Of a stretch of 64,000 nt of DNA, positions 1-64,000 are shown in pieces. Source of the DNA: Rhynchonema sp. JSB1_4 (lineage: Eukaryota > Nematoda > Chromadorea > Monhysterida > Xyalidae). Location: positions 62,001 to 126,000 of the forward strand of contig JASAMV010003498.1 of assembly GCA_030248065.1 (NCBI GenBank), read 5' to 3'. The notes beneath the pieces were generated by a model. The model ran no database searches, was not told the origin of the DNA, and was given only the letters and a program-made list of their open reading frames with translations. Each line of letters opens with the position of its first letter. The first letter of the stretch is position 1. A program made the position numbers and the translations under genes.

Positions 1-104
1 GGAGGGGGTCTGTTGTTGGAAAGATCAATTTCCTATGAAACACCGGAAGGTAATCTGTGCGAAATGTAGTGATATAACGGAAAATGGTACTTTTGCGTGG
101 TATG

Positions 105-520
105 GGTGGAATTTTCGAAACGGTGTAAAGGTCAGTTGGGCGTAAAGGTCGGTGTAAAGTTCGGTCGAAAGCTCGGTCGGCGTAGCTCGGTGTAAACGTG
201 AAACATTGCCTATTATTAACGTAGAATGTTTCAAGTTTACACCGAGGTCTATCACACTGAGCTGTAGACCGAGCTTTCCGCCGACCTTCACACCCAACTG
301 ACCTTTACACCGTTTCGAAAATATCACCCAATGTCCGAAACGGTGTAAACGTCAGTTGAGCGTAAAGGTAGGTATAGCTCGGTGTAAACATGAAACATTC
401 CACGTTAGCAGCAGGAAATGATTCATGTTTACACACCGACGGAGATTTCGACCCAGTTTACTCCGACCTTCACACCCAACTGACGTTTACACCGTTTCGA
501 AAATTCCACCCGTTGTCGAC
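105..520. repeat. Two adjacent foldback (MITE-like) elements
   Basis: Two neighbouring palindromic units (about 105-330 and 333-517) share the end sequence CGAAACGGTGTAAA and its inverse TTTACACCGTTTCG. Each arm carries the variants 'GTCAGTTGGGCGTAAAGGTC' and 'GGTGTAAAC'. The loop of the first has the inverted pair TGAAACATT (199) and AATGTTTCA (236); the second has one copy (391). No coding frame survives across them. They look like non-autonomous DNA transposons of one family. Confidence 0.75.
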
Positions 521-739
521 GGAGTTATGTCATGTATGGGTACGTGTGTAATGACGCTACGACTAAATAAATGCGTGTGCCCTGTTTATAGTGACATTGA
601 CATGACTGAGACCAGCAACCATTTGCCCAGGTCACGAAAGTGAAGAATGTTTACTATAGTTGTAAAAGAGAGGTTAGCGGCAGGCAGGTGGCGTGTGTCG
701 TTCAAAAATATTCACTTGAAGCGGGCATGACGGTGTGCT

Positions 740-3700
740 TTCAGAAACAAGACAGTACCCAGTAATTTCGAGTCTTTGTCCGGCTGTATCACCATACCGT
801 AATCGACTTCACCAGAGGACTCGAACTTTTTCTTCGCCTCATCCGCGCGAGCGATGCGAGCATCCAGTCTGGCTGGATCTGAATTGATGGTTGTTTTTTG
901 ATCTCGTGTCAAACCTGGTGATCGGTCTTGGCTTCATCACATGACTGTTTGTAACAAGAATACTTTGAGATCTATTGACGCGCCACGGTAAGCTCAACTA
1001 ATCTGAACGTTGTTTATTCTACAAGATAAGATGTCCAGAAATGCTGAATGCAATATGAACACCACGCAATGTATGACTGATCCAATCCCATCACCAAAGA
1101 TTGATGCCCGAATGTTTTGAGTTGTTCAGGCATCATTTAAGTCAAAACTCATTCGAAATTCTTTAGGAGCACTCCCTCACCATTTCCATAAAGTCGCATG
1201 GCGTTTTCGCGACAAACGTAATTGCCACAAGTCGGGGCCAGTGCCTTGATGCGAGGGTCCTTCGCAGCTGTACCAATGATCACATTGGCGCCCTTCATAC
1301 AGGAAATGTTTGAATTCAAGTTTGCCTAAGAAACTTTTGGCATTCCATTTTTAAGCATAAATTGCAAACGCTCTCCTCCATTCATGAATCTTGAAAGATC
1401 AACCGGCAGTAGTTTATTAGGTACAGTACCTATACCTACCTGAGACCGCATCAACTTTGCGGGTATAAGCACATTACAACACGGAAAAAAGAATTTGTGT
1501 TCGTACCGAGTTTTTCGGTAGAGTTGCAGCACTAATTTCGACCAGCGTAAACTTGTTCCCCTGCCTAAGTTCAAAGTTGATGCAGCAGCAGCTGATGTGC
1601 ATCGCTCATCCTGTCTGGCTGAATTCTCAACCCGCACCTGACAAATTCCGATGACACCGATTTTGTCCTTGTCCACTTGCGGCAACGACTGCAAATAATC
1701 GATGCTGGCACTCATGTCTTGCATCTTGCGACTCAAACTCTCGAATTGACGTGGTTCACCATCGGATTCCCCGAGCGTGCGAGCGTCCCAGATCAGGGTC
1801 ACGAAACCGTGCTGTACATTTGGGTGCAGGGTGTTGCAAATATAGCTTCCCTGATACGGCCGTCTGGGTGCCTCGAGGATCAGAACAGTTGATACATATT
1901 TTATACACCGAACAACTAAGGCCGTCTTCACAATGAACCGTTTTCCCGTTTTCCCGGTTTCACGGTTGTCCGGTTTCCCGTTTTCCCGGTTTGCTAAACT
2001 TGTGTCTTCACAATGAAATCCGGTTTTCCGTTTTTCCGTTTTCCGTTTTCCCGGTTTCACGGTTCAGAATTTGTGTCTTCACAATGACACGTTTTCCCGG
2101 TTTCCCGTTTTCTCGGTTTTCTGCATAATGCGCAAGAACTTTTGGTCAGTAAAACTTGGTCCACATATTTATGACAATTTAGTACGGGCAACAGATTTAA
2201 AACAAAAATGTATAAACACGTTGTGGCATACGCACCCAATTCCGAATATAAAGAGCTAGGTTTGAGCAAAATCGTTTCACAATTGCGACAAGGGCAGACC
2301 AGGGTTGGGCAAAAAACGTTTTTTTCCAAAAAATCGTTTTTTTTAAAAAAAGCGTTTTTTTTTAAAAAAAAAACGTTTTTTTTTAAAACGCCCAGATGAC
2401 CAAAATATGCCCCCAAAAAAATTGGAAAACGCTCATGTTGTGAAGAAAACGTGGTTAAATGAAGTCATTCTATGTGTTCTGAGGCAAAATAAACAGGTTT
2501 CAACCCTTTTCTAGCGAGTTGCTAAGATCCCATATCAGACCCGCATCGTGGGACCAACTTTGGCCGGGGTCATCACTGAAAGTCAAACTCCGTATATCGA
2601 CGTATCTCGACAAAGTAAAAATTGGTCGAAAATTTTTTGAAAAAAATGGGACAAAAAATTGATTTTCCTTGATAATCAGGGTACTTTCCCTGAAAAATCA
2701 GGGAAAATCAAGGAAATTCAGGATTTAAAAAAAACGAAAAACGACCCAGGCGTTTTTTTTTAAAAAAAACGTCGTTTTTTTTTTAAGAAAAAACGCCGTC
2801 GTTTTTTTTTGCCCAACCCTGGGGCAGACATGAGCAAAATTGTTTCACAGATCCAAAACGCCTTCACTTTTCATACTACAATCTACAGGTACATACTAGT
2901 CGGGACCCGTGCCTGCGGCCCGGCTACAGCGCCGCGCCCGTGCCGTGCCGTTCCCCGAAGACCCGTTAGCATACCCAAAGCTACCCGTGAAAATTGACCC
3001 GTCCGCCCTTCCGAGGGAGGGGGCCACATACATACACGCATACGTCTTCGTGTTTTAGTAGTATAGGTGGTGAACAGACTATCCCCAACGCAAATTGTCA
3101 CGTTATCTGGCTCATCGTAAAAATATCACCTCGCTACTGCCCGTTTATGAACACAACTGGTGGGTGTCAACTATTCCTATATTCTCCAGTACAATCAAAT
3201 ATACATACTTACAAAAAATTTCGACAATTTTTCACATTGAGAACCGAAATTTTTGTGGTCCGGAATAAAAAAAGTAAATCTTAAAATTGTTTTAAAGATT
3301 CAAAAAAGTTAAAAAAAATTCGATAATAAAATTTTTTTAATCCAACCCTGGTGAAGACGGCTTATGCCTGGGCTTCCTGGGTCCTAAGTGTTTCCTGCCT
3401 TTTCTTGTTCGGGCTACCATCAGCAGAAGACACTGATCGAAAGCTTGATTGGGTCGAAGCATTCGTGTTTTGCACTCATTATCAGAGTATGATGGGCATG
3501 ACAACTGAATTGGCGGACGTCGCACTTTTCGAGGTTATGCATCGATTACTCATCTATTCAGTTAAGAATTAGGAGAATAAGGACCAGTGGCTTTCCCAAA
3601 AGACTTTGCCATGAGACTTTTTTCTTTTCTTCTTGGGCGCAAGCAAACATTTTTAACCCGTGCCAGTCGTGTTGCATATTGTATCGGTGACTGTTCCTTG

Positions 3701-3837
3701 ATAGACAGAATTGGGCCGATAATTGAAATTGCCGGAAACTTTCCATTTTTAGCCCCAGTTTCCGGGGTGAACAGTTTGCCACGCAATGTCACTCCTTGAC
3801 TGGGAAATTCGACCGCTTCGGTTTTGTAGGCGCTCAT
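740..3837 (-). CDS. Alpha/beta hydrolase (dienelactone hydrolase-like fold), four exons seen, 3' end uncertain
   Basis: Exons on the minus strand: 3837-3658 (ATG at 3837), 1811-1638, 1292-1181, and from 878 downward to about 770 or to the stop at 712. Phases agree at every junction (0, 0, 1). The product has an N-terminal beta-strand region, then GFVTLIWDARTLGESDG, typical of bacterial-type alpha/beta hydrolases of the YcjY/DUF-type hydrolase group, and the nucleophile-elbow region GVIGICQGAN, where Cys replaces the usual Ser (G-x-C-x-G, as in dienelactone hydrolases). This is followed by DPRIKALAPTCGNYV and a lid-like helix, RIARADEAKKKFESSGEVDY. The substrate is unknown. The first intron contains a hAT-type MITE and GTTTTCCCGG repeats. 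The start codon lies 24 bases from a GC-rich foldback element. The 3' end is not resolved, so a final exon with the catalytic His may lie outside or be missed. Confidence 0.75.
1915..2115. repeat. GTTTTCCCGGTTT tandem repeat
   Basis: Three imperfect units of about 65-75 bases, each starting near 'TGTCTTCACAATGA' followed by runs of CCGTTTTCCC/CGGTTTC, lie in the first intron of the hydrolase gene. This is a simple minisatellite; the reading frames over it are artefacts. Confidence 0.7.
2300..2821. mobile_element. hAT-type MITE with perfect 8-bp target duplication
   Basis: The terminal inverted repeats are CAGGGTTGGGCAAAAAA at the left and TTTTTTTTGCCCAACCCTG at the right. The element is flanked by the 8-bp direct repeat GGGCAGAC at 2292-2299 and 2822-2829. 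An 8-bp duplication and CAGGG termini are hallmarks of the hAT superfamily. The interior is A/T-rich, about 520 bp, with no transposase frame, so it is non-autonomous. A related element lies at 19687-20338, and a decayed right end (AATCCAACCCTGG) is seen near 3340. Confidence 0.85.
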
Positions 3838-3860
3838 TTTTTTTAATTTCAAATAATCAA

Positions 3861-4056
3861 ATACAGTACCGGGTGCAATTCTAGGCTGAAAGTTGAAGTC
3901 GCGTGCACGCGCGTGCGAAACAGTGCAAAGTATAGGCAAAAATCCAAGTAACTTCGCTTGCACGCACGTGCACGCGAAGTTTTGCGCGTGCGCTGGCGTG
4001 CGCTGCCTATGTTTAGCACTAGGAACTTTCAGCCTAGAATTGCACCCGGAACTGTA
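3861..4056. repeat. GC-rich foldback element (copy 1 of 3)
   Basis: The ends are exact inverses (ATACAGTACCGGGTGC and its complement, with one mismatch). The arms run through CAATTCTAGGCTGAAAGTT and GAAGTCGCGTGCACGCGCG to a small loop. The arms contain alternating purine-pyrimidine GTGCACGCGCGTGCG. Other copies are at 34795-34990 and, as a half copy, 51848-51950. It ends 24 bases upstream of the hydrolase start codon. Confidence 0.85.
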
Positions 4057-4734
4057 TATTTTTTCTGAAGGAAAAGGAATCGAGGAAGACTAAGAGCATC
4101 AACGCTTGTCAAGGAAATAATACTTAACGGCACACTAACCCCACATCAGCTGCTGCTTGTGAAACTATTTATTCAAAATGTACTTTGGAGTTTGCAGCCC
4201 TTGTGTACCAGGTAATATTGTCTGGGGCCTGAACAGGTTTTGCACTGCGGTATCAATTGGACGTTGCAAGTGTCACGTGAATCGTTTCGTCGCCACAACA
4301 ATTTATGCCACGTCGTGTTTCAGAAATTCTGACAAAGAACGTGCGCGTGTTTGTGTTTTTTTCAAAATGGAACATTTCCGTCCTCTCAGAATATGGCTGA
4401 CTAAACCAAACCACGTAATATTCAGTTGATAATGCATATGCATCAGACGAGGCTTGGCAAAGTGTAGACATCGCACAACGCCAACTGGAGGTAGTGTGTG
4501 ACGTAAGAGTTTGTACGCCGGAATATGAAAAAGGACGAAAGCTTCATTAAAGTTTCCCATACTTTACAGGCATTTTGTTTCATGATACAAAATAGAATTG
4601 ATTAGGTTTGCTGCAGCGCACGAACCTGGGTAACACAGCTTCTTGATCATTGAATCTTTCTTTGTTCACATGACTTATTGTCCAAAATTCACACTATTCT
4701 CAACAGCAAGCACAAAAAATGTGAAACGCAAAGA

Positions 4735-7700
4735 TCAAATGTGGCCAATCGAATCGGGCATGTGGCTGTGGTCAACTTCCTCCACAATATCACTCAAACT
4801 CGTCATGTTCGTATCAAGTCGATCGCTTGATGATTGAGTGTTGGCCATTGATTGTCGATCAATCGATAAATATCTCCGTGTGTCCAAGACAGCGCTGATC
4901 GCGATCGAAGTTTTCGATGACGCGTGATGCGTGAGCGTGGGATGGATTGTCGCCTGCAGTTTTATGTCACAACTCAATTTTCTACCAACCTACATTTGGG
5001 GCCGAAATCATTGCGATCAGTAAATCTCAAAATATTCTTGACAGTCGTATACCTCACTAATTCTCCCCACTTCGATGGCGTGATTCGTTTCACAAATAGC
5101 TCGTTGTTCAATCAATCTGAGTGCAGCCATGTATTTGGCCTCAATCCGACGTCCCATCACGGTGACACACATCGCCACCAACGACTGACCGAGTATGAAT
5201 AGGGGCAGGGAGGCTAAATGGAAAGATTTCCGTTGCACGTGCAAGTTGTTATACATCAGTTCGGGCAGACTATCGGCGGTGCCGGTTGCAAATATGCACC
5301 ACAATGTTCAGGAAGCGGATAAAACTATCACAGATTGTGCCAGTTGGTACCAACCTTGGTTTGTTTGTTTGTCTTGTTGCTTTTCAGTGGCGCACAAAAC
5401 TATGTATACAGATAAATTAAGTGATAAAAGCATGTGGTTGGTGTTCGAACCCGATCGGGCCGATGCATACTTTTTTTGCATCGAGGAAGATATTTCATTG
5501 CTTTGTTTGTCACTTCATTTATTCATTCCTTTTTTCTACTAATCTCAACATCACACAGTTCGAAATAGTGGTAGACAGCATTGTGCAGCAGCTTTGAAGA
5601 GTCCAACCCGATTACCAAGTTTGATGCCAGCTAAAGTAATTTGGGGCAACTTGCTTTCTCAGCTCGGTGGTGCACCAGATCATCGTCAATATGCGCAAAC
5701 AAGCCCAGAAATGTGTCGATAACGGATTTCACAACTTGATTTCATAAAACAAACACAACTCGAGCACAAAGCAAAGCCTAACAGTACCGGTCGCATATAT
5801 GGGATGTTTCGGCACCAGGTCACCCAATCCAATGGTGCTGACGCTGATGAAGAAATAGTAGAACGACTCAAAATATGTCCATTGTGTTTCCCAAATGTTG
5901 AACAAAGCTGCACCGAGCAATATGTACAGCCAGACAACGAGAAGAGCCAGGCTCAGGGGCAGGGTGTCCTCGATATGACTTGCGAGCACCATGAACTTCT
6001 GCTGCAAGGGGTGATTGGTTAGGTATTTTCGTTTTCCGAACAGTATTCAGCTACTGCATATCAATAGGCTTGGATTTTGGGGTTTATGCTCTACTTGTAA
6101 TGATGTTGCACATATTATACATACCTGCAGTGAGTTTTACCCTTTTTGACCTGTTTTCACAGACGTGCTGTGAAGAAGAGAAAAAGTGCTCTGTTGTTTT
6201 GTTGTTTAGGATTTGCGAAAGCCCCAATCGGGGGGAAAGGAAATCAGGACAATTAGATAATTAGCGACACAAAGTGGCGTGCCGCACACAAAGTCACCCC
6301 CAAAATATTGGCACATGGGGCAAACAATTCACTAGAAAATTACTAATGGCAGAAATTTCCTACACTCCCTACTTAACAGAAAGTAGCGAGAATACAGTTC
6401 AAGCACAATTTCAACATGCTGTGCCTCAGCGCGAACGCATCAGGCCACGCGAATGCGAGAGCAGATTTTGTTCCGATCTCGATTCGAAACAAACCCAAAA
6501 ACCGCTAACAGGGTAGGTGCTGTTATAACAGCCGCTGTTGAAACATTGGGAAGTGTTCAACAAATACATGTACGTGCATAGCGTGTTTGTGTCGTGTCGT
6601 GCTTAACGTGTACAGTCATCTAACCGGCGCAAACACATCAGCGATTGAGGTACCCTTCCGTGAAATATTTTTCTGTCGCGTCAACGTGCGTTTCAAGGTG
6701 CGCGCCCGACGACGTATGGATCTGAACAACGTAAGAAAGACATGATTAATTTATCAATTTATTTCTTCAGAGTGCTTCAAATAAAAAGTCTGCCCTCCTT
6801 ATAGGGACGTCATTGAGACCCGGCCTTTTTGGTCACTCTAAAGAATCTTCATGTTCCGTGGGTTACTACGTCTGGCCGAGTTTTAAGCTGGTTAGGTCAA
6901 TATAAAATGGTAAGGATGTGGCCATTATCGAAGGTCGCTGCAAAGGGGATAGACCGCACAATCGATGGATCCCACCTGACCATCCAGATCCAGATGCATT
7001 CTGCGCCAGCAAACATTGCCTGACCCCAATGACTTAGCACAATCAACATCAATGGGATACCGAACAAACTGTACAGAATGGTCAACGATCGACCGAGAGG
7101 TGTTTTCGGAGACATGTTGCCTGAAAAATCGAGAAGAGAGTGAAATTGAGAAATGTAGCTGTCCAACCAAAACATGTACCTACCGTAACCGATCGTGGTA
7201 AAGAGCGTGCTCGAATAGTACACGCTGGTCACCAGCGAAGAGAAACTGTAGTTCGGTTGGGTCTCGGTTTGTCCGATCAGTCCTGTAAAATGCATTTATG
7301 ATACGGCTGGGTTAGGCCTAAAAGACTTAGTACATATAGGTATGTATACATACCATAGGCCCAGGCCCTGTCTTAGTCTAAACCAGACTCACCGGTACTC
7401 ATATCATAATCAACCATCAATCGATCAATCGTGTGTTGGCAGTCCGAATCACATGAAACATTCAGTGCAATCCCAATCTGACCAATGAGCGTCGAGCGAC
7501 GTTGTTGATTGGCCAACGCCCCACCAATCAGCGTCTGCTTTTCTTCTTCACCTTCTGTCCACATGAAAATCAGCCCGCCCAAGATGGCATAACTCGTCAA
7601 CATCAGCAGAGACAGACAACACTTTACAAGTGGTTCCTGATAGACAGCGACCAACACTTGGTGTAGTCGGGCCCATGAGAGACCTTGTGGCTTGGCCAAC

Positions 7701-8216
7701 GGATCACCATCGGCATTGATGTGGTAAGAAGGTTGTCGGTCGTCGGAGTCAATGTAGAAAATCGGCTTTGGATCAAGCACTTTGTTGCCGTACTCTTTCT
7801 CACAGAATCGTTGCAATACTTCAAGACCCGACTCGACCTCGCGACGGGATATCGTGTGTGAAAGCATGCCTGTGTGGGCAGTGATTTTTTAGTACCACCT
7901 TTTTGAAGGATATTTTGGTTCCAAGCAGCCGTCGAACCTTTTTGCTACGCTGCGGCAGCGAATATTCTCCACAGTGACGGAAAATGTCGATCCGGTCAAG
8001 TAATACATACATATGCACTGCATTAAAAAGAACTTAACAAAACGGTGATCTGATATTTCACAGAACGAACAATGTGAAATTCAAAGCGTAAAAAATGTCA
8101 TTCTTCAACTGGTTGTCTTTCAAATTCGAACCCATTTTCCTATGACTTCCGCGTCTTTGCTCTTTAACGGCACGGGGCTGATGCTCGTGTGGAGTGGGGG
8201 AGCCGGGTCGTATCAT
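4735..8216 (-). CDS. Two-pore-domain K+ channel (K2P/TWK family), nine exons, 527 residues
   Basis: Potassium leak channel of the plasma membrane. Exons (minus): 8216-8132, 8017-7899, 7837-7393, 7282-7184, 7120-6976, 6721-6625, 6001-5788, 5213-5053 and 4953-4735, with the stop at 4735-4737. Every junction is phase-consistent and the total is 1584 bases. The first transmembrane segment (CLSLLMLTSYAILGGLIFMW) is followed by the extracellular cap, pore 1 with filter TTIGYG, TM2 (SLTILYSLFGIPLMLIVL) and a basic cytosolic loop. TM3, pore 2 with filter STIGLGD, TM4 (PLFILGQSLVAMCVTVM) and a Ser/Thr-rich tail follow. GYG/GLG filters match TWIK-type K2P channels. The first two exons rest on phase only. 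An alternative start at 7867, in an exon opening at 7869 after CACACAG, is possible. Length and topology are normal for the family. Confidence 0.9.
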
Positions 8217-8279
8217 TCTGTCGTCAACTGTTGGCCAGCTTTGATGTCCGGAAGTGAAAAATAAAGTAAAGGATATCAA

Positions 8280-10189
8280 GGGCTTCCGAACACTGTTGCT
8301 TTACCTTCGCAGAAACAGCAAACAGTTGGTAATGTTGTTGTTACAAGAATATGTCCAGTAGTCGATTAAAATGACCGCGTCAGTTGTTGTTCAGAATAAA
8401 GACATCAAAAGTTGAGTTTAAATTTAGGGTATACTTTTGCTGTTTATATGCATTGCGCCAGGGGCCGGGCCGCAAACCACAAACCACTGACTGACTATCA
8501 GACTTGATTGAGTCACCGACATCTTTTCACACTGTTGAATAAACAGACGAAAATCACAAAACTAAAATAGCGAGTCACTTGCATTGCCATTATGGTGTTT
8601 TTGTTTATTGCTCAACCACGTGGGGTGACTGACACCGACTGGGTTATTCATAAATGCTGGTTGAACAAGCCCAGATAACCAGAACAAATTCCAACACTTT
8701 TCAAGTGTAAACGTTCACATCCGCTTTTCGACCCAAAATTCCCAGTGTATAAAAAGCATCATTCCGTTACATACATAAAATATAATGCACTGCGGTACGA
8801 TAAGCGTCATCCCAATTCCGGGACTGGAAATATTCGTTATCATTTTGATGTTTATCTCTTTTGTTCGGCTTTTTCATGTTCAGCTCCCGATCCAACCCCC
8901 ATTGCTCGTGGTTTAGATTTGAAACTCACTTGCCTGTTTGTAGATGAGACGTTAAATTCATAACACAGATTCAAAAATGCACTCGGATGCAAAAAGGAAA
9001 GTGAAGAAAGCAAACGAGGGTATTCATGCATATACCACTCGCTTAGTAACAATTGCTTGGTCAAAATTTTATATCGCAAATGTGCATATGTTCTCAAATT
9101 GAGCTTGGTCAATTTCGAGCTGCCTGTCCAAGTCACGTGCTCTGGTGCCATCTGAGTGCAAGAGCCCACTTTTTGCTTATATCTCAACACGCAATCACAC
9201 AACCCCTGCACTAGTATAGTAGATGACAAGCTGGGGAAAATCCCATTTCGCACTTTTTTGCTGTGCTCCAGAAAGTGGGATTGGGTCAGTACCACCTTCT
9301 GAAAGTGCTAAATTGTGGAAACGGCAAAGAACTTGAACTTTTAGAGGTTGGGTGGTCTGGTTGGCAGAGCTTTTTCTAATACCGTCGTGTGACGTACATA
9401 AAATGAAGAGCAGAACCGCAGCGAAAAGTGCACAATTGAAACCGTGTCGCATCATGAAAGAGGACAGCATGTCAATTTCATCACATTAGCTCGTGACATT
9501 TAGTTCGTTAGTTCGTCACAACCACACGACATAGTCGAACACGATATGCATGTCGCGCGCCAAATCCCAGTGAAGGAGTCAGCTTAGCTCGCGCGTGCAA
9601 AAGTGCGTCAAGTGGAAATTTAGGTTAAAATTGGCACTTTTTGGACCTAAACTTGATGTGTCTACACCATACAATGCGCCAAAAATCGAAAGTTTAGCCA
9701 GACCGTGCCCAAAAATTACGACTTTCACAAAAAATCTCATAACTTTCTTCCCTGTGCTCTTTTGTTCAGCTTTGTGAACCCTGACCGACCACACTGCTCT
9801 TTCAGCGTTTCATGTGCCTTCCGGTTTCGCTAACGGCGCTGCTAATCCCCGATGCACCACATGCAAATGTACTCATGCGCGTCTTCTTTTGAGAATTTGA
9901 ATCAAGAACAACAAGACTATCAAATTTTGTTGTTGGGCGCCAACCGTGTGCCAAGGATGACCACCGCTTGATTCAACTTCATACCCATGAAATCTATGAT
10001 TTGACCTCCGCCCCACCGCAGCGACACGCGAAGGGCTTTCGTGATTGAATTTTAGAGTTGCGCGCGCTCTAAATTGGTGTATCCTGCTTATTTGGATCAA
10101 ACTTGTTCATAGCATCATGTTCAGTGGCTCAAGTCATTGCATCGACGGAGACACCGGCTTCAAACAGGGTACTACAAAAACAAACAACA

Positions 10190-10239
<50 letters not shown>

Positions 10240-11500
10240 AAAAAAACAAAAAAAAAAAAAAAAAAAAAAAAAAAAACAAAAAAAAAAAATTACATACATA
10301 TGCTTTACGCGTTTGGGAAAAGCTCTGACTTCAATCAGGAAACCGAACAATACTGATGTGCTGTCTCACGGGATCTTCGGAACTTTTTCTGATTTCAGAT
10401 TATTTTAGACATGATAAACCACAGTGATGTTTTCCATTATGATTCTATCGTCTAAAAATTTGCAGCTTTATGTAGATGCAAATGCGCATTTACATATGTA
10501 GTGATCATAAAAGCTCTGTGAACCCACAGCATATTTTTGGCAAATATAAATGTCATTTTCAGTAGTATGGGTGCTTTGCGTTAAGCAATGTGTTCCTCCG
10601 TTCAGAGGCGTTCAGCTTTGACGCCTCTGAACGCCATCTAAACGGCAGCCAAATCCAAATCTTTTGAAACCCAATCATACGTGAAGTGAACAGAGTGTTG
10701 TTCCTTCTCGGAATGGCTTGTGGTTATTCGGTACTGTTTCAATGCTTGCCCAGTGTAAACAGACCTTTGGTGCCCCTGATTCGTAAATACTAGCGCTACA
10801 TTGTAAGCTACACGACATAACTGTATGTATTCCGCTATAATTTATGTGTCTTCATACGGCGGTTCTGCAATATGAGTTTATTTTCTCAAAGTGCTTCTGA
10901 ACCTCGCGAATGAATAGAAATCTAAATTATGCTAGCCATAGATCATCTTGGTCAATCACTTTGAGCAAAAGCAAAACATCGTTTGATGTATATTACATTA
11001 CATACTTGTAGTTGCGGTGACAGGTGCCTGTCCAGCTGTGGTTCAGTTGCAATAACAACAACGATCACATTCACAATACTTGTGGTACTAAGATGAACAC
11101 TTCTTCATCAGCAAGTATGTACATCGACTTCTGTTCATTTGAGTTTTATTGATATACCGTGCTTCGTGTTTGACCAGATAATTTATGCATAACCAATATT
11201 TTTTTGCTAAAAAATGTGTCAGTCTCCACAAGCGTGTTTTCTAGACTTTCTGAACGTTGGTGCTGCTCTTTTAATACATACGACAAGAATGTCAGAAAAA
11301 ATCCAGCCTCATTTTTCTGTGGCAAAGCCGTCGGACCGAACACTGCTGCAGTTTATTCGCAATCTGCTTTTCTTCTCCATTTGCTCTGGTTTAAGCCCGA
11401 CACATTTATTTCACTGCCTCGTGTGAGCAAAGAGGGCAAAAGAACCGTCCTTTGTGTTCAACCGCCAAAGCACCAAGTTCGAAGTCTCGTGGAGCGACAA
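8280..11500. other. No supported gene
   Basis: About 3.2 kb without a convincing exon. It holds a 100-base poly-A tract interrupted by single C (10190-10289), a short perfect hairpin (GTTCAGAGGCGTTC / its inverse, 10600-10635), one CTGTTTCA site at 10734, and otherwise AT-rich unique sequence. Lysine-only frames over the A tract are artefacts. Confidence 0.6.
10190..10289. repeat. Poly-A tract with scattered C
   Basis: This run is almost pure A with a few single C interruptions. It could be the tail of a retroposed element, but no body is recognisable 5' of it. It is a likely length-error region in any assembly. Confidence 0.9.
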
Positions 11501-11503
11501 ACC

Positions 11504-14500
11504 ATGACACACCGGACTGGTGAGTGTAGTTTCAATTCATTGTATAACTGCTGTTCTGCAAAAAAACTGACGGTCTGCAACTTGTCAATTCATACTTTCA
11601 GCCCATCAAAACCTTCGGACATTTCTTGGCCTGGTATTCTGGTGCCATCTCACCGCAGCACAAGGTCCAGCTGCACGCACGCACAAAACCGCGTCAAACC
11701 GCTGTGAACGCGCGTGTCTAACGCTGCACAGGTTTGATTTTAATTCACACAAAATGCGTAAATAATTGATGAGTATGGATATGGAATGAAACAAGCTGAC
11801 TTGCAGACGCGAAACCAAGGATGCACTTGGTGCAGATGTCAATGAACGATCAGTGGAGTTTCTCATGCCGTTTGAGACCATTTTCGAACAATCGCACGCT
11901 TTTGAGCACACCACCGAGAGAATCCGAATGTTTTGCAGGTACTATTGATGAATGTTTGACTCGTTATCACTATAAATGTGGTTTTTATTCCGCAGAAAAT
12001 TTCAGATCAGTGCTCAACTGCAATCGATGTTTGACGAACTGTGCCGGCAGGGGCGAGCTGATGCAGCTAGCGTTGAAGCCAAAGGAGATCATGTGTCGTG
12101 CTTACATTACACACTGTGAGCGATCTCACGTGTTTTGGGTTGTGTGCCTAACCGCCCCATCAGCTAACAGGGGCGGGCCGCCGTGTTTTTGTTCTTCTGT
12201 GGGACGGTCCGCCCCTCTGAAGGGTGTCGAACCGTCGACGCCTGGCTTTCACGATTGAATTGAGCTGGGGCAAATGATTACGTACGACGGCCTAAAGTAC
12301 GAACGCTACTACGCAGGCCCATGTTCATCCACTTCCAGGAGAGTCAACCTTGCGCTTAGGCCGCTCTTTGACACCAGCGGAGAGCGAAATTTCGCTCTCC
12401 GCCGGTGTCAGAGAGCGGACTAAGGCTTATTCTTAGGCTTAGGCTTATGGATATGCTTGTACTTGGGCCTATAATTAAGATTTGGCTTAGGCTTTCGCCT
12501 AATCGCACATTACTCGCACTCGCACATCACGCAAGTGCTAGAAAAATCACTGCTTACATTCACACATCAATTTCTGAAAGCCAACGACTGGGACAGAGTT
12601 GTCAACGAAAAAGCGTGGTTCACCGTTTGCATCTCTACACTGCATGCAAAGCGCGCATGTATAAGTGTTTCCTGTTTTTCTTGGTCCAAGGAAACGCGCG
12701 GGCCCGTGTTATAACTGAACTTCTAGTTGAGGTCGAGATTACAATTTCGATTCAATCAGGCAGCTGGCAAAAACGTGTCAAAGTTTGCCTGTGGAATCTA
12801 ACAACAACAATGTTTCACATGCTCGCTGTGAGCTTTGTGCGTGTGTGCTGCCAGCATGTCAATGAAACATTTCACATGTTTGCTGCTGAGTGCAGTGCTT
12901 GGATTAACAAGGACACGTTCTTAATCTCTTTCATTGGTTTCTGAAATCTCGACCCCAAACTGGAGTTGAGTTATAACATGGGGTAGCTTGTTTCCTTTGA
13001 CTTGCATAAAAAGGAAACACTTATGTATACCTATACATGCGTATACGTTTCTACGTATGGTTTCTATTTTGGTCATTAAATCTCGATGTCCCCCTGGGTG
13101 TCGATGTCCCCCTAACATGAAATCACCTTCATATGCCGCGTAGTTGCATATCAATCGAGTTTGGGTTGTTACTGCCTTGGTGAAAGTGACCAATGGAGGG
13201 CATGTACTCTGAATCGGCCGTCACGAATCACCATCGGCAACATCCGGGTGAAATGAAAGTATTTATCCACTTCTGGTCTCCCGCCGACGGTGATTCGTGA
13301 TAGCCGATTCGATGTGATCTCCATTTTTCAAATATAGTAAGCCGCAATAATTCTTAGTCGATTGGCATGCAAACGTACTTTGTATCCCTCACATACTTTC
13401 CTAGGGGGACATCGACAACCAGGGGGACATCCAACCTGAATCTCTTTCGATGTGTACTGTTGTTATTATTGCGCCTACTTTGTCTTAACTGTGTGGGACG
13501 GTGACTTTTCTCTCAAAAGAGCAGTAGGGCGGTCCGACACCCTTCAGATTTTGACCTTCCTGGGATAGTCCTTGACTGTCCAAAATGCATGGGTGTCTAG
13601 CCGTTGCAGGACGGTCCGTTGCATAATCCGTCTTTTGTTACCGCGCAGCAATGTACTTCTGCGCATTCACTTCTAATCGAGTACGTGCAGTTAAAAAGCA
13701 CGAGCTCAGTCAGAGCCGATCTTGTGCACTGGACTTCTGAGGGCTCTCATGCTCGCGAACTCGACCTTAGTTGTGCTAATTTGTGAGAACATTCTGATAG
13801 CCTCCAACATAGTGAAACTGTGCAACAATTTCAGCAGCCGTATTCGAATGCTTGTTCGAAAAACGGGCCGGGGTTCGCTCGGACTGCGAAGCGAAACGTG
13901 ATCGTTTGCAGGCCGTTATACAACTGGACGAATACACCATGATGCACAACAAAGACAGTTTGGAGGAGACTTGCATGTGAGTGCGGGTAGCAATTTTTTT
14001 GGAAATGGCCACCTCCCAGGGGCGTACCGAGGTTGTCGCGCTTGAATAACCAGCGCCCCATGGGCTATTCCGAAGCAGGAACATGCAACTATTGTATGTA
14101 CCTGAGAAATGTTCGAAAGTCGCGCCCGCGTGCTTCAGGCGTCGCATCAGATCGGCCATTTTCAGCTTTGTATTTATTACAAACTCCGATGAATTCCAAT
14201 GTCACAAATAAGCAAGGTACCCTGCACCAACTCTTGCTGTAGGTCAGTATAGGTGTCTTGCACGAGCCACAAATGGTAAATATGGCTTTTTTAAAGTTGT
14301 CCCTATTGCGCAATCGTTTTCGCGTGAACACCGTGTTCTTTTGCACGGGCGTGTATAAAATGCGTGCTTGTGCACAATGAAACACTTCACGATGGTTGCT
14401 TTGGTCACATTGATCTGAACATTGTGGTACTGAAATTTTCCAGTGTGGAAAAAAGAAATCCATTATCAGATGACTTTGTATCTCAACCATCGCAGATGGA

Positions 14501-14588
14501 GATTATACAGTATGTCCAGTCCAACGCGTGGGCCCTATCAACTTTGAAAGCAATCACCAGCAATATGATAACGGTTTCCAAGTCGTAA
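11504..14588 (+). CDS. Unknown protein, probably secreted; up to seven exons
   Basis: Model: 11504-11519, 11602-11731, 11807-11938, 11996-12092, 13649-13769 (weak), 13835-13976 and 14444-14588 with a TAA stop; 260 residues if all are used. Phases fit throughout. The N-terminus has a basic stretch followed by a hydrophobic core (TFLGLVFWCHLTAAQG) compatible with a signal peptide. Well-supported coding stretches are ALGADVNERSVEFLMPFET, KFQISAQLQSMFDELCRQG, FECLFEKRAGVRSDCEAKRD and the C-terminal MEIIQYVQSNAWALSTLKAI. These parts are helical and contain scattered Cys. I do not recognise the family. The 12.1-13.6 kb intron is packed with palindromic elements. The tiny first coding exon and the 13649-13769 exon are the least certain parts. 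Confidence 0.5.
12365..12500. repeat. Perfect hairpin followed by degenerate TTAGGC repeats
   Basis: A perfect palindrome (GACACCAGCGGAGAGCGAAA and its inverse) at 12369-12412 is followed at 12420-12495 by several copies of TTAGGC/CTTAGG in a decayed array. Related hexamer runs are at 18041-18090, 46484-46545 and 62765-62822. Confidence 0.7.
12660..13025. mobile_element. Palindromic MITE, TATAAGTGTTTCC ends
   Basis: The left end reads TATAAGTGTTTCCT and the right end AGGAAACACTTATG. The arms also share TTATAACTNAAC and GAGGTCGAGAT. The centre carries the inverted motif pair AATGTTTCAC (12810) and TGAAACATT (12863). The left arm is clearly related to the element at 40445-40700. There is no coding capacity. 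Confidence 0.7.
13081..13436. mobile_element. Palindromic element with GATGTCCCCCT ends
   Basis: The left arm has CGATGTCCCCCTGGGTGTCG at 13083 and the inverse TAGGGGGACATCGACAACC lies at about 13403. A second inverted block, CACGAATCACCATCGGC / GCCGACGGTGATTCGTG, is nested inside at 13222-13304. It looks like a MITE or a composite foldback. Confidence 0.6.
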
Positions 14589-14811
14589 TCCCATAGTGAT
14601 CGCACACATTAATAGTGCTTGCTTTCAAATGATACGTCCCTGCATGGCTAAAAAATGAACCATCAGTTCATGGCATCACAACAAAAGTTCGAGTTTCTTC
14701 TTTCGACGTCTAGCCCATTAGGCCTGTGGAAACAAAAAGGCAAATTGATAATGAATTGATTAATAAACTTTAAACGAGCCCAAAAGACACTTACATTATG
14801 TACCTAGTCTC

Positions 14812-15077
14812 CTATGATTTATTTGGTCGGTATCCGGATGCTTTTACGTGACCCTCAAAGTTCCCTTTGAGCGAACCATCCAGTTTGAATTGATTGCTTT
14901 TGGCATCGGTCAATTCTTCAGGCTCTTTAGGTTCCGCTGTTGGTATAATGATCACAGGAGCTGGCGCTTTGGGCTGTCCCTGGCTTATACCCAAACCCAT
15001 ATTAAAGGCTATAGCACTGCGTAGTTCAGCCAGCTCTTCTGCAGTCATTGAATCCAGCACTTGTTGTACGTGCTCCT
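14812..15077 (-). CDS. Last exon of an unrecognised gene
   Basis: The acceptor (GCTGTTTTCAG) precedes an 88-codon open exon ending in a stop at 14812. The sequence includes VLDSMTAEELAELRSAIAF, a short amphipathic helix, then a Pro/Ala-rich linker and a basic tail ending YRPNKS. Codon usage looks genuine. Upstream exons on the minus strand were not found; the transposon cluster at 15.6-17.8 kb may lie in its intron. It is convergent with the gene ending at 14588. Confidence 0.5.
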
Positions 15078-15640
15078 CTGAAAACAGCATATGTACATAC
15101 CATATTACAGACATCATTTTTTAACCAGCAGTGATCCGGCCTTGGTCACGAGGTCATGACTCAGCATTGAAGGCAAAATATCACCTGATGCGACACTCAC
15201 TTCGACGTCGAGCCAAAGGCGGATCCAGGGGGGCCACAGGGACCATGCCCCCTCCTTTGGTCCATTTGGCCCTTGAAGGGGCCACCGTTTCGGAAGGAAG
15301 AAGGAAAGAAACCCCTAAATCGCAAGATTTTCACTCTGATACACTTTAAAAGTCGAAAACTCGCGCGCTTCGCGCGTCAGATACACCCATTTTCGATGAA
15401 GTTTGGCTTTCGCGCGGGTAAAAACAAAGTGCCAAAATTTCGCGCGCTTTGTTATATTTTGTTTAATGTTTGGTGTAGAAAGCGCGGCACTCTAAACAAG
15501 CACGAGATAAGAACGACTTTTCAAAAATGGAACAGGCACTGGATAAAAATGACTTTTTGGATTTGGCCGCTTTCTTGGCCAAAAGCTGGATCCGCCACTG
15601 CTTCGACCGCACTTATGTTGGCGCACGCCGAATAAACGGC

Positions 15641-16891
15641 TTTAAAGGGACAATTCCACTCAGATATACGGGGGTGATCCAAAACAAGCGTAAAAACTAT
15701 GTTGCAATACTGTTTTGCAAAAACTAAAAACCATTCAAAAAGTAAAAATATGTCCACTGATAATGTTAAGCACAACCTGAATTTTTGTGCAGGAATCAGG
15801 CACCAAGCTGAAATGTAAACCACGTGAGCTAGTATTTTCTCCTTCAACGTTGTACTTTAATATTTTTTCAGCTGAAAAAATATTTTTGTAATCGCTGTGC
15901 TTTACATAGGAGCATTGATTTTTTCATCTCGAAAGATTAAAAAATATTACAAAATGCTGGGTGCGCGCTTGGTACTTAAGGCGGACGCGCGTGGAGCGCT
16001 TTTTTCAGCTGAAAAAAGATTAAAAAATATTACACAACCTAGAGCGACGTTATCATTTTTTCGCATTTTATGCATGATTTTTAAACTTAAATTGATGTTT
16101 CAATTGCAAAGTGACTGGTGTAAAGTAAGTGATGAAACAACAGTGAGTGTCTCAAAAAAATTCGGACGAATGAATATGTGCAAGTTCTAGGAAATAACAT
16201 GATCTAAACTTGACCAGAAACAAAAGGGTCGCATGTCATGCACAAAAATCTTGGGTAGAAATCACTCTTTCCTGAATCGTGATCCAATTCGCCGTGATTT
16301 CGATCATAACATTCATAATATTTCAACGAGCATAACGTTATCATCATAAATAACACTCAAGAAATCGGCCAATCAAGTTTTTAAACCACTGGGACCACTC
16401 ACAAAACAGCAAAACTTGACCGTCAGATCGAATTTAGAACAACGTCGGACCACCACGTTGTTTTTGGTCAAGTTTAGATAGTCTTATTTCCCGGAATTTG
16501 CACATTCATTCGTCCGAATTTTTTTGGGACACCCAAAGTTGTTTCGTGACTTGCTTTATACCAGTCACTTTGCAATTGAAACACCAATTTAAGTTTAAAA
16601 TGAATGCATAAATACGAAAAAATGAAAAAGTCGCTCTCCGATTTGTAATCTTTTTAAATCTTTCTTCAGCTGAAAAAAGCGCTCCGCGCGCGTCCGTCTT
16701 AAGTACCAAGCGCGCACCCTGCATTTTGTAATATTTTTTAATCTTTCAATATGAAAAAATCAATGCTCCTATGCAAAGCACAGCGATTACAAAAATATTT
16801 TTTCAGCTGAAAAAATATTAAAGTACAACGTTGAAGGAGAAAATACTGTACTTTCTGATACCAACTTATTTGAGTGGAATTACCCCTTTAA
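15641..16891. mobile_element. 1.25-kb palindromic transposon with TTTAAAGG ends
   Basis: The outer ends are TTTAAAGGGACAATTCCACT and the inverse of TTAAAGGGGTAATTCCACTC. Further in, the arms share CTTCAACGTTGTACTTTAAT, TTTTTCAGCTGAAAAAAT, GGTACTTAAG and CGGACGCGCG over more than 300 bases per arm. A TTAA or TTA target duplication is likely. The interior includes an ATGTTTCA site at 16095. There is no transposase. Other elements with TTTAAAGG termini are at 23707-24800 and 32280-33360. Confidence 0.8.
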
Positions 16892-16936
16892 CACCGGTCG
16901 AGGAGGCATTAATGGGTGGAATTCACTAAACAAGGT

Positions 16937-17725
16937 CAACGCTCACAGTCAACCTCTAAGTGAAAAGTCCAACGTCAGACGTTTCGGTGTCACGCTGCCT
17001 GATGCCACGCACAGATGCGCGATTCTCCAAACGAACGGTCAACTGCGTTGCGGCGTTGTGCAGTGCGTGGCTGGTGGCTGTATGCTTTTCTCGCCGTAAG
17101 ATTATTTTAAGGATGCAACACAAGCGTTTTGGAAGAGTATTTCCGAGTTAAATGAATTTCTGAACAGCGTTGAAAAAAAGAAAAAAAATGGTTTTTGTTA
17201 AAAAAATTTTTGTTGGTTTTTTAAAGGTCGGCGAAGTGAACTTTTCCAGCACCGAAGAAAAATGAAAGGAAAGTATCTGTTTAGATAGTAAGTTGAAAAA
17301 CTTTACCAAGGGTGTTGGAATAGACCACAAGTCAAAAAACGTGATTATAAATTACTTTCGTGAGAATTTTTTTTGCATTTTGGAGTAAAAATTGAGCAGA
17401 TTTGCAACGCTGTTCCTGAAGAGAGGCAAACAAGTAAACGAGTGATATCCAACGGCGGTGCAAAACAGTTTGATTGCGGTCAATGTAACGTTACATATTT
17501 TCAATATAACTGGACAGAAATTATTGAAGCTATGATATAATCTTCCAAAACGCTTGTGTTACATCCTAAAAATAATACCTCCCGAGAAAGGTCTCCACCC
17601 ACGCACAACAACGCGTCACAGTTGATCCCTCGTCCAGAGCACCGCGTCTGGTGCATGAGTCAGCGTGACACCGAAACATCTGAACTTCGACGTTGAGGTT
17701 GACGGTGAGCTTGATTTTGTTTTTT
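16937..17725. repeat. Inverted duplication of a Cys-containing exon-like segment
   Basis: Arms of about 200 bases (16937-17146 forward, 17535-17725 inverted) share ACGTCAGACGTTTCGGTGTC-type sequence and AAAACGCTTGTGTT. On the minus strand the right arm keeps an open frame (17566-17778) containing EVQMFRCHADSCTRRGALDE; the left arm is decayed. Whether the right arm is a live exon is unclear. Confidence 0.45.
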
Positions 17726-18265
17726 TGATTTCCACCTATTGTCATCCCATTGATGTCAGAAGGCACGCGATTAACCACCGACTGTATGATTTAATCGCAG
17801 AGCTACGGTGTGCATCGAACCAATAATAAAGTGTGTCTCAATAACAACAAAAGCCCAAATCGCTATTACCTCCTAAAAATTTGATCATCAGTGGTAGTAA
17901 CGAGTCCAGTTCGTCTCCTTGGGAGAATGACACAACAAGAGGCAGCAGCAGCAGGATCGTCCGGGTGTGCTGCAATTTTTGTACTGTGGACGGTCCGGGG
18001 ACATCGTCGCGCGTTTTGACTTGGTCGCGCGTATTTCAACTAGCTTCAGTTTAGGCTAAGGCCCAGGCTTAGGCTTAGGCTTCCAGCTTTCCCTAACAGC
18101 CGGATATGTTGTAATTCACAAAACGCGCGACCATGTGACAAAGAGCACAGCCGGCGATCCGGTTCTTGTGTGTTAAAATTTAGCGTGGTCAAGTGCTTTG
18201 ACGATGACGAATGAAATATGAAAAGCTTTGTAAAGGACCAGTGTTCGCACGTTTTTTTGTGCCAT

Positions 18266-20903
18266 ATGCGTCTAGCAGGCTTAGGCTTATGGGCTGCGTG
18301 GTTTGTTCACGCCAGCATGGGAGGAGATCAGGTCTTAGCACAAAATATATCAGATGGCCCATGCTTTCAAATGCAATGCCAAAAACACCTCGATGTGTAG
18401 CCATTTGCTCGTGAGGGTTGGCGGCGTGTGATGTGCATTTACTTATCTGCATTGGGGAAAAAGCCGCAGGAGCAGACCTGCGTTCCATGTCAAATTTGTT
18501 TTAGATCCGATTTGGAGGGGGCGAGTGGTCAAAGCAAAAATTACTCCTTCTTGTATAATTTCACGTAAAAAACAAGCTGGGTTAACAATTACTCACCAGG
18601 TTCATCGTGTAAATATTCACCAACACTGTTGAACTTTTAAAAAACACTATCTGGTCTTTCGATTTTGATGATGCAAAGCTGGAAGCGCGGCTGCAACCCA
18701 GTCAAGTAATGTTCTGTTCAATATGGGTGGGCAATTACATACACCCTAATGTGCACACTGTTCATACAATTTGTACTGAACTTCGGTATCGCATGCAATG
18801 CGGTTTGCACAATCATTCAATGCGGATACCTTGCTAATAGATACTTTCTTTTAATATTCCTTGTTTGAATGCCATGACTTCGTTTCATAACCAGCGCGTA
18901 GCCAAGTATCGAGGGCGGTGCACATATAGGAAAAACATTGAATTTCCAAGGACTAAGATTGCATTCAGCGCTCGCATATGGCACAACCACATTGACTATT
19001 TCGCTATGGTTGCTGTATGAACGGACTCCAATGGTCACTTTCCGATCCCAATAGATTAGTTCTTCTTTGAAGTAAACGACGGGATCCAATTTGTGAGCTT
19101 CGTTATTCAAATACAAGCAGCCCAAAATAATACATAGGCAATACAGTTTGCACAATCAGTCAATGCGGATGCCTTTCTAATAATAACTTTATTCATACCG
19201 TGCTGGCATTGCTGTTGTTGCGTTCTCAATACTCGTGTATCGAGGGCGGTGCGATTTTCCAAGGTTCTAAGGACTAGGCACGATTGCATTCAGTACTTAC
19301 ATGGCACAACCACATTGACGATTTCGCTATGGAATTATTCTTCTAACTGTTGCTATATGAACAGACTTGAATGGTCACTTTCGGATCCCAATAGTTTAGT
19401 TCTTCTTTGAACTGAATGACGCGATCTAATTTATGAGCTTCCTCATTAATAAACACGCAGAATAGTACATAATGCAAGCAGTTTGCATAGTCTATCAATG
19501 CGGATACCATAGCACTGCTTTTGCTGCGTTCCCAATATGGAGGGCGGCGCGACGGAAAAAACACTCTGCCAAATTTGGAGGGTTGGAACAAGTTTATGTA
19601 ACTACAGATGTTTTTTCTTCCTGGAACAAAAGCACATTTTCCAACGTTTTTTGCTGCTAGTTTTAAATCTTTGGGTCTCCCTGAACCAGGGTTGGAAAAA
19701 AATTTTTTTTAAACAAGTTTTTTTTTAAAAAAGTCTGAGATTCGGGGAAATTTTGCCAAATTTGCCTAAAAAACGCGCAAAATTGGTGAAAAATGCAACT
19801 TTAGTGACTTGGTTTGCATCACTTATCAAGGGTGTTTACGTCATTTCGGTGCGATTCAACAGTCTGTGCTTGATATGGACCGATGATTGCTGCTCTGTGG
19901 TATCGGACACAACAGTTTGTGACCGAATAAGCAAGATTCACACATAAACCACACAGAATTGAGAATATAAGCGCAAGAAATACTTGTCGGGTATCTGAAT
20001 CGGTCGTATATATCCCAACCTGATGGGTCATGACATCGAAGTACCATGTAGGTACATGCGTACTGTGTCCCATGTATCACGGGAAGGTATAATAACATCA
20101 TTTGGGGTATGTTAAGTACCAAATACATGCCCCAAAGGTGATTTTGTGAAGAAAATTTTTCGACCCTTGAGAAAAAATGACAAAAAATAACCCACCAAAA
20201 GGCCATTTTTGGACGTTTTAGAACATTTTGTTCCCCCGAAAAATTTTTAAAAAAATTTTTTTCTTAAAAAAATTTTTATCAAATACCTTTTTCCTAAAGA
20301 AAAAAATTTAAAAAAAAATTTTTTTTTGCCCAACCCTGCCCTGAACCAAAAGGGATTTTTTAAATAATGACTTTTGAATAAAATGTATTTTTCCCACCGC
20401 TTTCGATGTAGTTGATGTTTCATTCTCTAGTACGTACATAAAGGTGATGACTTTGGTCTAAAATACTGAACAACAAGGCTCGTTATTCATTGAACCAGTG
20501 TACTTTTTATATGAATTTTCTGAAAGATTATTGTTCATACATTGAATTCCACTCTGGTCTCAATTGTGTCCGTTGCAGCGCCTTCCAACGTTTCGAGACG
20601 TGCTACTTCAGCAGTCTGGTTCGGCACTGCCGCATCAACGAATCGGAGTTCTGGCTGCCGCTGCAGGAGGCATCGACCGACGCGATGAGTGCTATGATCA
20701 GATCCATGTCTGAGACTGGTGACATGCCTGAAGCGTGCAACCAGTTGCCTGATTGGCCAAGACTGCTCAAACCCACCACTCAACCGGACGCAGACGCGCA
20801 CAAACAGACCGCTGTGGGTGGAGTGGGAAGGACTTGCATGTCGGCTTGGACAATTGTGGCGTATTGCTTTTCTGCTCGCACGTCTTCGATATTAGATTTC
20901 TGA
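18266..20903 (+). CDS. Cysteine-rich secreted protein, two exons, 151 residues
   Basis: Exon 1 is 18266-18396 and exon 2 is 20579-20903 (stop TGA); phase 2 joins exactly (GT|GTAG donor, GTTGCAG acceptor). The protein starts with a clear signal peptide (MRLAGLGLWAAWFVHASMG). It continues with an N-glycosylation site (NIS) and a Cys-containing domain with PCFQMQCQKHLDVAFQRFET and CYFSSLVRHCRI, then a linker. The C-terminus has MSAWTIVAYCFSARTSSILD, which is hydrophobic and could act as a GPI-type or membrane signal. I do not recognise the family. The first exon overlaps two TTAGGC hexamers, which encode the Leu-Gly of the signal peptide. The 2.2-kb intron holds a tandem duplication and a hAT-type MITE. 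The start could instead be 18218. Confidence 0.6.
18780..19560. repeat. Three imperfect tandem units of about 350 bases
   Basis: The phrase AATGCGGATACC/GCC recurs near 18819, 19161 and 19499. The phrase 'ATTTGTGAGCTTC' with its neighbours recurs near 19089 and 19431. On the minus strand the units keep related open frames (for example HKLDPVVYFKEELIYWDRKV and HKLDRVIQFKEELNYWDPKV). They are likely a decayed exon array or a short duplicated pseudogene inside the intron of the 18266-20903 gene. Confidence 0.6.
19687..20338. mobile_element. hAT-type MITE with perfect 8-bp target duplication
   Basis: The termini are CAGGGTTGG...CCCAACCCTG and the flanks are CCCTGAAC at 19679-19686 and 20339-20346, an exact 8-bp duplication. 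It is related at the ends to the element at 2300-2821. The interior is about 650 bp with no transposase frame. It sits inside the intron of the cysteine-rich secreted protein gene. Confidence 0.85.
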
Positions 20904-21268
20904 CGTGATAGGACGGTTTCATTTTTATACGTAGTTTTTATTGATTGTTCTCAGAAATCTACATTTCCGAACATCGCCCACGGATGTGAAGTACATGATC
21001 ACAGGGTTTTTCAGCGACTAATGTGCTGCTTTTGTTGGCTTGCTTGATTTGTGTCATTATTACGCATTATTTTGTCATGTTATCAACGCAAAAACATTAT
21101 TTTGATGAACAATAAAAATGCTTTGTTCAGCATCAATGCATTGCGTGCGCTACATCAATGGATTGCGTACAAACACGGGAAAGCAAGAGAACCACATGAA
21201 AATAGAATACAAACAAAAGTTAAACATCAAAAAATTCTCGAAACGACGACAAGAACATCGGACGGAAT

Positions 21269-23406
21269 CTACAGGTATCGGCGGAAGAAGTGGCGCCAGT
21301 GTTGTCTGCGTCTGAGTTCGCCCTCGGTGCAGGCGCCCGTGCAGCCGTCCAGCACTGTAACAATGGGTTACGGTAATTATACCTGCCATGCGCAATATCT
21401 CGTGATTATTAGGAAACGTGTAAAACAACAATTCTTGGGATTCATGTGTGGATTGTACAGAAATGTGTTTTCTGATTGCCCGTTTCGCCCTGCTTTCACA
21501 AACGGACGGTGCATCCGATCAGCATCAGTGTGCTTGCAACAGATGGTCAAATGGTCTGCCGTTGATGTGTGCGTTTGAATTTATTTCAAACTGACTAAAA
21601 ATCTGAGAACCAACCTTTCTTCTGTATGGCTCCATCGGTAAACTTTACACTGCACGTCTTCAGTGCGTTGAAGTCATTGCATTTGGTGCACACAGTGCGA
21701 CACGCGGCTTGCATTTCGGTACGTTCCATATTCACTGACTCAGTGCCAGTCGCAAAATTGATTTGACTGTTCTCTTGGCTGAAGATGTGGATAAATTTCA
21801 TTTTAAGCAGTTTTTTCCATTATCTGCCACAGAGCAGTTGGCTTTTTTAACTGAAATGGATCGCAAACTTTGGCATGACCAGCCATAGTAAACTGAACCA
21901 GATAAACTGGCAATCTGCAAGTGACAAACTCAGTCATCGTGACCTGAAATCGAGGTGGTTGAAAACTGACAAGTGGACTCCACCGAGAAGCTGCTCCGTC
22001 GCAGTATACCTACGCCTCTAATTATTTGTCCCAAAGTGTAGAGCCATACATAGTAGGTCTCAGCCTGAGCTAATTCAATAAAATGTAAAAGACGAGCAAA
22101 ACTGCTCCAACCTAATGCAGTCAGTGACGGCTTGCTTTGCATCATCACACTCGTCGTTGTGTTTGCGACTGTGGTGGTGATGGCGGGCGTATATTGGCTG
22201 AAACATCACTGGTATCAATCATTATGATCAGCGCAGTATCAAACTTGATAATCAGATCCGATCTCGCGATCTGCCTTGGTCTCGTCACCTTTTTTGTTTT
22301 GCATTGCTGCCCCACTTTCGACTATAACGGGAGTGTAACATAGCCAGCATCATCATAACTGTTTTATGCTGGTCAATATCAGGGTCATCAATACCAACAC
22401 GAGTCACAAAATGGTCACGTGATCACGCCGAAACGGACCGATTACCATCACCACTTCTTAGACCGACTTAAGTCACTGAAACATCAGACAGCTGACCACG
22501 CGCGCGCTCGTGCATGCGAAGCTGGAGCACAACTGAGCCTGCTGGTGTATTGAAGCATACTGTACATGTATATACACAAGAATCAACTAACCACGGTTAC
22601 ACAGATCGCGATAATCACGGCACTGGAGATTCCGTGCATTTTGAAAACTGTTGAACGGTGTAGAGTTTATCGCACACTTTTAAAACGAAAATTGTGGCAG
22701 AAGTGACAATGAATACATATGTAGATATGGGTACAGCAGCGCTGTCAAGCAACTTAGACAAAAATTATTGCATCAACTGCTTTTTATTTTATAACTTTCA
22801 AATTCTGAAACGACACAAATTGACTTGAACGCTATATCAAAACGGGTTTTGTTAATTTTCTGTACACACATTCTTTTTAACCAATACTCCTTAGTTTTCC
22901 GCACCAAATCGAATGTCAATTACCTAATTTCAAGTTTACTTCCTGGGTGCCCATTCTGTACATCACCTGGTAGTGTATATGGTTGAGAAAACTGACATTT
23001 TGATCACTGTGGATGAGAACAGATTGCGTGACCACACCCTCTGCGGTTTGCGTATATTTGTGCAAAATGTCAAGCTCATGTTCGGGAGTGGTCGTCAAGA
23101 AGCTTTTACGCTGAAGAAAATGTCATTTATAAGCGTGGGTAAGAAGTGGTTGACATGACGGTTCATCCATGGTCTACAAAGTCCATATGATGAGATGCAT
23201 TATGAAACAAGCCAAACTTTTATTTTATTATGTCTAAATTTGACGCCATCAGCTGTACTTAGTTTATAATGCAGAAATGCCGTAAACGGGTGTTGCACTT
23301 TCGTCAAATCATTCGCAAACAAACTGAGCTGCAGAAAACCAAACACTTTCTCGTCATAAGTATGTGGAAAAAGTATGCCATGCGTCATCTTGTACAGTTT
23401 TGACAT
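21269..23406 (-). CDS. Cysteine-rich protein, five exons, 213 residues or more
   Basis: Exons (minus): 23406-23245, 23110-22967, 22197-22112, 21778-21615 and 21354-21269 (stop TAG). All four junctions are phase-consistent. Recognisable coding stretches are THGILFPHTYDEKVFGFLQL, TTTPEHELDILHKYTQTAEG, RKHNDECDDAKQAVTDC, EMQAACRTVCTKCNDF and LDGCTGACTEGELRRRQHW. The C-terminal half has a dense Cys pattern, with a basic tail. The layout vaguely recalls the second half of zona-pellucida/cuticlin-type extracellular proteins, but I cannot confirm that. A splice acceptor (TTTTCCACAG) lies just upstream of the first ATG, so a 5' exon with a signal peptide is likely. The acceptor of exon 3 is GATGTTTCAG, one of the overrepresented motif sites. 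Confidence 0.6.
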
Positions 23407-23564
23407 TGCATGTCTGTGGAAAACAAAAACACTTCTATATTATATTTTTAATCGCATCGTTATTGCATATTATACCATTATACGTGAACATTACGAAAAC
23501 ACTAGAAGTTTCATCATGGTCTATAAACTATAAAAATCAATTCGCAATATCTAAAGAAAATACA

Positions 23565-25120
23565 ATGATGAAAACAGTTCATATTGCTTGTTTGGTTTTG
23601 TTCACGGCCATTTCTGCCCATCGACATGCCAGGCACAAGGACGCAATCACCCAAGAGGTGGACCCGTGTGACGTTCGTTTCTTTAAATTTACATTATCTT
23701 GCCTCATTTAAAGGGTCTCCGCCATGTATATGTGACCAAAACCAATCTCGTTGAAACTTGGCACGGTAATTGGGCTTGGTCCAAAACACTCACGGCCCAA
23801 AAAATTTTTTCCCGTATCAGCTTCCTGTCTGAGCCCGGAGGGCTGAAAGGTAAAAAGTTTTGACCCGACTACCTCCGCACCTTGAAATTAAAATACCGAT
23901 CTGTTTCGCATGTTCTTTGTGTGCCGTTTGGTCACAAATGTTTCATAAACGCTTTGGCTCCAATTTAGGACCATATTCACTGTTTTGGCACAGCCACAGC
24001 TCGCGCTGTGTTTGCAAAACCACGTACATTTCAGAAAAAAATTTTTCCGTTGTGTTTTTCGGCCATATAGAGAGCGCACAGAGCTTTACTATAAAGCAGG
24101 TAAAAAGCCCATTTATCACGCTATACAAGCGATCCAAGACCGATTTTCCATCGCCGCTAAGTTTCGACAAAAGCTCGCTCAACTGTGGTGAGCCTCAACT
24201 TTTTGGGCGTTTTCTGGGGACCCCACGCACACTTCTATGTCATAATTTCCTATTTTAATAACGATGTACGAAGGTGATATATGGCACGCCAGATAGTAAA
24301 AATATAATTGTTATTAATTATGTGCAAAACTATGTTGGTTCATCTGCATACTTGGAGGTACGAGCAACAAATGAATTTTACACAAAATTCATAATTTTAG
24401 CTAATTTTCGCTTCCGTCATATTTATAGCCTACCCGCAGTTGTGATGGAAGTGTGATATTTACTGTCCTATGAAGCCCTAATGTTATTGCTGTTCATCGA
24501 TCAAAATTCAAAATTCTAGCTCCAACGTATCTTGAGAAAAGTCGTGTTCATTGGCTGGATTGAACGGTTTCAACGAGATTGGTTTTGGTCACATACAGTC
24601 AGTTTTTGGGGACCCCCCCTTTTTTCTTCTTCCTTTACCCGCCCCTTTAAAAAAAATAAAAAAAAAAACGCAAAAAACGCGAAAAAAAACAAAAACTCTC
24701 TTTTAAAATCTCGCGAAAAAGCCCGCGCGCGCCCGCCGGGCCCAAACCCCCAAACAAAAAAAAAACACCAACATATATGTATATGGCGGAGACCCTTTGA
24801 GGTCAAAAAGAGTTTACAATTCTTAAAGCATGGCAGATTACAATTCCCTATGTTCAGGCCCAATAAAATTGCAGGCCATCATCACAGCCTGTCATGATGG
24901 TACCAAATGTGAGACCGGCTGTCGATGCACTCTGAACGCCAAACAATGCGCACATTTATTCGCCGGCAAACTTTATTACAGCAAGACGATGCCAGATTTG
25001 TTTGAAGCCGGTTCGTTGATCATTATGTAAATAATTTTTCCCCAACTTTTGATTTTCGTATTTTAGAGAAGATCTTCTACTGCAAGCAGTTCTGTCACAC
25101 GTCCGGCCGTAGCGCTAAAG
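23565..25120 (+). CDS. Cysteine-rich secreted protein, three exons seen, 3' end uncertain
   Basis: Exons 23565-23667, 24837-25010 and 25067-25120 join in phase 1 each time. The signal peptide is MMKTVHIACLVLFTAISA, followed by a His-rich stretch. Exon 2 carries ACHDGTKCETGCRCTLNAKQ with six Cys close together, and exon 3 carries IFYCKQFCHTSGR. This looks like a compact disulfide-bonded module of a secreted protein; the family is not recognised. A terminal exon probably starts at 25520 (RDPYSSLGCASGNDKTILK is one possible reading), but its frame is ambiguous. Intron 1 contains the complete transposon at 23707-24800, whose insertion nearly touches exon 2. Confidence 0.55.
23707..24800. mobile_element. 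1.1-kb element with TTTAAAGGGTCTCCGCC ends
   Basis: The left end TTTAAAGGGTCTCCGCC matches the inverse of the right end GGCGGAGACCCTTTGA. Internal inverted blocks include TGACCAAAACCAATCTCGTT (about 23733) and its inverse (about 24569). The interior also has a homopolymer-rich GC block at 24615-24770. There is no transposase. It shares the TTTAAAGG terminus with 15641-16891 and 32280-33360. Confidence 0.75.
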
Positions 25121-25609
25121 GTCTGTTGTTTTCTTTCCCATTCGTCTTTTGACGACGTGAACCCAATTTCTCGCCCATTGTTCTGTATTGTTCAGTACCT
25201 GGTTTTGTTTCAGGTCCGAAAGCACACCTGAAGGAGAAATATCGACATTTTCGCAGACACTGATACTGTGTCAGACATGCGTAACAGTTGCTTTGATTGA
25301 TTGGAATTCGACAGCAAATATTTGAATTTGATTGTATTGTCAAACGCTACAAAATATAAAAGTTTCATGGACACCAACGGTGCTTTTGTTTTATTCATGC
25401 GACGACAGGGTGGCATTGGTGTGGGCGGGTACCTATGTAGCTTGAAAGTACCGAATTAGTCACGATAGATTTCACTTGCCCTACTTTGTGACGTAATATT
25501 TTCACCCGATTTAACACAGAGAGACCCCTACAGCAGCCTCGGCTGTGCAAGTGGCAACGACAAAACGATTTTGAAATGAAACATGAAACTCAGAAAAACG
25601 TCCTCACTG

Positions 25610-28600
25610 ATGAACTCATCGTGCATACTTCGCTGGATGGGTCTGATTGTCTTCGCTTATATTTTCTGCCACTTTCGACAAGTGGAGGAACGAATTTCGA
25701 ATCTTATTGTCGTGTCCACATCGCTGCCAGCTCACTTTCTCAGGTTGACTTAACTAACAGCCCATCTTTTAGCTTCGCTTTGGTCTTGTGTGGTCCAATA
25801 CTGGCATGATAACAAAATTGTGACATTTTACTTAGCTAATTAGCGCAGATTAGATTCTTTGAGACCTTTCACCTCGTCAATCTGTTCTGTACTAAATGTG
25901 AAAACGAGACCTCCCACTGCCCTACGGCACACTTTATTCAGGAAGGAGCAGAAACGAAACGCATCATTTTTGTGATCCATGATCATTTTCCAGTGTGACC
26001 CCACCAGCACCCAGACGTCGCGCGACTCCCCAAACCGGTCCACTTCGTTACTTTGTATTCCACGCGCTGCACAAAACGGCCAGTGAGAACACCAGGAACC
26101 AATTGAGGTATGTATAGGCGTATGCAGTCTGTACACTGTAATTTATTATCAAGCATGTTACTTCCGGCATTCCTTCCTTCCATTTACATCACCACAGCCG
26201 TCGTTGCAGAGCATTCTGCTACCGTCAGCACCTATCTTGTTTGACCTATTGTCAATGCGGTATCTGCGAGGCAAACAAATGCTTCGAACAGTACACAGCC
26301 ATAGAGCAGGATGTGGAGAGAGGCTCGTTCACTGTGGCCAGAATGCGTGACGGAAAGTGTTGTGGCAAATATTGGACGTTTGTTAGGGACGGACTTGACG
26401 GTTGGTTGTTCATTATTTAGGTAGCAACATAATCTACACTTGTATGTATATCAGACTAGGTGATCGGATTGAACCTGTGTCCGATCTCGACCAACGTCAT
26501 TGTTATCATCAGTTGGCCGGTAAACAAACCTTCGTGTTGTGGCCGAAATCAGAAAAATGTATCAACATAAATGTTCTAAGATCCGAAAAGTCACTCTGCC
26601 GTCCAAAAGAGATCCGATCATCAAATTTGATGCCACACTCTGACTAAAACCAGACATGGTCACAAAATGCAACACAATGTGGTTTGAAACCATCATTTCA
26701 CCAACGTTGATTCAGGCATAATCGACCATCTGCCCCTGAATGTGGCTGAAAACCGTGAATTTCTCGAGTCCGTTGTTCGCCCTGATGCATTTCGGTTCAC
26801 GATTCTGCGCGACCCGATCGATCAGTTCATATCATATCACAAACATCTGTCCATGATGTACATGTTTCATTTGTGGAGTTTGCATATTTGTATTGTGAAA
26901 CATTACTTGATCATCTCGCACAACAAATCTCACATCACAACTGGTTATCGGTCCGGTATGGTCTTGTGGCATGCCCGCGTGACATGTTGTAGCAGGGACA
27001 TATTGACATTTACTTGATGGCAGGTAGTTTCAACCCGTGTAAAAATCTATTCGAAGCGATCTAGAATCAACTTTCACGCAGATCGAAGTTGGGACACAAG
27101 CAAAACTCGAAATATAACGTGACCAGGGCAAGACTGTACGGAACCTGACCGATCACCAAGTTTGATATAAATACCGCCCACCCACAGTGTACACAACAGT
27201 AACCATAAGGGGAGCGCAATAACCCGGTTAGCCGGAGGGCCTGGATTCGACCCCCAGTCGAAGAAAGCAACTTTTTGGTGGAAGCACTGAAGAAAGCAAA
27301 CAAAATTTTCGGAATGTCATGCGCTCCCCGTTATTTACAACCTGTCACAAAGCAAACTCTCTGCTTATTACACGAGCGTAAAACCAGCTCATATTTTTGG
27401 GATCCCGTTGTCATCTGATGCCGCCAGTGATAACAGGTAGACACTGGCAGCCAGAAGCCACGCTACACAATTCCCATTACTCATCACTCCAGGTTCTGTA
27501 AACCAATGAACACGTGCGACGTATTCGAGAGTCTCGCCTATCTTCACGAGAACATCGATCTGATGTTTGAAGCCGTGCGAAATCGCTCCACTTTGTCCAC
27601 CTGGTCTCCGATGTTTCGAAATCTGCACTACCTCCTGACAAACTCTCAATCGAAGGAGCTGGGCTGGGCAGGTAACGATCTAAAGTCATCGGAAGGGGCC
27701 AGAATGAAGCGTGAATGATCGGATCGATTTGATTTGCTGTGGTAACGTGACTTCTTGCATTGCTAAAAAAAATCAAAATTCATTGATACTCCAAGATCAG
27801 GCTAAGACAGTTTTTTACGCTGGTCGAAATTTTGTTGCATCAGTATAATCTTGTAAATATCCAACGTAAAAAGCCCACGTGAAATAAGCAGTCTCTGATC
27901 CGATCACCAAGTTTATTATCGCCAGGAACAAATTCGGAATATCATTCTCTCGACGGTGTACTGGCGTACGTCCGATCGTTGGATTTCATTGGCTTTGCCG
28001 AGAATGTGACTCGAACTTGGACCGAACTGAGAGCCAGACTTGGGTGGTCGGGCAAATATTTTTCGAGGTATGATACCACTTCGTTCCGTTGTGACGTTTT
28101 CGCTCGCAGGGATAGAAATTATTGACACATCAGACGATTGGCAAACTTCTCCATGGTTGTGTGCGACTAGGTATGTACTTGACGTTCAGACCACAGAGAA
28201 CTGATCATTATGCGTTCAGCTTCATTTACTTGTGGCGGTTTAGTCGCAGATTGAAGCCAAGCCACTATTGGGGGTATCGTAATCAGAAAATCAACGCAAC
28301 ATAAATTTCGCCGCATGCTTTTGTTCCCATTTCGACCTGTTCTCACAAACCAGCGGCGCACCAGGTAATCTTTAGTATTCAATACAAATATATAATACCT
28401 GATGGCCACTCATCCCAAAGCGCAACTGACATCTTGGTTTCATGTAAAAATTTACCGGAAAGTTCCCTTCGCATTCGCAGCAACCTGCCCCCGGGTTTGA
28501 ACCGCACCGAAACAACCCGCATCGGTGTCTATCTGGCGCAAGGCAGCACCAGTCGCACACAACGACATCACAGACAAGAAGCTGTCGCAATTCGCCAACA

Positions 28601-28703
28601 ATTATCGCCAGAATTGATTGATAAAATTCGTGCAATTCAATTTGCGGACATTCTTGTGTACAACACGACGAAAGAATTGTGGAAAGCAGGCCATTTTGAC
28701 TGA
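25610..28703 (+). CDS. Gal3ST-like carbohydrate sulfotransferase (copy A), seven exons, 374 residues
   Basis: Golgi type II membrane enzyme expected to transfer sulfate from PAPS to galactose-type sugars. Exons: 25610-25743, 25994-26107, 26210-26400, 26716-26857, 27493-27671, 27926-28067 and 28481-28703 (stop TGA). The sum is 1125 bases and every phase fits. Exon 1 encodes the signal anchor (CILRWMGLIVFAYIFC). The 5'-phosphosulfate loop is FVFHALHKTASENTRNQ, matching the HKTASS motif of Gal3ST enzymes; the 3'-phosphate site is FRFTILRDPIDQFISYH. Between them, exon 3 adds an unusual Cys-rich insert with SCLTYCQCGIC and RDGKCCGKY. The tail carries the LDFIGFAENVTRTW block. Copy B at 31220-36016 shares the order, phases and insert. 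An ATGTTTCA-type site (25577) lies just upstream of the start. Confidence 0.88.
27200..27340. repeat. Small palindrome with GGGGAGCGCAATAAC ends and a tRNA-like box
   Basis: AAGGGGAGCGCAATAAC at 27208 is matched by the inverse ATGCGCTCCCCGTTATT at 27318. GGATTCGACCC inside resembles an RNA polymerase III B box. The same phrase ATGCGCTCCCCGTTATT recurs at about 38202. It may be a short tRNA-derived or foldback repeat, within the fourth intron of copy A. Confidence 0.45.
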
Positions 28704-28974
28704 TCTCATCTTTTCGTATAAATTTTGAAGATATGGCCTGTCTCGACTTCGAACGCGTTTCCCTGCGTCTGTAAAAATTGCATGAGGCAAACGAAATTAG
28801 AAACTTACTATACCAGAACGAAAATCCATCCAAAGTTAGTACGTATGTTGCTCACGTTGAGAGTTTTGACGATCCACAAATTGGGTGAGGTACAATAGAC
28901 CACAAATTAACCCAGAGCACTTCGCCAAACATCGAATTGAAGAATTTTCGCATTTGCAGCCTGCAGGAGGGCGT

Positions 28975-29155
28975 TCTGCTATCACGAGCATCTGGCCTGT
29001 CTGTCCTAACCCCCCTGGTTCACTCATAATCAAATACCTGCTTTTAAATACGGCAGAAAATTGTGAATTTGTCGAGTCCATTCTTGGCCCTGATGCGTGA
29101 TGCATTTCGATTCACGATCAGTTCATAATCTCATATCACGAACATCTGTCAGGTC
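28975..29155 (+). pseudogene. Sulfotransferase fragment between copies A and B
   Basis: Remnants similar to the Cys-rich exon start (CATCTGGCCTGTCTGTCC near 28989) and to the 3'-phosphate-site exon. The latter includes 'GAAAATTGTGAATTTGTCGA', 'GATGCATTTCGATTCACGAT' and 'TATCACGAACATCTGTC' up to 29152. The frame is broken by a TGA after GPDA and by an internal deletion. It is an old partial third copy of the tandem family. Confidence 0.65.
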
Positions 29156-29159
29156 CAGT

Positions 29160-31200
29160 TACGCTTGGGAATGCTTAAATAATAGGCTAAGCTCGAAATG
29201 CTTAAATATTTTAACGAAGCTCGAACCAAATCACTCGCATCAAGTATGGGAGTTGTAAATTCACAGCGAAGCTCACCTCAGACCAACCCCGACCCTTATG
29301 CCAGCAAACTGAATACACCGCCGGCTTGCGTGTTTTGCCGAACTTTGCAAAGCCTCATCATTTTGTCCTGTATTATCCAGAAGTGCACCTCGGTCTGGGC
29401 AGAGTTATCGGACTTCATGGGGATACATTTTGCCGAAGACAATCAAATCTCACAATTTGAAGTCCATCGTCAACATGCGGACAGGACACGACGATCGGTC
29501 ACAAAGGCACAATGGGATAAAATATACAACGGACAATACAATAAAATATATGTACGACTGTGGAATGAAACAAGGGCTAATAATTGCTGAGTTACACAAC
29601 AATAATTTATTGCGGAATCTACTGCACAATGTACATATGTACATTTCATGCTAGCCTCGCTGTGCACACTTTGCAGATATACATACTTACATACATACAG
29701 TATGTACATACATATACATGCGCATTATGTGACGGATGGTCCCAGGACAAACCGTCGTCTCTGGCGTAAAGCTGGGAAGGGCGACGGATGGTCCCAGTCT
29801 TCCTCTAAGAAGGGCGGATGGTCCCAAACTGAAGGGCGACGGATGGTCCCAGTCTCCCAGGGCGGGTGGTCCCAAAACGAAGGGCGACGGGTGGTCCCAG
29901 TCTCATCTAAACTGGCATAAGAAACATAAAAAACGTAGAGTTTAGGCTCCGCGAGGGACCTACCAACAACCCGTTGCCGGTGACTCTAATGGGTACCCAG
30001 GTGCCTGTTACCCGCAGCAATTGCTGCTTCCCATGACAACACATCAGGTAATACAAGTGTGGCAGGGTTTCTGAAGTCTCCTCCACTTGGATTTGGGAAA
30101 GAACGCGCGCCCGATTTTCGGTACTTCTGTGTGTTTTCCGCTGTGTCTCTCTTTTGCTGCAGTGTTGTGAGACTGTGACTAGCATCGAAAAGAAAGCCCG
30201 CGGGAAATGACATCCGTGAGATTCGCGTGAATCGCGATCCCGAGGTGGCCAGTGGTACTCGGCGGGGCCTTCCGTTGAGGTTTGTGTATTGTCATTGTTT
30301 GTGTGTTCAACCCCGCGTTTGCAGTGCAGGCCCGTCAGTGCCTTGGCCGGGTCTCCAAGTGTCGCAGGAGGCCGCAACGTAGCGTGCTGGAACGTACCAC
30401 GCCCTATGTACGTTTAGACAAAGCAAGCAACATAGACAAGACTTTACACCAATCAATCTCTTTTGACACTTCCGTATCACCTTTTTAGTTCCAGTCAATA
30501 CACTTTCTTTGCTTTATTTGTACTGTTCCGGCAGGTAATTTTGTGTGTTAAAGTACGTGGATGTACATATATGCCTGTCATGTTCACAAAAAGAAATTCT
30601 TTGAATAAGTTTCATTCAGGTGAAAAATAGTATGCGGAAGTGCAGTTGTTTGTTTGCGGAAGTGCTTTTTTTCGCCAATGAGGCACAACACAACTGCATC
30701 GAAAATATCAGGTACTCCTTGTATGGAGATTGGGACCATTGGTCGCCCTTGAAAATGCACCCCTTCGGAGTGGCGGATGGTCCCAATGACCTTTGTGGGG
30801 TCATTCGTCGCCCTTAGCACACGGACCATCCGCCCCTCTTCATCAGGCATCATACCTCCATTTCTCAGGTTTATGGTTGCAGGAAGGATTGCGCCCACAA
30901 CTCATGTTTGCATTCATCTTTGCAGTTCTCTGTGCGGCTGTTTGCCATTGTCATGATAAGCAAGGTATTGTACCCAGGGTTGTGGGTGCCCAGTGCTAAC
31001 AGCTGGTCGCGCGGGTTGAGCATCACTTATGGTGCCTTGATACCATGGCACCGACTTTTGTTACACCCACATACATACATACATAGGTACTACATACATG
31101 GTGAAATGCACGTGGCGGCAGTCAGCCGTTATGAGTCAGATGACCTGGAAAGCCTTTCCCTTTATTAGTACCGGCGCCGCCAACACTGGTGAATTCGGCT
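29160..31200. other. No supported gene between the two sulfotransferases
   Basis: Apart from the minisatellite, an ACAT-rich microsatellite at 29675-29725 and the inverted unit fragments at 30725-30835, I see no exon here. Frames in the minisatellite are not coding. Confidence 0.55.
29725..29915. repeat. Minisatellite, GGCGACGGATGGTCCCAG
   Basis: Seven imperfect units of 22-35 bases centre on GGATGGTCCCA or GGGTGGTCCCA and alternate with AAGGGCGAC. Both strands are open in several frames only because of the periodicity. Inverted relatives of the unit are at 30725-30835 (GGACCATCCGCCCC, TGGGACCATTGGTCGCCC). Confidence 0.8.
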
Positions 31201-31219
31201 TGATGATGAAAGTATAAAA

Positions 31220-34200
31220 ATGGCATTCTGTCGCCGTTTTCGATATCATATAATTCTTCTGTTCTGTCTTGTTTTCGTTCTTATCTATCTCCAGTGGGAG
31301 ACGTCTGGCATATTACACATGCTTGAAAAATCGCTGAACAAACTGCATGCTCGGAAGGAACGAGTTGGTCCGCTCAGACATTTTGTCTTCCACGCACTGC
31401 ACAAGACGGGAAGTGAGGAGCTGAGAAACCAATTCAGGTGAAACATGCGTGTGTATTTTCGTAGTTAAATACTGTTAAAACTTCGGTGTCAATCCTCTTC
31501 AAACTGCCTCTGTAAAATGAAATCCTCAGTGAATATTTTGTTCCCCAATCTGACGTTAGTGCCCTCTGACGTCAGAATATAATCTCTGCTTAGGAACCGA
31601 ATAAAAATCCAGGTCCAAAGTAGTATTTCGTATGTTGTTTTCATACAATGTTGCGTAAAGGTTGGTTTGATCGAAAATATGAATACCGAAATTTGACCGA
31701 AAACCCGGCTGGCGCAAATATGAAATTCTGTCTTTAACCAACGTTTCACAGTAATTCCAAGGACCTACTGTCATCTCGAGCGTCTGTCCTGTCTGACCTA
31801 CTGTCAATGTGGCATCTGCAACAACGCCGCGTCGTGTTTCTGGAAGAACTTCAAATCAGCTGATCAGCATGTTGAGCCCGGATCGTTCACAGTGGCGAGG
31901 ATGCGCGATGGAAAGTGCTGCAAACGATATGAACACTTTGTCCAGCACGGATTGCATGGTTGGCGGTGGATCACTTTGATGACGGAGTGTCAGATGCAAG
32001 TTAACATGCGCTCTAACAGTCACATGATCGTAATCCGCCGCTTTTGGTATCCATGATGATCATTCACCATAATCGTAATGGGGAAGTTATGCAGTCGAAC
32101 CTCCACATGCGAACTTCTACATTGTGAATCCTTGTGTATGGTGAACGAATGACGAGTCGACAAATTGATGTCATGCTCTGTCCAGATAGTGAACAAATAT
32201 AGTCGCTTTCCGTTCTATTCACTATGTAGGGGTTTTACAGAAAGGCTGATTTTGGACCTTAGTGTTCAGAATTGTTCGCTTTAAAGGTGCTGGTCAACAA
32301 CCCATCGACTTCGTTTAATCTTGGGGGCAGTGTACCTGAACAAAGGTGGAATATCGTGTTACTCGACCCTGACTTGGGGAGTCGATTGGTTGCTTCCTGA
32401 TGTTTCACGGCCGGGTTGAAGTTTGCCCCTCAGTGAAAAAATGCAAAAATTATGCCGGGTTTCCGTGGAAAGGACAATTCGCGGCAACGTTTAATAATTT
32501 CAGAATATCAAGCACCAACGTTTGTTTCATCAGTATGATATACAGTTTTGCAGGAAACAGCTTGTATCCTGAAGGAGAAGTCATTTAGTTCCAAAAACCT
32601 GGTGTTTTTTGGTCACCGTTTTCTTCGCCGATAATTTTAAGCATCTGCGATTGACCAGCAAATGTGTTGATCGGACACAAAAATCCTCTAATTACTGTGT
32701 TCATAACCTGTGCTTTTGAGTTCTTTGCACCTAATACAGCTAACGCAATAATTCGGACAACATGCGCAAGTCGGTCATTATGGGCGTGCGCGACCCCAAA
32801 AAAGACAAAACATTTTTGAGTGCTCGAATCTGCCCGTTGTTTTTGAGCGCGCGCGCTGATAATGACCGACTTGCGCATGTTGTCCGAATTATTGCGTTAG
32901 CTGTATTTGATGCAAAGAACTCAAAAGCACAGGTTATGTACACAATAATTGGAGGATTTTTGTGTCCGATCAACACATTTGCTGGTCAATCGCAGATGCT
33001 TAAAATTATCGGCGAAGAAAACGGTGACCAAAAAACACCAGGTTTTTGGAACTAAATGACTTCTCCTTCAGGATACAAGCTGTTTCCTGCAAAGCTGTAT
33101 ATCACTCTGATGAAACAAACGTTGGTGCTTGATATTCTGAAATTATTAAACGTTGCCGCGAATTGTCCTTTCCACGGAAACCCGGCAAAATTTTTTCATT
33201 TTTTCACTGAGGGGCAAATTTCAACCCGGCCGTGAAACATCACGAAGCAACCAATCGACTCCCCAAGTCAGGGTCGAGTAACACGATATTCCACCTTTGT
33301 TCAGGTGCACTGCCCCCAAGATTAAACGAAGTCGATGGGTTGTTGACCAGCACCTTTAAAGAGGGTGTCAGTGTATGGTGGGTCATTTTGTGTGGAAGGT
33401 GGGTTGAAAACGCCCTGACGATGACTTGGCGCACCACTTTTCATACGACACCCATACACGTTCACTCAGCAGCAAGCAAGATTTGAATTCTTTGCTATAG
33501 TAAATTTCCAAATTCGCTGCCGCACAGTACGCCCCATAGTTAGTGTCAGGCTCTAAACTCGAACATCAACTTGTGAAACATTCGGACAGCCAACACGCAC
33601 GCAGCTTGCCAGCCAGCCATGCAGCTGCGCGCAATGTTTCAGAATCGCGCATGGTTAGCGTTCGGGTTTATAACTTGACATTAACTATGGGGCGTGTTTT
33701 ACTGTGCGGCAGCGAATTTGGAAATTTACTATACCATCGTATCTGTTTATTGCATGAACACGCCTGTGTGCATCAGAGGAATCAGAATTTTTGAGTAGTC
33801 CTTTCTCTTGTCACGCGGAACTGTGATCAAACTGCAGAAATGGTAGGCAGAAGACCAATTTTGATATAATTCAGGCATAGTCGACCACATGCCACTGAAC
33901 GTACCTGAGAATCGTGAATTCCTCGAGATCGTCGCACATCCTGATGCCTATCGATTCACGATCCTGCGCGATCCCATCCGACAGTTTGTGTCTTATCACG
34001 CTCAAGTCACTTGGTGGTTGGTTGGCATTGCGCCAATTTTGGCTCATGGGTTGTGACGTTTTTGCACAGCAAAATGTTTTCTCTTTATATAATAACCCTT
34101 GTTAGTGAAGTCCTTGGTATACTGAGTATTTTGTAACGATATTTCGATCCTCAATCTGCCATTAAGCTCCTAACAGAAAATGGCGGTTCCAGTCATGTCA

Positions 34201-36016
34201 CTATAAAGAGGGTAGTCTCCATCCCGATTGCAGGCACGATATCAACGGTTACACCAGATACAAGAATGCCACCCTGCCAGCTGTGATTGACTCGTTCTAT
34301 CGTGCCGCAGTGCAACGTTCGTTGATTGATGTGCCAATTGAATGGCATGAATTGCACTATCAGATCACGAACTCGCAAGCGAAGGAGTTGGGATGGACCG
34401 GTTAGGAACTGGAGTTTTCCTAATGCCCCGGAGGCTCAATTCGGCAAGCGGTGGAAAATCGGACTTTTCGTTTCCAACATTTGCCCAAATAGAGCATTTA
34501 GGGGCTTTATTCCATAGCTTGTAGCATTCAAGCCACAAAACTGTAGTATGAACAGTATGCATGTATAGTTGGCAGTGTGTTCCTCGGGTCATGGAATGAA
34601 TGACTTTAGCCATAAGGTCCGCTTTGCGAAATCTCTACCGCCGAATGTATGTGCTTTAGCGGTTTGAACTGATTCATCAGCAGCAATGCAACCGCTGCTT
34701 CTGCGCAAATAGTGGAACATTGCCGATTGTAAGAGCATTGCACTGGCGACGACCTGGCGCACCATCGGTCCCCGTGGAAGGGACAACTACATACATACAG
34801 TTCCGCGTGTAATTCAGGGCTGAAAGTTGTTGAAGTCGCGTGCACGCGCGTAGCACTTCCTGGCACTGAACCATAGGCAGCGCACGCGCACAACTTCGCG
34901 AAGTTACATTTCGACTTTTGCCTATACTTTGCACTGTTTCGAACGCGCGTGCACGCGACTACAACTAGAATTGCACCTGGTACTGTAGGTAGCTTGTGCA
35001 GCTTGCATTGACTCAAAACACAGGTGACAGCTGGGAGAATTGCACTCTGGATTCGACGTTGGCCTACTTGCGAAAGCTGGACTTCATCGGATTCGCACAG
35101 AACATGACGGAAAACTGGGCGCATCTGAGCTCTGTTTTCAAATGGCCGAAACAGTATTTTGCAAGGTTATATTGTCTCAACCATTTTAATTTGTGGTGCT
35201 TGTTCGTCTGTTTTTTATGCGTTTACGCATGTTGCTCAACGCCATATCAAACTTAGTGAATGGATTGGTTGAGCGAAGCCTTTTGATTTCTATGGTCAAC
35301 CAATTTCGCCCAGAGTAAAGTTTGTTCTCAAGTGCCACAGCAAGTTTGGTGGAAATTATAGTCTGTTGATCATATTTCGACATAGTGTATAAGCCCCATT
35401 CAGCGATGTTTGGAGCGGGCTGGGTCGACGCCATTCTTAATGAATGTTTCAGGCATTGCCAACTCATTCGCAGAGCCATTGAACATTGTTGGTGTTGTGC
35501 GATGACAGGCCACGTGTTTTTGCGCCACGCGGCAAGCAATGTTCAATCGGTCTTTGCCTGAATGAGCAATGCTTGAAACATTCATTTAGAATGGCATCGA
35601 CCCAGCCCGCTCCAAACATCGCTGAATGGGGCTTATACACTATGTCGAAATATAATCAACAGACTATAGTAAAATTTAAATCTCTTTGCTGGATTCAAAG
35701 GGTCAACAGACTAAGGAAGATCCTATGCGATCACCAAATTTGGTTCCAACAAAACGACTTTTCCAGCCCGATCCCACCGGGTCTAACACCCAAGCAGGTG
35801 AAAGATATTGGAATCGTGGGCTGGACACCGACAAAATTTCCTAGCAACGTAACTGAAGTTGAAGTGACCAAAAAGCCCCACGTGCCGGCAACAGTGGGCA
35901 GAATGAAATCTGTGACGCCAGAACAAATTGAGAAAATCAAAGTCATACAATTTGCCGATCTTATTGTTCACGAAGAAGCAAGAATATTGGAAAGAGAGCG
36001 AAATAAACTGAAATGA
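31220..36016 (+). CDS. Gal3ST-like carbohydrate sulfotransferase (copy B), six exons, 370 residues
   Basis: Exons: 31220-31437, 31762-31958, 33875-34013 (or 34016), 34234-34400, 35024-35165 and 35767-36016 (stop TGA); 1113 bases. The first exon merges what copy A has as two: a signal anchor (HIILLFCLVFVLIYLQW) and the PAPS loop FVFHALHKTGSEELRNQ. The Cys-rich insert LSCLTYCQCGIC...RMRDGKCCKRY is conserved. The 3'-phosphate site is YRFTILRDPIRQFVSYH, followed by LDFIGFAQNMTENW and an acidic/basic helical tail. TACTGTCATC-type similarity to copy A is confined to exons. Introns have been invaded separately: 32280-33360 and 33496-33733 in intron 2, 34795-34990 in intron 4 and 35357-35668 in intron 5. 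Both copies appear intact, so both are probably functional. Confidence 0.88.
32280..33360. mobile_element. 1.08-kb near-perfect palindrome with TTTAAAGGTGCTGG ends
   Basis: Arms of about 500 bases, for example TGGTCAACAACCCATCGACT at the left and its inverse at the right. The same protein-like frame can be read from both arms. TTTAAA at each end suits a TTAA or TTA target site. The arms carry ATGTTTCACGG (32400) and its mirror (33233). There is no transposase. The low divergence between arms suggests a young element. It lies in intron 2 of sulfotransferase copy B. Confidence 0.85.
33496..33733. mobile_element. TATAGT-type MITE (copy 1)
   Basis: The ends are TATAGTAAATTTCCAAATTC and the exact inverse. 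The arms continue with GCTGCCGCACAGTA, CGCCCCATAGTTA and GTCAAG. The loop has TGAAACATT (33574) and AATGTTTCA (33634) as an inverted pair. A second copy is at 48240-48484. The size and a TA target site suggest a mariner/Tc1-type non-autonomous element. Confidence 0.85.
34795..34990. repeat. GC-rich foldback element (copy 2 of 3)
   Basis: It opens near ATACAGTTCCGCGTGTAATTC and closes at AGAATTGCACCTGGTACTGTA. The arms hold GAAGTCGCGTGCACGCGCG and the inverse, as in 3861-4056. It lies in intron 4 of sulfotransferase copy B, just before exon 5. Confidence 0.8.
35357..35668. mobile_element. TATAGT-type palindromic MITE
   Basis: The ends TATAGTCTGTTGATCATATT and its near-exact inverse enclose arms with TAAGCCCCATTCAGCGATGT and GAGCGGGCTGGGTCGA. 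The inner pair is AATGTTTCAGGCATTGC (35444) and TTGAAACATTC (35574). There is no coding capacity. Confidence 0.85.
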
Positions 36017-36143
36017 TTTCTCTTGGGATTTTTTCAGTTTTTAATGAATTCTCTTCGTATCTTGTTTTTGACCGTTTCAATTTTACTCAGCGGTATGATT
36101 ATTGCGACTGCTTTCGTGAACTGAACAATATACGATATTTAGG

Positions 36144-36475
36144 TATAGTCCGTCCACCGGCTCATGGCACTTTGTGTTGCTGCTGGCTGGTTTGTTCCCT
36201 TCCTCCACGTTCTAATGAAAGAGAAATTGAGTGCGACCGATTTTGCAAAAAAAACTAAAAATAATAAAATGTGTCGAAAAAGATTGAATTCGATCATATT
36301 TAAGATTAAATTAAAATAAAATGGATAAAACACGTTCGATTTCATTAAAAAACACAATTTATGAGCAAAAATCATTTTTTTCGGAAACTCAATTTCTCTT
36401 TCATTAGGACGTGGAGGAAGGGAACAAGTCGGCCAGCAGCATCACAAAGTGACATGAGCTGATGGACGGACTATA
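36144..36475. mobile_element. TATAGT-type palindromic MITE
   Basis: TATAGTCCGTCCACCGGCTC at the left and the inverse of GAGCTGATGGACGGACTATA at the right. The arms also share TTTGTGTTGCTGCTGG-like and GAAAGAGAAATTGAG blocks. The centre is A/T-rich and, unlike its relatives, has no ATGTTTCA pair. It sits about 130 bases after the stop of sulfotransferase copy B. Confidence 0.85.
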
Positions 36476-36479
36476 CAAG

Positions 36480-37680
36480 CTACATATGTTACAGCGTAGC
36501 ACTGACAGCGCAAACATAAACTTTAGTCATCTGTTCTGAAACTACAATGGCAACAAGCAACGCAAGTACATTTCAATGATTCAAAAATATTCCCTGAGAA
36601 AAAGCTGAAAGCACAGTACAATTCGTATAATTCTGTGTATACAAATGTGGCACACCGCAATGCGTAAACCGTAATTTTTTGCCAAGCATACCGCCAAAAA
36701 TCAATGTATCGAATTTCCTCACAATCCCATTCAAGTTTCACTTTTCCCCCGCTGTACTATCGCGTCGTTTGATGAATCCATGGGACTTGCTGCCCTCAGC
36801 AGACGAACTGGCGCCTCCTGGGAACAAATAGAATTATTATACGTATTACACTCTTTGGTGTGTCAATTTCCACTCAGGGTTCGTCTACCCTGATTGCCCG
36901 TACATTGTATAGTCTTTCCGTTTTATAACAGTCCAGAGGCGGTATACAGAAAATGTTTCAACGCCTTCAAAACAGCAGTCATCGTCGTCGATGATCACCA
37001 ACAGGCCGACAACGTGGCTCGAAACACGCGTGTTACTTGATGGCTGCTATTGCGATGAAACATTTGCTGTATACTTTGTTTGGACCGAGAATAAAATGAA
37101 TGACTATACATACAACTGGATTATTAGTTTATCCGATGGACAGGGTAACGAATGGTTATTGATTATGAGGATATCATCATTCAGGGTTTAATGAAAGTGT
37201 GCACACCAACCAGACACGGCATCGCTGGCGAGTTTAGCCAACGGCGGCAAATCCTTTTGACGGGCCATCTGTGGGTGGAACGCCCAACCGAACATAGTCG
37301 GCTTGACCGGGGCTGCAAATCGGAATGATTTTAGCACCCAAGATTCTGAATGTTCAGATCAATAACTGTAAGGACAGCTGCGCCCCATGTCACATTAAAT
37401 CAGCTGTGAAAGGTAGATGGTCTGAGAATTTGGCGGAAGCCGAAAATGCAGCAAACCAGCAGCTTGTGGGATGTTCGGAAAGTCACATTACCAAGTTAGG
37501 TCCTATATTTGTAGTAACCTCTGGCCAACATCGCGAACGATGTGCCCAAATGTCCCTGAAGTCTGCGCAAGCTTCCACGTTGGTCAAAATCAGTGGCGTC
37601 AGGTTTCGGTCTCGAAATTTCATCAACGCAAAAAGCCACGCATGACCAACACATCCGATCGCCAAGCCTGACTGTACGCC
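36480..37680. other. No firmly supported gene
   Basis: It contains an inverted ATGTTTCA pair (36953 and 37056) and a TATAGTCTTTCCG end at 36912, matched by an inverse at 40740-40755. There are a few short open stretches (for example AFKTAVIVVDDHQQADN in plus, about 36960-37010, after a good TTTTATAACAG acceptor) that could be an exon. I could not connect that stretch to a gene. Confidence 0.4.
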
Positions 37681-37682
37681 AT

Positions 37683-38410
37683 CTAACCCGATTGCGGTTC
37701 CTCCAATGGTTGCATTGATGGTGGCAGGTCCTTGTTCTTATCGGCCCGTGGATCGTAGCTGTGGCCGGATGAACGTTTGGCGTTGGTCGATGAGCCCGCC
37801 TGACTGTTGGAACGCAGCAGATGCACCGGGGTGTTAGGGTGCTGAAACATCACAATGGTGCAGTGCGTGCGGGTGGCTGAACTTCCTCAGACCAGCTTCA
37901 TCATCAGTTCTGGTTGGTGGTACGCACCAGTGACGGTAATGGCACTATTTTAGTTACATACAGCATAGGGATGCAACATACAGATAGTTGCAACCTTGGA
38001 TCACCCAGAGGAAATCGGAAACGAAATGAATAGTCACACTGCGATTGTACCGACCGTTCTCTCTTCGTCGACTGACCGTTGACGGTAGAGACCGGACGCG
38101 AACCAGCCTGAAACATCATTGTTTGATCAATCCGAATGCAGGTTCGAGGTTGGAGTTAAACGATTTGCAACTCAGTTCAATCAATGGGTGGGTTTAATGT
38201 ACATGCGCTCCCCGTTATTATCAGTTCAATCATCTGACGTACTTTTGCGATCCATGATTGTGCGTGGTCGGTGAAAAACACCGGGTTTTGACCGATTGAT
38301 TGATTGAAATGTCGTTGTGTCGGACAAAAATACAGGTTGAATACTGACAGGTAAGGCTGGGAATTTACTGAAAAGAGGACAGATAACAAATTTAGCTGGA
38401 AAGAATTACC
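37683..38410 (-). CDS. Membrane protein of unknown family, 3' part
   Basis: Exons (minus), all phase-consistent: one ending at 38410 with hydrophobic CLVFSVLYPLIGFCAVQFVR and SASLICTFL (5' boundary not fixed, about 38500), then 38343-38243, 38107-38051 and 37841-37683 (stop TAG). The hydrophobic part can form one or two membrane helices. It is followed by FNLYFCPTQRHFNQSIG and then a Ser/Asn/Gln-rich hydrophilic tail with SGHSYDPRADKNKDLPPSMQ. The acceptors of both last exons are ATGATGTTTCAG and GTGATGTTTCAG. I do not recognise the protein; a small tetraspan protein is possible. A 5' exon is missing. Confidence 0.55.
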
Positions 38411-39503
38411 CAGAAATGTACAAATAAGTGAAGCCGAAACTGACCGAACAAACTGGACAGCACAGAAACCGATAAGCGGATAGAGAACACTGAACACCAA
38501 GCACAGCACACTGTCGGTCAGGTCACCAGAACAGGGGCGATGAGCAGCAAGCAGTGCACGACGCTCTGTTTGTGGCTGTGTTGTGTTGTGCACGTCTGGT
38601 GACCTCGGTACGGAATTGTGTTCACGTGCGTGCTTTCACTGAGGAGGACTGAACTTTTCGCGATTCGACCCCACCCTGAACATTCCGCATATATTGTATC
38701 CCAGTGCAAGTTCTAGGTAACATAATGATTTTGAAAATAGTCATCCGTGATAGCAAGTAAAGACGAAACCTTGCCATATCCTGCGTGTTCGTGTGCACCG
38801 TGTTTCGCAGTGCATCAGATTCTGGAAAATATTAACGGGCAGCTTTTCTCTCTGGACTGACCAGGACCACGCTGCCGTGCCGTTAGGTATATGTTGTCTG
38901 TGCGTTTGCACCCTGCGTCACGTGTGCACACATTTTATGATATAGAAATGCTGGTTCACCCACATTATTATGTACAGAGGGCGGGGAGCGTGCAAACAGA
39001 GCAGAGACCACCTACCCACACACATGTGCAGACACACATATTTTCAAACTGGCGCACTGTGCACCTTGGCAATTCAGGCTCCTTACACGCGTTGCAATGC
39101 AAACAGGACGCACACAAAAATGTTTCGGGAAAAGACAGACGCAGCGGCGGACGAGTAAAATGAACAGACAGAGCGATATTTTCGGAAAAATACGATGAAA
39201 TATAGATGATGAAAACGCGGTTTTGTTCAAAAATCTACTTTTTCTTTGCAGAATGCATTATGACAACTCAATCCAGGCCTGATTTTTAAAGTTGCTCGAC
39301 TTTGAAAATCGGCACCCCACGCGACTTCTGTTGTCTGAGTCACTTGCCAAGCGATAACAGCACCCCTCCTTTGTGTTACTGATCATGTGAAAGCAAGAAA
39401 GACGAAATGTTGCGCAATTCACGGAAAATTCGTCTAAATAACCGTTTTACCGCCGAGAAATCAGTGATTTTCTCTTACTAATTTTCCTTTTCTCAACCAA
39501 CCA

Positions 39504-42500
39504 ATGGCCCCCGGTCTTGTGTCCGGTTGCATCAAGGAAGTGACGCCCACTTTGGGAAAAATCGACTCGCCGGAAATTTCGGGAAGTGAAATCACGTTTG
39601 GGTGCAATGATGATTCGCTGAAGGTTAGTGGGAACTTTTGGTCGGGATCATGCATGGCCGCCCTGCCCTCTTTTTGTGACAAGATCATCCACGAGCGCAG
39701 ACATGACATTTACGGCAAACTCGGCCTCAAACTGTCAAGGTCAAGGATTTATTTCACAATATGGAGGGTCACAATAAAGAGGTATGATGTGCGCATGTGA
39801 AACATCACGTTCCTTCAGGTGCCCAACCTCTGCGATCGTTACATGGCGTACTACCCAGTGGTATTCCTTCGGGAACAACGTCCCGATGGCATTGGCGCTC
39901 ATCACGTTTGTCCGCTGAAGGAGGTGATCGACGGAAATGGTTTGTTGTTACAGTTGTATTAAAGGGTGCGTGGCATTAAAGGGTGTGCTGAACAAGGCAC
40001 TTTTCAGCTTCAAAGTTGACTGTGAAGGATATGAGCTCATGGCATGCTATACATATGTACCTAATTTGATCGGAAACCGCTATTTTCGATCAGTACAAAC
40101 ATTATTCACCATACAGATTGAAGTGGTTAACGTCAGATTGAGGAGAAGAATATCATTTCAGGGTTTAACCGTATAGAGAGCCACGTCACGATATGAAAGG
40201 GAGCACTGTTGTACAATGCAGTTTCCCTGGTCGATCTTGAAAACTGTGGTCTGTTTTTAGGCAAAGTCGCCGACGTCTATCCCGGAGGGGGCAAAATTTG
40301 CACGGTGATCAACCGGCAAGAGATGAGCATATCGTTTCCGGCGAGCGCCGCCGTCAAATCCAAGGCTGAAAAACAGAAATTAACGTCGCTTTTCAAAGTC
40401 GGCACGGTGTAAGTTGCATAAAAGGTCATTCATCAGGTGTCAAGTATAGTATTTCCTTTTTATGCGAGTCAAAGGAAGCCGTGTCAACGTTGTAAGCCAA
40501 CTCCTAGCTGAGGTCGAAATCCGCGACTCTCCTTGAAAATTCGAAGAAAGAGAAATCACACGTGACATGCACGCCGCCAACGTCACCAGAAGCCTGAAAC
40601 ATTGTTTCGTGCGCCGGAATCTTACGTGGCGTGTGACGTCTGATTTCTCTTTCTTTGCATTTTCAAGGTGAATCGCATATTTTCGACCTTAGCTAGGAGC
40701 AACTGGATCGCACGTTGAGTGGATGTTTGGACCAATATAATACGGAAAGACTATACATACAACAGCACCTCGGCTCGAAGAAGCACCGACCGTCAACGAT
40801 AGGTCACAAAATGCGACACAAAACGAGTCAATCAATGAAGCATCAAAAGTCCGACTACGAATATAGCTATTCCGATTATTGAGCACCTCATTCTAGTGTC
40901 ACATACCGTGCGGTGCCAACGCCGACCGGTTACAAAGCCTTGCAAGTCATATATCACAAGCGACAGCCACAATCCACAGCACAGCAACACAACGGAGAGG
41001 CAACGTCGAGCGAAATGACGAGATTTCGGCAAAACACAACGCCAAGTGAGAGTTTTGATTGGAATTTTTTCAAAGACATTCTGTCGAACTATACATAGAT
41101 GCCAATAACGCCATTTCAGCAGCGTTCGTGGGCATGGTGCAAGTTGTGAGCAGCAGTCCCACGCCCGTCATCGAGTCATCCCACTCCGCACAGGAGTTGC
41201 CCGATGAACGTCCCCATTTCTCACAAGACCGCGGTGCACGTGAGGGCAAAGTGACCAATGTGCAGAACGACTTTATAGTCGTTGACAGCAAAACGGCTGA
41301 TTTTGGCATGATTTACGTTCCCGTGTCCGTTAATCATCCAAGAGTTAGTGCTTTGATAACTTGTTATAACATCATTGACACGATGCTGTGCTGGTTTTGG
41401 TGCGAATGCCACGCATTAATTTCAGTGTAACAACATGCGCCTGCATTACAAACTGCATGACACCTGCTTCTATCTGTTGTCATCCGATCATGCCACCAAG
41501 GGATACAAGTGGGGCGCGAATTTTGCCTGCAATGATAACGAGATGCGATATGATAGAGGTAAAAAATCATTAACGGTGAAAAATCAAACCAAGTCCTTCG
41601 GTTTTTTCAGTATGGTTCATGTGCGTTGTTCTGGAACAATATGACATGAACTATCCATTGTGATCTGTTCACCTTGAACTTCAGGCTACATGTAGCTGCA
41701 TCAGGGGATTTTCATCTTTTCGACTTTACACTCTAACCAACTGTTTCAGGCGTTGTGAGCGCAGTAGGTGTGATCCATGCGACCGTCAAATCTACCAAGT
41801 ATGGTGTCGTCAAAGTGCCATCTGTTCGTCTGACCAAAGCGTGGAGCAAATCCGCCAAACAATTGACTGAACTTCTCAGAGTCGGAGATCTGTATGTTCT
41901 GCACATTGTTTTTGAAGTCTGTCATTTTCGTCACGACCGTTCTCACAGCAGCTTACCATTTCTTCATGGTGACAGGAACGCTGGCCGTCATTTTTGGTCA
42001 CTACAAATGCAAAGAATTCTCATTTCTCTATTTAGACCAGCCATATTTGTGTAAAATGGAGGTTACGGCACCCTTGGGAAACGAAACAGCATTGAAAGAT
42101 ATGAATTTTATAGAGTGGTTCACTATAACGAGGGTCACTATGAGAAGCACACGCTGTAATCCCTCTCATTTGACGTTGATGGAAACATCAGTCAGGTTGA
42201 CATTTTCAGTGTCAAATTCCGAGGCGTTGTCGATGAAAATACGGGCAAATTCAAACTTCTCAATATCGACTTTGAGGACCCAGGATTGATGTCGCATCGC
42301 AGCTCTCCCCTGTCTCCGTCGAGCGCATCAACAAATTCCCCTGATAACACAGGGTCAATACAGTCATTGTCCCTGTCTGAGCCTGTCAAGCCTAAGCCCA
42401 CACGGTCAGTGACCAGTAGTGGGTCGTCAGGCTACGCGTCAATGTCCAGCCAGAACACAACGTCAAGCGGCCTTTCAAGACAACCTTTCTTTGAAGGATT

Positions 42501-42936
42501 CAAGGGTAAGTGGAAGTGGAATGTTCTTGTGACCTTTTTGAGGAGGGGTGCTGCAGATTGGATAGGTTTGCACTGTCGATTGCCTGGTACACCACTTCAC
42601 TGTGGAGGAAAATGGCCGGCGCTATTGTAATGCTGTGATATAGGCATCTTACACGCATTTATGGTCCAAACAATAATTCCAGAAGCAACAATTCTCGAAT
42701 CAGCTGATGTTGATGCGTGGGAAGATGATTGGTCAAAAGTACCCACCAGGACTACAGCACCCCAACCTACCGTACCCCAACGTACAGTACCCCATTCAGC
42801 GCACATGGGCACCCAAACAGAACGGTCGATCGAGCAAGAATTGCTAACTGAGATGATGCGCGATTCAGAGGTTTTCGGTGTTTGTGTTCAGAAATTTCCC
42901 AAATTGGTGCAGAATTACTTGCGGACAAAAAGATGA
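39504..42936 (+). CDS. Unknown 542-residue protein, ten exons, probably tandem small beta-barrel modules
   Basis: Exons: 39504-39623, 39819-39939, 40261-40408, 40897-41045, 41120-41343, 41426-41558, 41750-41891, 42114-42155, 42210-42505 and 42683-42936 (stop TGA). The sum is 1629 bases and all nine junctions fit in phase, with GTAAGT/GTGAGA donors and TTTTCAG-type acceptors. The protein starts MAPGLVSGCIKEVTPTLGKI. Four related stretches follow the pattern G-x-V/I...V...I/V...I/V-x-F/V-P and end in a 'VGT/VGD-V' turn (GKVADVYPGGGKICTVIN, GKVTNVQNDFIVVDSKTADF, GVVSAVGVIHATVKSTKYGV, RGVVDENTGKFKLLNI). This resembles repeated OB/S1/cold-shock-like barrels that bind nucleic acid, but that is structural inference. 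The C-terminal third is Ser/Thr-rich, then Trp-Glu-Asp-Asp-Trp, a QPTVPQRTVP repeat, MGTQTE and a helix. Exon 8 is only 42 bases and the intron after it 54. Confidence 0.82.
40445..40700. mobile_element. Truncated TATAGT-type MITE
   Basis: The left end TATAGTATTTCCTTTTTATG and the following CAACTCCTAGCTGAGGTCGA match the 12660-13025 element. The right arm (TTTCGACCTTAGCTAGGAGC) is present but the outer 50 bases are missing. The centre is TGAAACATTGTTTC (40595), a tight inverted motif pair. It lies inside an intron of the 542-residue gene. Confidence 0.7.
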
Positions 42937-43381
42937 TAAAAATGATTGTTGAGGTCTGAGATTTTAAGATGCCAGTACGGTAATACCTTGTTGTTCACTG
43001 TTTCCAAGGTCACCACCTACTTTTTGTCCGTTGCCTTTCCTACGTTCGCTGAGAACTTTGTTCTGGTCAGGTTACTCTTATAATTTCAAAACTGCTGTTG
43101 TGTTGACTGATACCCGTCATTTTTTTGAGAAAAGTACCATGTTTCTAACATGGGATATCACCCTAAAATTTGCATTTTTCGTCTGTGTTTGTATATTGGA
43201 CCATTATACTCCAGGTTTATAAACAATCAAGTTTGTTTCCTTCGTTGAATCTTCCCCTTCTTCATTTTGTTGTGCTTTTGTTAATTTTATACCGGAACGC
43301 AATGCAAAAATATTAGACATCACAAAACCACGGAAATATGATTTATTGCTTGATCAGATCACGGCCTTCCAATCAGTGCAG

Positions 43382-44170
43382 CCTATTTGGACACTCATTT
43401 GACCTGCAAAGGAAATTTCTACGAATGCAGCGGGAAGTGGGCAGAATTCCCGAAGATGGTGTGCCACGACGTGGGAGATGTTTCAGTTGACCTGAATGCC
43501 ACCGGTGAAGTGGGCAGCATCGGCAATACAGCCCATCAAGTTCAGTTGGGGCCGTTACATACAGTAGACAATTTTGGAATTTTGGTCCCATGTTAGTATA
43601 ACCAACAAAATCAAGTTTGGTTGCCGTTTATTCCTTTTTGCACTATACAATCTATACATACATATGTATGTAGTGGTCATCATCGGTGTTCAGCCTATGA
43701 ATATTGCCACTTCCCCAAGTCAATGTTTTGTCGACCGCCGAAACCAAGACAAAAACATGACCCATATCCGAGCCATTCGTCGCACTGACCGGCAACTCCC
43801 TCGTCAGTCGTACCACCTCGCTGCCGTGCTTCTCCTGGAACACTCGCAGCGCCAATTGATTGATCTCTTGTCTCAAATCAAACAGTTCGTCCCACGCTTG
43901 GTCATCGGGAAGGTGGTCGCTCAACACGGCCAGCTCATCCGACTTGGCTGCTGATTTGTCGTCGATAGGAGCTGAGTGTACCAGCTGCAAGTGGTTTGAC
44001 GCTGATTATTACCTGGTGCACCACCCTGCTCGTTTGTGATTTCCAAACAGGCAATTAAAGAAGACTGCACTTTGGCTTATAGCATGTGCAATGAGCCGTT
44101 CAACTTGGATAGGATGGCCACATTTCGCACTGTTTTCACAGATGGCAGCCTGCTGCACGTGACAGAATGA
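43382..44170 (+). CDS. Cysteine-containing protein, two 3' exons
   Basis: Exon 43382-43470 encodes THLTCKGNFYECSGKWAEF and VCHD; exon 44051-44170 encodes AIKEDCTLAYSMCNEPFNLD and ends HVTE plus a stop. They join in phase 0 (GAC|GTGGGA donor, TTTCCAAACAG acceptor). The Cys spacing looks like a small secreted disulfide domain. No 5' exon was found. The second exon lies in an intron of the opposite-strand gene at 43762-44274, so one of the two models may be a shadow. Confidence 0.42.
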
Positions 44171-44274
44171 TGTTCGATGCACCCGCTGAAGCTAGTAAAT
44201 ATGCAACGAACCTGAGCGAAGGTCAACACCACGCAACACATGCTGACGCACAAATTGCCTTTTCGAGCTGACAT
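43762..44274 (-). CDS. Small secreted-type protein, two 5' exons
   Basis: Exon 1 is 44274-44212, a typical signal peptide (MSARKGNLCVSMCCVVLTFA). Exon 2 is 43984-43762, phase 0, with good codon usage; it encodes SAPIDDKSAAKSDELAVLSD, then WDELFDLRQEINQLALRVFQ and VVRLTRELPVSATNGSDM, a helical region. It continues in phase 1; a candidate third exon (about 43516-43395, GQLKHLPRRGTPSSG...) overlaps the plus-strand exon at 43382. It resembles a secreted pro-peptide, but the family is unknown. Confidence 0.5.
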
Positions 44275-44279
44275 ATTGG

Positions 44280-45180
44280 AAAAAGACTATTTTAAAAAAT
44301 CAAATGTTTGACTCAACCGCGCTCTAAAACTTGGAATTAAACACAGACTAAATTTTCCAAATGTAAAATTATAAGGAATAAAAATATCGACATCAGGTAA
44401 GTAGATAAATGACGTTTATCGATGAATACCTGAAGAACGTAAAGTGCTTCACTTGCGTGCTTTTTGCCGTGATGTTTATTGTCGCGCGATTACACGCTGT
44501 TGACATCAACATGGTGGCTCTGTCAACGATCATCCACTTGAGCGGGGGAAGATCAAGTCAATCAGAAATAAACGAATGCGCAATCACAGAAAAACGTTGG
44601 ATTGATGATTCAGAATGCATTGTGGTGATTTATATGTGTATAATTGGGAGGAAGTTGTTTTTTTGCTGACAAACTTTTGAAAATATGTACTTTCAAGAAA
44701 ATACACATGCAATTGCGTGCCGACTAAAGCGCATTCGAGTTCAAAATTGACACTTCCAATCATTTTATTTGGGATTCCCGAATCTGAAGGGCCGAAACAA
44801 TAAACACTGTCTGTTAAACACAGAACTCAATGCTTTGAAAACGATGCAAAGGGTTGTTTGGCCAAATACATGCATAAGAAGCAGTGGATGCTATCAGAAC
44901 AAAATCAAATATTGAGACTAAATTGTGCAGGCATGTCATGCAGTGGCCTTGGTCATTGTTGAATTAGATCATTTTGTAACGGGTACACATTTGCATGATT
45001 ATGAACACAACACTGTAGAAAGAAACAAAGAAATATGCACTTTTCAGTCAGTGGAAAGAATCTCATTGTGTCTTGCACAGCAGCATCAAATTATGGCACG
45101 CAAAGCCAGGGTGAATAAGAAAGAGCGTGGTGTAAAAAAATCAGTGTTTGGCTGTACTCCCTGATTTTGTCCAACTGTCT
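44280..45180. other. No supported gene
   Basis: AT-rich sequence between the secreted-protein pair and the F-box gene. Open stretches at 44409-44669 and 44925-45164 are short, lack flanking splice signals and have no recognisable motif. Confidence 0.5.
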
Positions 45181-45187
45181 CTAAGTA

Positions 45188-48040
45188 TCACGGTCTCCTT
45201 GTCGGTTCAGGGCAATCAATCACAATCTCAATTCCATCCGGATAAATCATTCTCACATCCCCACCCAATCGCGAATGGCCAGCGAATACTTTGCGAATGA
45301 CGCGAGTGAACAGCTGGTCGCTAGTTCGCACTACAATTCGCTCCAAATGGTTCAAATGCTCAGCGCGACGCATCAGGTCAGCACAGTGTGTATCCTCGAC
45401 ATACGTGGTTGACAAACTGCGAATGGTGCACGACACCAGTTGAAGACTGCGCAGTTGGGGCATGTCCAGTAGTTGACGGAATAAGGTCACGGCGTTCTGC
45501 TCGTTCGCAAAACACAGGTCTTGCAAACGCACCTGGAAAGAACGAACCAAGATCAGTCTTGAGTGCGTTGTGTCACCCATGGCTCATCAGCCATCAGGAT
45601 TGCGACTGGGAGAGCATGGAAGCTGGTTGTGAATTCATGAGCAGTCGAGCATCACCCAGCACAAGTATGAACACCTGGCTGGTATAAAGTAATGACACGT
45701 GTAACGTAACCTGAAGCAATTTTGATGTCCGATCAATTCCGACGCCGAACAACCATAAAGAACGACACGCACAATCCTGATACCGCCTATCTTATGGCAT
45801 GCTGGCAAATGACATAGACATGAGCCTGACTTCAGCCAAAACCTGAATCAAGGAATCTGACCCACCTCTTCCAGATTGTCAGCGGCCTGTCTGAGGAATC
45901 CCATCAATAATCCAAAGTCACTGTCATTCAACGTCACCCAGCTTCGATTACCGAGTTGAAGCCGTTTCAAATTGGTGAATGGTCGCGTGCAACAGCGATT
46001 AACCAACAACAAACGGAATAAATAGCCGGAATTGCAAAGTAGCGAGAAGTCCGTGAGACGGGTCAACACGGACTCTGGTGGCTGCATGACAGCACGTTTC
46101 ACGTTGTCGTTTGAAACGTAGCTGAAATGAAAACATGGATTACCACAACAGAAGCCAGCCGATCAGTATATTTAATTTTGTTGTTATGATTGGTGTTGAT
46201 CCCTATCTTGGCAATTAAATTTACGATGAGAATTTTCTCCCAACATACGTACAGGGTTTTACACTGCACTTCTATTCACGGATCATGCGCGTGCATGAGT
46301 TGGGCAGCGTCTTGCCCGTTTTGACCTGGTCTCACGGACTGGCGATGCACCAGGTCATCGTCACTGCGAACGCACCAAATGCATGGTTTGGCGCACCAAA
46401 CCCTAAGGCTTTTGGTGGGGAAATGTCCCACTGCTCCAAAATCAAATTTCGATTTTGCGATAGAATGCACAGATTGGCTCGCGGTTTGGCCTAAGCCTAA
46501 TAAAGAGCCTGAGCCTAAGCCAAAGCCTAAGCCTGAGATAAAGGAAAGTCAAATTTCAGGCTGTCTTAGGATTTCAAAGTTCCTCCACCAAAAGTCTTGG
46601 GGTTTTCCCAAAAGGCGCACCAGATGGTCACGTAATTCCTTCAAAATAATTGAAAGCTGGTTTGTCCTGTGAGTGCTGATTTCTTTCACGTGGTCAGGCA
46701 GAATAAAGGCCTAACTATACTTCGTTCTTGCGCGTAACACGAAACAAATTTTCCCACGCTGGTTGGTTCTCACGAGCGCTCCAACCAATCAGCGCACGAG
46801 AATTCGCTTCGTGTGGCGCGAGCGAACGAAGTGCCTTAAGCGTACACCTTGTTATCATGCCCATCGGAAAACCGATGGAGAAAAACGCCTTTCAGAAAAT
46901 GAGAATAAAACAAAAAACACCAATAAACGCACAGCGGCGTCCTATCCAGGCACAACTGTTTGAGTGACGTGAATCGACTCAACACCGTGAATGCATTGGC
47001 GCTGAGTTTAGGATGTGCGTGCTGCTGGGCCACGTTCAGACAATGAAGATGTTTATAGAGGCTGTTCAATTTTAATAAATTGGTAGAATCCAGATAAATC
47101 GGGCAACCGCGCAGACTCAGCGATTTCAGACGCGGATATCTGGAATATCGTGATGAGGTTGCGAATGGGGTACTTTCATGAGCCGCATTATTATACTGTA
47201 GTATTAGGTCTGATTTTAAATGTAGCATGTATACCTATGTATGTACTTCTGGAACCAAAAGCCGGTGTCAAAGTTGGTTATCTGATCTAATCTGTTTTGG
47301 GTCACGCGACCGCCTGTTCGGAATTAAGAACATTCCGAGATCATCTGACGTCATTACAACCACGTTTCCACAGATGAAAAATGTTCCAGAAACGTTCGAA
47401 ACCCTAAAATGGCAGGTCCACCGCGTGACCCAGGCAAACCCGATCCTGTTCGATTCTTTTACCTATTTTGACACTGATCAATATGCTTATCCGGTGATGA
47501 CGTGTGGTCCAATTTCAAAAGCAATCACAATCTTGGTTTAATTCGCATTCCTAACCGTGACGATAAATGAACTCACCGACAAAGACAGCTATCGACGAAT
47601 TTGGAAAAGCCGATCGGTTCGGTCAATCCGTACTCGTGCTGCACATCCAGATGCGATCGGTGTTTCTGACATTGACGCACGATTTGCATCAATCGACTCG
47701 ATGTCTGTTCGATGCGAAGTTGCTCGATGCCACGACAGTGAGAGATGATGATGCACAACACCTGTAAAGGTCGGTTGGCTGATGTTTCACACGTTATTGT
47801 GATTCAAGTAAGGCAGACGTTCCGAGGAGAGGTGAAAGAGCCGATTTTTTTTGATCTGATAATTTATTACGAGCTCCAGAAGCGATTTCTAACCTCATTC
47901 GGCAGCAAATTGAACGCGATTTTCCCATCCTGCGACCAATCCTGATCGACTGGAGGTAAATTCTTCTTTTTGATCGCAACTGATTTTGTTGTCCTGTTTA
48001 CATCCGAGTGCACTTTGGCCACGTGTGGGTCAAGTTTCAT
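45188..48040 (-). CDS. F-box and leucine-rich-repeat protein, five exons, 379 residues
   Basis: A likely substrate receptor of an SCF (Skp1-cullin-F-box) ubiquitin ligase. Exons (minus): 48040-47894, 47761-47577, 47139-46933, 46121-45866 and 45532-45188 (stop TGA); 1140 bases, every phase consistent. A basic N-terminus leads into an F-box-like core, FNLLPNEVLCIIISHCRGIE. LRR-type strands follow: YPRLKSLSLRGCPIYLDSTN, HLHCLNVAQQHA, FTSLKQLCLDRTPL, FTNLKRLQLGNRSW and MPQLRSLQLVSCTIRSL. The last repeat is followed by a short C-terminal cap with DGIEIVIDCPEP. The F-box is short and split by intron 1, so that domain call is less certain than the LRR call. Intron 3 contains the TTAGGC-bearing dispersed repeat at 46370-46620. 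ATGTTTCA motif sites at 47782 (intron 1) and 48048 (just upstream of the start) flank the first exon. Confidence 0.83.
46370..46620. repeat. Dispersed repeat with AAGCCT hexamers (copy 1)
   Basis: The order CTTTTGGTGGGGAAATG, TCCAAAATCAAATTTCGAT, GATTGGCTCGCGGTTTGGCC, then (GCCTAA/GAGCCT)n and AGTCTTGGGGTTTTCCCAAA is repeated at 62685-62890. The hexamer block is a degenerate TTAGGC array. The family is unknown. Confidence 0.75.
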
Positions 48041-48239
48041 TGTGCTGATGTTTCAATAAGAAACTTCTCGGTATTTGCTGAAACGTGCCCATGTTTTTGT
48101 CATGCGGCCGTCTTTTCTGGTGATAAAGTGGCAAAAAATGCTGCTGAAGAGGTCTAAGATAAAAAAAATGCAAAAAACGACAAGACAGAAAAAATGCAAA
48201 AATGACATCATGAATGTCCGCACAAGACCACTCATCAGG

Positions 48240-48484
48240 TATAGTAAATTTCTAAATTCGCTGCCGCACAGTAAAATACGCCCCATAGTTAATGTCAAGT
48301 TCGAAACCCGAACGCTAACCACGCGCGGTTCTGAAACATTGCGCACAGTTGCCAGGCTGGCTGACAAGCTGTACTTGTGTCCGTGTTGAAAAAATGTTTC
48401 AAAAGTTGATCTTCGGGTTTAGAACTTGACATTAAGTATGAGGCGTATTTTACTGTGCGGCAGCGAATTTAGAAATTTACTATA
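48240..48484. mobile_element. TATAGT-type MITE (copy 2)
   Basis: The same family as 33496-33733: ends TATAGTAAATTTCTAAATTC and the inverse, then GCTGCCGCACAGTAAAATAC and GCCCCATAGTTAATGTCAAG. The inverted motif pair is TGAAACATT (48332) and AATGTTTCA (48394). Confidence 0.88.
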
Positions 48485-48489
48485 GTAAA

Positions 48490-51400
48490 CAACGAAACGT
48501 TTTCTTCTTGAACATGCGGCAATTAAAACAAGGTTGTCACCACACAAAGCCAAAGCAGAAACGCTTGCATTTGAGGTGATCTTTCGAGATGAGTTTGGAA
48601 ACATGGCAATCAAAACTTATTTTACACGTTGACATGTTCATAATTTTGCGAACACAGAGCAGAAAGTTACGAAATTATTGATGCACAATAACAGGTGGAT
48701 TTCGTCGTGCAGAAAAGTTGTGCGCGCGCACGAATTACATTTGACAATGCTGAATTATATAGTGAAATGTAGACTCCGTCCAGTCACAAACCATTGGATT
48801 GATTGTTTTTCGGTGCGTGCATTTGGATGTTGTGTAACACGATTCGGCACTAACAAATTGCTTGATTTCTGTGGGCCGATAGTTTTCAACAGTGTTGTAC
48901 CCAAAAACCAAAAAAACAGTACCTAAAACCACATGATGGTAAGTGGCTGTCAAAAAAATATGCCGAAAAACGGCAGCGGTAACTTTCACTTCATGCGCCA
49001 CAATACAAATTTTGTACTGTCGTTGGGCGTACATATTATTCAGATGCCTCAGAGAAAAAAGGAATGATTTGTTGCACATCAGATGTCTCTGATCGGTTAC
49101 AGCAAATTTAGGGCTTGTGTAAATGGCCAACAGTTTCACTGCGCAATGAAAATTGTTGGGCACGGTTAAAACATGCTCAAACTTTTGAAAAAAAGCGAAT
49201 AACGGGATCCGGGATGATAATCAATTCGTAAAAAGGCTACTGGCAACAAAAAGTATACACGTTAACTTTTGAGGCTGATGTCAAAGAAAATAATTGATGT
49301 ACCCGCAAATGCAATGCGACGAAGAATCGCGGCAAGATCAACACTACACAACTCAAACAGGCATAATAAAAAGCTTGTGGCGCTAAAAGTGTTTTTCAAG
49401 TTGTGCATTAGCTGTTGCGCTCTCGAAAACTAAACTGTCGTGACGAAGGCTCGTAAAACACCATTACTCAGCCGTTATTTTTATAAAATAAATAAAAAAC
49501 ATATTTTGAGTACTGAACTGAAAGGAACGCCGAATTGCTTTTGGTGCCCAATATTTTTTGAAATTATATGCATTTACATTCGACCATAAACTTGAGCTGT
49601 ACACTAAACTTTGCATTAGCTGACTGACCAGTGCATTATGGCTGATTGATTTTTGTGCACTAGCTGGACAAGTGTAAGCACTTCGCTGAATTGTCCTGAA
49701 TCTGATGTAGTGAAAGAGAAAATTATTGGGTGCAATTGGTCATGCTACTGCTGCTAGTCACGATAAACGCAGATTCGTTGAAGGTGTTCGGGCAGTGATG
49801 GAAACATACCTACATTATGAACAAGATCGAGCGTAGCAGCTGCCCACCACGATAGGATGCAGATCTGCTCAAACAGGCGCCTCCACCACCAGATACTACG
49901 CAGACGCAGCAGTCAAACGAAAGTGTAATTCTTGAAATTATCAGCCTTATTGGTTCGTGTATTGAATAGCAGTTGCAAAGTTGAGCAACAACCAGGAACT
50001 GCTGGAGCGAAATGTTCTAGAACCAGAATGTTCTTTGGGCCGCGAGGTACGAACATCTTCTTGCTTTTACGTATCGGTCCTGCAGTCCTCTGCCCCACGA
50101 ACCATCACCACGTACTTTCGGGGTTAGCTTCTTCATCAAATTACACTGGGTCAAACTTAAATGAAATTCTAGAACAGAGACGAATGCTGACTGCCGGCAA
50201 GTCAATTGATGGAACCAAACTGTGCCTATTTTCATTCTAGGTGAGTCCCAGAACAGAAGAATGCACAATTCATCCCAATGACAGGAGCGAGAAACAAAAA
50301 GCCATGAAAAGGCCCCACTTGAAATAAACAAGTGCAGCCGAACAGGACTATGCATTCACAACCGTATGGTCATGGAAACAAAACACAACACTCGACTTGA
50401 AACATGGTATTATCAGCGGGCATTGCCATTGCCATCACCTAAGCTTCATAGCACATGGCTCTCTATTCTATCCTAAATGGTTACTGCCTGGTGAGATATT
50501 AGCCCGAACATGTACGATTTCCACAAACATGAACATGCGTGCTTACATATGTATGTACGTCAAATTGTTGGTTTCGAATGCTAATCAGTGTTTTCCGGTA
50601 CCATATAGCTTGGGCTTGGGCATTGCGTTTGCAGAGACACCCATCATGTTCAGCAAACATCTAGCTGACATGTAAGCCACTCGCCACGTGCGGAAGCACA
50701 GCAGAAGCAGCACAGCAGGAAGCGATGTACCAGACCACTGAAACGGAGATTTGTCATGTTTTGCGCTTTTACTGCCGCATTATTGTGTCTTTGGGCACTT
50801 TTGGGGATTGTGCACCTGCCATGCAGCGAAACCTGTGCAGAGGACGCATGAAAAGCGATATCGTAAAGAAGGGTGTTTCGTGATGGTCGGTAAATTGTTT
50901 TGGTGTTGTCCACAACGAACGAACACGATGAAACTCACTGTAGTTCGTTACACACACTTGCGTATCGACATTATGCATCAACAAACTGTTGTGTTACATG
51001 AGCGTGAGCAGGCACGAGTTTTTACGATGCTCAAACACGCGCTGGTCTGTGAGGCTGCATGGTAAAATACAATGGCGTCCTTTCTGTCAAAAACCAGGCC
51101 AAGCGGAAAACACCTACAGTCACACCAGGGGCGGACCTGTTGAGAGCCGCTGCGCACCTGGATTCAGATTGGCGCACCCTCACGGTGGTCCAACTTTTGG
51201 GGGCTACGGCTACCCCTTAAACACTACCGTAATCATTGAGCTACAGTAACGAAAGTTTCGTGAACTCATATACACGCTCACACAAGCTTGTGATATCAAT
51301 TTTCGTCGCATTGGCCAACAGAATCGGCCACGGCCGATCTCCATCGGTGGCATCGAAATCGAAACATGCAAAAAAAGCTCTTGGGCTTGGAATTGGTCAT

Positions 51401-51600
51401 AATCCAGCATGCACGTACACTAGCTGCTGTAATAAATTTAATTGATCGGGGGAAGCTGGGACAAGTTCAGTATCAGAAGATGAAGGATCAGGGAGGTGTC
51501 GTCTTGTCAGTTTTCGTATTCACATTAAATCTGCACGACACAGTTAGAAACTTCACTGCGCTATTTATCACTAAATTTCCATTTTTCAATATTTTTCATC
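48490..51600. other. No firmly supported gene
   Basis: About 3 kb with only weak candidates. At 50757, MFCAFTAALLCLWALLGIVH is signal-peptide-like but stops after about 31 codons without an evident donor. At 50929-51065 an open stretch has plausible codons (TMKLTVVRYTHLRIDIMHQQ) but no clear acceptor. One motif site lies at 50398. The rest looks like unique non-coding sequence. Confidence 0.45.
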
Positions 51601-54600
51601 ATGAGCAAGAAATCTCATCATCATCACAGCCCTGCCAAACCAAACAAGTCCAAATCGAACGACCCGAAAGCGATCGAGAGCAACACAAAAATCAGCCCGG
51701 CCAAATCAAAACCAGCGCAAACACCGCAAAAGAATGAGGTTTGTCGCTTTGGGGTCCAATGATTATCGGGGTCGGATCGGGTGTTTCTTTTCAGGTATAT
51801 ATGTGATCCTGATGCTGGTACCTACAGTATGTACAATATACCTATACGAGCGTGCACGCGGACTTTTGCCTATACTTTGCATTGCTTCGCACGCACGCGC
51901 GTGCACGCGACTTCAACTTTCAGCCTAGAATTGCACCCGGTACTGTACCTAAGCCTACGTATTTTCACGTGCGGTTCACCACGGGTTTGTGAAAAAATAA
52001 GAAACTATGAAAAACGATAGTTTACGTGTATAATACTACCAATGCCAACATTGACTTGCGCGTGCCGGCCGCCTGCCGGTCGCCGAGATCACACCGTACT
52101 GGGTATGGGCAAGCAGAAGCAGCCAGGCGATCGGCATTGACGGCGGTCACAAGTGTGCTTGGCTGTATCTTCGAGCTTTTTCGAGCTTTTTTGGCGTTTC
52201 TCGTCCGGCAAGCAAATAAAAAGCCGTTTACTGTTATGAAAGTGTTCGTTTATGAGTGCTGGTGAACATGCACGGCAATAGGAGGTAAACACTTGTGTTT
52301 TAGATTGACTTCCCTTTCTTGAAATCAGTTCATAACGTTCCGGTCAGCCCTCCAAAATCAAAATTTGTAGAAAACGTGATTATTAGGATCGACAAAACAA
52401 AGTCAATAGCACATCACCACGCAAACAAACAGACGAGCGGATGCAAATACCAAGTGCTTCCAATGTTACACTTAGCTTTGGTGATACTACCCCTAACAGC
52501 CAATGGTTTCATCCATTTCGTCATATGGCCTCATGAAGAGCTGTGCACCAGGGCATCGTCAGTGCGACTCTAACATCAAATTCTAAAATTGCTGAAATCA
52601 ATACATGGCAGGTGTACGCCATGCCCCCTATCGCTCCCGACCAGCACAAGGAGTACCAAGAAGTGATGAAGAAATGCAATGAATTGACCAAAGACATCAA
52701 TCAGAACACGCGGGCGTTGCGCACATTGGAGGATGATGTCAAACGGGAGACAGCAACGAAAAGCACCTCGAATCCACAGGTTTGCAAACGCATGTGCATC
52801 TTTGTTTGTGTGGTTTTTCGAACAAAATATAGTCTGCGTCTTCTTTATGGTCACCGGATCGAGACCAGCTATTTTCTGTCACTATGTGGAATATTCATCA
52901 GAATGCTGGCTGACTACGTACAGTATACATATGTACATAGGTGCGTATACATACCTATACAGATTGGAAGTAAGCCAAAATATGGTTCATAAATTTCCAC
53001 AACAGGGTTTCATTGGGAGTCAATATACAAAAAAGATACAGTCCAGCGTAGTATTATACAATGCATGGGTTGAGTCTCGCGGGTCAATCCATTCCAAGTC
53101 TTTGTGCCGAATTTTAAAATGGCTTACTGATGTTTCAGTAGTAAGAGCAACAGAGAAACATCATCGTTATCTAATACATACTGTACCAGGTCGCGCACGC
53201 CAAAAAGGCGATTGAAACGTTGACGCAGCGAATCGCACACGACAAACGCAAACAGCAACGACTGCACGACCAGGCTGATGCAATATCGAAATCGTGGTCA
53301 ACGCCGCAGAAGGCAGTAGCGAACAACGGTGCGGCCGGCCTGGGACAAGGACCCAGTGTGGTCAAGACGCCAGCAAAGACGAGACTGAAAAGGTGGGCGA
53401 ATATCACAGTCTATGCTCTTTATAGGGACACGATAGTGTGCAATCCACCCTCTTCATAGTGGCATGATTGGGACCCGCCATTTTTGGTCGCCATGGTGTA
53501 TACATATGTATGTATCTGCACTGGTATGAGAGCCACGAGGTTAAACTTCAGGATGTTGAATCAACATCAAATTATTGTTCGCTCCAAAAAAGTTACAGTA
53601 TTGTATTTATGGAAGGTCACTCGTTTCAAACTGGTCAAATAGTTCCAGTCCGATCACCGCTCGTGTATCATCACCGTCGAATGTCGACGTCGATGCGAAT
53701 CGATCACCACCTCCGTATCCATTGATTCCGAACCGATCGGTGATCAGCGAACCAGTGAATGTGCGATTGATGACATTGTTGGACGTGCCACGACAGCAGC
53801 GAACCGTTGAGCAACATTTAGAGATGATGGAGGTACACACGCAATCAATGAATCATTTGTCCACTCATTCAATCAATCAATCACAGGAAGTTGCTAACGA
53901 AATCACACTGCTTGGTCGCGCCGATGAGACAGTGAAGATAAAAACCAACGAACTGCACAAAATGCTTAAAACTGAAATCGGTCATTCGATTTTCAATGCG
54001 ATCTCTTTCGAACAACTGCCATTTACTGTATATGTATTTGCAGCGCACAATCACGAACAACAAAAGACCGACCATCGACGACTAGACCAATTGTGGAAGG
54101 ACTTTGATGAGAGCGACAAACACTGGGACGATCTGGTGGACAGCGTTGAGAAACAGGTGCGGCCTGATGCGCACGGCAGCAATATTCTGAAGATGATTGT
54201 GAAAATTTAGAAAATCTTAATGTGTATTTGCAGCTGCAACGTCGCTGGACGCCTGTGGACGAGGAAATGAAGCTTCTGCAGGAGGCTGCTCGAAGCAACA
54301 AGGACGAGATCGAACACGTCAAACAGGAACTGCAACGAATTGAGGCTGTGCGTTTGCCTTGATAGTTCAGGGCAATAGATTGTAAGAAATTGATGTCAAT
54401 ACCGATTAGTTCGTGATTTCAGCTGGCGCTACGTTTCAACTACATGTCGCTGCGTGACATTTACCTGACGATTATGAATTGGCTGGTGGAGGGCGTAAAA
54501 CAAATCTGGCATTACGTTGGTTGGTGGACAAGGGCTTTTTCAGTTTTCCTCCTTGTGACCCATTAACACAAAATGAATCGGCTGCAGGTTCCCTCTGCTA

Positions 54601-54682
54601 CAAATATTCCGGCACGTACGTCAGCGACAGCGACGATGCAACCGAAAGCACTTCGATTGAGTCTATTATTTCACGAGGATGA
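51601..54682 (+). CDS. Coiled-coil protein of unknown function, nine exons, 401 residues
   Basis: Exons: 51601-51738, 52612-52779, 53190-53392, 53649-53832, 53887-53980, 54044-54156, 54234-54347, 54423-54519 and 54588-54682 (stop TGA); 1206 bases, all phases consistent. The N-terminus is Lys/Ser/Pro-rich and disordered, with a HHHH run. It is followed by charged helices typical of coiled coils: QEVMKKCNELTKDINQNTRA, AKKAIETLTQRIAHDKRKQ, ETVKIKTNELHKMLKTE, DHRRLDQLWKDFDESDKHWD and EEMKLLQEAARSNKDEIEHV. It ends with a semi-hydrophobic helix (RDIYLTIMNWLVEGVKQIWH) and an acidic Ser-rich tail. No family is recognised. Two introns are about 54-63 bp. The half foldback element at 51848-51950 lies in intron 1. 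Confidence 0.8.
51848..51950. repeat. GC-rich foldback element (copy 3, half)
   Basis: Only the right arm remains: GGACTTTTGCCTATACTTTG, GCGCGTGCACGCGACTTCAA, then CAGCCTAGAATTGCACCCGG and TACTGTACC. It is the same family as 3861-4056. Confidence 0.75.
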
Positions 54683-55292
54683 AACATCACCGAAATGCGA
54701 CTTGACAGTGAATAGTATGATATGTAATTATGTTACTGCTTAGAGCAGGTTTATGAATACGGTAATTTTATTCGTTAAAAATGTAAGTACATACCTATAG
54801 TAAGATACGTACTGTATGTAGAAGATTGTGAATGTTCTCAGATGTGATGTTTCAAATGTGACTGGGTTCGGGACCACTCTAAAATTACTCTCAGACACCC
54901 TTTGACGTTGCTGCGAGGCGCTGTACTGTGACAGACAGGAGCTCGTTGTGTGCAGGGCAAATAAATAAACAACAGAGTTTGGATTTGGCATCTTGAGTTT
55001 ATTCCATATGCCGCCACACAAATAACCACGGCAAATAACAATATAAACAAGTATAATAATACCAACAAATAATGGTTTAATATGCAATAATGCAAACTCA
55101 CAGCATCACAAAACAAGACTTGCTTGCAGATCTAATTTCATGTCGAATCTTTCAAACAAACTCCATGGGAGGAATACTCAGGCGTTGAACAACACGAATA
55201 GTATGCACGTCTCCAAAACTATTTATATCAACGGAAATTATGTGCATAATAACGGCAGCTGACTAAATGCAATCCCGCAGCAAGCATACTAA

Positions 55293-55618
55293 CTATGCAT
55301 CAAATCTGTGATAAAGTGGATGGTCCCGCTCCTCTCTCAGTCGATCACGTCTGAAGCCATAGACGACCTCGAAGAATGTGACCCTGTTCCTCGGGGCATC
55401 GACCACGACCGATATGGGTACTGCAGGGTCGTCACCCTGAGGCAGTTCGTCCAGCCCCAAGTTCCTTGTCATTGCTGGCTTTGGTTTCGCTGAAGCTTGT
55501 TGTCGTCCAGTGGAGTTGATCACTCTTGTCACGGCATCACCACCACGAAGTCTGTCAGACGCCGATAATGTCGTGTGGCGCTTCGCTTCCGGACGGGAGC
55601 GGCAGTGGGAGAGAAGGG
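55293..55618 (-). CDS. Last exon of an unrecognised gene
   Basis: It opens after the acceptor GCATATTTGCAG and ends with a stop at 55293. It encodes a basic stretch (CRSRPEAKRHTTLSASDRLR), a Ser/Ala/Lys linker, LGLDELPQGDDPAVPISVVV and VTFFEVVYGFRRDRLREERD. Alternatively the frame reads through from an ATG at 55646 (MSLCMCIFAALLSHC), which would look like a signal peptide. No upstream exon was found. Confidence 0.45.
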
Positions 55619-57296
55619 CTGCAAATATGCACATACATAGACTCATGAAACATCACGTGTTTGTGTCCCGAAATGGTGCCCGAATCTGCGCTCACAAATC
55701 CTTCCAGCATGAAAATGTACGTATTATACATGTAACTTTTTTCAACAGATACAGTGAAGCAAAATGTTCAGTTGGTATTGGTCACACAATGACTATATAA
55801 GAATTCATCAAATCAATCCTGATTTTCACGTTCAGTCACTCTTAACCACTGTGCTATTTGTGATTCTCACAAAACATTTTCAGCTGAAAATAATCTAGCA
55901 GATCAACCACGTTGCCGCAGGTCTGAAACATTCTCTTTACCACATGCTTTGTGTGCGATCACGCAACGTAACGTCATTGCCCCGTCACTTTCCCTCTTTA
56001 CGATTCAGGAAAAAATTTGACCAATTCTTATAAAGTCATTGTGCGACCAATATCACACCGCGCTGAATGATGCAAAACGGACAATTTCTTGAACGTTGTG
56101 AACAGCATCCGTGACTTACCTGCCAAAATCCACAGGACTGTTAGTGCCATCTCCAATCACACCCAATCTGTGGAGCACAACCACAGCTGAACGTTGACCA
56201 CAGGATAAAATTTACAGAATAGATAGGGTCGGTGAAATTTGGTCGAATCAATAAAAAGATGTCGTGACACTGAAAGGCGAGCTCTTCAACCGCTTCTTTT
56301 CAGGGCGCAATGTATGTAACAATTTTCTCCCATTGAATTTTCTAAGGACACTTTTCAAGTCATATCATAGCAATGTTTACAAGAAGCGACAGATAAGTGG
56401 GTACACCGATAAGTGTTTGTGTATGCCCAACTTTCGTAAAACAGATAAAAGTAGCGCAGCCGTCCGCCTGTGGCTGAATACAGTCAAGATTCGTTATACA
56501 GTGGCTATATTTTCGGTAAACCTTACAAGCATATCCACCCTGTATAACGAATTTATCCATAGCGAACCCAGCACTTAAGGAAATGCACAGCAAGATTTTG
56601 AAGCTTGCTTCGTTCATCTTGAGGTCGTTTCAGTCAAGTTTACGTGTGTTTATGTGCACAACGCATAATGATATTCTTTGAGGTTATTTTCGCGCGTATA
56701 CCCTGTGCATTGGAAGGGTATCCATTGCAGAGCACGAGCACGAATGAAAATTTGACTCAGTGACGTTTTCGCTGTTCAAGCTGTGTGGTCAGAAAATATG
56801 CTAAAAATCGAATTATATTTCCATTCATTTGGAACAACAAAAATTTCTATGCTACGCATGCCGAATAGTGTTTTACGAATCAGTGAAATACTGGAAACTT
56901 TCGGGACACGCCAAAAAGTATGCATAACCCGAATTTGCTCCCATAGTGGATATGTATGCCTATAACAAATCGTGACTGTGGAACCCTTTATCTCGTTGTT
57001 GCGCAAGCGTATCCCAGAATATGTTTGGGCCGGTTTGCAGTTTAGCACGGAGGCCAGCTCTCGTCATTACAGGCCGCTTATCACCCAGTGTGGTGAGAAA
57101 GGTTGGGTATGGGTCCATTTCAGCAGTGTTTGCGGTTTACGCAATGCGATGTCCAGTTAATGGGTAAGGTGCACTTGAGTTCATTCACCGCAAAGCACAC
57201 AAAAGTTGAATGAGAACGAAATTCTTTGTATTCAATACCTAAAAGAAGTCGTTTTTGTTCTTACAGCTTGTGGCGTTTTAAATATTGCCTGTGCAG

Positions 57297-57592
57297 CCTA
57301 AGGGCTACCTTAGTCTTAGTGTAAATTGGAAGTGAAAAATATTTTCTATGTCCAAGTCCAAGTTTTCCATTTCCATTTTCCAGTATGACTTAGGGCATAC
57401 TGGAAAATGGAAATGAAAGAAAACATTTTCTGTAGCACCCAAGTTTTGGCATTTGACAAAACATTTTTTGTGCCACTCAAATTTCGACCGCTGATTGGTC
57501 AGAATTTACGAAGAAAATGTTTGATTCATTTCCATTTTGCAGTATGCCCTTAGTTAAATTGGAAAATGGAAGCGGAAACTTGGACACTACCG
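57297..57592. mobile_element. Palindromic element with TTTTCCATTTCC arms
   Basis: AAGTTTTCCATTTCCATTTT at 57360 and CATACTGGAAAATGGAAATG at 57396 face each other; GGAAAATGGAAGCGGAAACT at 57560 repeats the inverse. The phrase 'CTTAGGGCATACTG' and its inverse recur. It is a nested small foldback; the ends are uncertain. Confidence 0.55.
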
Positions 57593-58067
57593 CCATGTTA
57601 AATAAAGAATTTTTTACGAGCGTGAATGTGGAACTGCAACAGAACATGGGTCAAACATACATATCACAATCGTGAAAAAAATATGAAACAAAACATAATA
57701 CCAAACGTGTGCAGCTTGCCAATGAGCCCAAATCTCTGATACATAAATACCTGATAAATACATGACACTTATCGCAGTATTTTTTACACGAACATTGGAG
57801 ATTGAAACAAACACAAAAGCTAGTGATATAAAAAAATTCTCAAGAACCACCCAACCGAAACTCTGAATTTCGCCTTATGCCTGAAAGACCAAAATTACAA
57901 GATTGGTGCCGAGGTTCATGACGCAGTGACGGCCTGTTATCCAAAATCAAAAAGAAACATGACATAATCAAGGAAAATGAGTTACCGCGAGTGAAGCTCG
58001 CTCATTTTGACATAAACACTGAGTTTATAAATACAATTTGAAAGAAAATTGTATGGGCCGAAAAAAA

Positions 58068-58427
58068 TCAATACTTGCACATTCCAGCGCCATTCATTTG
58101 GGGTATGGTCGGTGCGACTGCCTGTTGAGGCATTGGCTGCATCATCATGGGTTGCTGCATTGGAGACATCATAATCGGTTGGATAAGGGGCTGTTGTGGG
58201 GCGCTTTGCGGCGACTGCAGGACAACCACGTTGTTGTTATTATTATTGTTGTTGTTATTATTATTATTATTGTTATTTCTTCCATTGCGACGCAGCTGCG
58301 GATCGTAGCGCAGAATCACGTAAATGGCGTGGCAGACACCTGGCAGATAGACCAGAAATGTCAGCAGCACATTGAAGCAGACGTAGTGGTTGCAGCAGTC
58401 GTTGAAATGCAACATCACCGCGCAGGG
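58068..58427 (-). CDS. Pmp3/UPF0057-type small membrane protein, last exon, with poly-Asn tail
   Basis: The acceptor (GGTTTATTCAG) opens a 120-codon exon. Its first 45 residues, CNHYVCFNVLLTFLVYLPG and VCHAIYVILRYDP, match the second membrane helix and NILLTxLGYxPGxxHAxYV signature of Pmp3/UPF0057 stress-type proteolipids. It is followed by a run of about 16 Asn (58236-58276, coded by AAT/AAC) and a Met/Gln/Pro-rich tail (PIMMSPMQQPMMMQPMPQQ). Normal family members are 50-70 residues, so the tail is an extension, as in some nematode members. The first exon, with helix 1, was not found. Confidence 0.68.
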   Translation of the reverse strand, partial: PCAVMLHFNDCCNHYVCFNVLLTFLVYLPGVCHAIYVILRYDPQLRRNGRNNNNNNNNNNNNNNNNVVVLQSPQSAPQQPLIQPIMMSPMQQPMMMQPMPQQAVAPTIPQMNGAGMCKY

Positions 58428-58479
58428 CTGAATAAACCAGATTTCGGTCAATAATTTAGGATCGAAAAAACAAGTACCG

Positions 58480-58830
58480 TACCGTAAAGTCGGTAACTGA
58501 GCCCCCAATAATACACCCCCAGCAATAGAACGCCACGCAAAAAGCCTAAGTAAAAAAGAGCCTCCCGAACAATAGAACACCACCCAATTTTCGCTCGGCG
58601 AGTGAAAAGATAAAGCCCCCGCATATCGCAGTAATAGAACGCCAACGAAATGACCCCAGTGAATAAACAGAATGCCGGCCTCCTAATACCGACTTCATGG
58701 AATTCCCTAAAATAGAGCCCATAAAAATAGAACCCAAAAGGTCCCCAGTGAAAAAATAGAACCAGGGGTACCCAGTGAAGCCAGGTGGTTGTGTCGGGCA
58801 CCTATATAACGCCCATGGTTTTTTAACCAA
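58480..58830. repeat. Degenerate repeat built on AATAGAAC
   Basis: AATAGAACGCCA, AATAGAACACCA, AATAGAACCC and CCCAGTGAAAAAAT recur at 45-90 base intervals (about 58520, 58567, 58634, 58722, 58752). Open frames on the minus strand are products of the low-complexity composition. Confidence 0.5.
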
Positions 58831-58985
58831 ATTTACTAGCTTATAAGCTAGTAAATTTTTTTGGAAGCTACTAAATTTTAGAATTTAGTAGCTTTTTGCT
58901 ACTAAATTTTTCACTGACTAAAACGAGCTAGTAAATTTTAGAAGAAAGCTACTAAATTTTAGCTTCTCAGAAGCTCGTTTAAGGG
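58830..58985. repeat. AGCTAGTAAATTTT hairpin cluster
   Basis: Alternating direct and inverted copies of GCTAGTAAATTT/GCTACTAAATTTTAG can fold into several stems. It is probably one end of a larger foldback element. CGCGC-type palindromes follow at 59001. Confidence 0.55.
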
Positions 58986-59520
58986 GAGATAACGGAAAAT
59001 TTCGCGCGCTGCGCGCGCATTCCGGTCACCTGCCATGGTATCGCGCCGTTTGTGGCACAAACGAGCATGCACACCATCACTTAGTTGAGCCTTGGCTTCA
59101 AGAAGTGCTGCACATAAAGTACATGCTGTTGTAGATGATTAATGGGCTGGGTAGCAGACCGCAGACCCCCAATGCAATATAAACATGTTTTGCTGACCCA
59201 TTGGGATATTAACAGTTTTGGGACCGTACAGCCACAGCAGATTTCAGCAGATAGGCCCGTGATGGCCAGCTGAATTTCGGCGGGTCAACAGGGAGCCTCA
59301 GCTAGTAAGATAATCCGATTAGCAGTCCCAGAAAGTTATTTCCAAAGGTAGGAAATGGCCAAAAAAGTAAAATTTTTGCGCGCTTCGCGCGTTTATAGTC
59401 AGTCCCTGTCTAGTTCTGTGGTCGAGGATAGCAGTTTTGTTGTCTTGTGTCTTTGTATGGACAGCCAGCTTTGTGTCCCATATGCTCCACAACTACTGTT
59501 TGTCAATGTCAATGTCAACT

Positions 59521-60416
59521 AGGGTTAGAGGTCGGGGGGGTACCCGACACCCGACAGCCGACACCCGACATCTGGAAGTACCCGACACCCGACATCTCAG
59601 AAAAAAAGCCGACACCCGACAGTTGCAAAAAACCCGACACCCGACATCTAGTTTTTGGAAAAAACCCGACACCCGACACCTGTTTTTGGACCAAAAACAG
59701 GCAAATTTTTGCTCCTTCGTACTATTAGTGCAATTTTTTGGATCAAGTGACCGAATTCAAGTATTTTCACACGAAATAAACACCAAAATGTCACGTTCTG
59801 CGTCATCGGAAACATTCGGTTCGAAGAAAATTTTCTCTCAAAATTCTTCTCTCAGCAAAACTGATGTTTTGAACCGTAAGTGTCGGGTCCCAAAAAACCC
59901 GACACCCGACATCTGGGGGTACCCGACACCCGACACCTACACTTTTTTGGCACCCGACACCCGACATCTCTCTACCCATAGTTACCAATCACCAAAAAAG
60001 CCCAAAGCAAACCCACAAAAAAAAAAAAACCCGCCCCCCCCACCCCCCAAAAAAACGAAAACATCAACCCGGCGGACCCCCCCCGGGGGGCCCCCCGGGG
60101 GGGGGGAAGGGGGGAAACAAAGAAACTAAACCCCACACCAAACCAACCCACCCCCCACCCACAATACAAGCAACTGCGCCCCGGCCGCCCACCCGCCCCC
60201 CCCCCCCCACCCCCACACAACCACACCAGACAGACACAAGAACCCACCCAAACACAAACAACCCGCACCCCCCCACCAATCACAACAACCAAACCCCAAA
60301 ACAAACACCACACCTCCACAAACACCAAACAAAAACACCACACACAACCAAAAAACAAACCAAAACACCCAACCCAAACACCAAACACAACCCCCAAAAC
60401 ACCCCCCTCTAACCCT
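59521..60416. mobile_element. G/C-rich transposon with 10-bp target duplication (element 1)
   Basis: The ends AGGGTTAGAG and CTCTAACCCT are exact inverses. The flanks AATGTCAACT (59511-59520) and AATGTCAACT (60417-60426) are an identical 10-bp duplication, as left by Mutator-like (MULE) elements. The left 440 bases contain ACCCGACACCCGACA repeats; the right 430 bases are almost purely C and A on this strand. There is no transposase frame. Confidence 0.85.
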
Positions 60417-60639
60417 AATGTCAACTACGAAAAAATGGAGCAGTAATCATTTCCGCCCTTCGCATCGCAGTGGGCGCCTGTTATTATGGATGTGTATGAC
60501 AGAAGTTTCTGGCGCGTAACAAACAACGCGTGGAGCTGGAGCACAATGCAAAACACTTCAAACTTGACCAATTCAACAAAAGATTTGATGCAAAATCCCG
60601 AAATTTCCGCGCTACGCGCGATGACTACCATTCTCAACT

Positions 60640-61092
60640 AGGGTTAGAGAGATGTCGGGTGGGTGTCGGGTACCAAAAAGCGTAGATGTCGGGTGTCGGG
60701 TTTTTTTAGACCCGACACCCGACAGCCGACACCCGACACTTACGGTTCAAAACATCAGTTTTACCGAGAAAAGAATTTTGAGAGAAAATTTTCTTCGGAC
60801 CAAATGTTTCAGAAGACGCAGAATGTGACACTTTGGTGTTTATTTCGTATAAAAATACTTGAATTCAGTAACCTGAGCCAAAAAATTGCACTAATGATGC
60901 AAATGAGCAAAAATTTGCCTGTTTTTGTTCCAGAAACAGGTGTCGGGTGTCGGTTTTTTTCAAAAACTAGATGTCGGGTGTCGGGTTTTTTTTGCAACTG
61001 TCGGGTGTCGGCTATTTTTCTCAGATGTCGGGTGTCGGGTACTTCCAGATGTCGGGTGTCGGCTGTCGGGTACCCCCCCGACATCTAACCCT
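60640..61092. mobile_element. G/C-rich transposon with 10-bp target duplication (element 2)
   Basis: The ends are AGGGTTAGAG...ATCTAACCCT; the flanks ATTCTCAACT at 60630-60639 and 61093-61102 are identical. The interior GTGTCGGGTGTCGGGT repeats are the inverse of those in 59521-60416, and both share a unique middle (TCAGAAGACGCAGAATGT and its relative near 59795). It is the same family inserted in the opposite orientation. Confidence 0.88.
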
Positions 61093-61611
61093 ATTCTCAA
61101 CTGGGTTATACCTTCGTTTCGTGTCAAAAAAGGCCATGAACGGTATAAAAAAACGACGTAGTATTAACCATTTTTAATATAAGTCGGTAATTTGTGGAGA
61201 TCGACATCAATAGGGTGCTAAAACAGCTAGAAACGTGGCTTTTGGAACAAGCTGGTAAAATGTTTGGAAAGCTACCAAAATTTTCTGTTTTGTAGCTTTT
61301 TGCTAGCAGCCGAATTTGAAAAAAATAAACCCTGATAACGCCTGTGGTTGAGTACAGTGGTTTAGCTCCCGGGTGGGGTCGCGGCAGCCTACTGGACCAC
61401 CAAATATGTGGGGCGGCAAACAACCTATTGAGCCGACCGAGTTTGGGGCAGTTGTGGAGGTACTCTGGAGGGGGGATACCTGCTGTACCAGAGCCGATGG
61501 CCTCGGGGGGGGGGGGGAGGGGGTTTGGTACCTAGGGGGGGGGGCTTGGGGGCGGTTGGGGGGTTAGGCTTTTTGATGAAAAATTTTAACGTTGTTATTA
61601 TGTGTGGAATC

Positions 61612-62056
61612 AGTGCTGTGGCTGGGGGAGGTGGGGGGTCCCCCCGCCCCCCCCCCCAATGGTACCCTACCCGCCCCGGCCTGGTACGCTACCCCCTGCC
61701 CCTACCCGCCCCGCTCTGGTACCCTACCCCCCTATCCGCCCCGCCCTGGTACCCTACCCGCCCCGATTTTTACCCCCAACATGCCCATTTTTCGGTCAAA
61801 AATGCCCAAATTTCCACCGAAAACCCTAAAAAGTGCAAAAAATCTCGCGCTGTGCGCGATATATGTGCTTTTTAGTACATAAAAACAGGCACGCGAGAAG
61901 ACTTGTGTTGTACCCTCCCCGCCCCGAAAAATCTCCCCCCTCCCCCCCAAACCGGATTCCCCCCCACCCCCAAATCCCAGGTACACTACCCCCATACTCG
62001 CCCCGATTTTTTCCACCTATGTACCCTACCCGCCCCGCCAAAGTAGCCACAGCACT
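61612..62056. mobile_element. G/C-rich transposon with 10-bp target duplication (element 3)
   Basis: The ends AGTGCTGTGGCT and AGCCACAGCACT are exact inverses; the flanks GTGTGGAATC (61602-61611 and 62057-62066) form a perfect 10-bp duplication. The interior has the repeated phrase GGTACCCTACCCGCCCC and a CGCGCTGTGCGCG palindrome. It is a different sequence family from elements 1 and 2 but has the same architecture. Confidence 0.85.
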
Positions 62057-62684
62057 GTGTGGAATCGTGTGAAAACGTGGTATTTGCGCCGCGAATTTTA
62101 GGTAAAAACCACTGATTTTACACTAACTTTGGCCATTTTGGTCAAAAATTGGCACTAGTGTACCTGGCGCGGCGGTTAGTGCTCTAGTGTACCTTGGTCG
62201 CGGCGGTTAGTGTACCTCAGGGAGGACCCCCTCCCTCCAGGAACACCACTGCCTGGGGGTCAGTGAAAAATACAGCCCGTTGTATTATAGGGATTGCGGT
62301 AAATTCGGAGAAAACCAGCTCTTACCGGGCACAGAAATGCGAGGAAACACAAATAACATTCCCTGACACCCATGACAACAACTGCGTGGTCGCGCGGCAA
62401 GTTCGGTGATCGGCAGACGGCAGCAGCAGCACCTGTTGAGCCGAGCACTGGCAGGGAATTGAGCATTAATCAATTGCTCACGCACGGGTGTTTCTTTTTG
62501 CAGCGGTTTTTCGTCCAATAATCTGCTAAAAAATCGGTAATTGAATGTTCAAGAACGAGAGGCAAAACAATAAAAACGACTGGACTGGACAGAAGCAGCC
62601 CCAGCCCCAACAAAACAAACTGCAACCTTCAGCGCATGAAGCTGCCAAGCACTGCAGTGAACGCGCAGAACGGGAAACCCAAAG

Positions 62685-62890
62685 ACTTTTGGTGGGGGAA
62701 ATGCCCCAGTCCTCCAAAAGCAAATTTCGATGTTTTGATATAACGCACGGATTGGCTCAGGGTTTGGCCCAAGCCAAAGCCTAAGCCTAATAAAGAGCCT
62801 GAGCCTAAGCCTGAGATAAAGGCAAGTCAACTTTCAGTCTTAGGATTTTAAAGTTCCCCCAAAAGTCTGGGGGTTTCCCAAAAAGTTTAC
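62685..62890. repeat. Dispersed repeat with AAGCCT hexamers (copy 2)
   Basis: Matches 46370-46620 in order and content: CTTTTGGTGGGGGAAATG, CAAATTTCGATG, GGATTGGCTCAGGGTTTGGC, then AAGCCTAAGCCTAATAAAGA and AAGTCTGGGGGTTTCCC, the last repeated twice. Confidence 0.75.
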
Positions 62891-63184
62891 CACCAAAAGT
62901 CTGGGGGTTCCCAAAAAGCATGCGGGGACGCGAAGCCGATTTACGATATGCAGGTTTGATCGGCAGGTTGCTTCGTCGAACGCGGGAACATGTGGTAGTC
63001 TTTATTTCAAATGAACCAATCAGCATGCAACACCAACCAATCAACGTGGAAGAGCTACAGTAATTTGCTAGATTTCTCTTTCATTACGTTTTTAATCGGG
63101 TTTGGATTGGACAAGATTTTCACATTTGTTTCTGCTTGGTTTCCTTTTCTCAACGTGGCAGGCGCAGACACCATTACAGCAGAG

Positions 63185-63640
63185 GTCGCACCCCCAAATC
63201 TCCGGCCCGGCCCGACCCGTACCCCCAAATCTCCGGCCCGGCCCGGCCCGAACCCCCAAATCTCCGGCCCGGCCCGGCCCGAATTTTTGGCTCAGATTTT
63301 AACCCATTTTTTGTCATAACTTTTGCGATTTTTTAACCTATTTTTTTGGTTGAAAACAACGGTGTTGCAGGGGGGTGGGGTTGGGGGGTCCCCCCTAGGT
63401 AAAGTAGGTAGGTAGGTTGACGCTCCATCTTGGTACATAACAGTAGGTAGGTCGCCGCCCGGCGGCTGGTGCAGTAACTTGCTAATTTTGGCTCAAAATG
63501 GTATAAATAAAATCGGTATTTTTTACTCCAAACAGGCGAAAAATCGCGCGCTACGCGCGAAATGGGCGTTTTAGAGCGCATTTTCATCAATATTTAGACC
63601 TAAAAATTTTTATCCGCCCCGACCCCCTAGCTCGGCCGGT
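63185..63640. repeat. GC-rich low-complexity element
   Basis: Three tandem units of CCCCCAAATCTCCGGCCCGG (63190-63285) are followed by an A/T-rich spacer, GTAGGTAGGTAGG runs and the palindrome CGCGCGCTACGCGCG at 63545. The composition and order resemble the interiors of the 10-bp-duplication elements, but I did not find matching ends. Confidence 0.5.
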
Positions 63641-64000
63641 ACAGTAGGAGGTAGGTTGCCTTTGCCACCCCACATTATTGGTGTTCAAGTTCAAGTTCAA
63701 GTTTTTTATTGCATCAGAAGCAACATGGTAACGTCAACAACACGCATAAGCTGGACAGTAACGACGAAACCATAAATAATTACAAGTGTTTAGTGGGCCA
63801 GTGGAAGTTACAGATCGAGAGGTGTAGATGATGATAAGGAGCAAAAAACACAGAAAACACAGAAACACAGCATGATCGGTCAATTACATTTCACACACGG
63901 ACGGAATAAATTTCACTGGCAGCAATCGCAATTTGTACAACAATTCAACAATCAAGCTTTGCGAACGAATGACTCCTTTGAATGTGCCCATTCGCAGGAA
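63640..64000. other. No supported gene
   Basis: It contains a short TTCAAG microsatellite (63690-63710). The rest is unique sequence with no convincing exon up to the window edge. Confidence 0.5.

Follow-up and report, generated by a model that had tools for sequence, protein, structure and literature searches.

A highly repeated ten-base word in the genome of the nematode Rhynchonema sp. JSB1_4 and its probable relation to the snRNA promoter element

In Caenorhabditis and other clade V nematodes, type I piRNA genes carry the Ruby motif, CTGTTTCA, which according to excerpts of a published study derives from the snRNA promoter element (PMC6436959). The same excerpts report 3,082 bipartite sites in Plectus murrayi, describe the bipartite motif of plectids as having an extra half 5' of the GTTTC part, and name plectids as the only nematodes outside clade V in which Piwi was found (PMC6436959); an excerpted review states that PRG-1-like Piwi and the upstream motifs are largely absent outside clade V (PMC6468775). 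In Pristionchus, the piRNA motif sites are spread through the genome, as stated in excerpts of two sources (PMC6436959, PMC6317315). Here we report a ten-base word, TGATGTTTCA, in the genome of Rhynchonema sp. JSB1_4 (assembly GCA_030248065.1), which is spread through the genome in the manner described for the Pristionchus sites and has TGTTTCA in common with the Ruby motif, but carries the prefix TGAT where Ruby has CT. The window analysed is a stretch of 64,000 nucleotides (contig JASAMV010003498.1, positions 62,001 to 126,000).

The ten-base word in the window and across the genome

The octamer ATGTTTCA/TGAAACAT has 40 exact sites on the two strands of the window, the number also given in the first-pass annotation, where 39 of the 40 first bases were exact and one, 236, should read 226. 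The preceding bases reported there (A 20, G 16, C 4, T 0) match the prefixes of the sites, and the octamers said to extend to a longer word, about 15, are exactly 15 copies of TGATGTTTCA. The random expectation of about 2 octamers was too low: Markov models of order 1-3 predict 6.1-7.1 in 64 kb, so that the proposed excess of 15-20-fold shrinks to about 6-fold in the window (orders 4 and 5 predict 8.1 and 13.7, and both partly contain the word itself). Chance and base composition are ruled out as the cause by the Markov models together with a reversed-word control.

Fifteen of the 40 octamers are the 10-mers, 18 lie in repeat families and the other 7 are unique. Among the 25 octamers without the TG prefix, 18 thus belong to repeat families, and the 7 unique ones are close to the background number expected by chance. 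For twelve of the 10-mers the sequence examined contains no repeat copy: five on the forward strand (20413..20422, 47780..47789, 48046..48055, 53128..53137 and 54845..54854), with the left flank at 47780 matching the extended consensus, and seven on the reverse strand (22199..22208, 22477..22486, 37843..37852, 38109..38118, 39798..39807, 54680..54689 and 55646..55655). The other three lie in repeats. The forward site at 16093..16102 is in a local repeat whose paralog at about 16.5-16.7 kb reads TGGTGTTTCA, and the sites at 32398..32407 (forward) and 33233..33242 (reverse) belong to one repeat family that is also present at L079, L080 and L114. Pairs of sites recur at a spacing of 266 bases.

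Transposon or repeat families as the source of the octamer excess would account for the 18 octamers in such families, several of which form inverted pairs. Three copies of AATGTTTCA (199, 226 and 391; 199..398) belong to one family and include an inverted pair 27 bases apart; an inverted AATGTTTCA pair at 33574..33641 belongs to a family common to 48332-48401; GAATGTTTCA is found on each arm of an inverted repeat at 35444..35581; and a further inverted AATGTTTCA pair, at 36953..37063, has its members 103 bases apart, with equal spacing in a copy at L006:9668. A repeat origin is accepted for these 18 of the 40 octamers. For the 10-mer it is refuted, in spite of the 3 in 15 that lie in repeats, because the flanks are not shared: 110-122 sites on many contigs have no sequence of note in common beyond about -8 to +10. 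As a general explanation of the excess, repeats are extremely improbable.

Across the 203.9-Mb genome, TGATGTTTCA has 37,556 sites and its reversed control 345, an excess of about 100-fold. The true unit of the signal is this 10-mer and not every ATGTTTCA. The word is sharp, with 34 exact copies in a 264-kb sample in which no one-base variant exceeds 9, and the TG prefix is needed at the dispersed sites, as TTATGTTTCA was found only 2 times in the same sample. Genome-wide, a one-base variant has on average about 1,830 sites and the corresponding control about 520 (both derived from totals). The mean density is 11.8 sites per 64 kb, and the window, with 15, exceeds it by a factor of only about 1.3; the dense local cluster proposed for the window is therefore not borne out.

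The distribution between 19 contigs was uneven (chi2 44.6, df 18, p = 5e-4) in a test that took in only contigs with a listed site. The unevenness rests on one contig, C7, which has 16 sites against 5.8 expected, and without this contig and near-duplicate sites the p value is 0.27; across 26 stretches of 10 kb, p was 0.023. In copies not chosen by the motif, the exact 10-mer is gone from all four stretches that align at 81-93% identity and is kept in three alignments, all of near-identical copies (97.6-99.2%), so no purifying selection on the 10-mer was seen in these alignments (4 lost, 3 kept). HIP1 of cyanobacteria is a highly iterated genomic word that is likewise short, exact and far over expectation. 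Like HIP1, the 10-mer is spread without regard to open frames, in which it is neither enriched nor depleted (32 sites), but it is eukaryotic, non-palindromic and tied to a known promoter element. The open-frame result bears indirectly on the first-pass statement that most octamers lie in introns and intergenic DNA.

Relation to the promoter element of snRNA genes

In the U1 genes of the same genome, the octamer ATGTTTCA forms the 5' half of the proximal sequence element (PSE) and stands at -42/-43 in 7 of 10 U1 matches. Seven U2 starts were located; the octamer is at -45 in one of them, ATGTTTTA at -45 in another, and A(T/C)GTGACA at -46 in five. The full bipartite element, ATGTTTCA-N5-GAATGACT, is present at U1 and at the U2 gene on L036. 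The dispersed 10-mers have the same octamer, flank preference and orientation as the snRNA element. When a matrix of positions -8 to -1 was built from 110 dispersed sites, 11 non-redundant flanks of snRNA promoters scored higher on it than background (p = 0.0002), even with one of the flanks (L030) mis-registered, which works against the result. A flank preference is thus common to the dispersed sites, where preferences lie mainly from -8 to +10, and to true snRNA promoters. U1 elements mostly have TT before the octamer, whereas the dispersed sites need TG. Overall, TGATGTTTCA is probably a PSE-related element.

The dispersed sites differ from the snRNA element in that they are without the GAATGACT half, which was not enriched in a test of 115 sites nor, in a further test, at spacings 2-8. 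The missing second half sets them apart from full elements of the snRNA type, with ATGTTTCA-N5-GAATGACT about 42-46 bases upstream of a start. The excerpts on Plectus sambesii and P. murrayi (PMC6436959) describe a piRNA/SNAPc motif that resembles the present case in that the snRNA element has GTTTC and Piwi is present; unlike the plectid motif, the second half GAATGACT lies 3' of the GTTTC part in Rhynchonema, and the dispersed sites are without it.

The full element is itself in excess, with 1,396 genome sites at no more than 2 mismatches against 436 for the control spacing N6, a surplus of 960. All of the 100 N5 sites listed are exact, against 1 exact site among the N6 sites listed. This surplus could suggest that piRNA genes are the roughly 1,000 full bipartite sites, as in plectids, the 10-mer half sites being for the most part silent relatives or of another nature. 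Ninety-five of the 100 listed sites have no U1, U2 or above-cut-off U6 match within 400 bases, 43 fall together on 18 contigs, and the 3,082 bipartite sites given for P. murrayi in the excerpted study (PMC6436959) are a precedent. Such an arrangement would, however, leave the 37,556 exact 10-mers to be explained, and the full sites could instead represent RNA genes of the SNAPc type, spliced-leader genes among them; we consider it quite improbable.

Start signals, PIWI exons and the function of the sites

In 110 sites, offsets 12 to 117 held no significant YR or YRNT peak. Among 7-base spans, the highest YR sum was 219 (p = 0.35); the span 42-48 gave 191, where the null is 199.5 +/- 7.7. The power of this test is 0.82-0.94 if every site starts with YR at an snRNA-like distance, just 0.30-0.46 if half of them do so, and limited for the YRNT initiator of Ruby-type genes if fewer than half are active. 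The RNA start predicted 35-45 bases downstream of the motif left no sequence trace in 110-122 sites, and in bulk the sites differ from Ruby sites in this respect.

If the genome held 20,000-40,000 genes, the count of the 10-mer would fit 1-2 sites per gene, as for an element widespread in protein-coding genes that acts in promoters, in splicing or in mRNA. Such a role is very improbable given that there is no initiator at a fixed distance, that the 40 kb holding an unc-89-like gene contain none of the 34 copies in the 264-kb sample, and that C is the preferred next base, where a 3' splice site would have G. Identity with the 3' splice site is ruled out by that base (C 48, G 27, T 28, A 19 of 122 sites).

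Judged by sequence identity, the genome carries exons of PIWI-clade Argonautes: three loci (C3368, C1663 and C4595) with two exons each match a PIWI consensus at 57-60%, and the other 13 listed matches reach 38-49%. The SL1 spliced leader sequence had no genome site at up to 3 mismatches, unlike in the clade V species with Ruby motifs; the Rfam SL1 model gave no match in 50 scored of 52,251 candidates, where no control matched either.

The genome thus resembles Ruby-type systems in having a GTTTC-containing motif in very high copy, a relation of this motif to its own snRNA promoter element (U1/U2 promoters, flank test), of which it is a half, and an encoded PIWI-clade protein. The suggestion of the first-pass annotation that the octamer is akin to the piRNA upstream element holds in so far as the kinship runs through the snRNA element, with the U1/U2 octamer and the PIWI exons; the dense cluster and the start-site trace that accompanied it do not. 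The link is more than a look-alike because the octamer is the core of the U1 element and the Ruby motif is described in the excerpted study as PSE-derived (PMC6436959).

The best reading is that the TGATGTTTCA sites are PSE-derived promoters of dispersed piRNA-type genes, which we hold tentatively and at somewhat less than an even chance. The PSE is bound by the SNAP complex, and the word would either descend from the 5' half of this element or be recognised in the same way as that half; dispersed sites would recruit SNAPc and RNA polymerase II, and very short capped RNAs would be made there and then used by PIWI. Each site would then belong to a dispersed piRNA gene comparable to the nematode genes with a Ruby motif, TGAT standing in for CT. 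The PSE octamer, the flanks, the sharp genome-wide excess, the PIWI exons and the published precedent argue for this reading, and the lack of a start signal, of the GAATGACT half, of open-frame depletion and of purifying selection, as well as TT versus TG, against it.

The lack of a start signal and of the GAATGACT half would also suit a word bound by SNAPC4 or a factor of like specificity outside promoters, serving chromosome organisation, pairing or chromatin domains, with a real likeness to the PSE and no RNA start. The flank preferences confined mainly to -8 to +10, the indifference to open frames and the surplus on contig C7 would likewise agree with such a role. The flank preference common to true snRNA promoters, the PIWI exons and the direct precedent in the excerpted study (PMC6436959) speak against it, and we regard it as possible but doubtful. 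The fullest form of the promoter reading, in which an animal that has Piwi but stands outside the SL1-using nematodes would employ the word at about 37,500 dispersed sites as promoters of single-unit piRNA genes, is unlikely.

An exact 10-base word at about 100-fold excess in an animal genome of 204 Mb cannot be without a cause, and this cause is testable because the word is identical with the core of an snRNA promoter in the same genome. Either the genome holds thousands of short RNA genes that are not annotated, or the word makes up a large set of SNAPc-like binding sites that serve some other role. The word may mark the starts of thousands of tiny genome-defence RNAs. If so, piRNA transcription of the snRNA type would be older than the known cases of clade V and plectids, and here its promoters would go back to a different half of the same element. 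A further lineage would matter for the age of this route because Piwi and the motifs are described in the excerpted sources as largely limited to these two groups.

Octamers and the 10-mer unit

A recount of the window yielded 40 exact copies of the octamer ATGTTTCA or its other-strand form TGAAACAT, in agreement with the first-pass annotation, whose positions were exact for 39 of the 40 copies (226 had been given as 236). Chance had been credited with about 2 copies and the excess put at 15-20-fold; Markov models of orders 1-3 predict 6.1-7.1 copies in the window, an excess of about 6-fold over these simpler expectations, while orders 4 and 5 predict 8.1 and 13.7. With these corrections, the observation stands. 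Grouping the 40 octamers by the bases in front of them and by resemblance to other sampled sequence gives 15 copies of the TG-prefixed 10-mer TGATGTTTCA; of the other 25, 18 lie in repeat families and 7 are unique, close to the number expected by chance. The earlier count of about 15 extended sites is reproduced, and three of the 15 (16093, 32398 and 33233) lie within repeats.

The octamer is present in several repeat families, mostly preceded by A and in inverted pairs with recurring spacing (window 199-398, 12810-12870, 33574-33641, 35444-35581, 36953-37063 and 48332-48401). In the 264-kb sample, the repeat-borne octamers include several inverted pairs, in which a spacing of 27 bases occurs four times, one of 53 twice and one of 103 twice. 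The words ACCCAATACC and the palindromic 12-mer TTTAGGCCTAAA (14 places, or 28 counts over two strands) are also frequent in this sample, and tandem repeats with ACCCGAC units occupy window 59542-61062.

The true unit is the 10-mer TGATGTTTCA, and it is genome-wide: the assembly of 203,913,205 bases contains 37,556 copies vs 345 of the reversed word, a 109-fold ratio. The dense local cluster proposed earlier is not borne out, as 64 kb of the genome hold 11.8 copies on average and the window holds 15. Its sequence is sharply defined: the 264-kb sample has 34 exact copies of the 10-mer, its 30 one-base variants total 57, and no single variant exceeds 9. Allowing up to one mismatch gave 92,371 genome sites (control 15,893), from which a mean of approximately 1,830 sites per one-base variant is derived (control approximately 520). 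Among 122 non-redundant sites, the clear flank preferences were all near the word (T at -8 and -4, G/T at -6, C at -5 and +10, G at -2, and C/G at -1). Five positions farther out (-14, +19, +30, +77 and +108) deviated more weakly, with chi2 of 9.8-13.1, roughly as expected when some 200 positions are tested. Three same-strand pairs lie exactly 266 bases apart (window 37843/38109 and 47780/48046; contig C24:5547/5813); the intervening sequences appear unrelated, and the spacing may be due to chance.

Relationship to snRNA promoters

Upstream sequences were inspected at 10 U1 and 9 U2 matches identified with Rfam. Seven of the 10 U1 loci (L021, L022, L023, L025, L026, L027 and L029) carried the octamer at -42/-43, and L030 had ATGTTTTT in its place. 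At L024 (C5667) and L028 (C1907), the proximal sequence element (PSE) was shifted by approximately 275 bases, apparently by an insertion between PSE and U1 start; the inserted bases and the repeat at window 55924 are related, and the U1 copy downstream is probably silent. U2 starts were located in 7 of the 9 loci, of which L036 had the exact octamer, L037 had ATGTTTTA, and five had A(T/C)GTGACA.

The element common to the snRNA promoters is ATGTTTCA-N5-GAATGACT, with 1,396 genome sites at up to two mismatches (control 106) vs 436 (control 77) for the same halves spaced by N6. The N5 spacing is real because exact copies made up all 100 matches listed for N5 (a listing capped at 100) and 1 of the 100 listed for N6. 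In an independent test, 110 dispersed TGATGTTTCA sites, excluding snRNA loci and members of one repeat family, were used to build a flank matrix for positions -8 to -1, which scored a mean of 0.93 on 11 non-redundant snRNA flanks vs a background of -0.69 (p = 0.0002, 5,000 resamplings), with the L030 row out of register and acting against the positive result. The 10-mer is probably a genome-wide half site of PSE type; the GAATGACT half was not found at the dispersed sites.

Exact full PSEs number at least 100 in the genome (e.g., on C540, C1816, C2270, C4523 and C4922). Among the 100 matches listed, 95 had no U1, U2 or above-cut-off U6 match within 400 bases, and 43 fell together on 18 contigs; in the 52 whose sequence was displayed, the spacer was mostly CGCGA. 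These sites may belong to a family of SNAPc-type RNA genes, with spliced leaders as one possibility.

Possible function of the dispersed sites

Type I piRNA loci of C. elegans carry CTGTTTCA and YRNT (PMC6317315), and by analogy with loci bearing the Ruby motif, the upstream element of such genes, the dispersed 10-mers would act as piRNA promoters. At 110 sites, neither YR nor YRNT showed a significant peak at offsets 12-117 (best 7-base YR window, p = 0.35), and the snRNA-like window 42-48 contained 191 YR vs 199.5 +/- 7.7 under the null. Simulated power of the YR test was 0.82-0.94 if every site initiates there and 0.30-0.46 if half do, so piRNA promotion with a strict initiator at all sites is disfavoured, and promotion at a minority of sites is not. 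In its origin and its abundance the 10-mer parallels the Ruby motif; partly because this initiator trace is lacking in bulk, it was not classed with that motif.

No depletion from open frames was seen (32 sites). The exact 10-mer was lost in 4 of 4 aligned stretches of 81-93% identity, the copies not having been fetched for the motif, and was kept in the window pair 32398/33233 (97.6%) and at two sites common to L024 and L028 (99%). Sites were unevenly distributed over 19 contigs (chi2 44.6, df 18, p = 5e-4), driven by C7 (16 vs 5.8 expected); with C7 and near-duplicate sites removed, p was 0.27. This minor support is weakened by the dependence on C7 and leaves the odds of the readings unchanged. 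The 10-mer was absent from 40 kb of C17 (10001-50000; L010-L013), which holds an unc-89-like giant muscle gene with a matched UNC-89-like PH domain; anecdotally, this would suit an association with germline genes.

The genome contains 54 exon stretches matching PF02171. A PIWI-clade consensus, whose best PDB matches were Piwi structures, matched C3368, C1663 and C4595 best across the whole genome (57-58% identity in one exon, 59-60% in the next); the 13 other matches listed reached 38-49%. An Argonaute-family gene lies approximately 8.6 kb past the window end (C2124:134617-136407; L007/L008), with a similar gene at C4344:6026-7644, and L007:6517-6588 matches the Caenorhabditis snoRNA ceN53 (Rfam; 60 bits, cut-off 50). 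A genome search for the SL1 leader at up to three mismatches found none. The snoRNA match and the UNC-89-like PH domain are weak indications of lineage, tentatively pointing to a nematode or a close relative of nematodes.

A binding site in a non-promoter role is a possible alternative, ranked close behind piRNA-type promoters. The leading candidate function of TGATGTTTCA, still tentative and drawn by analogy, is that these sites would be promoters of dispersed piRNA-type RNAs.
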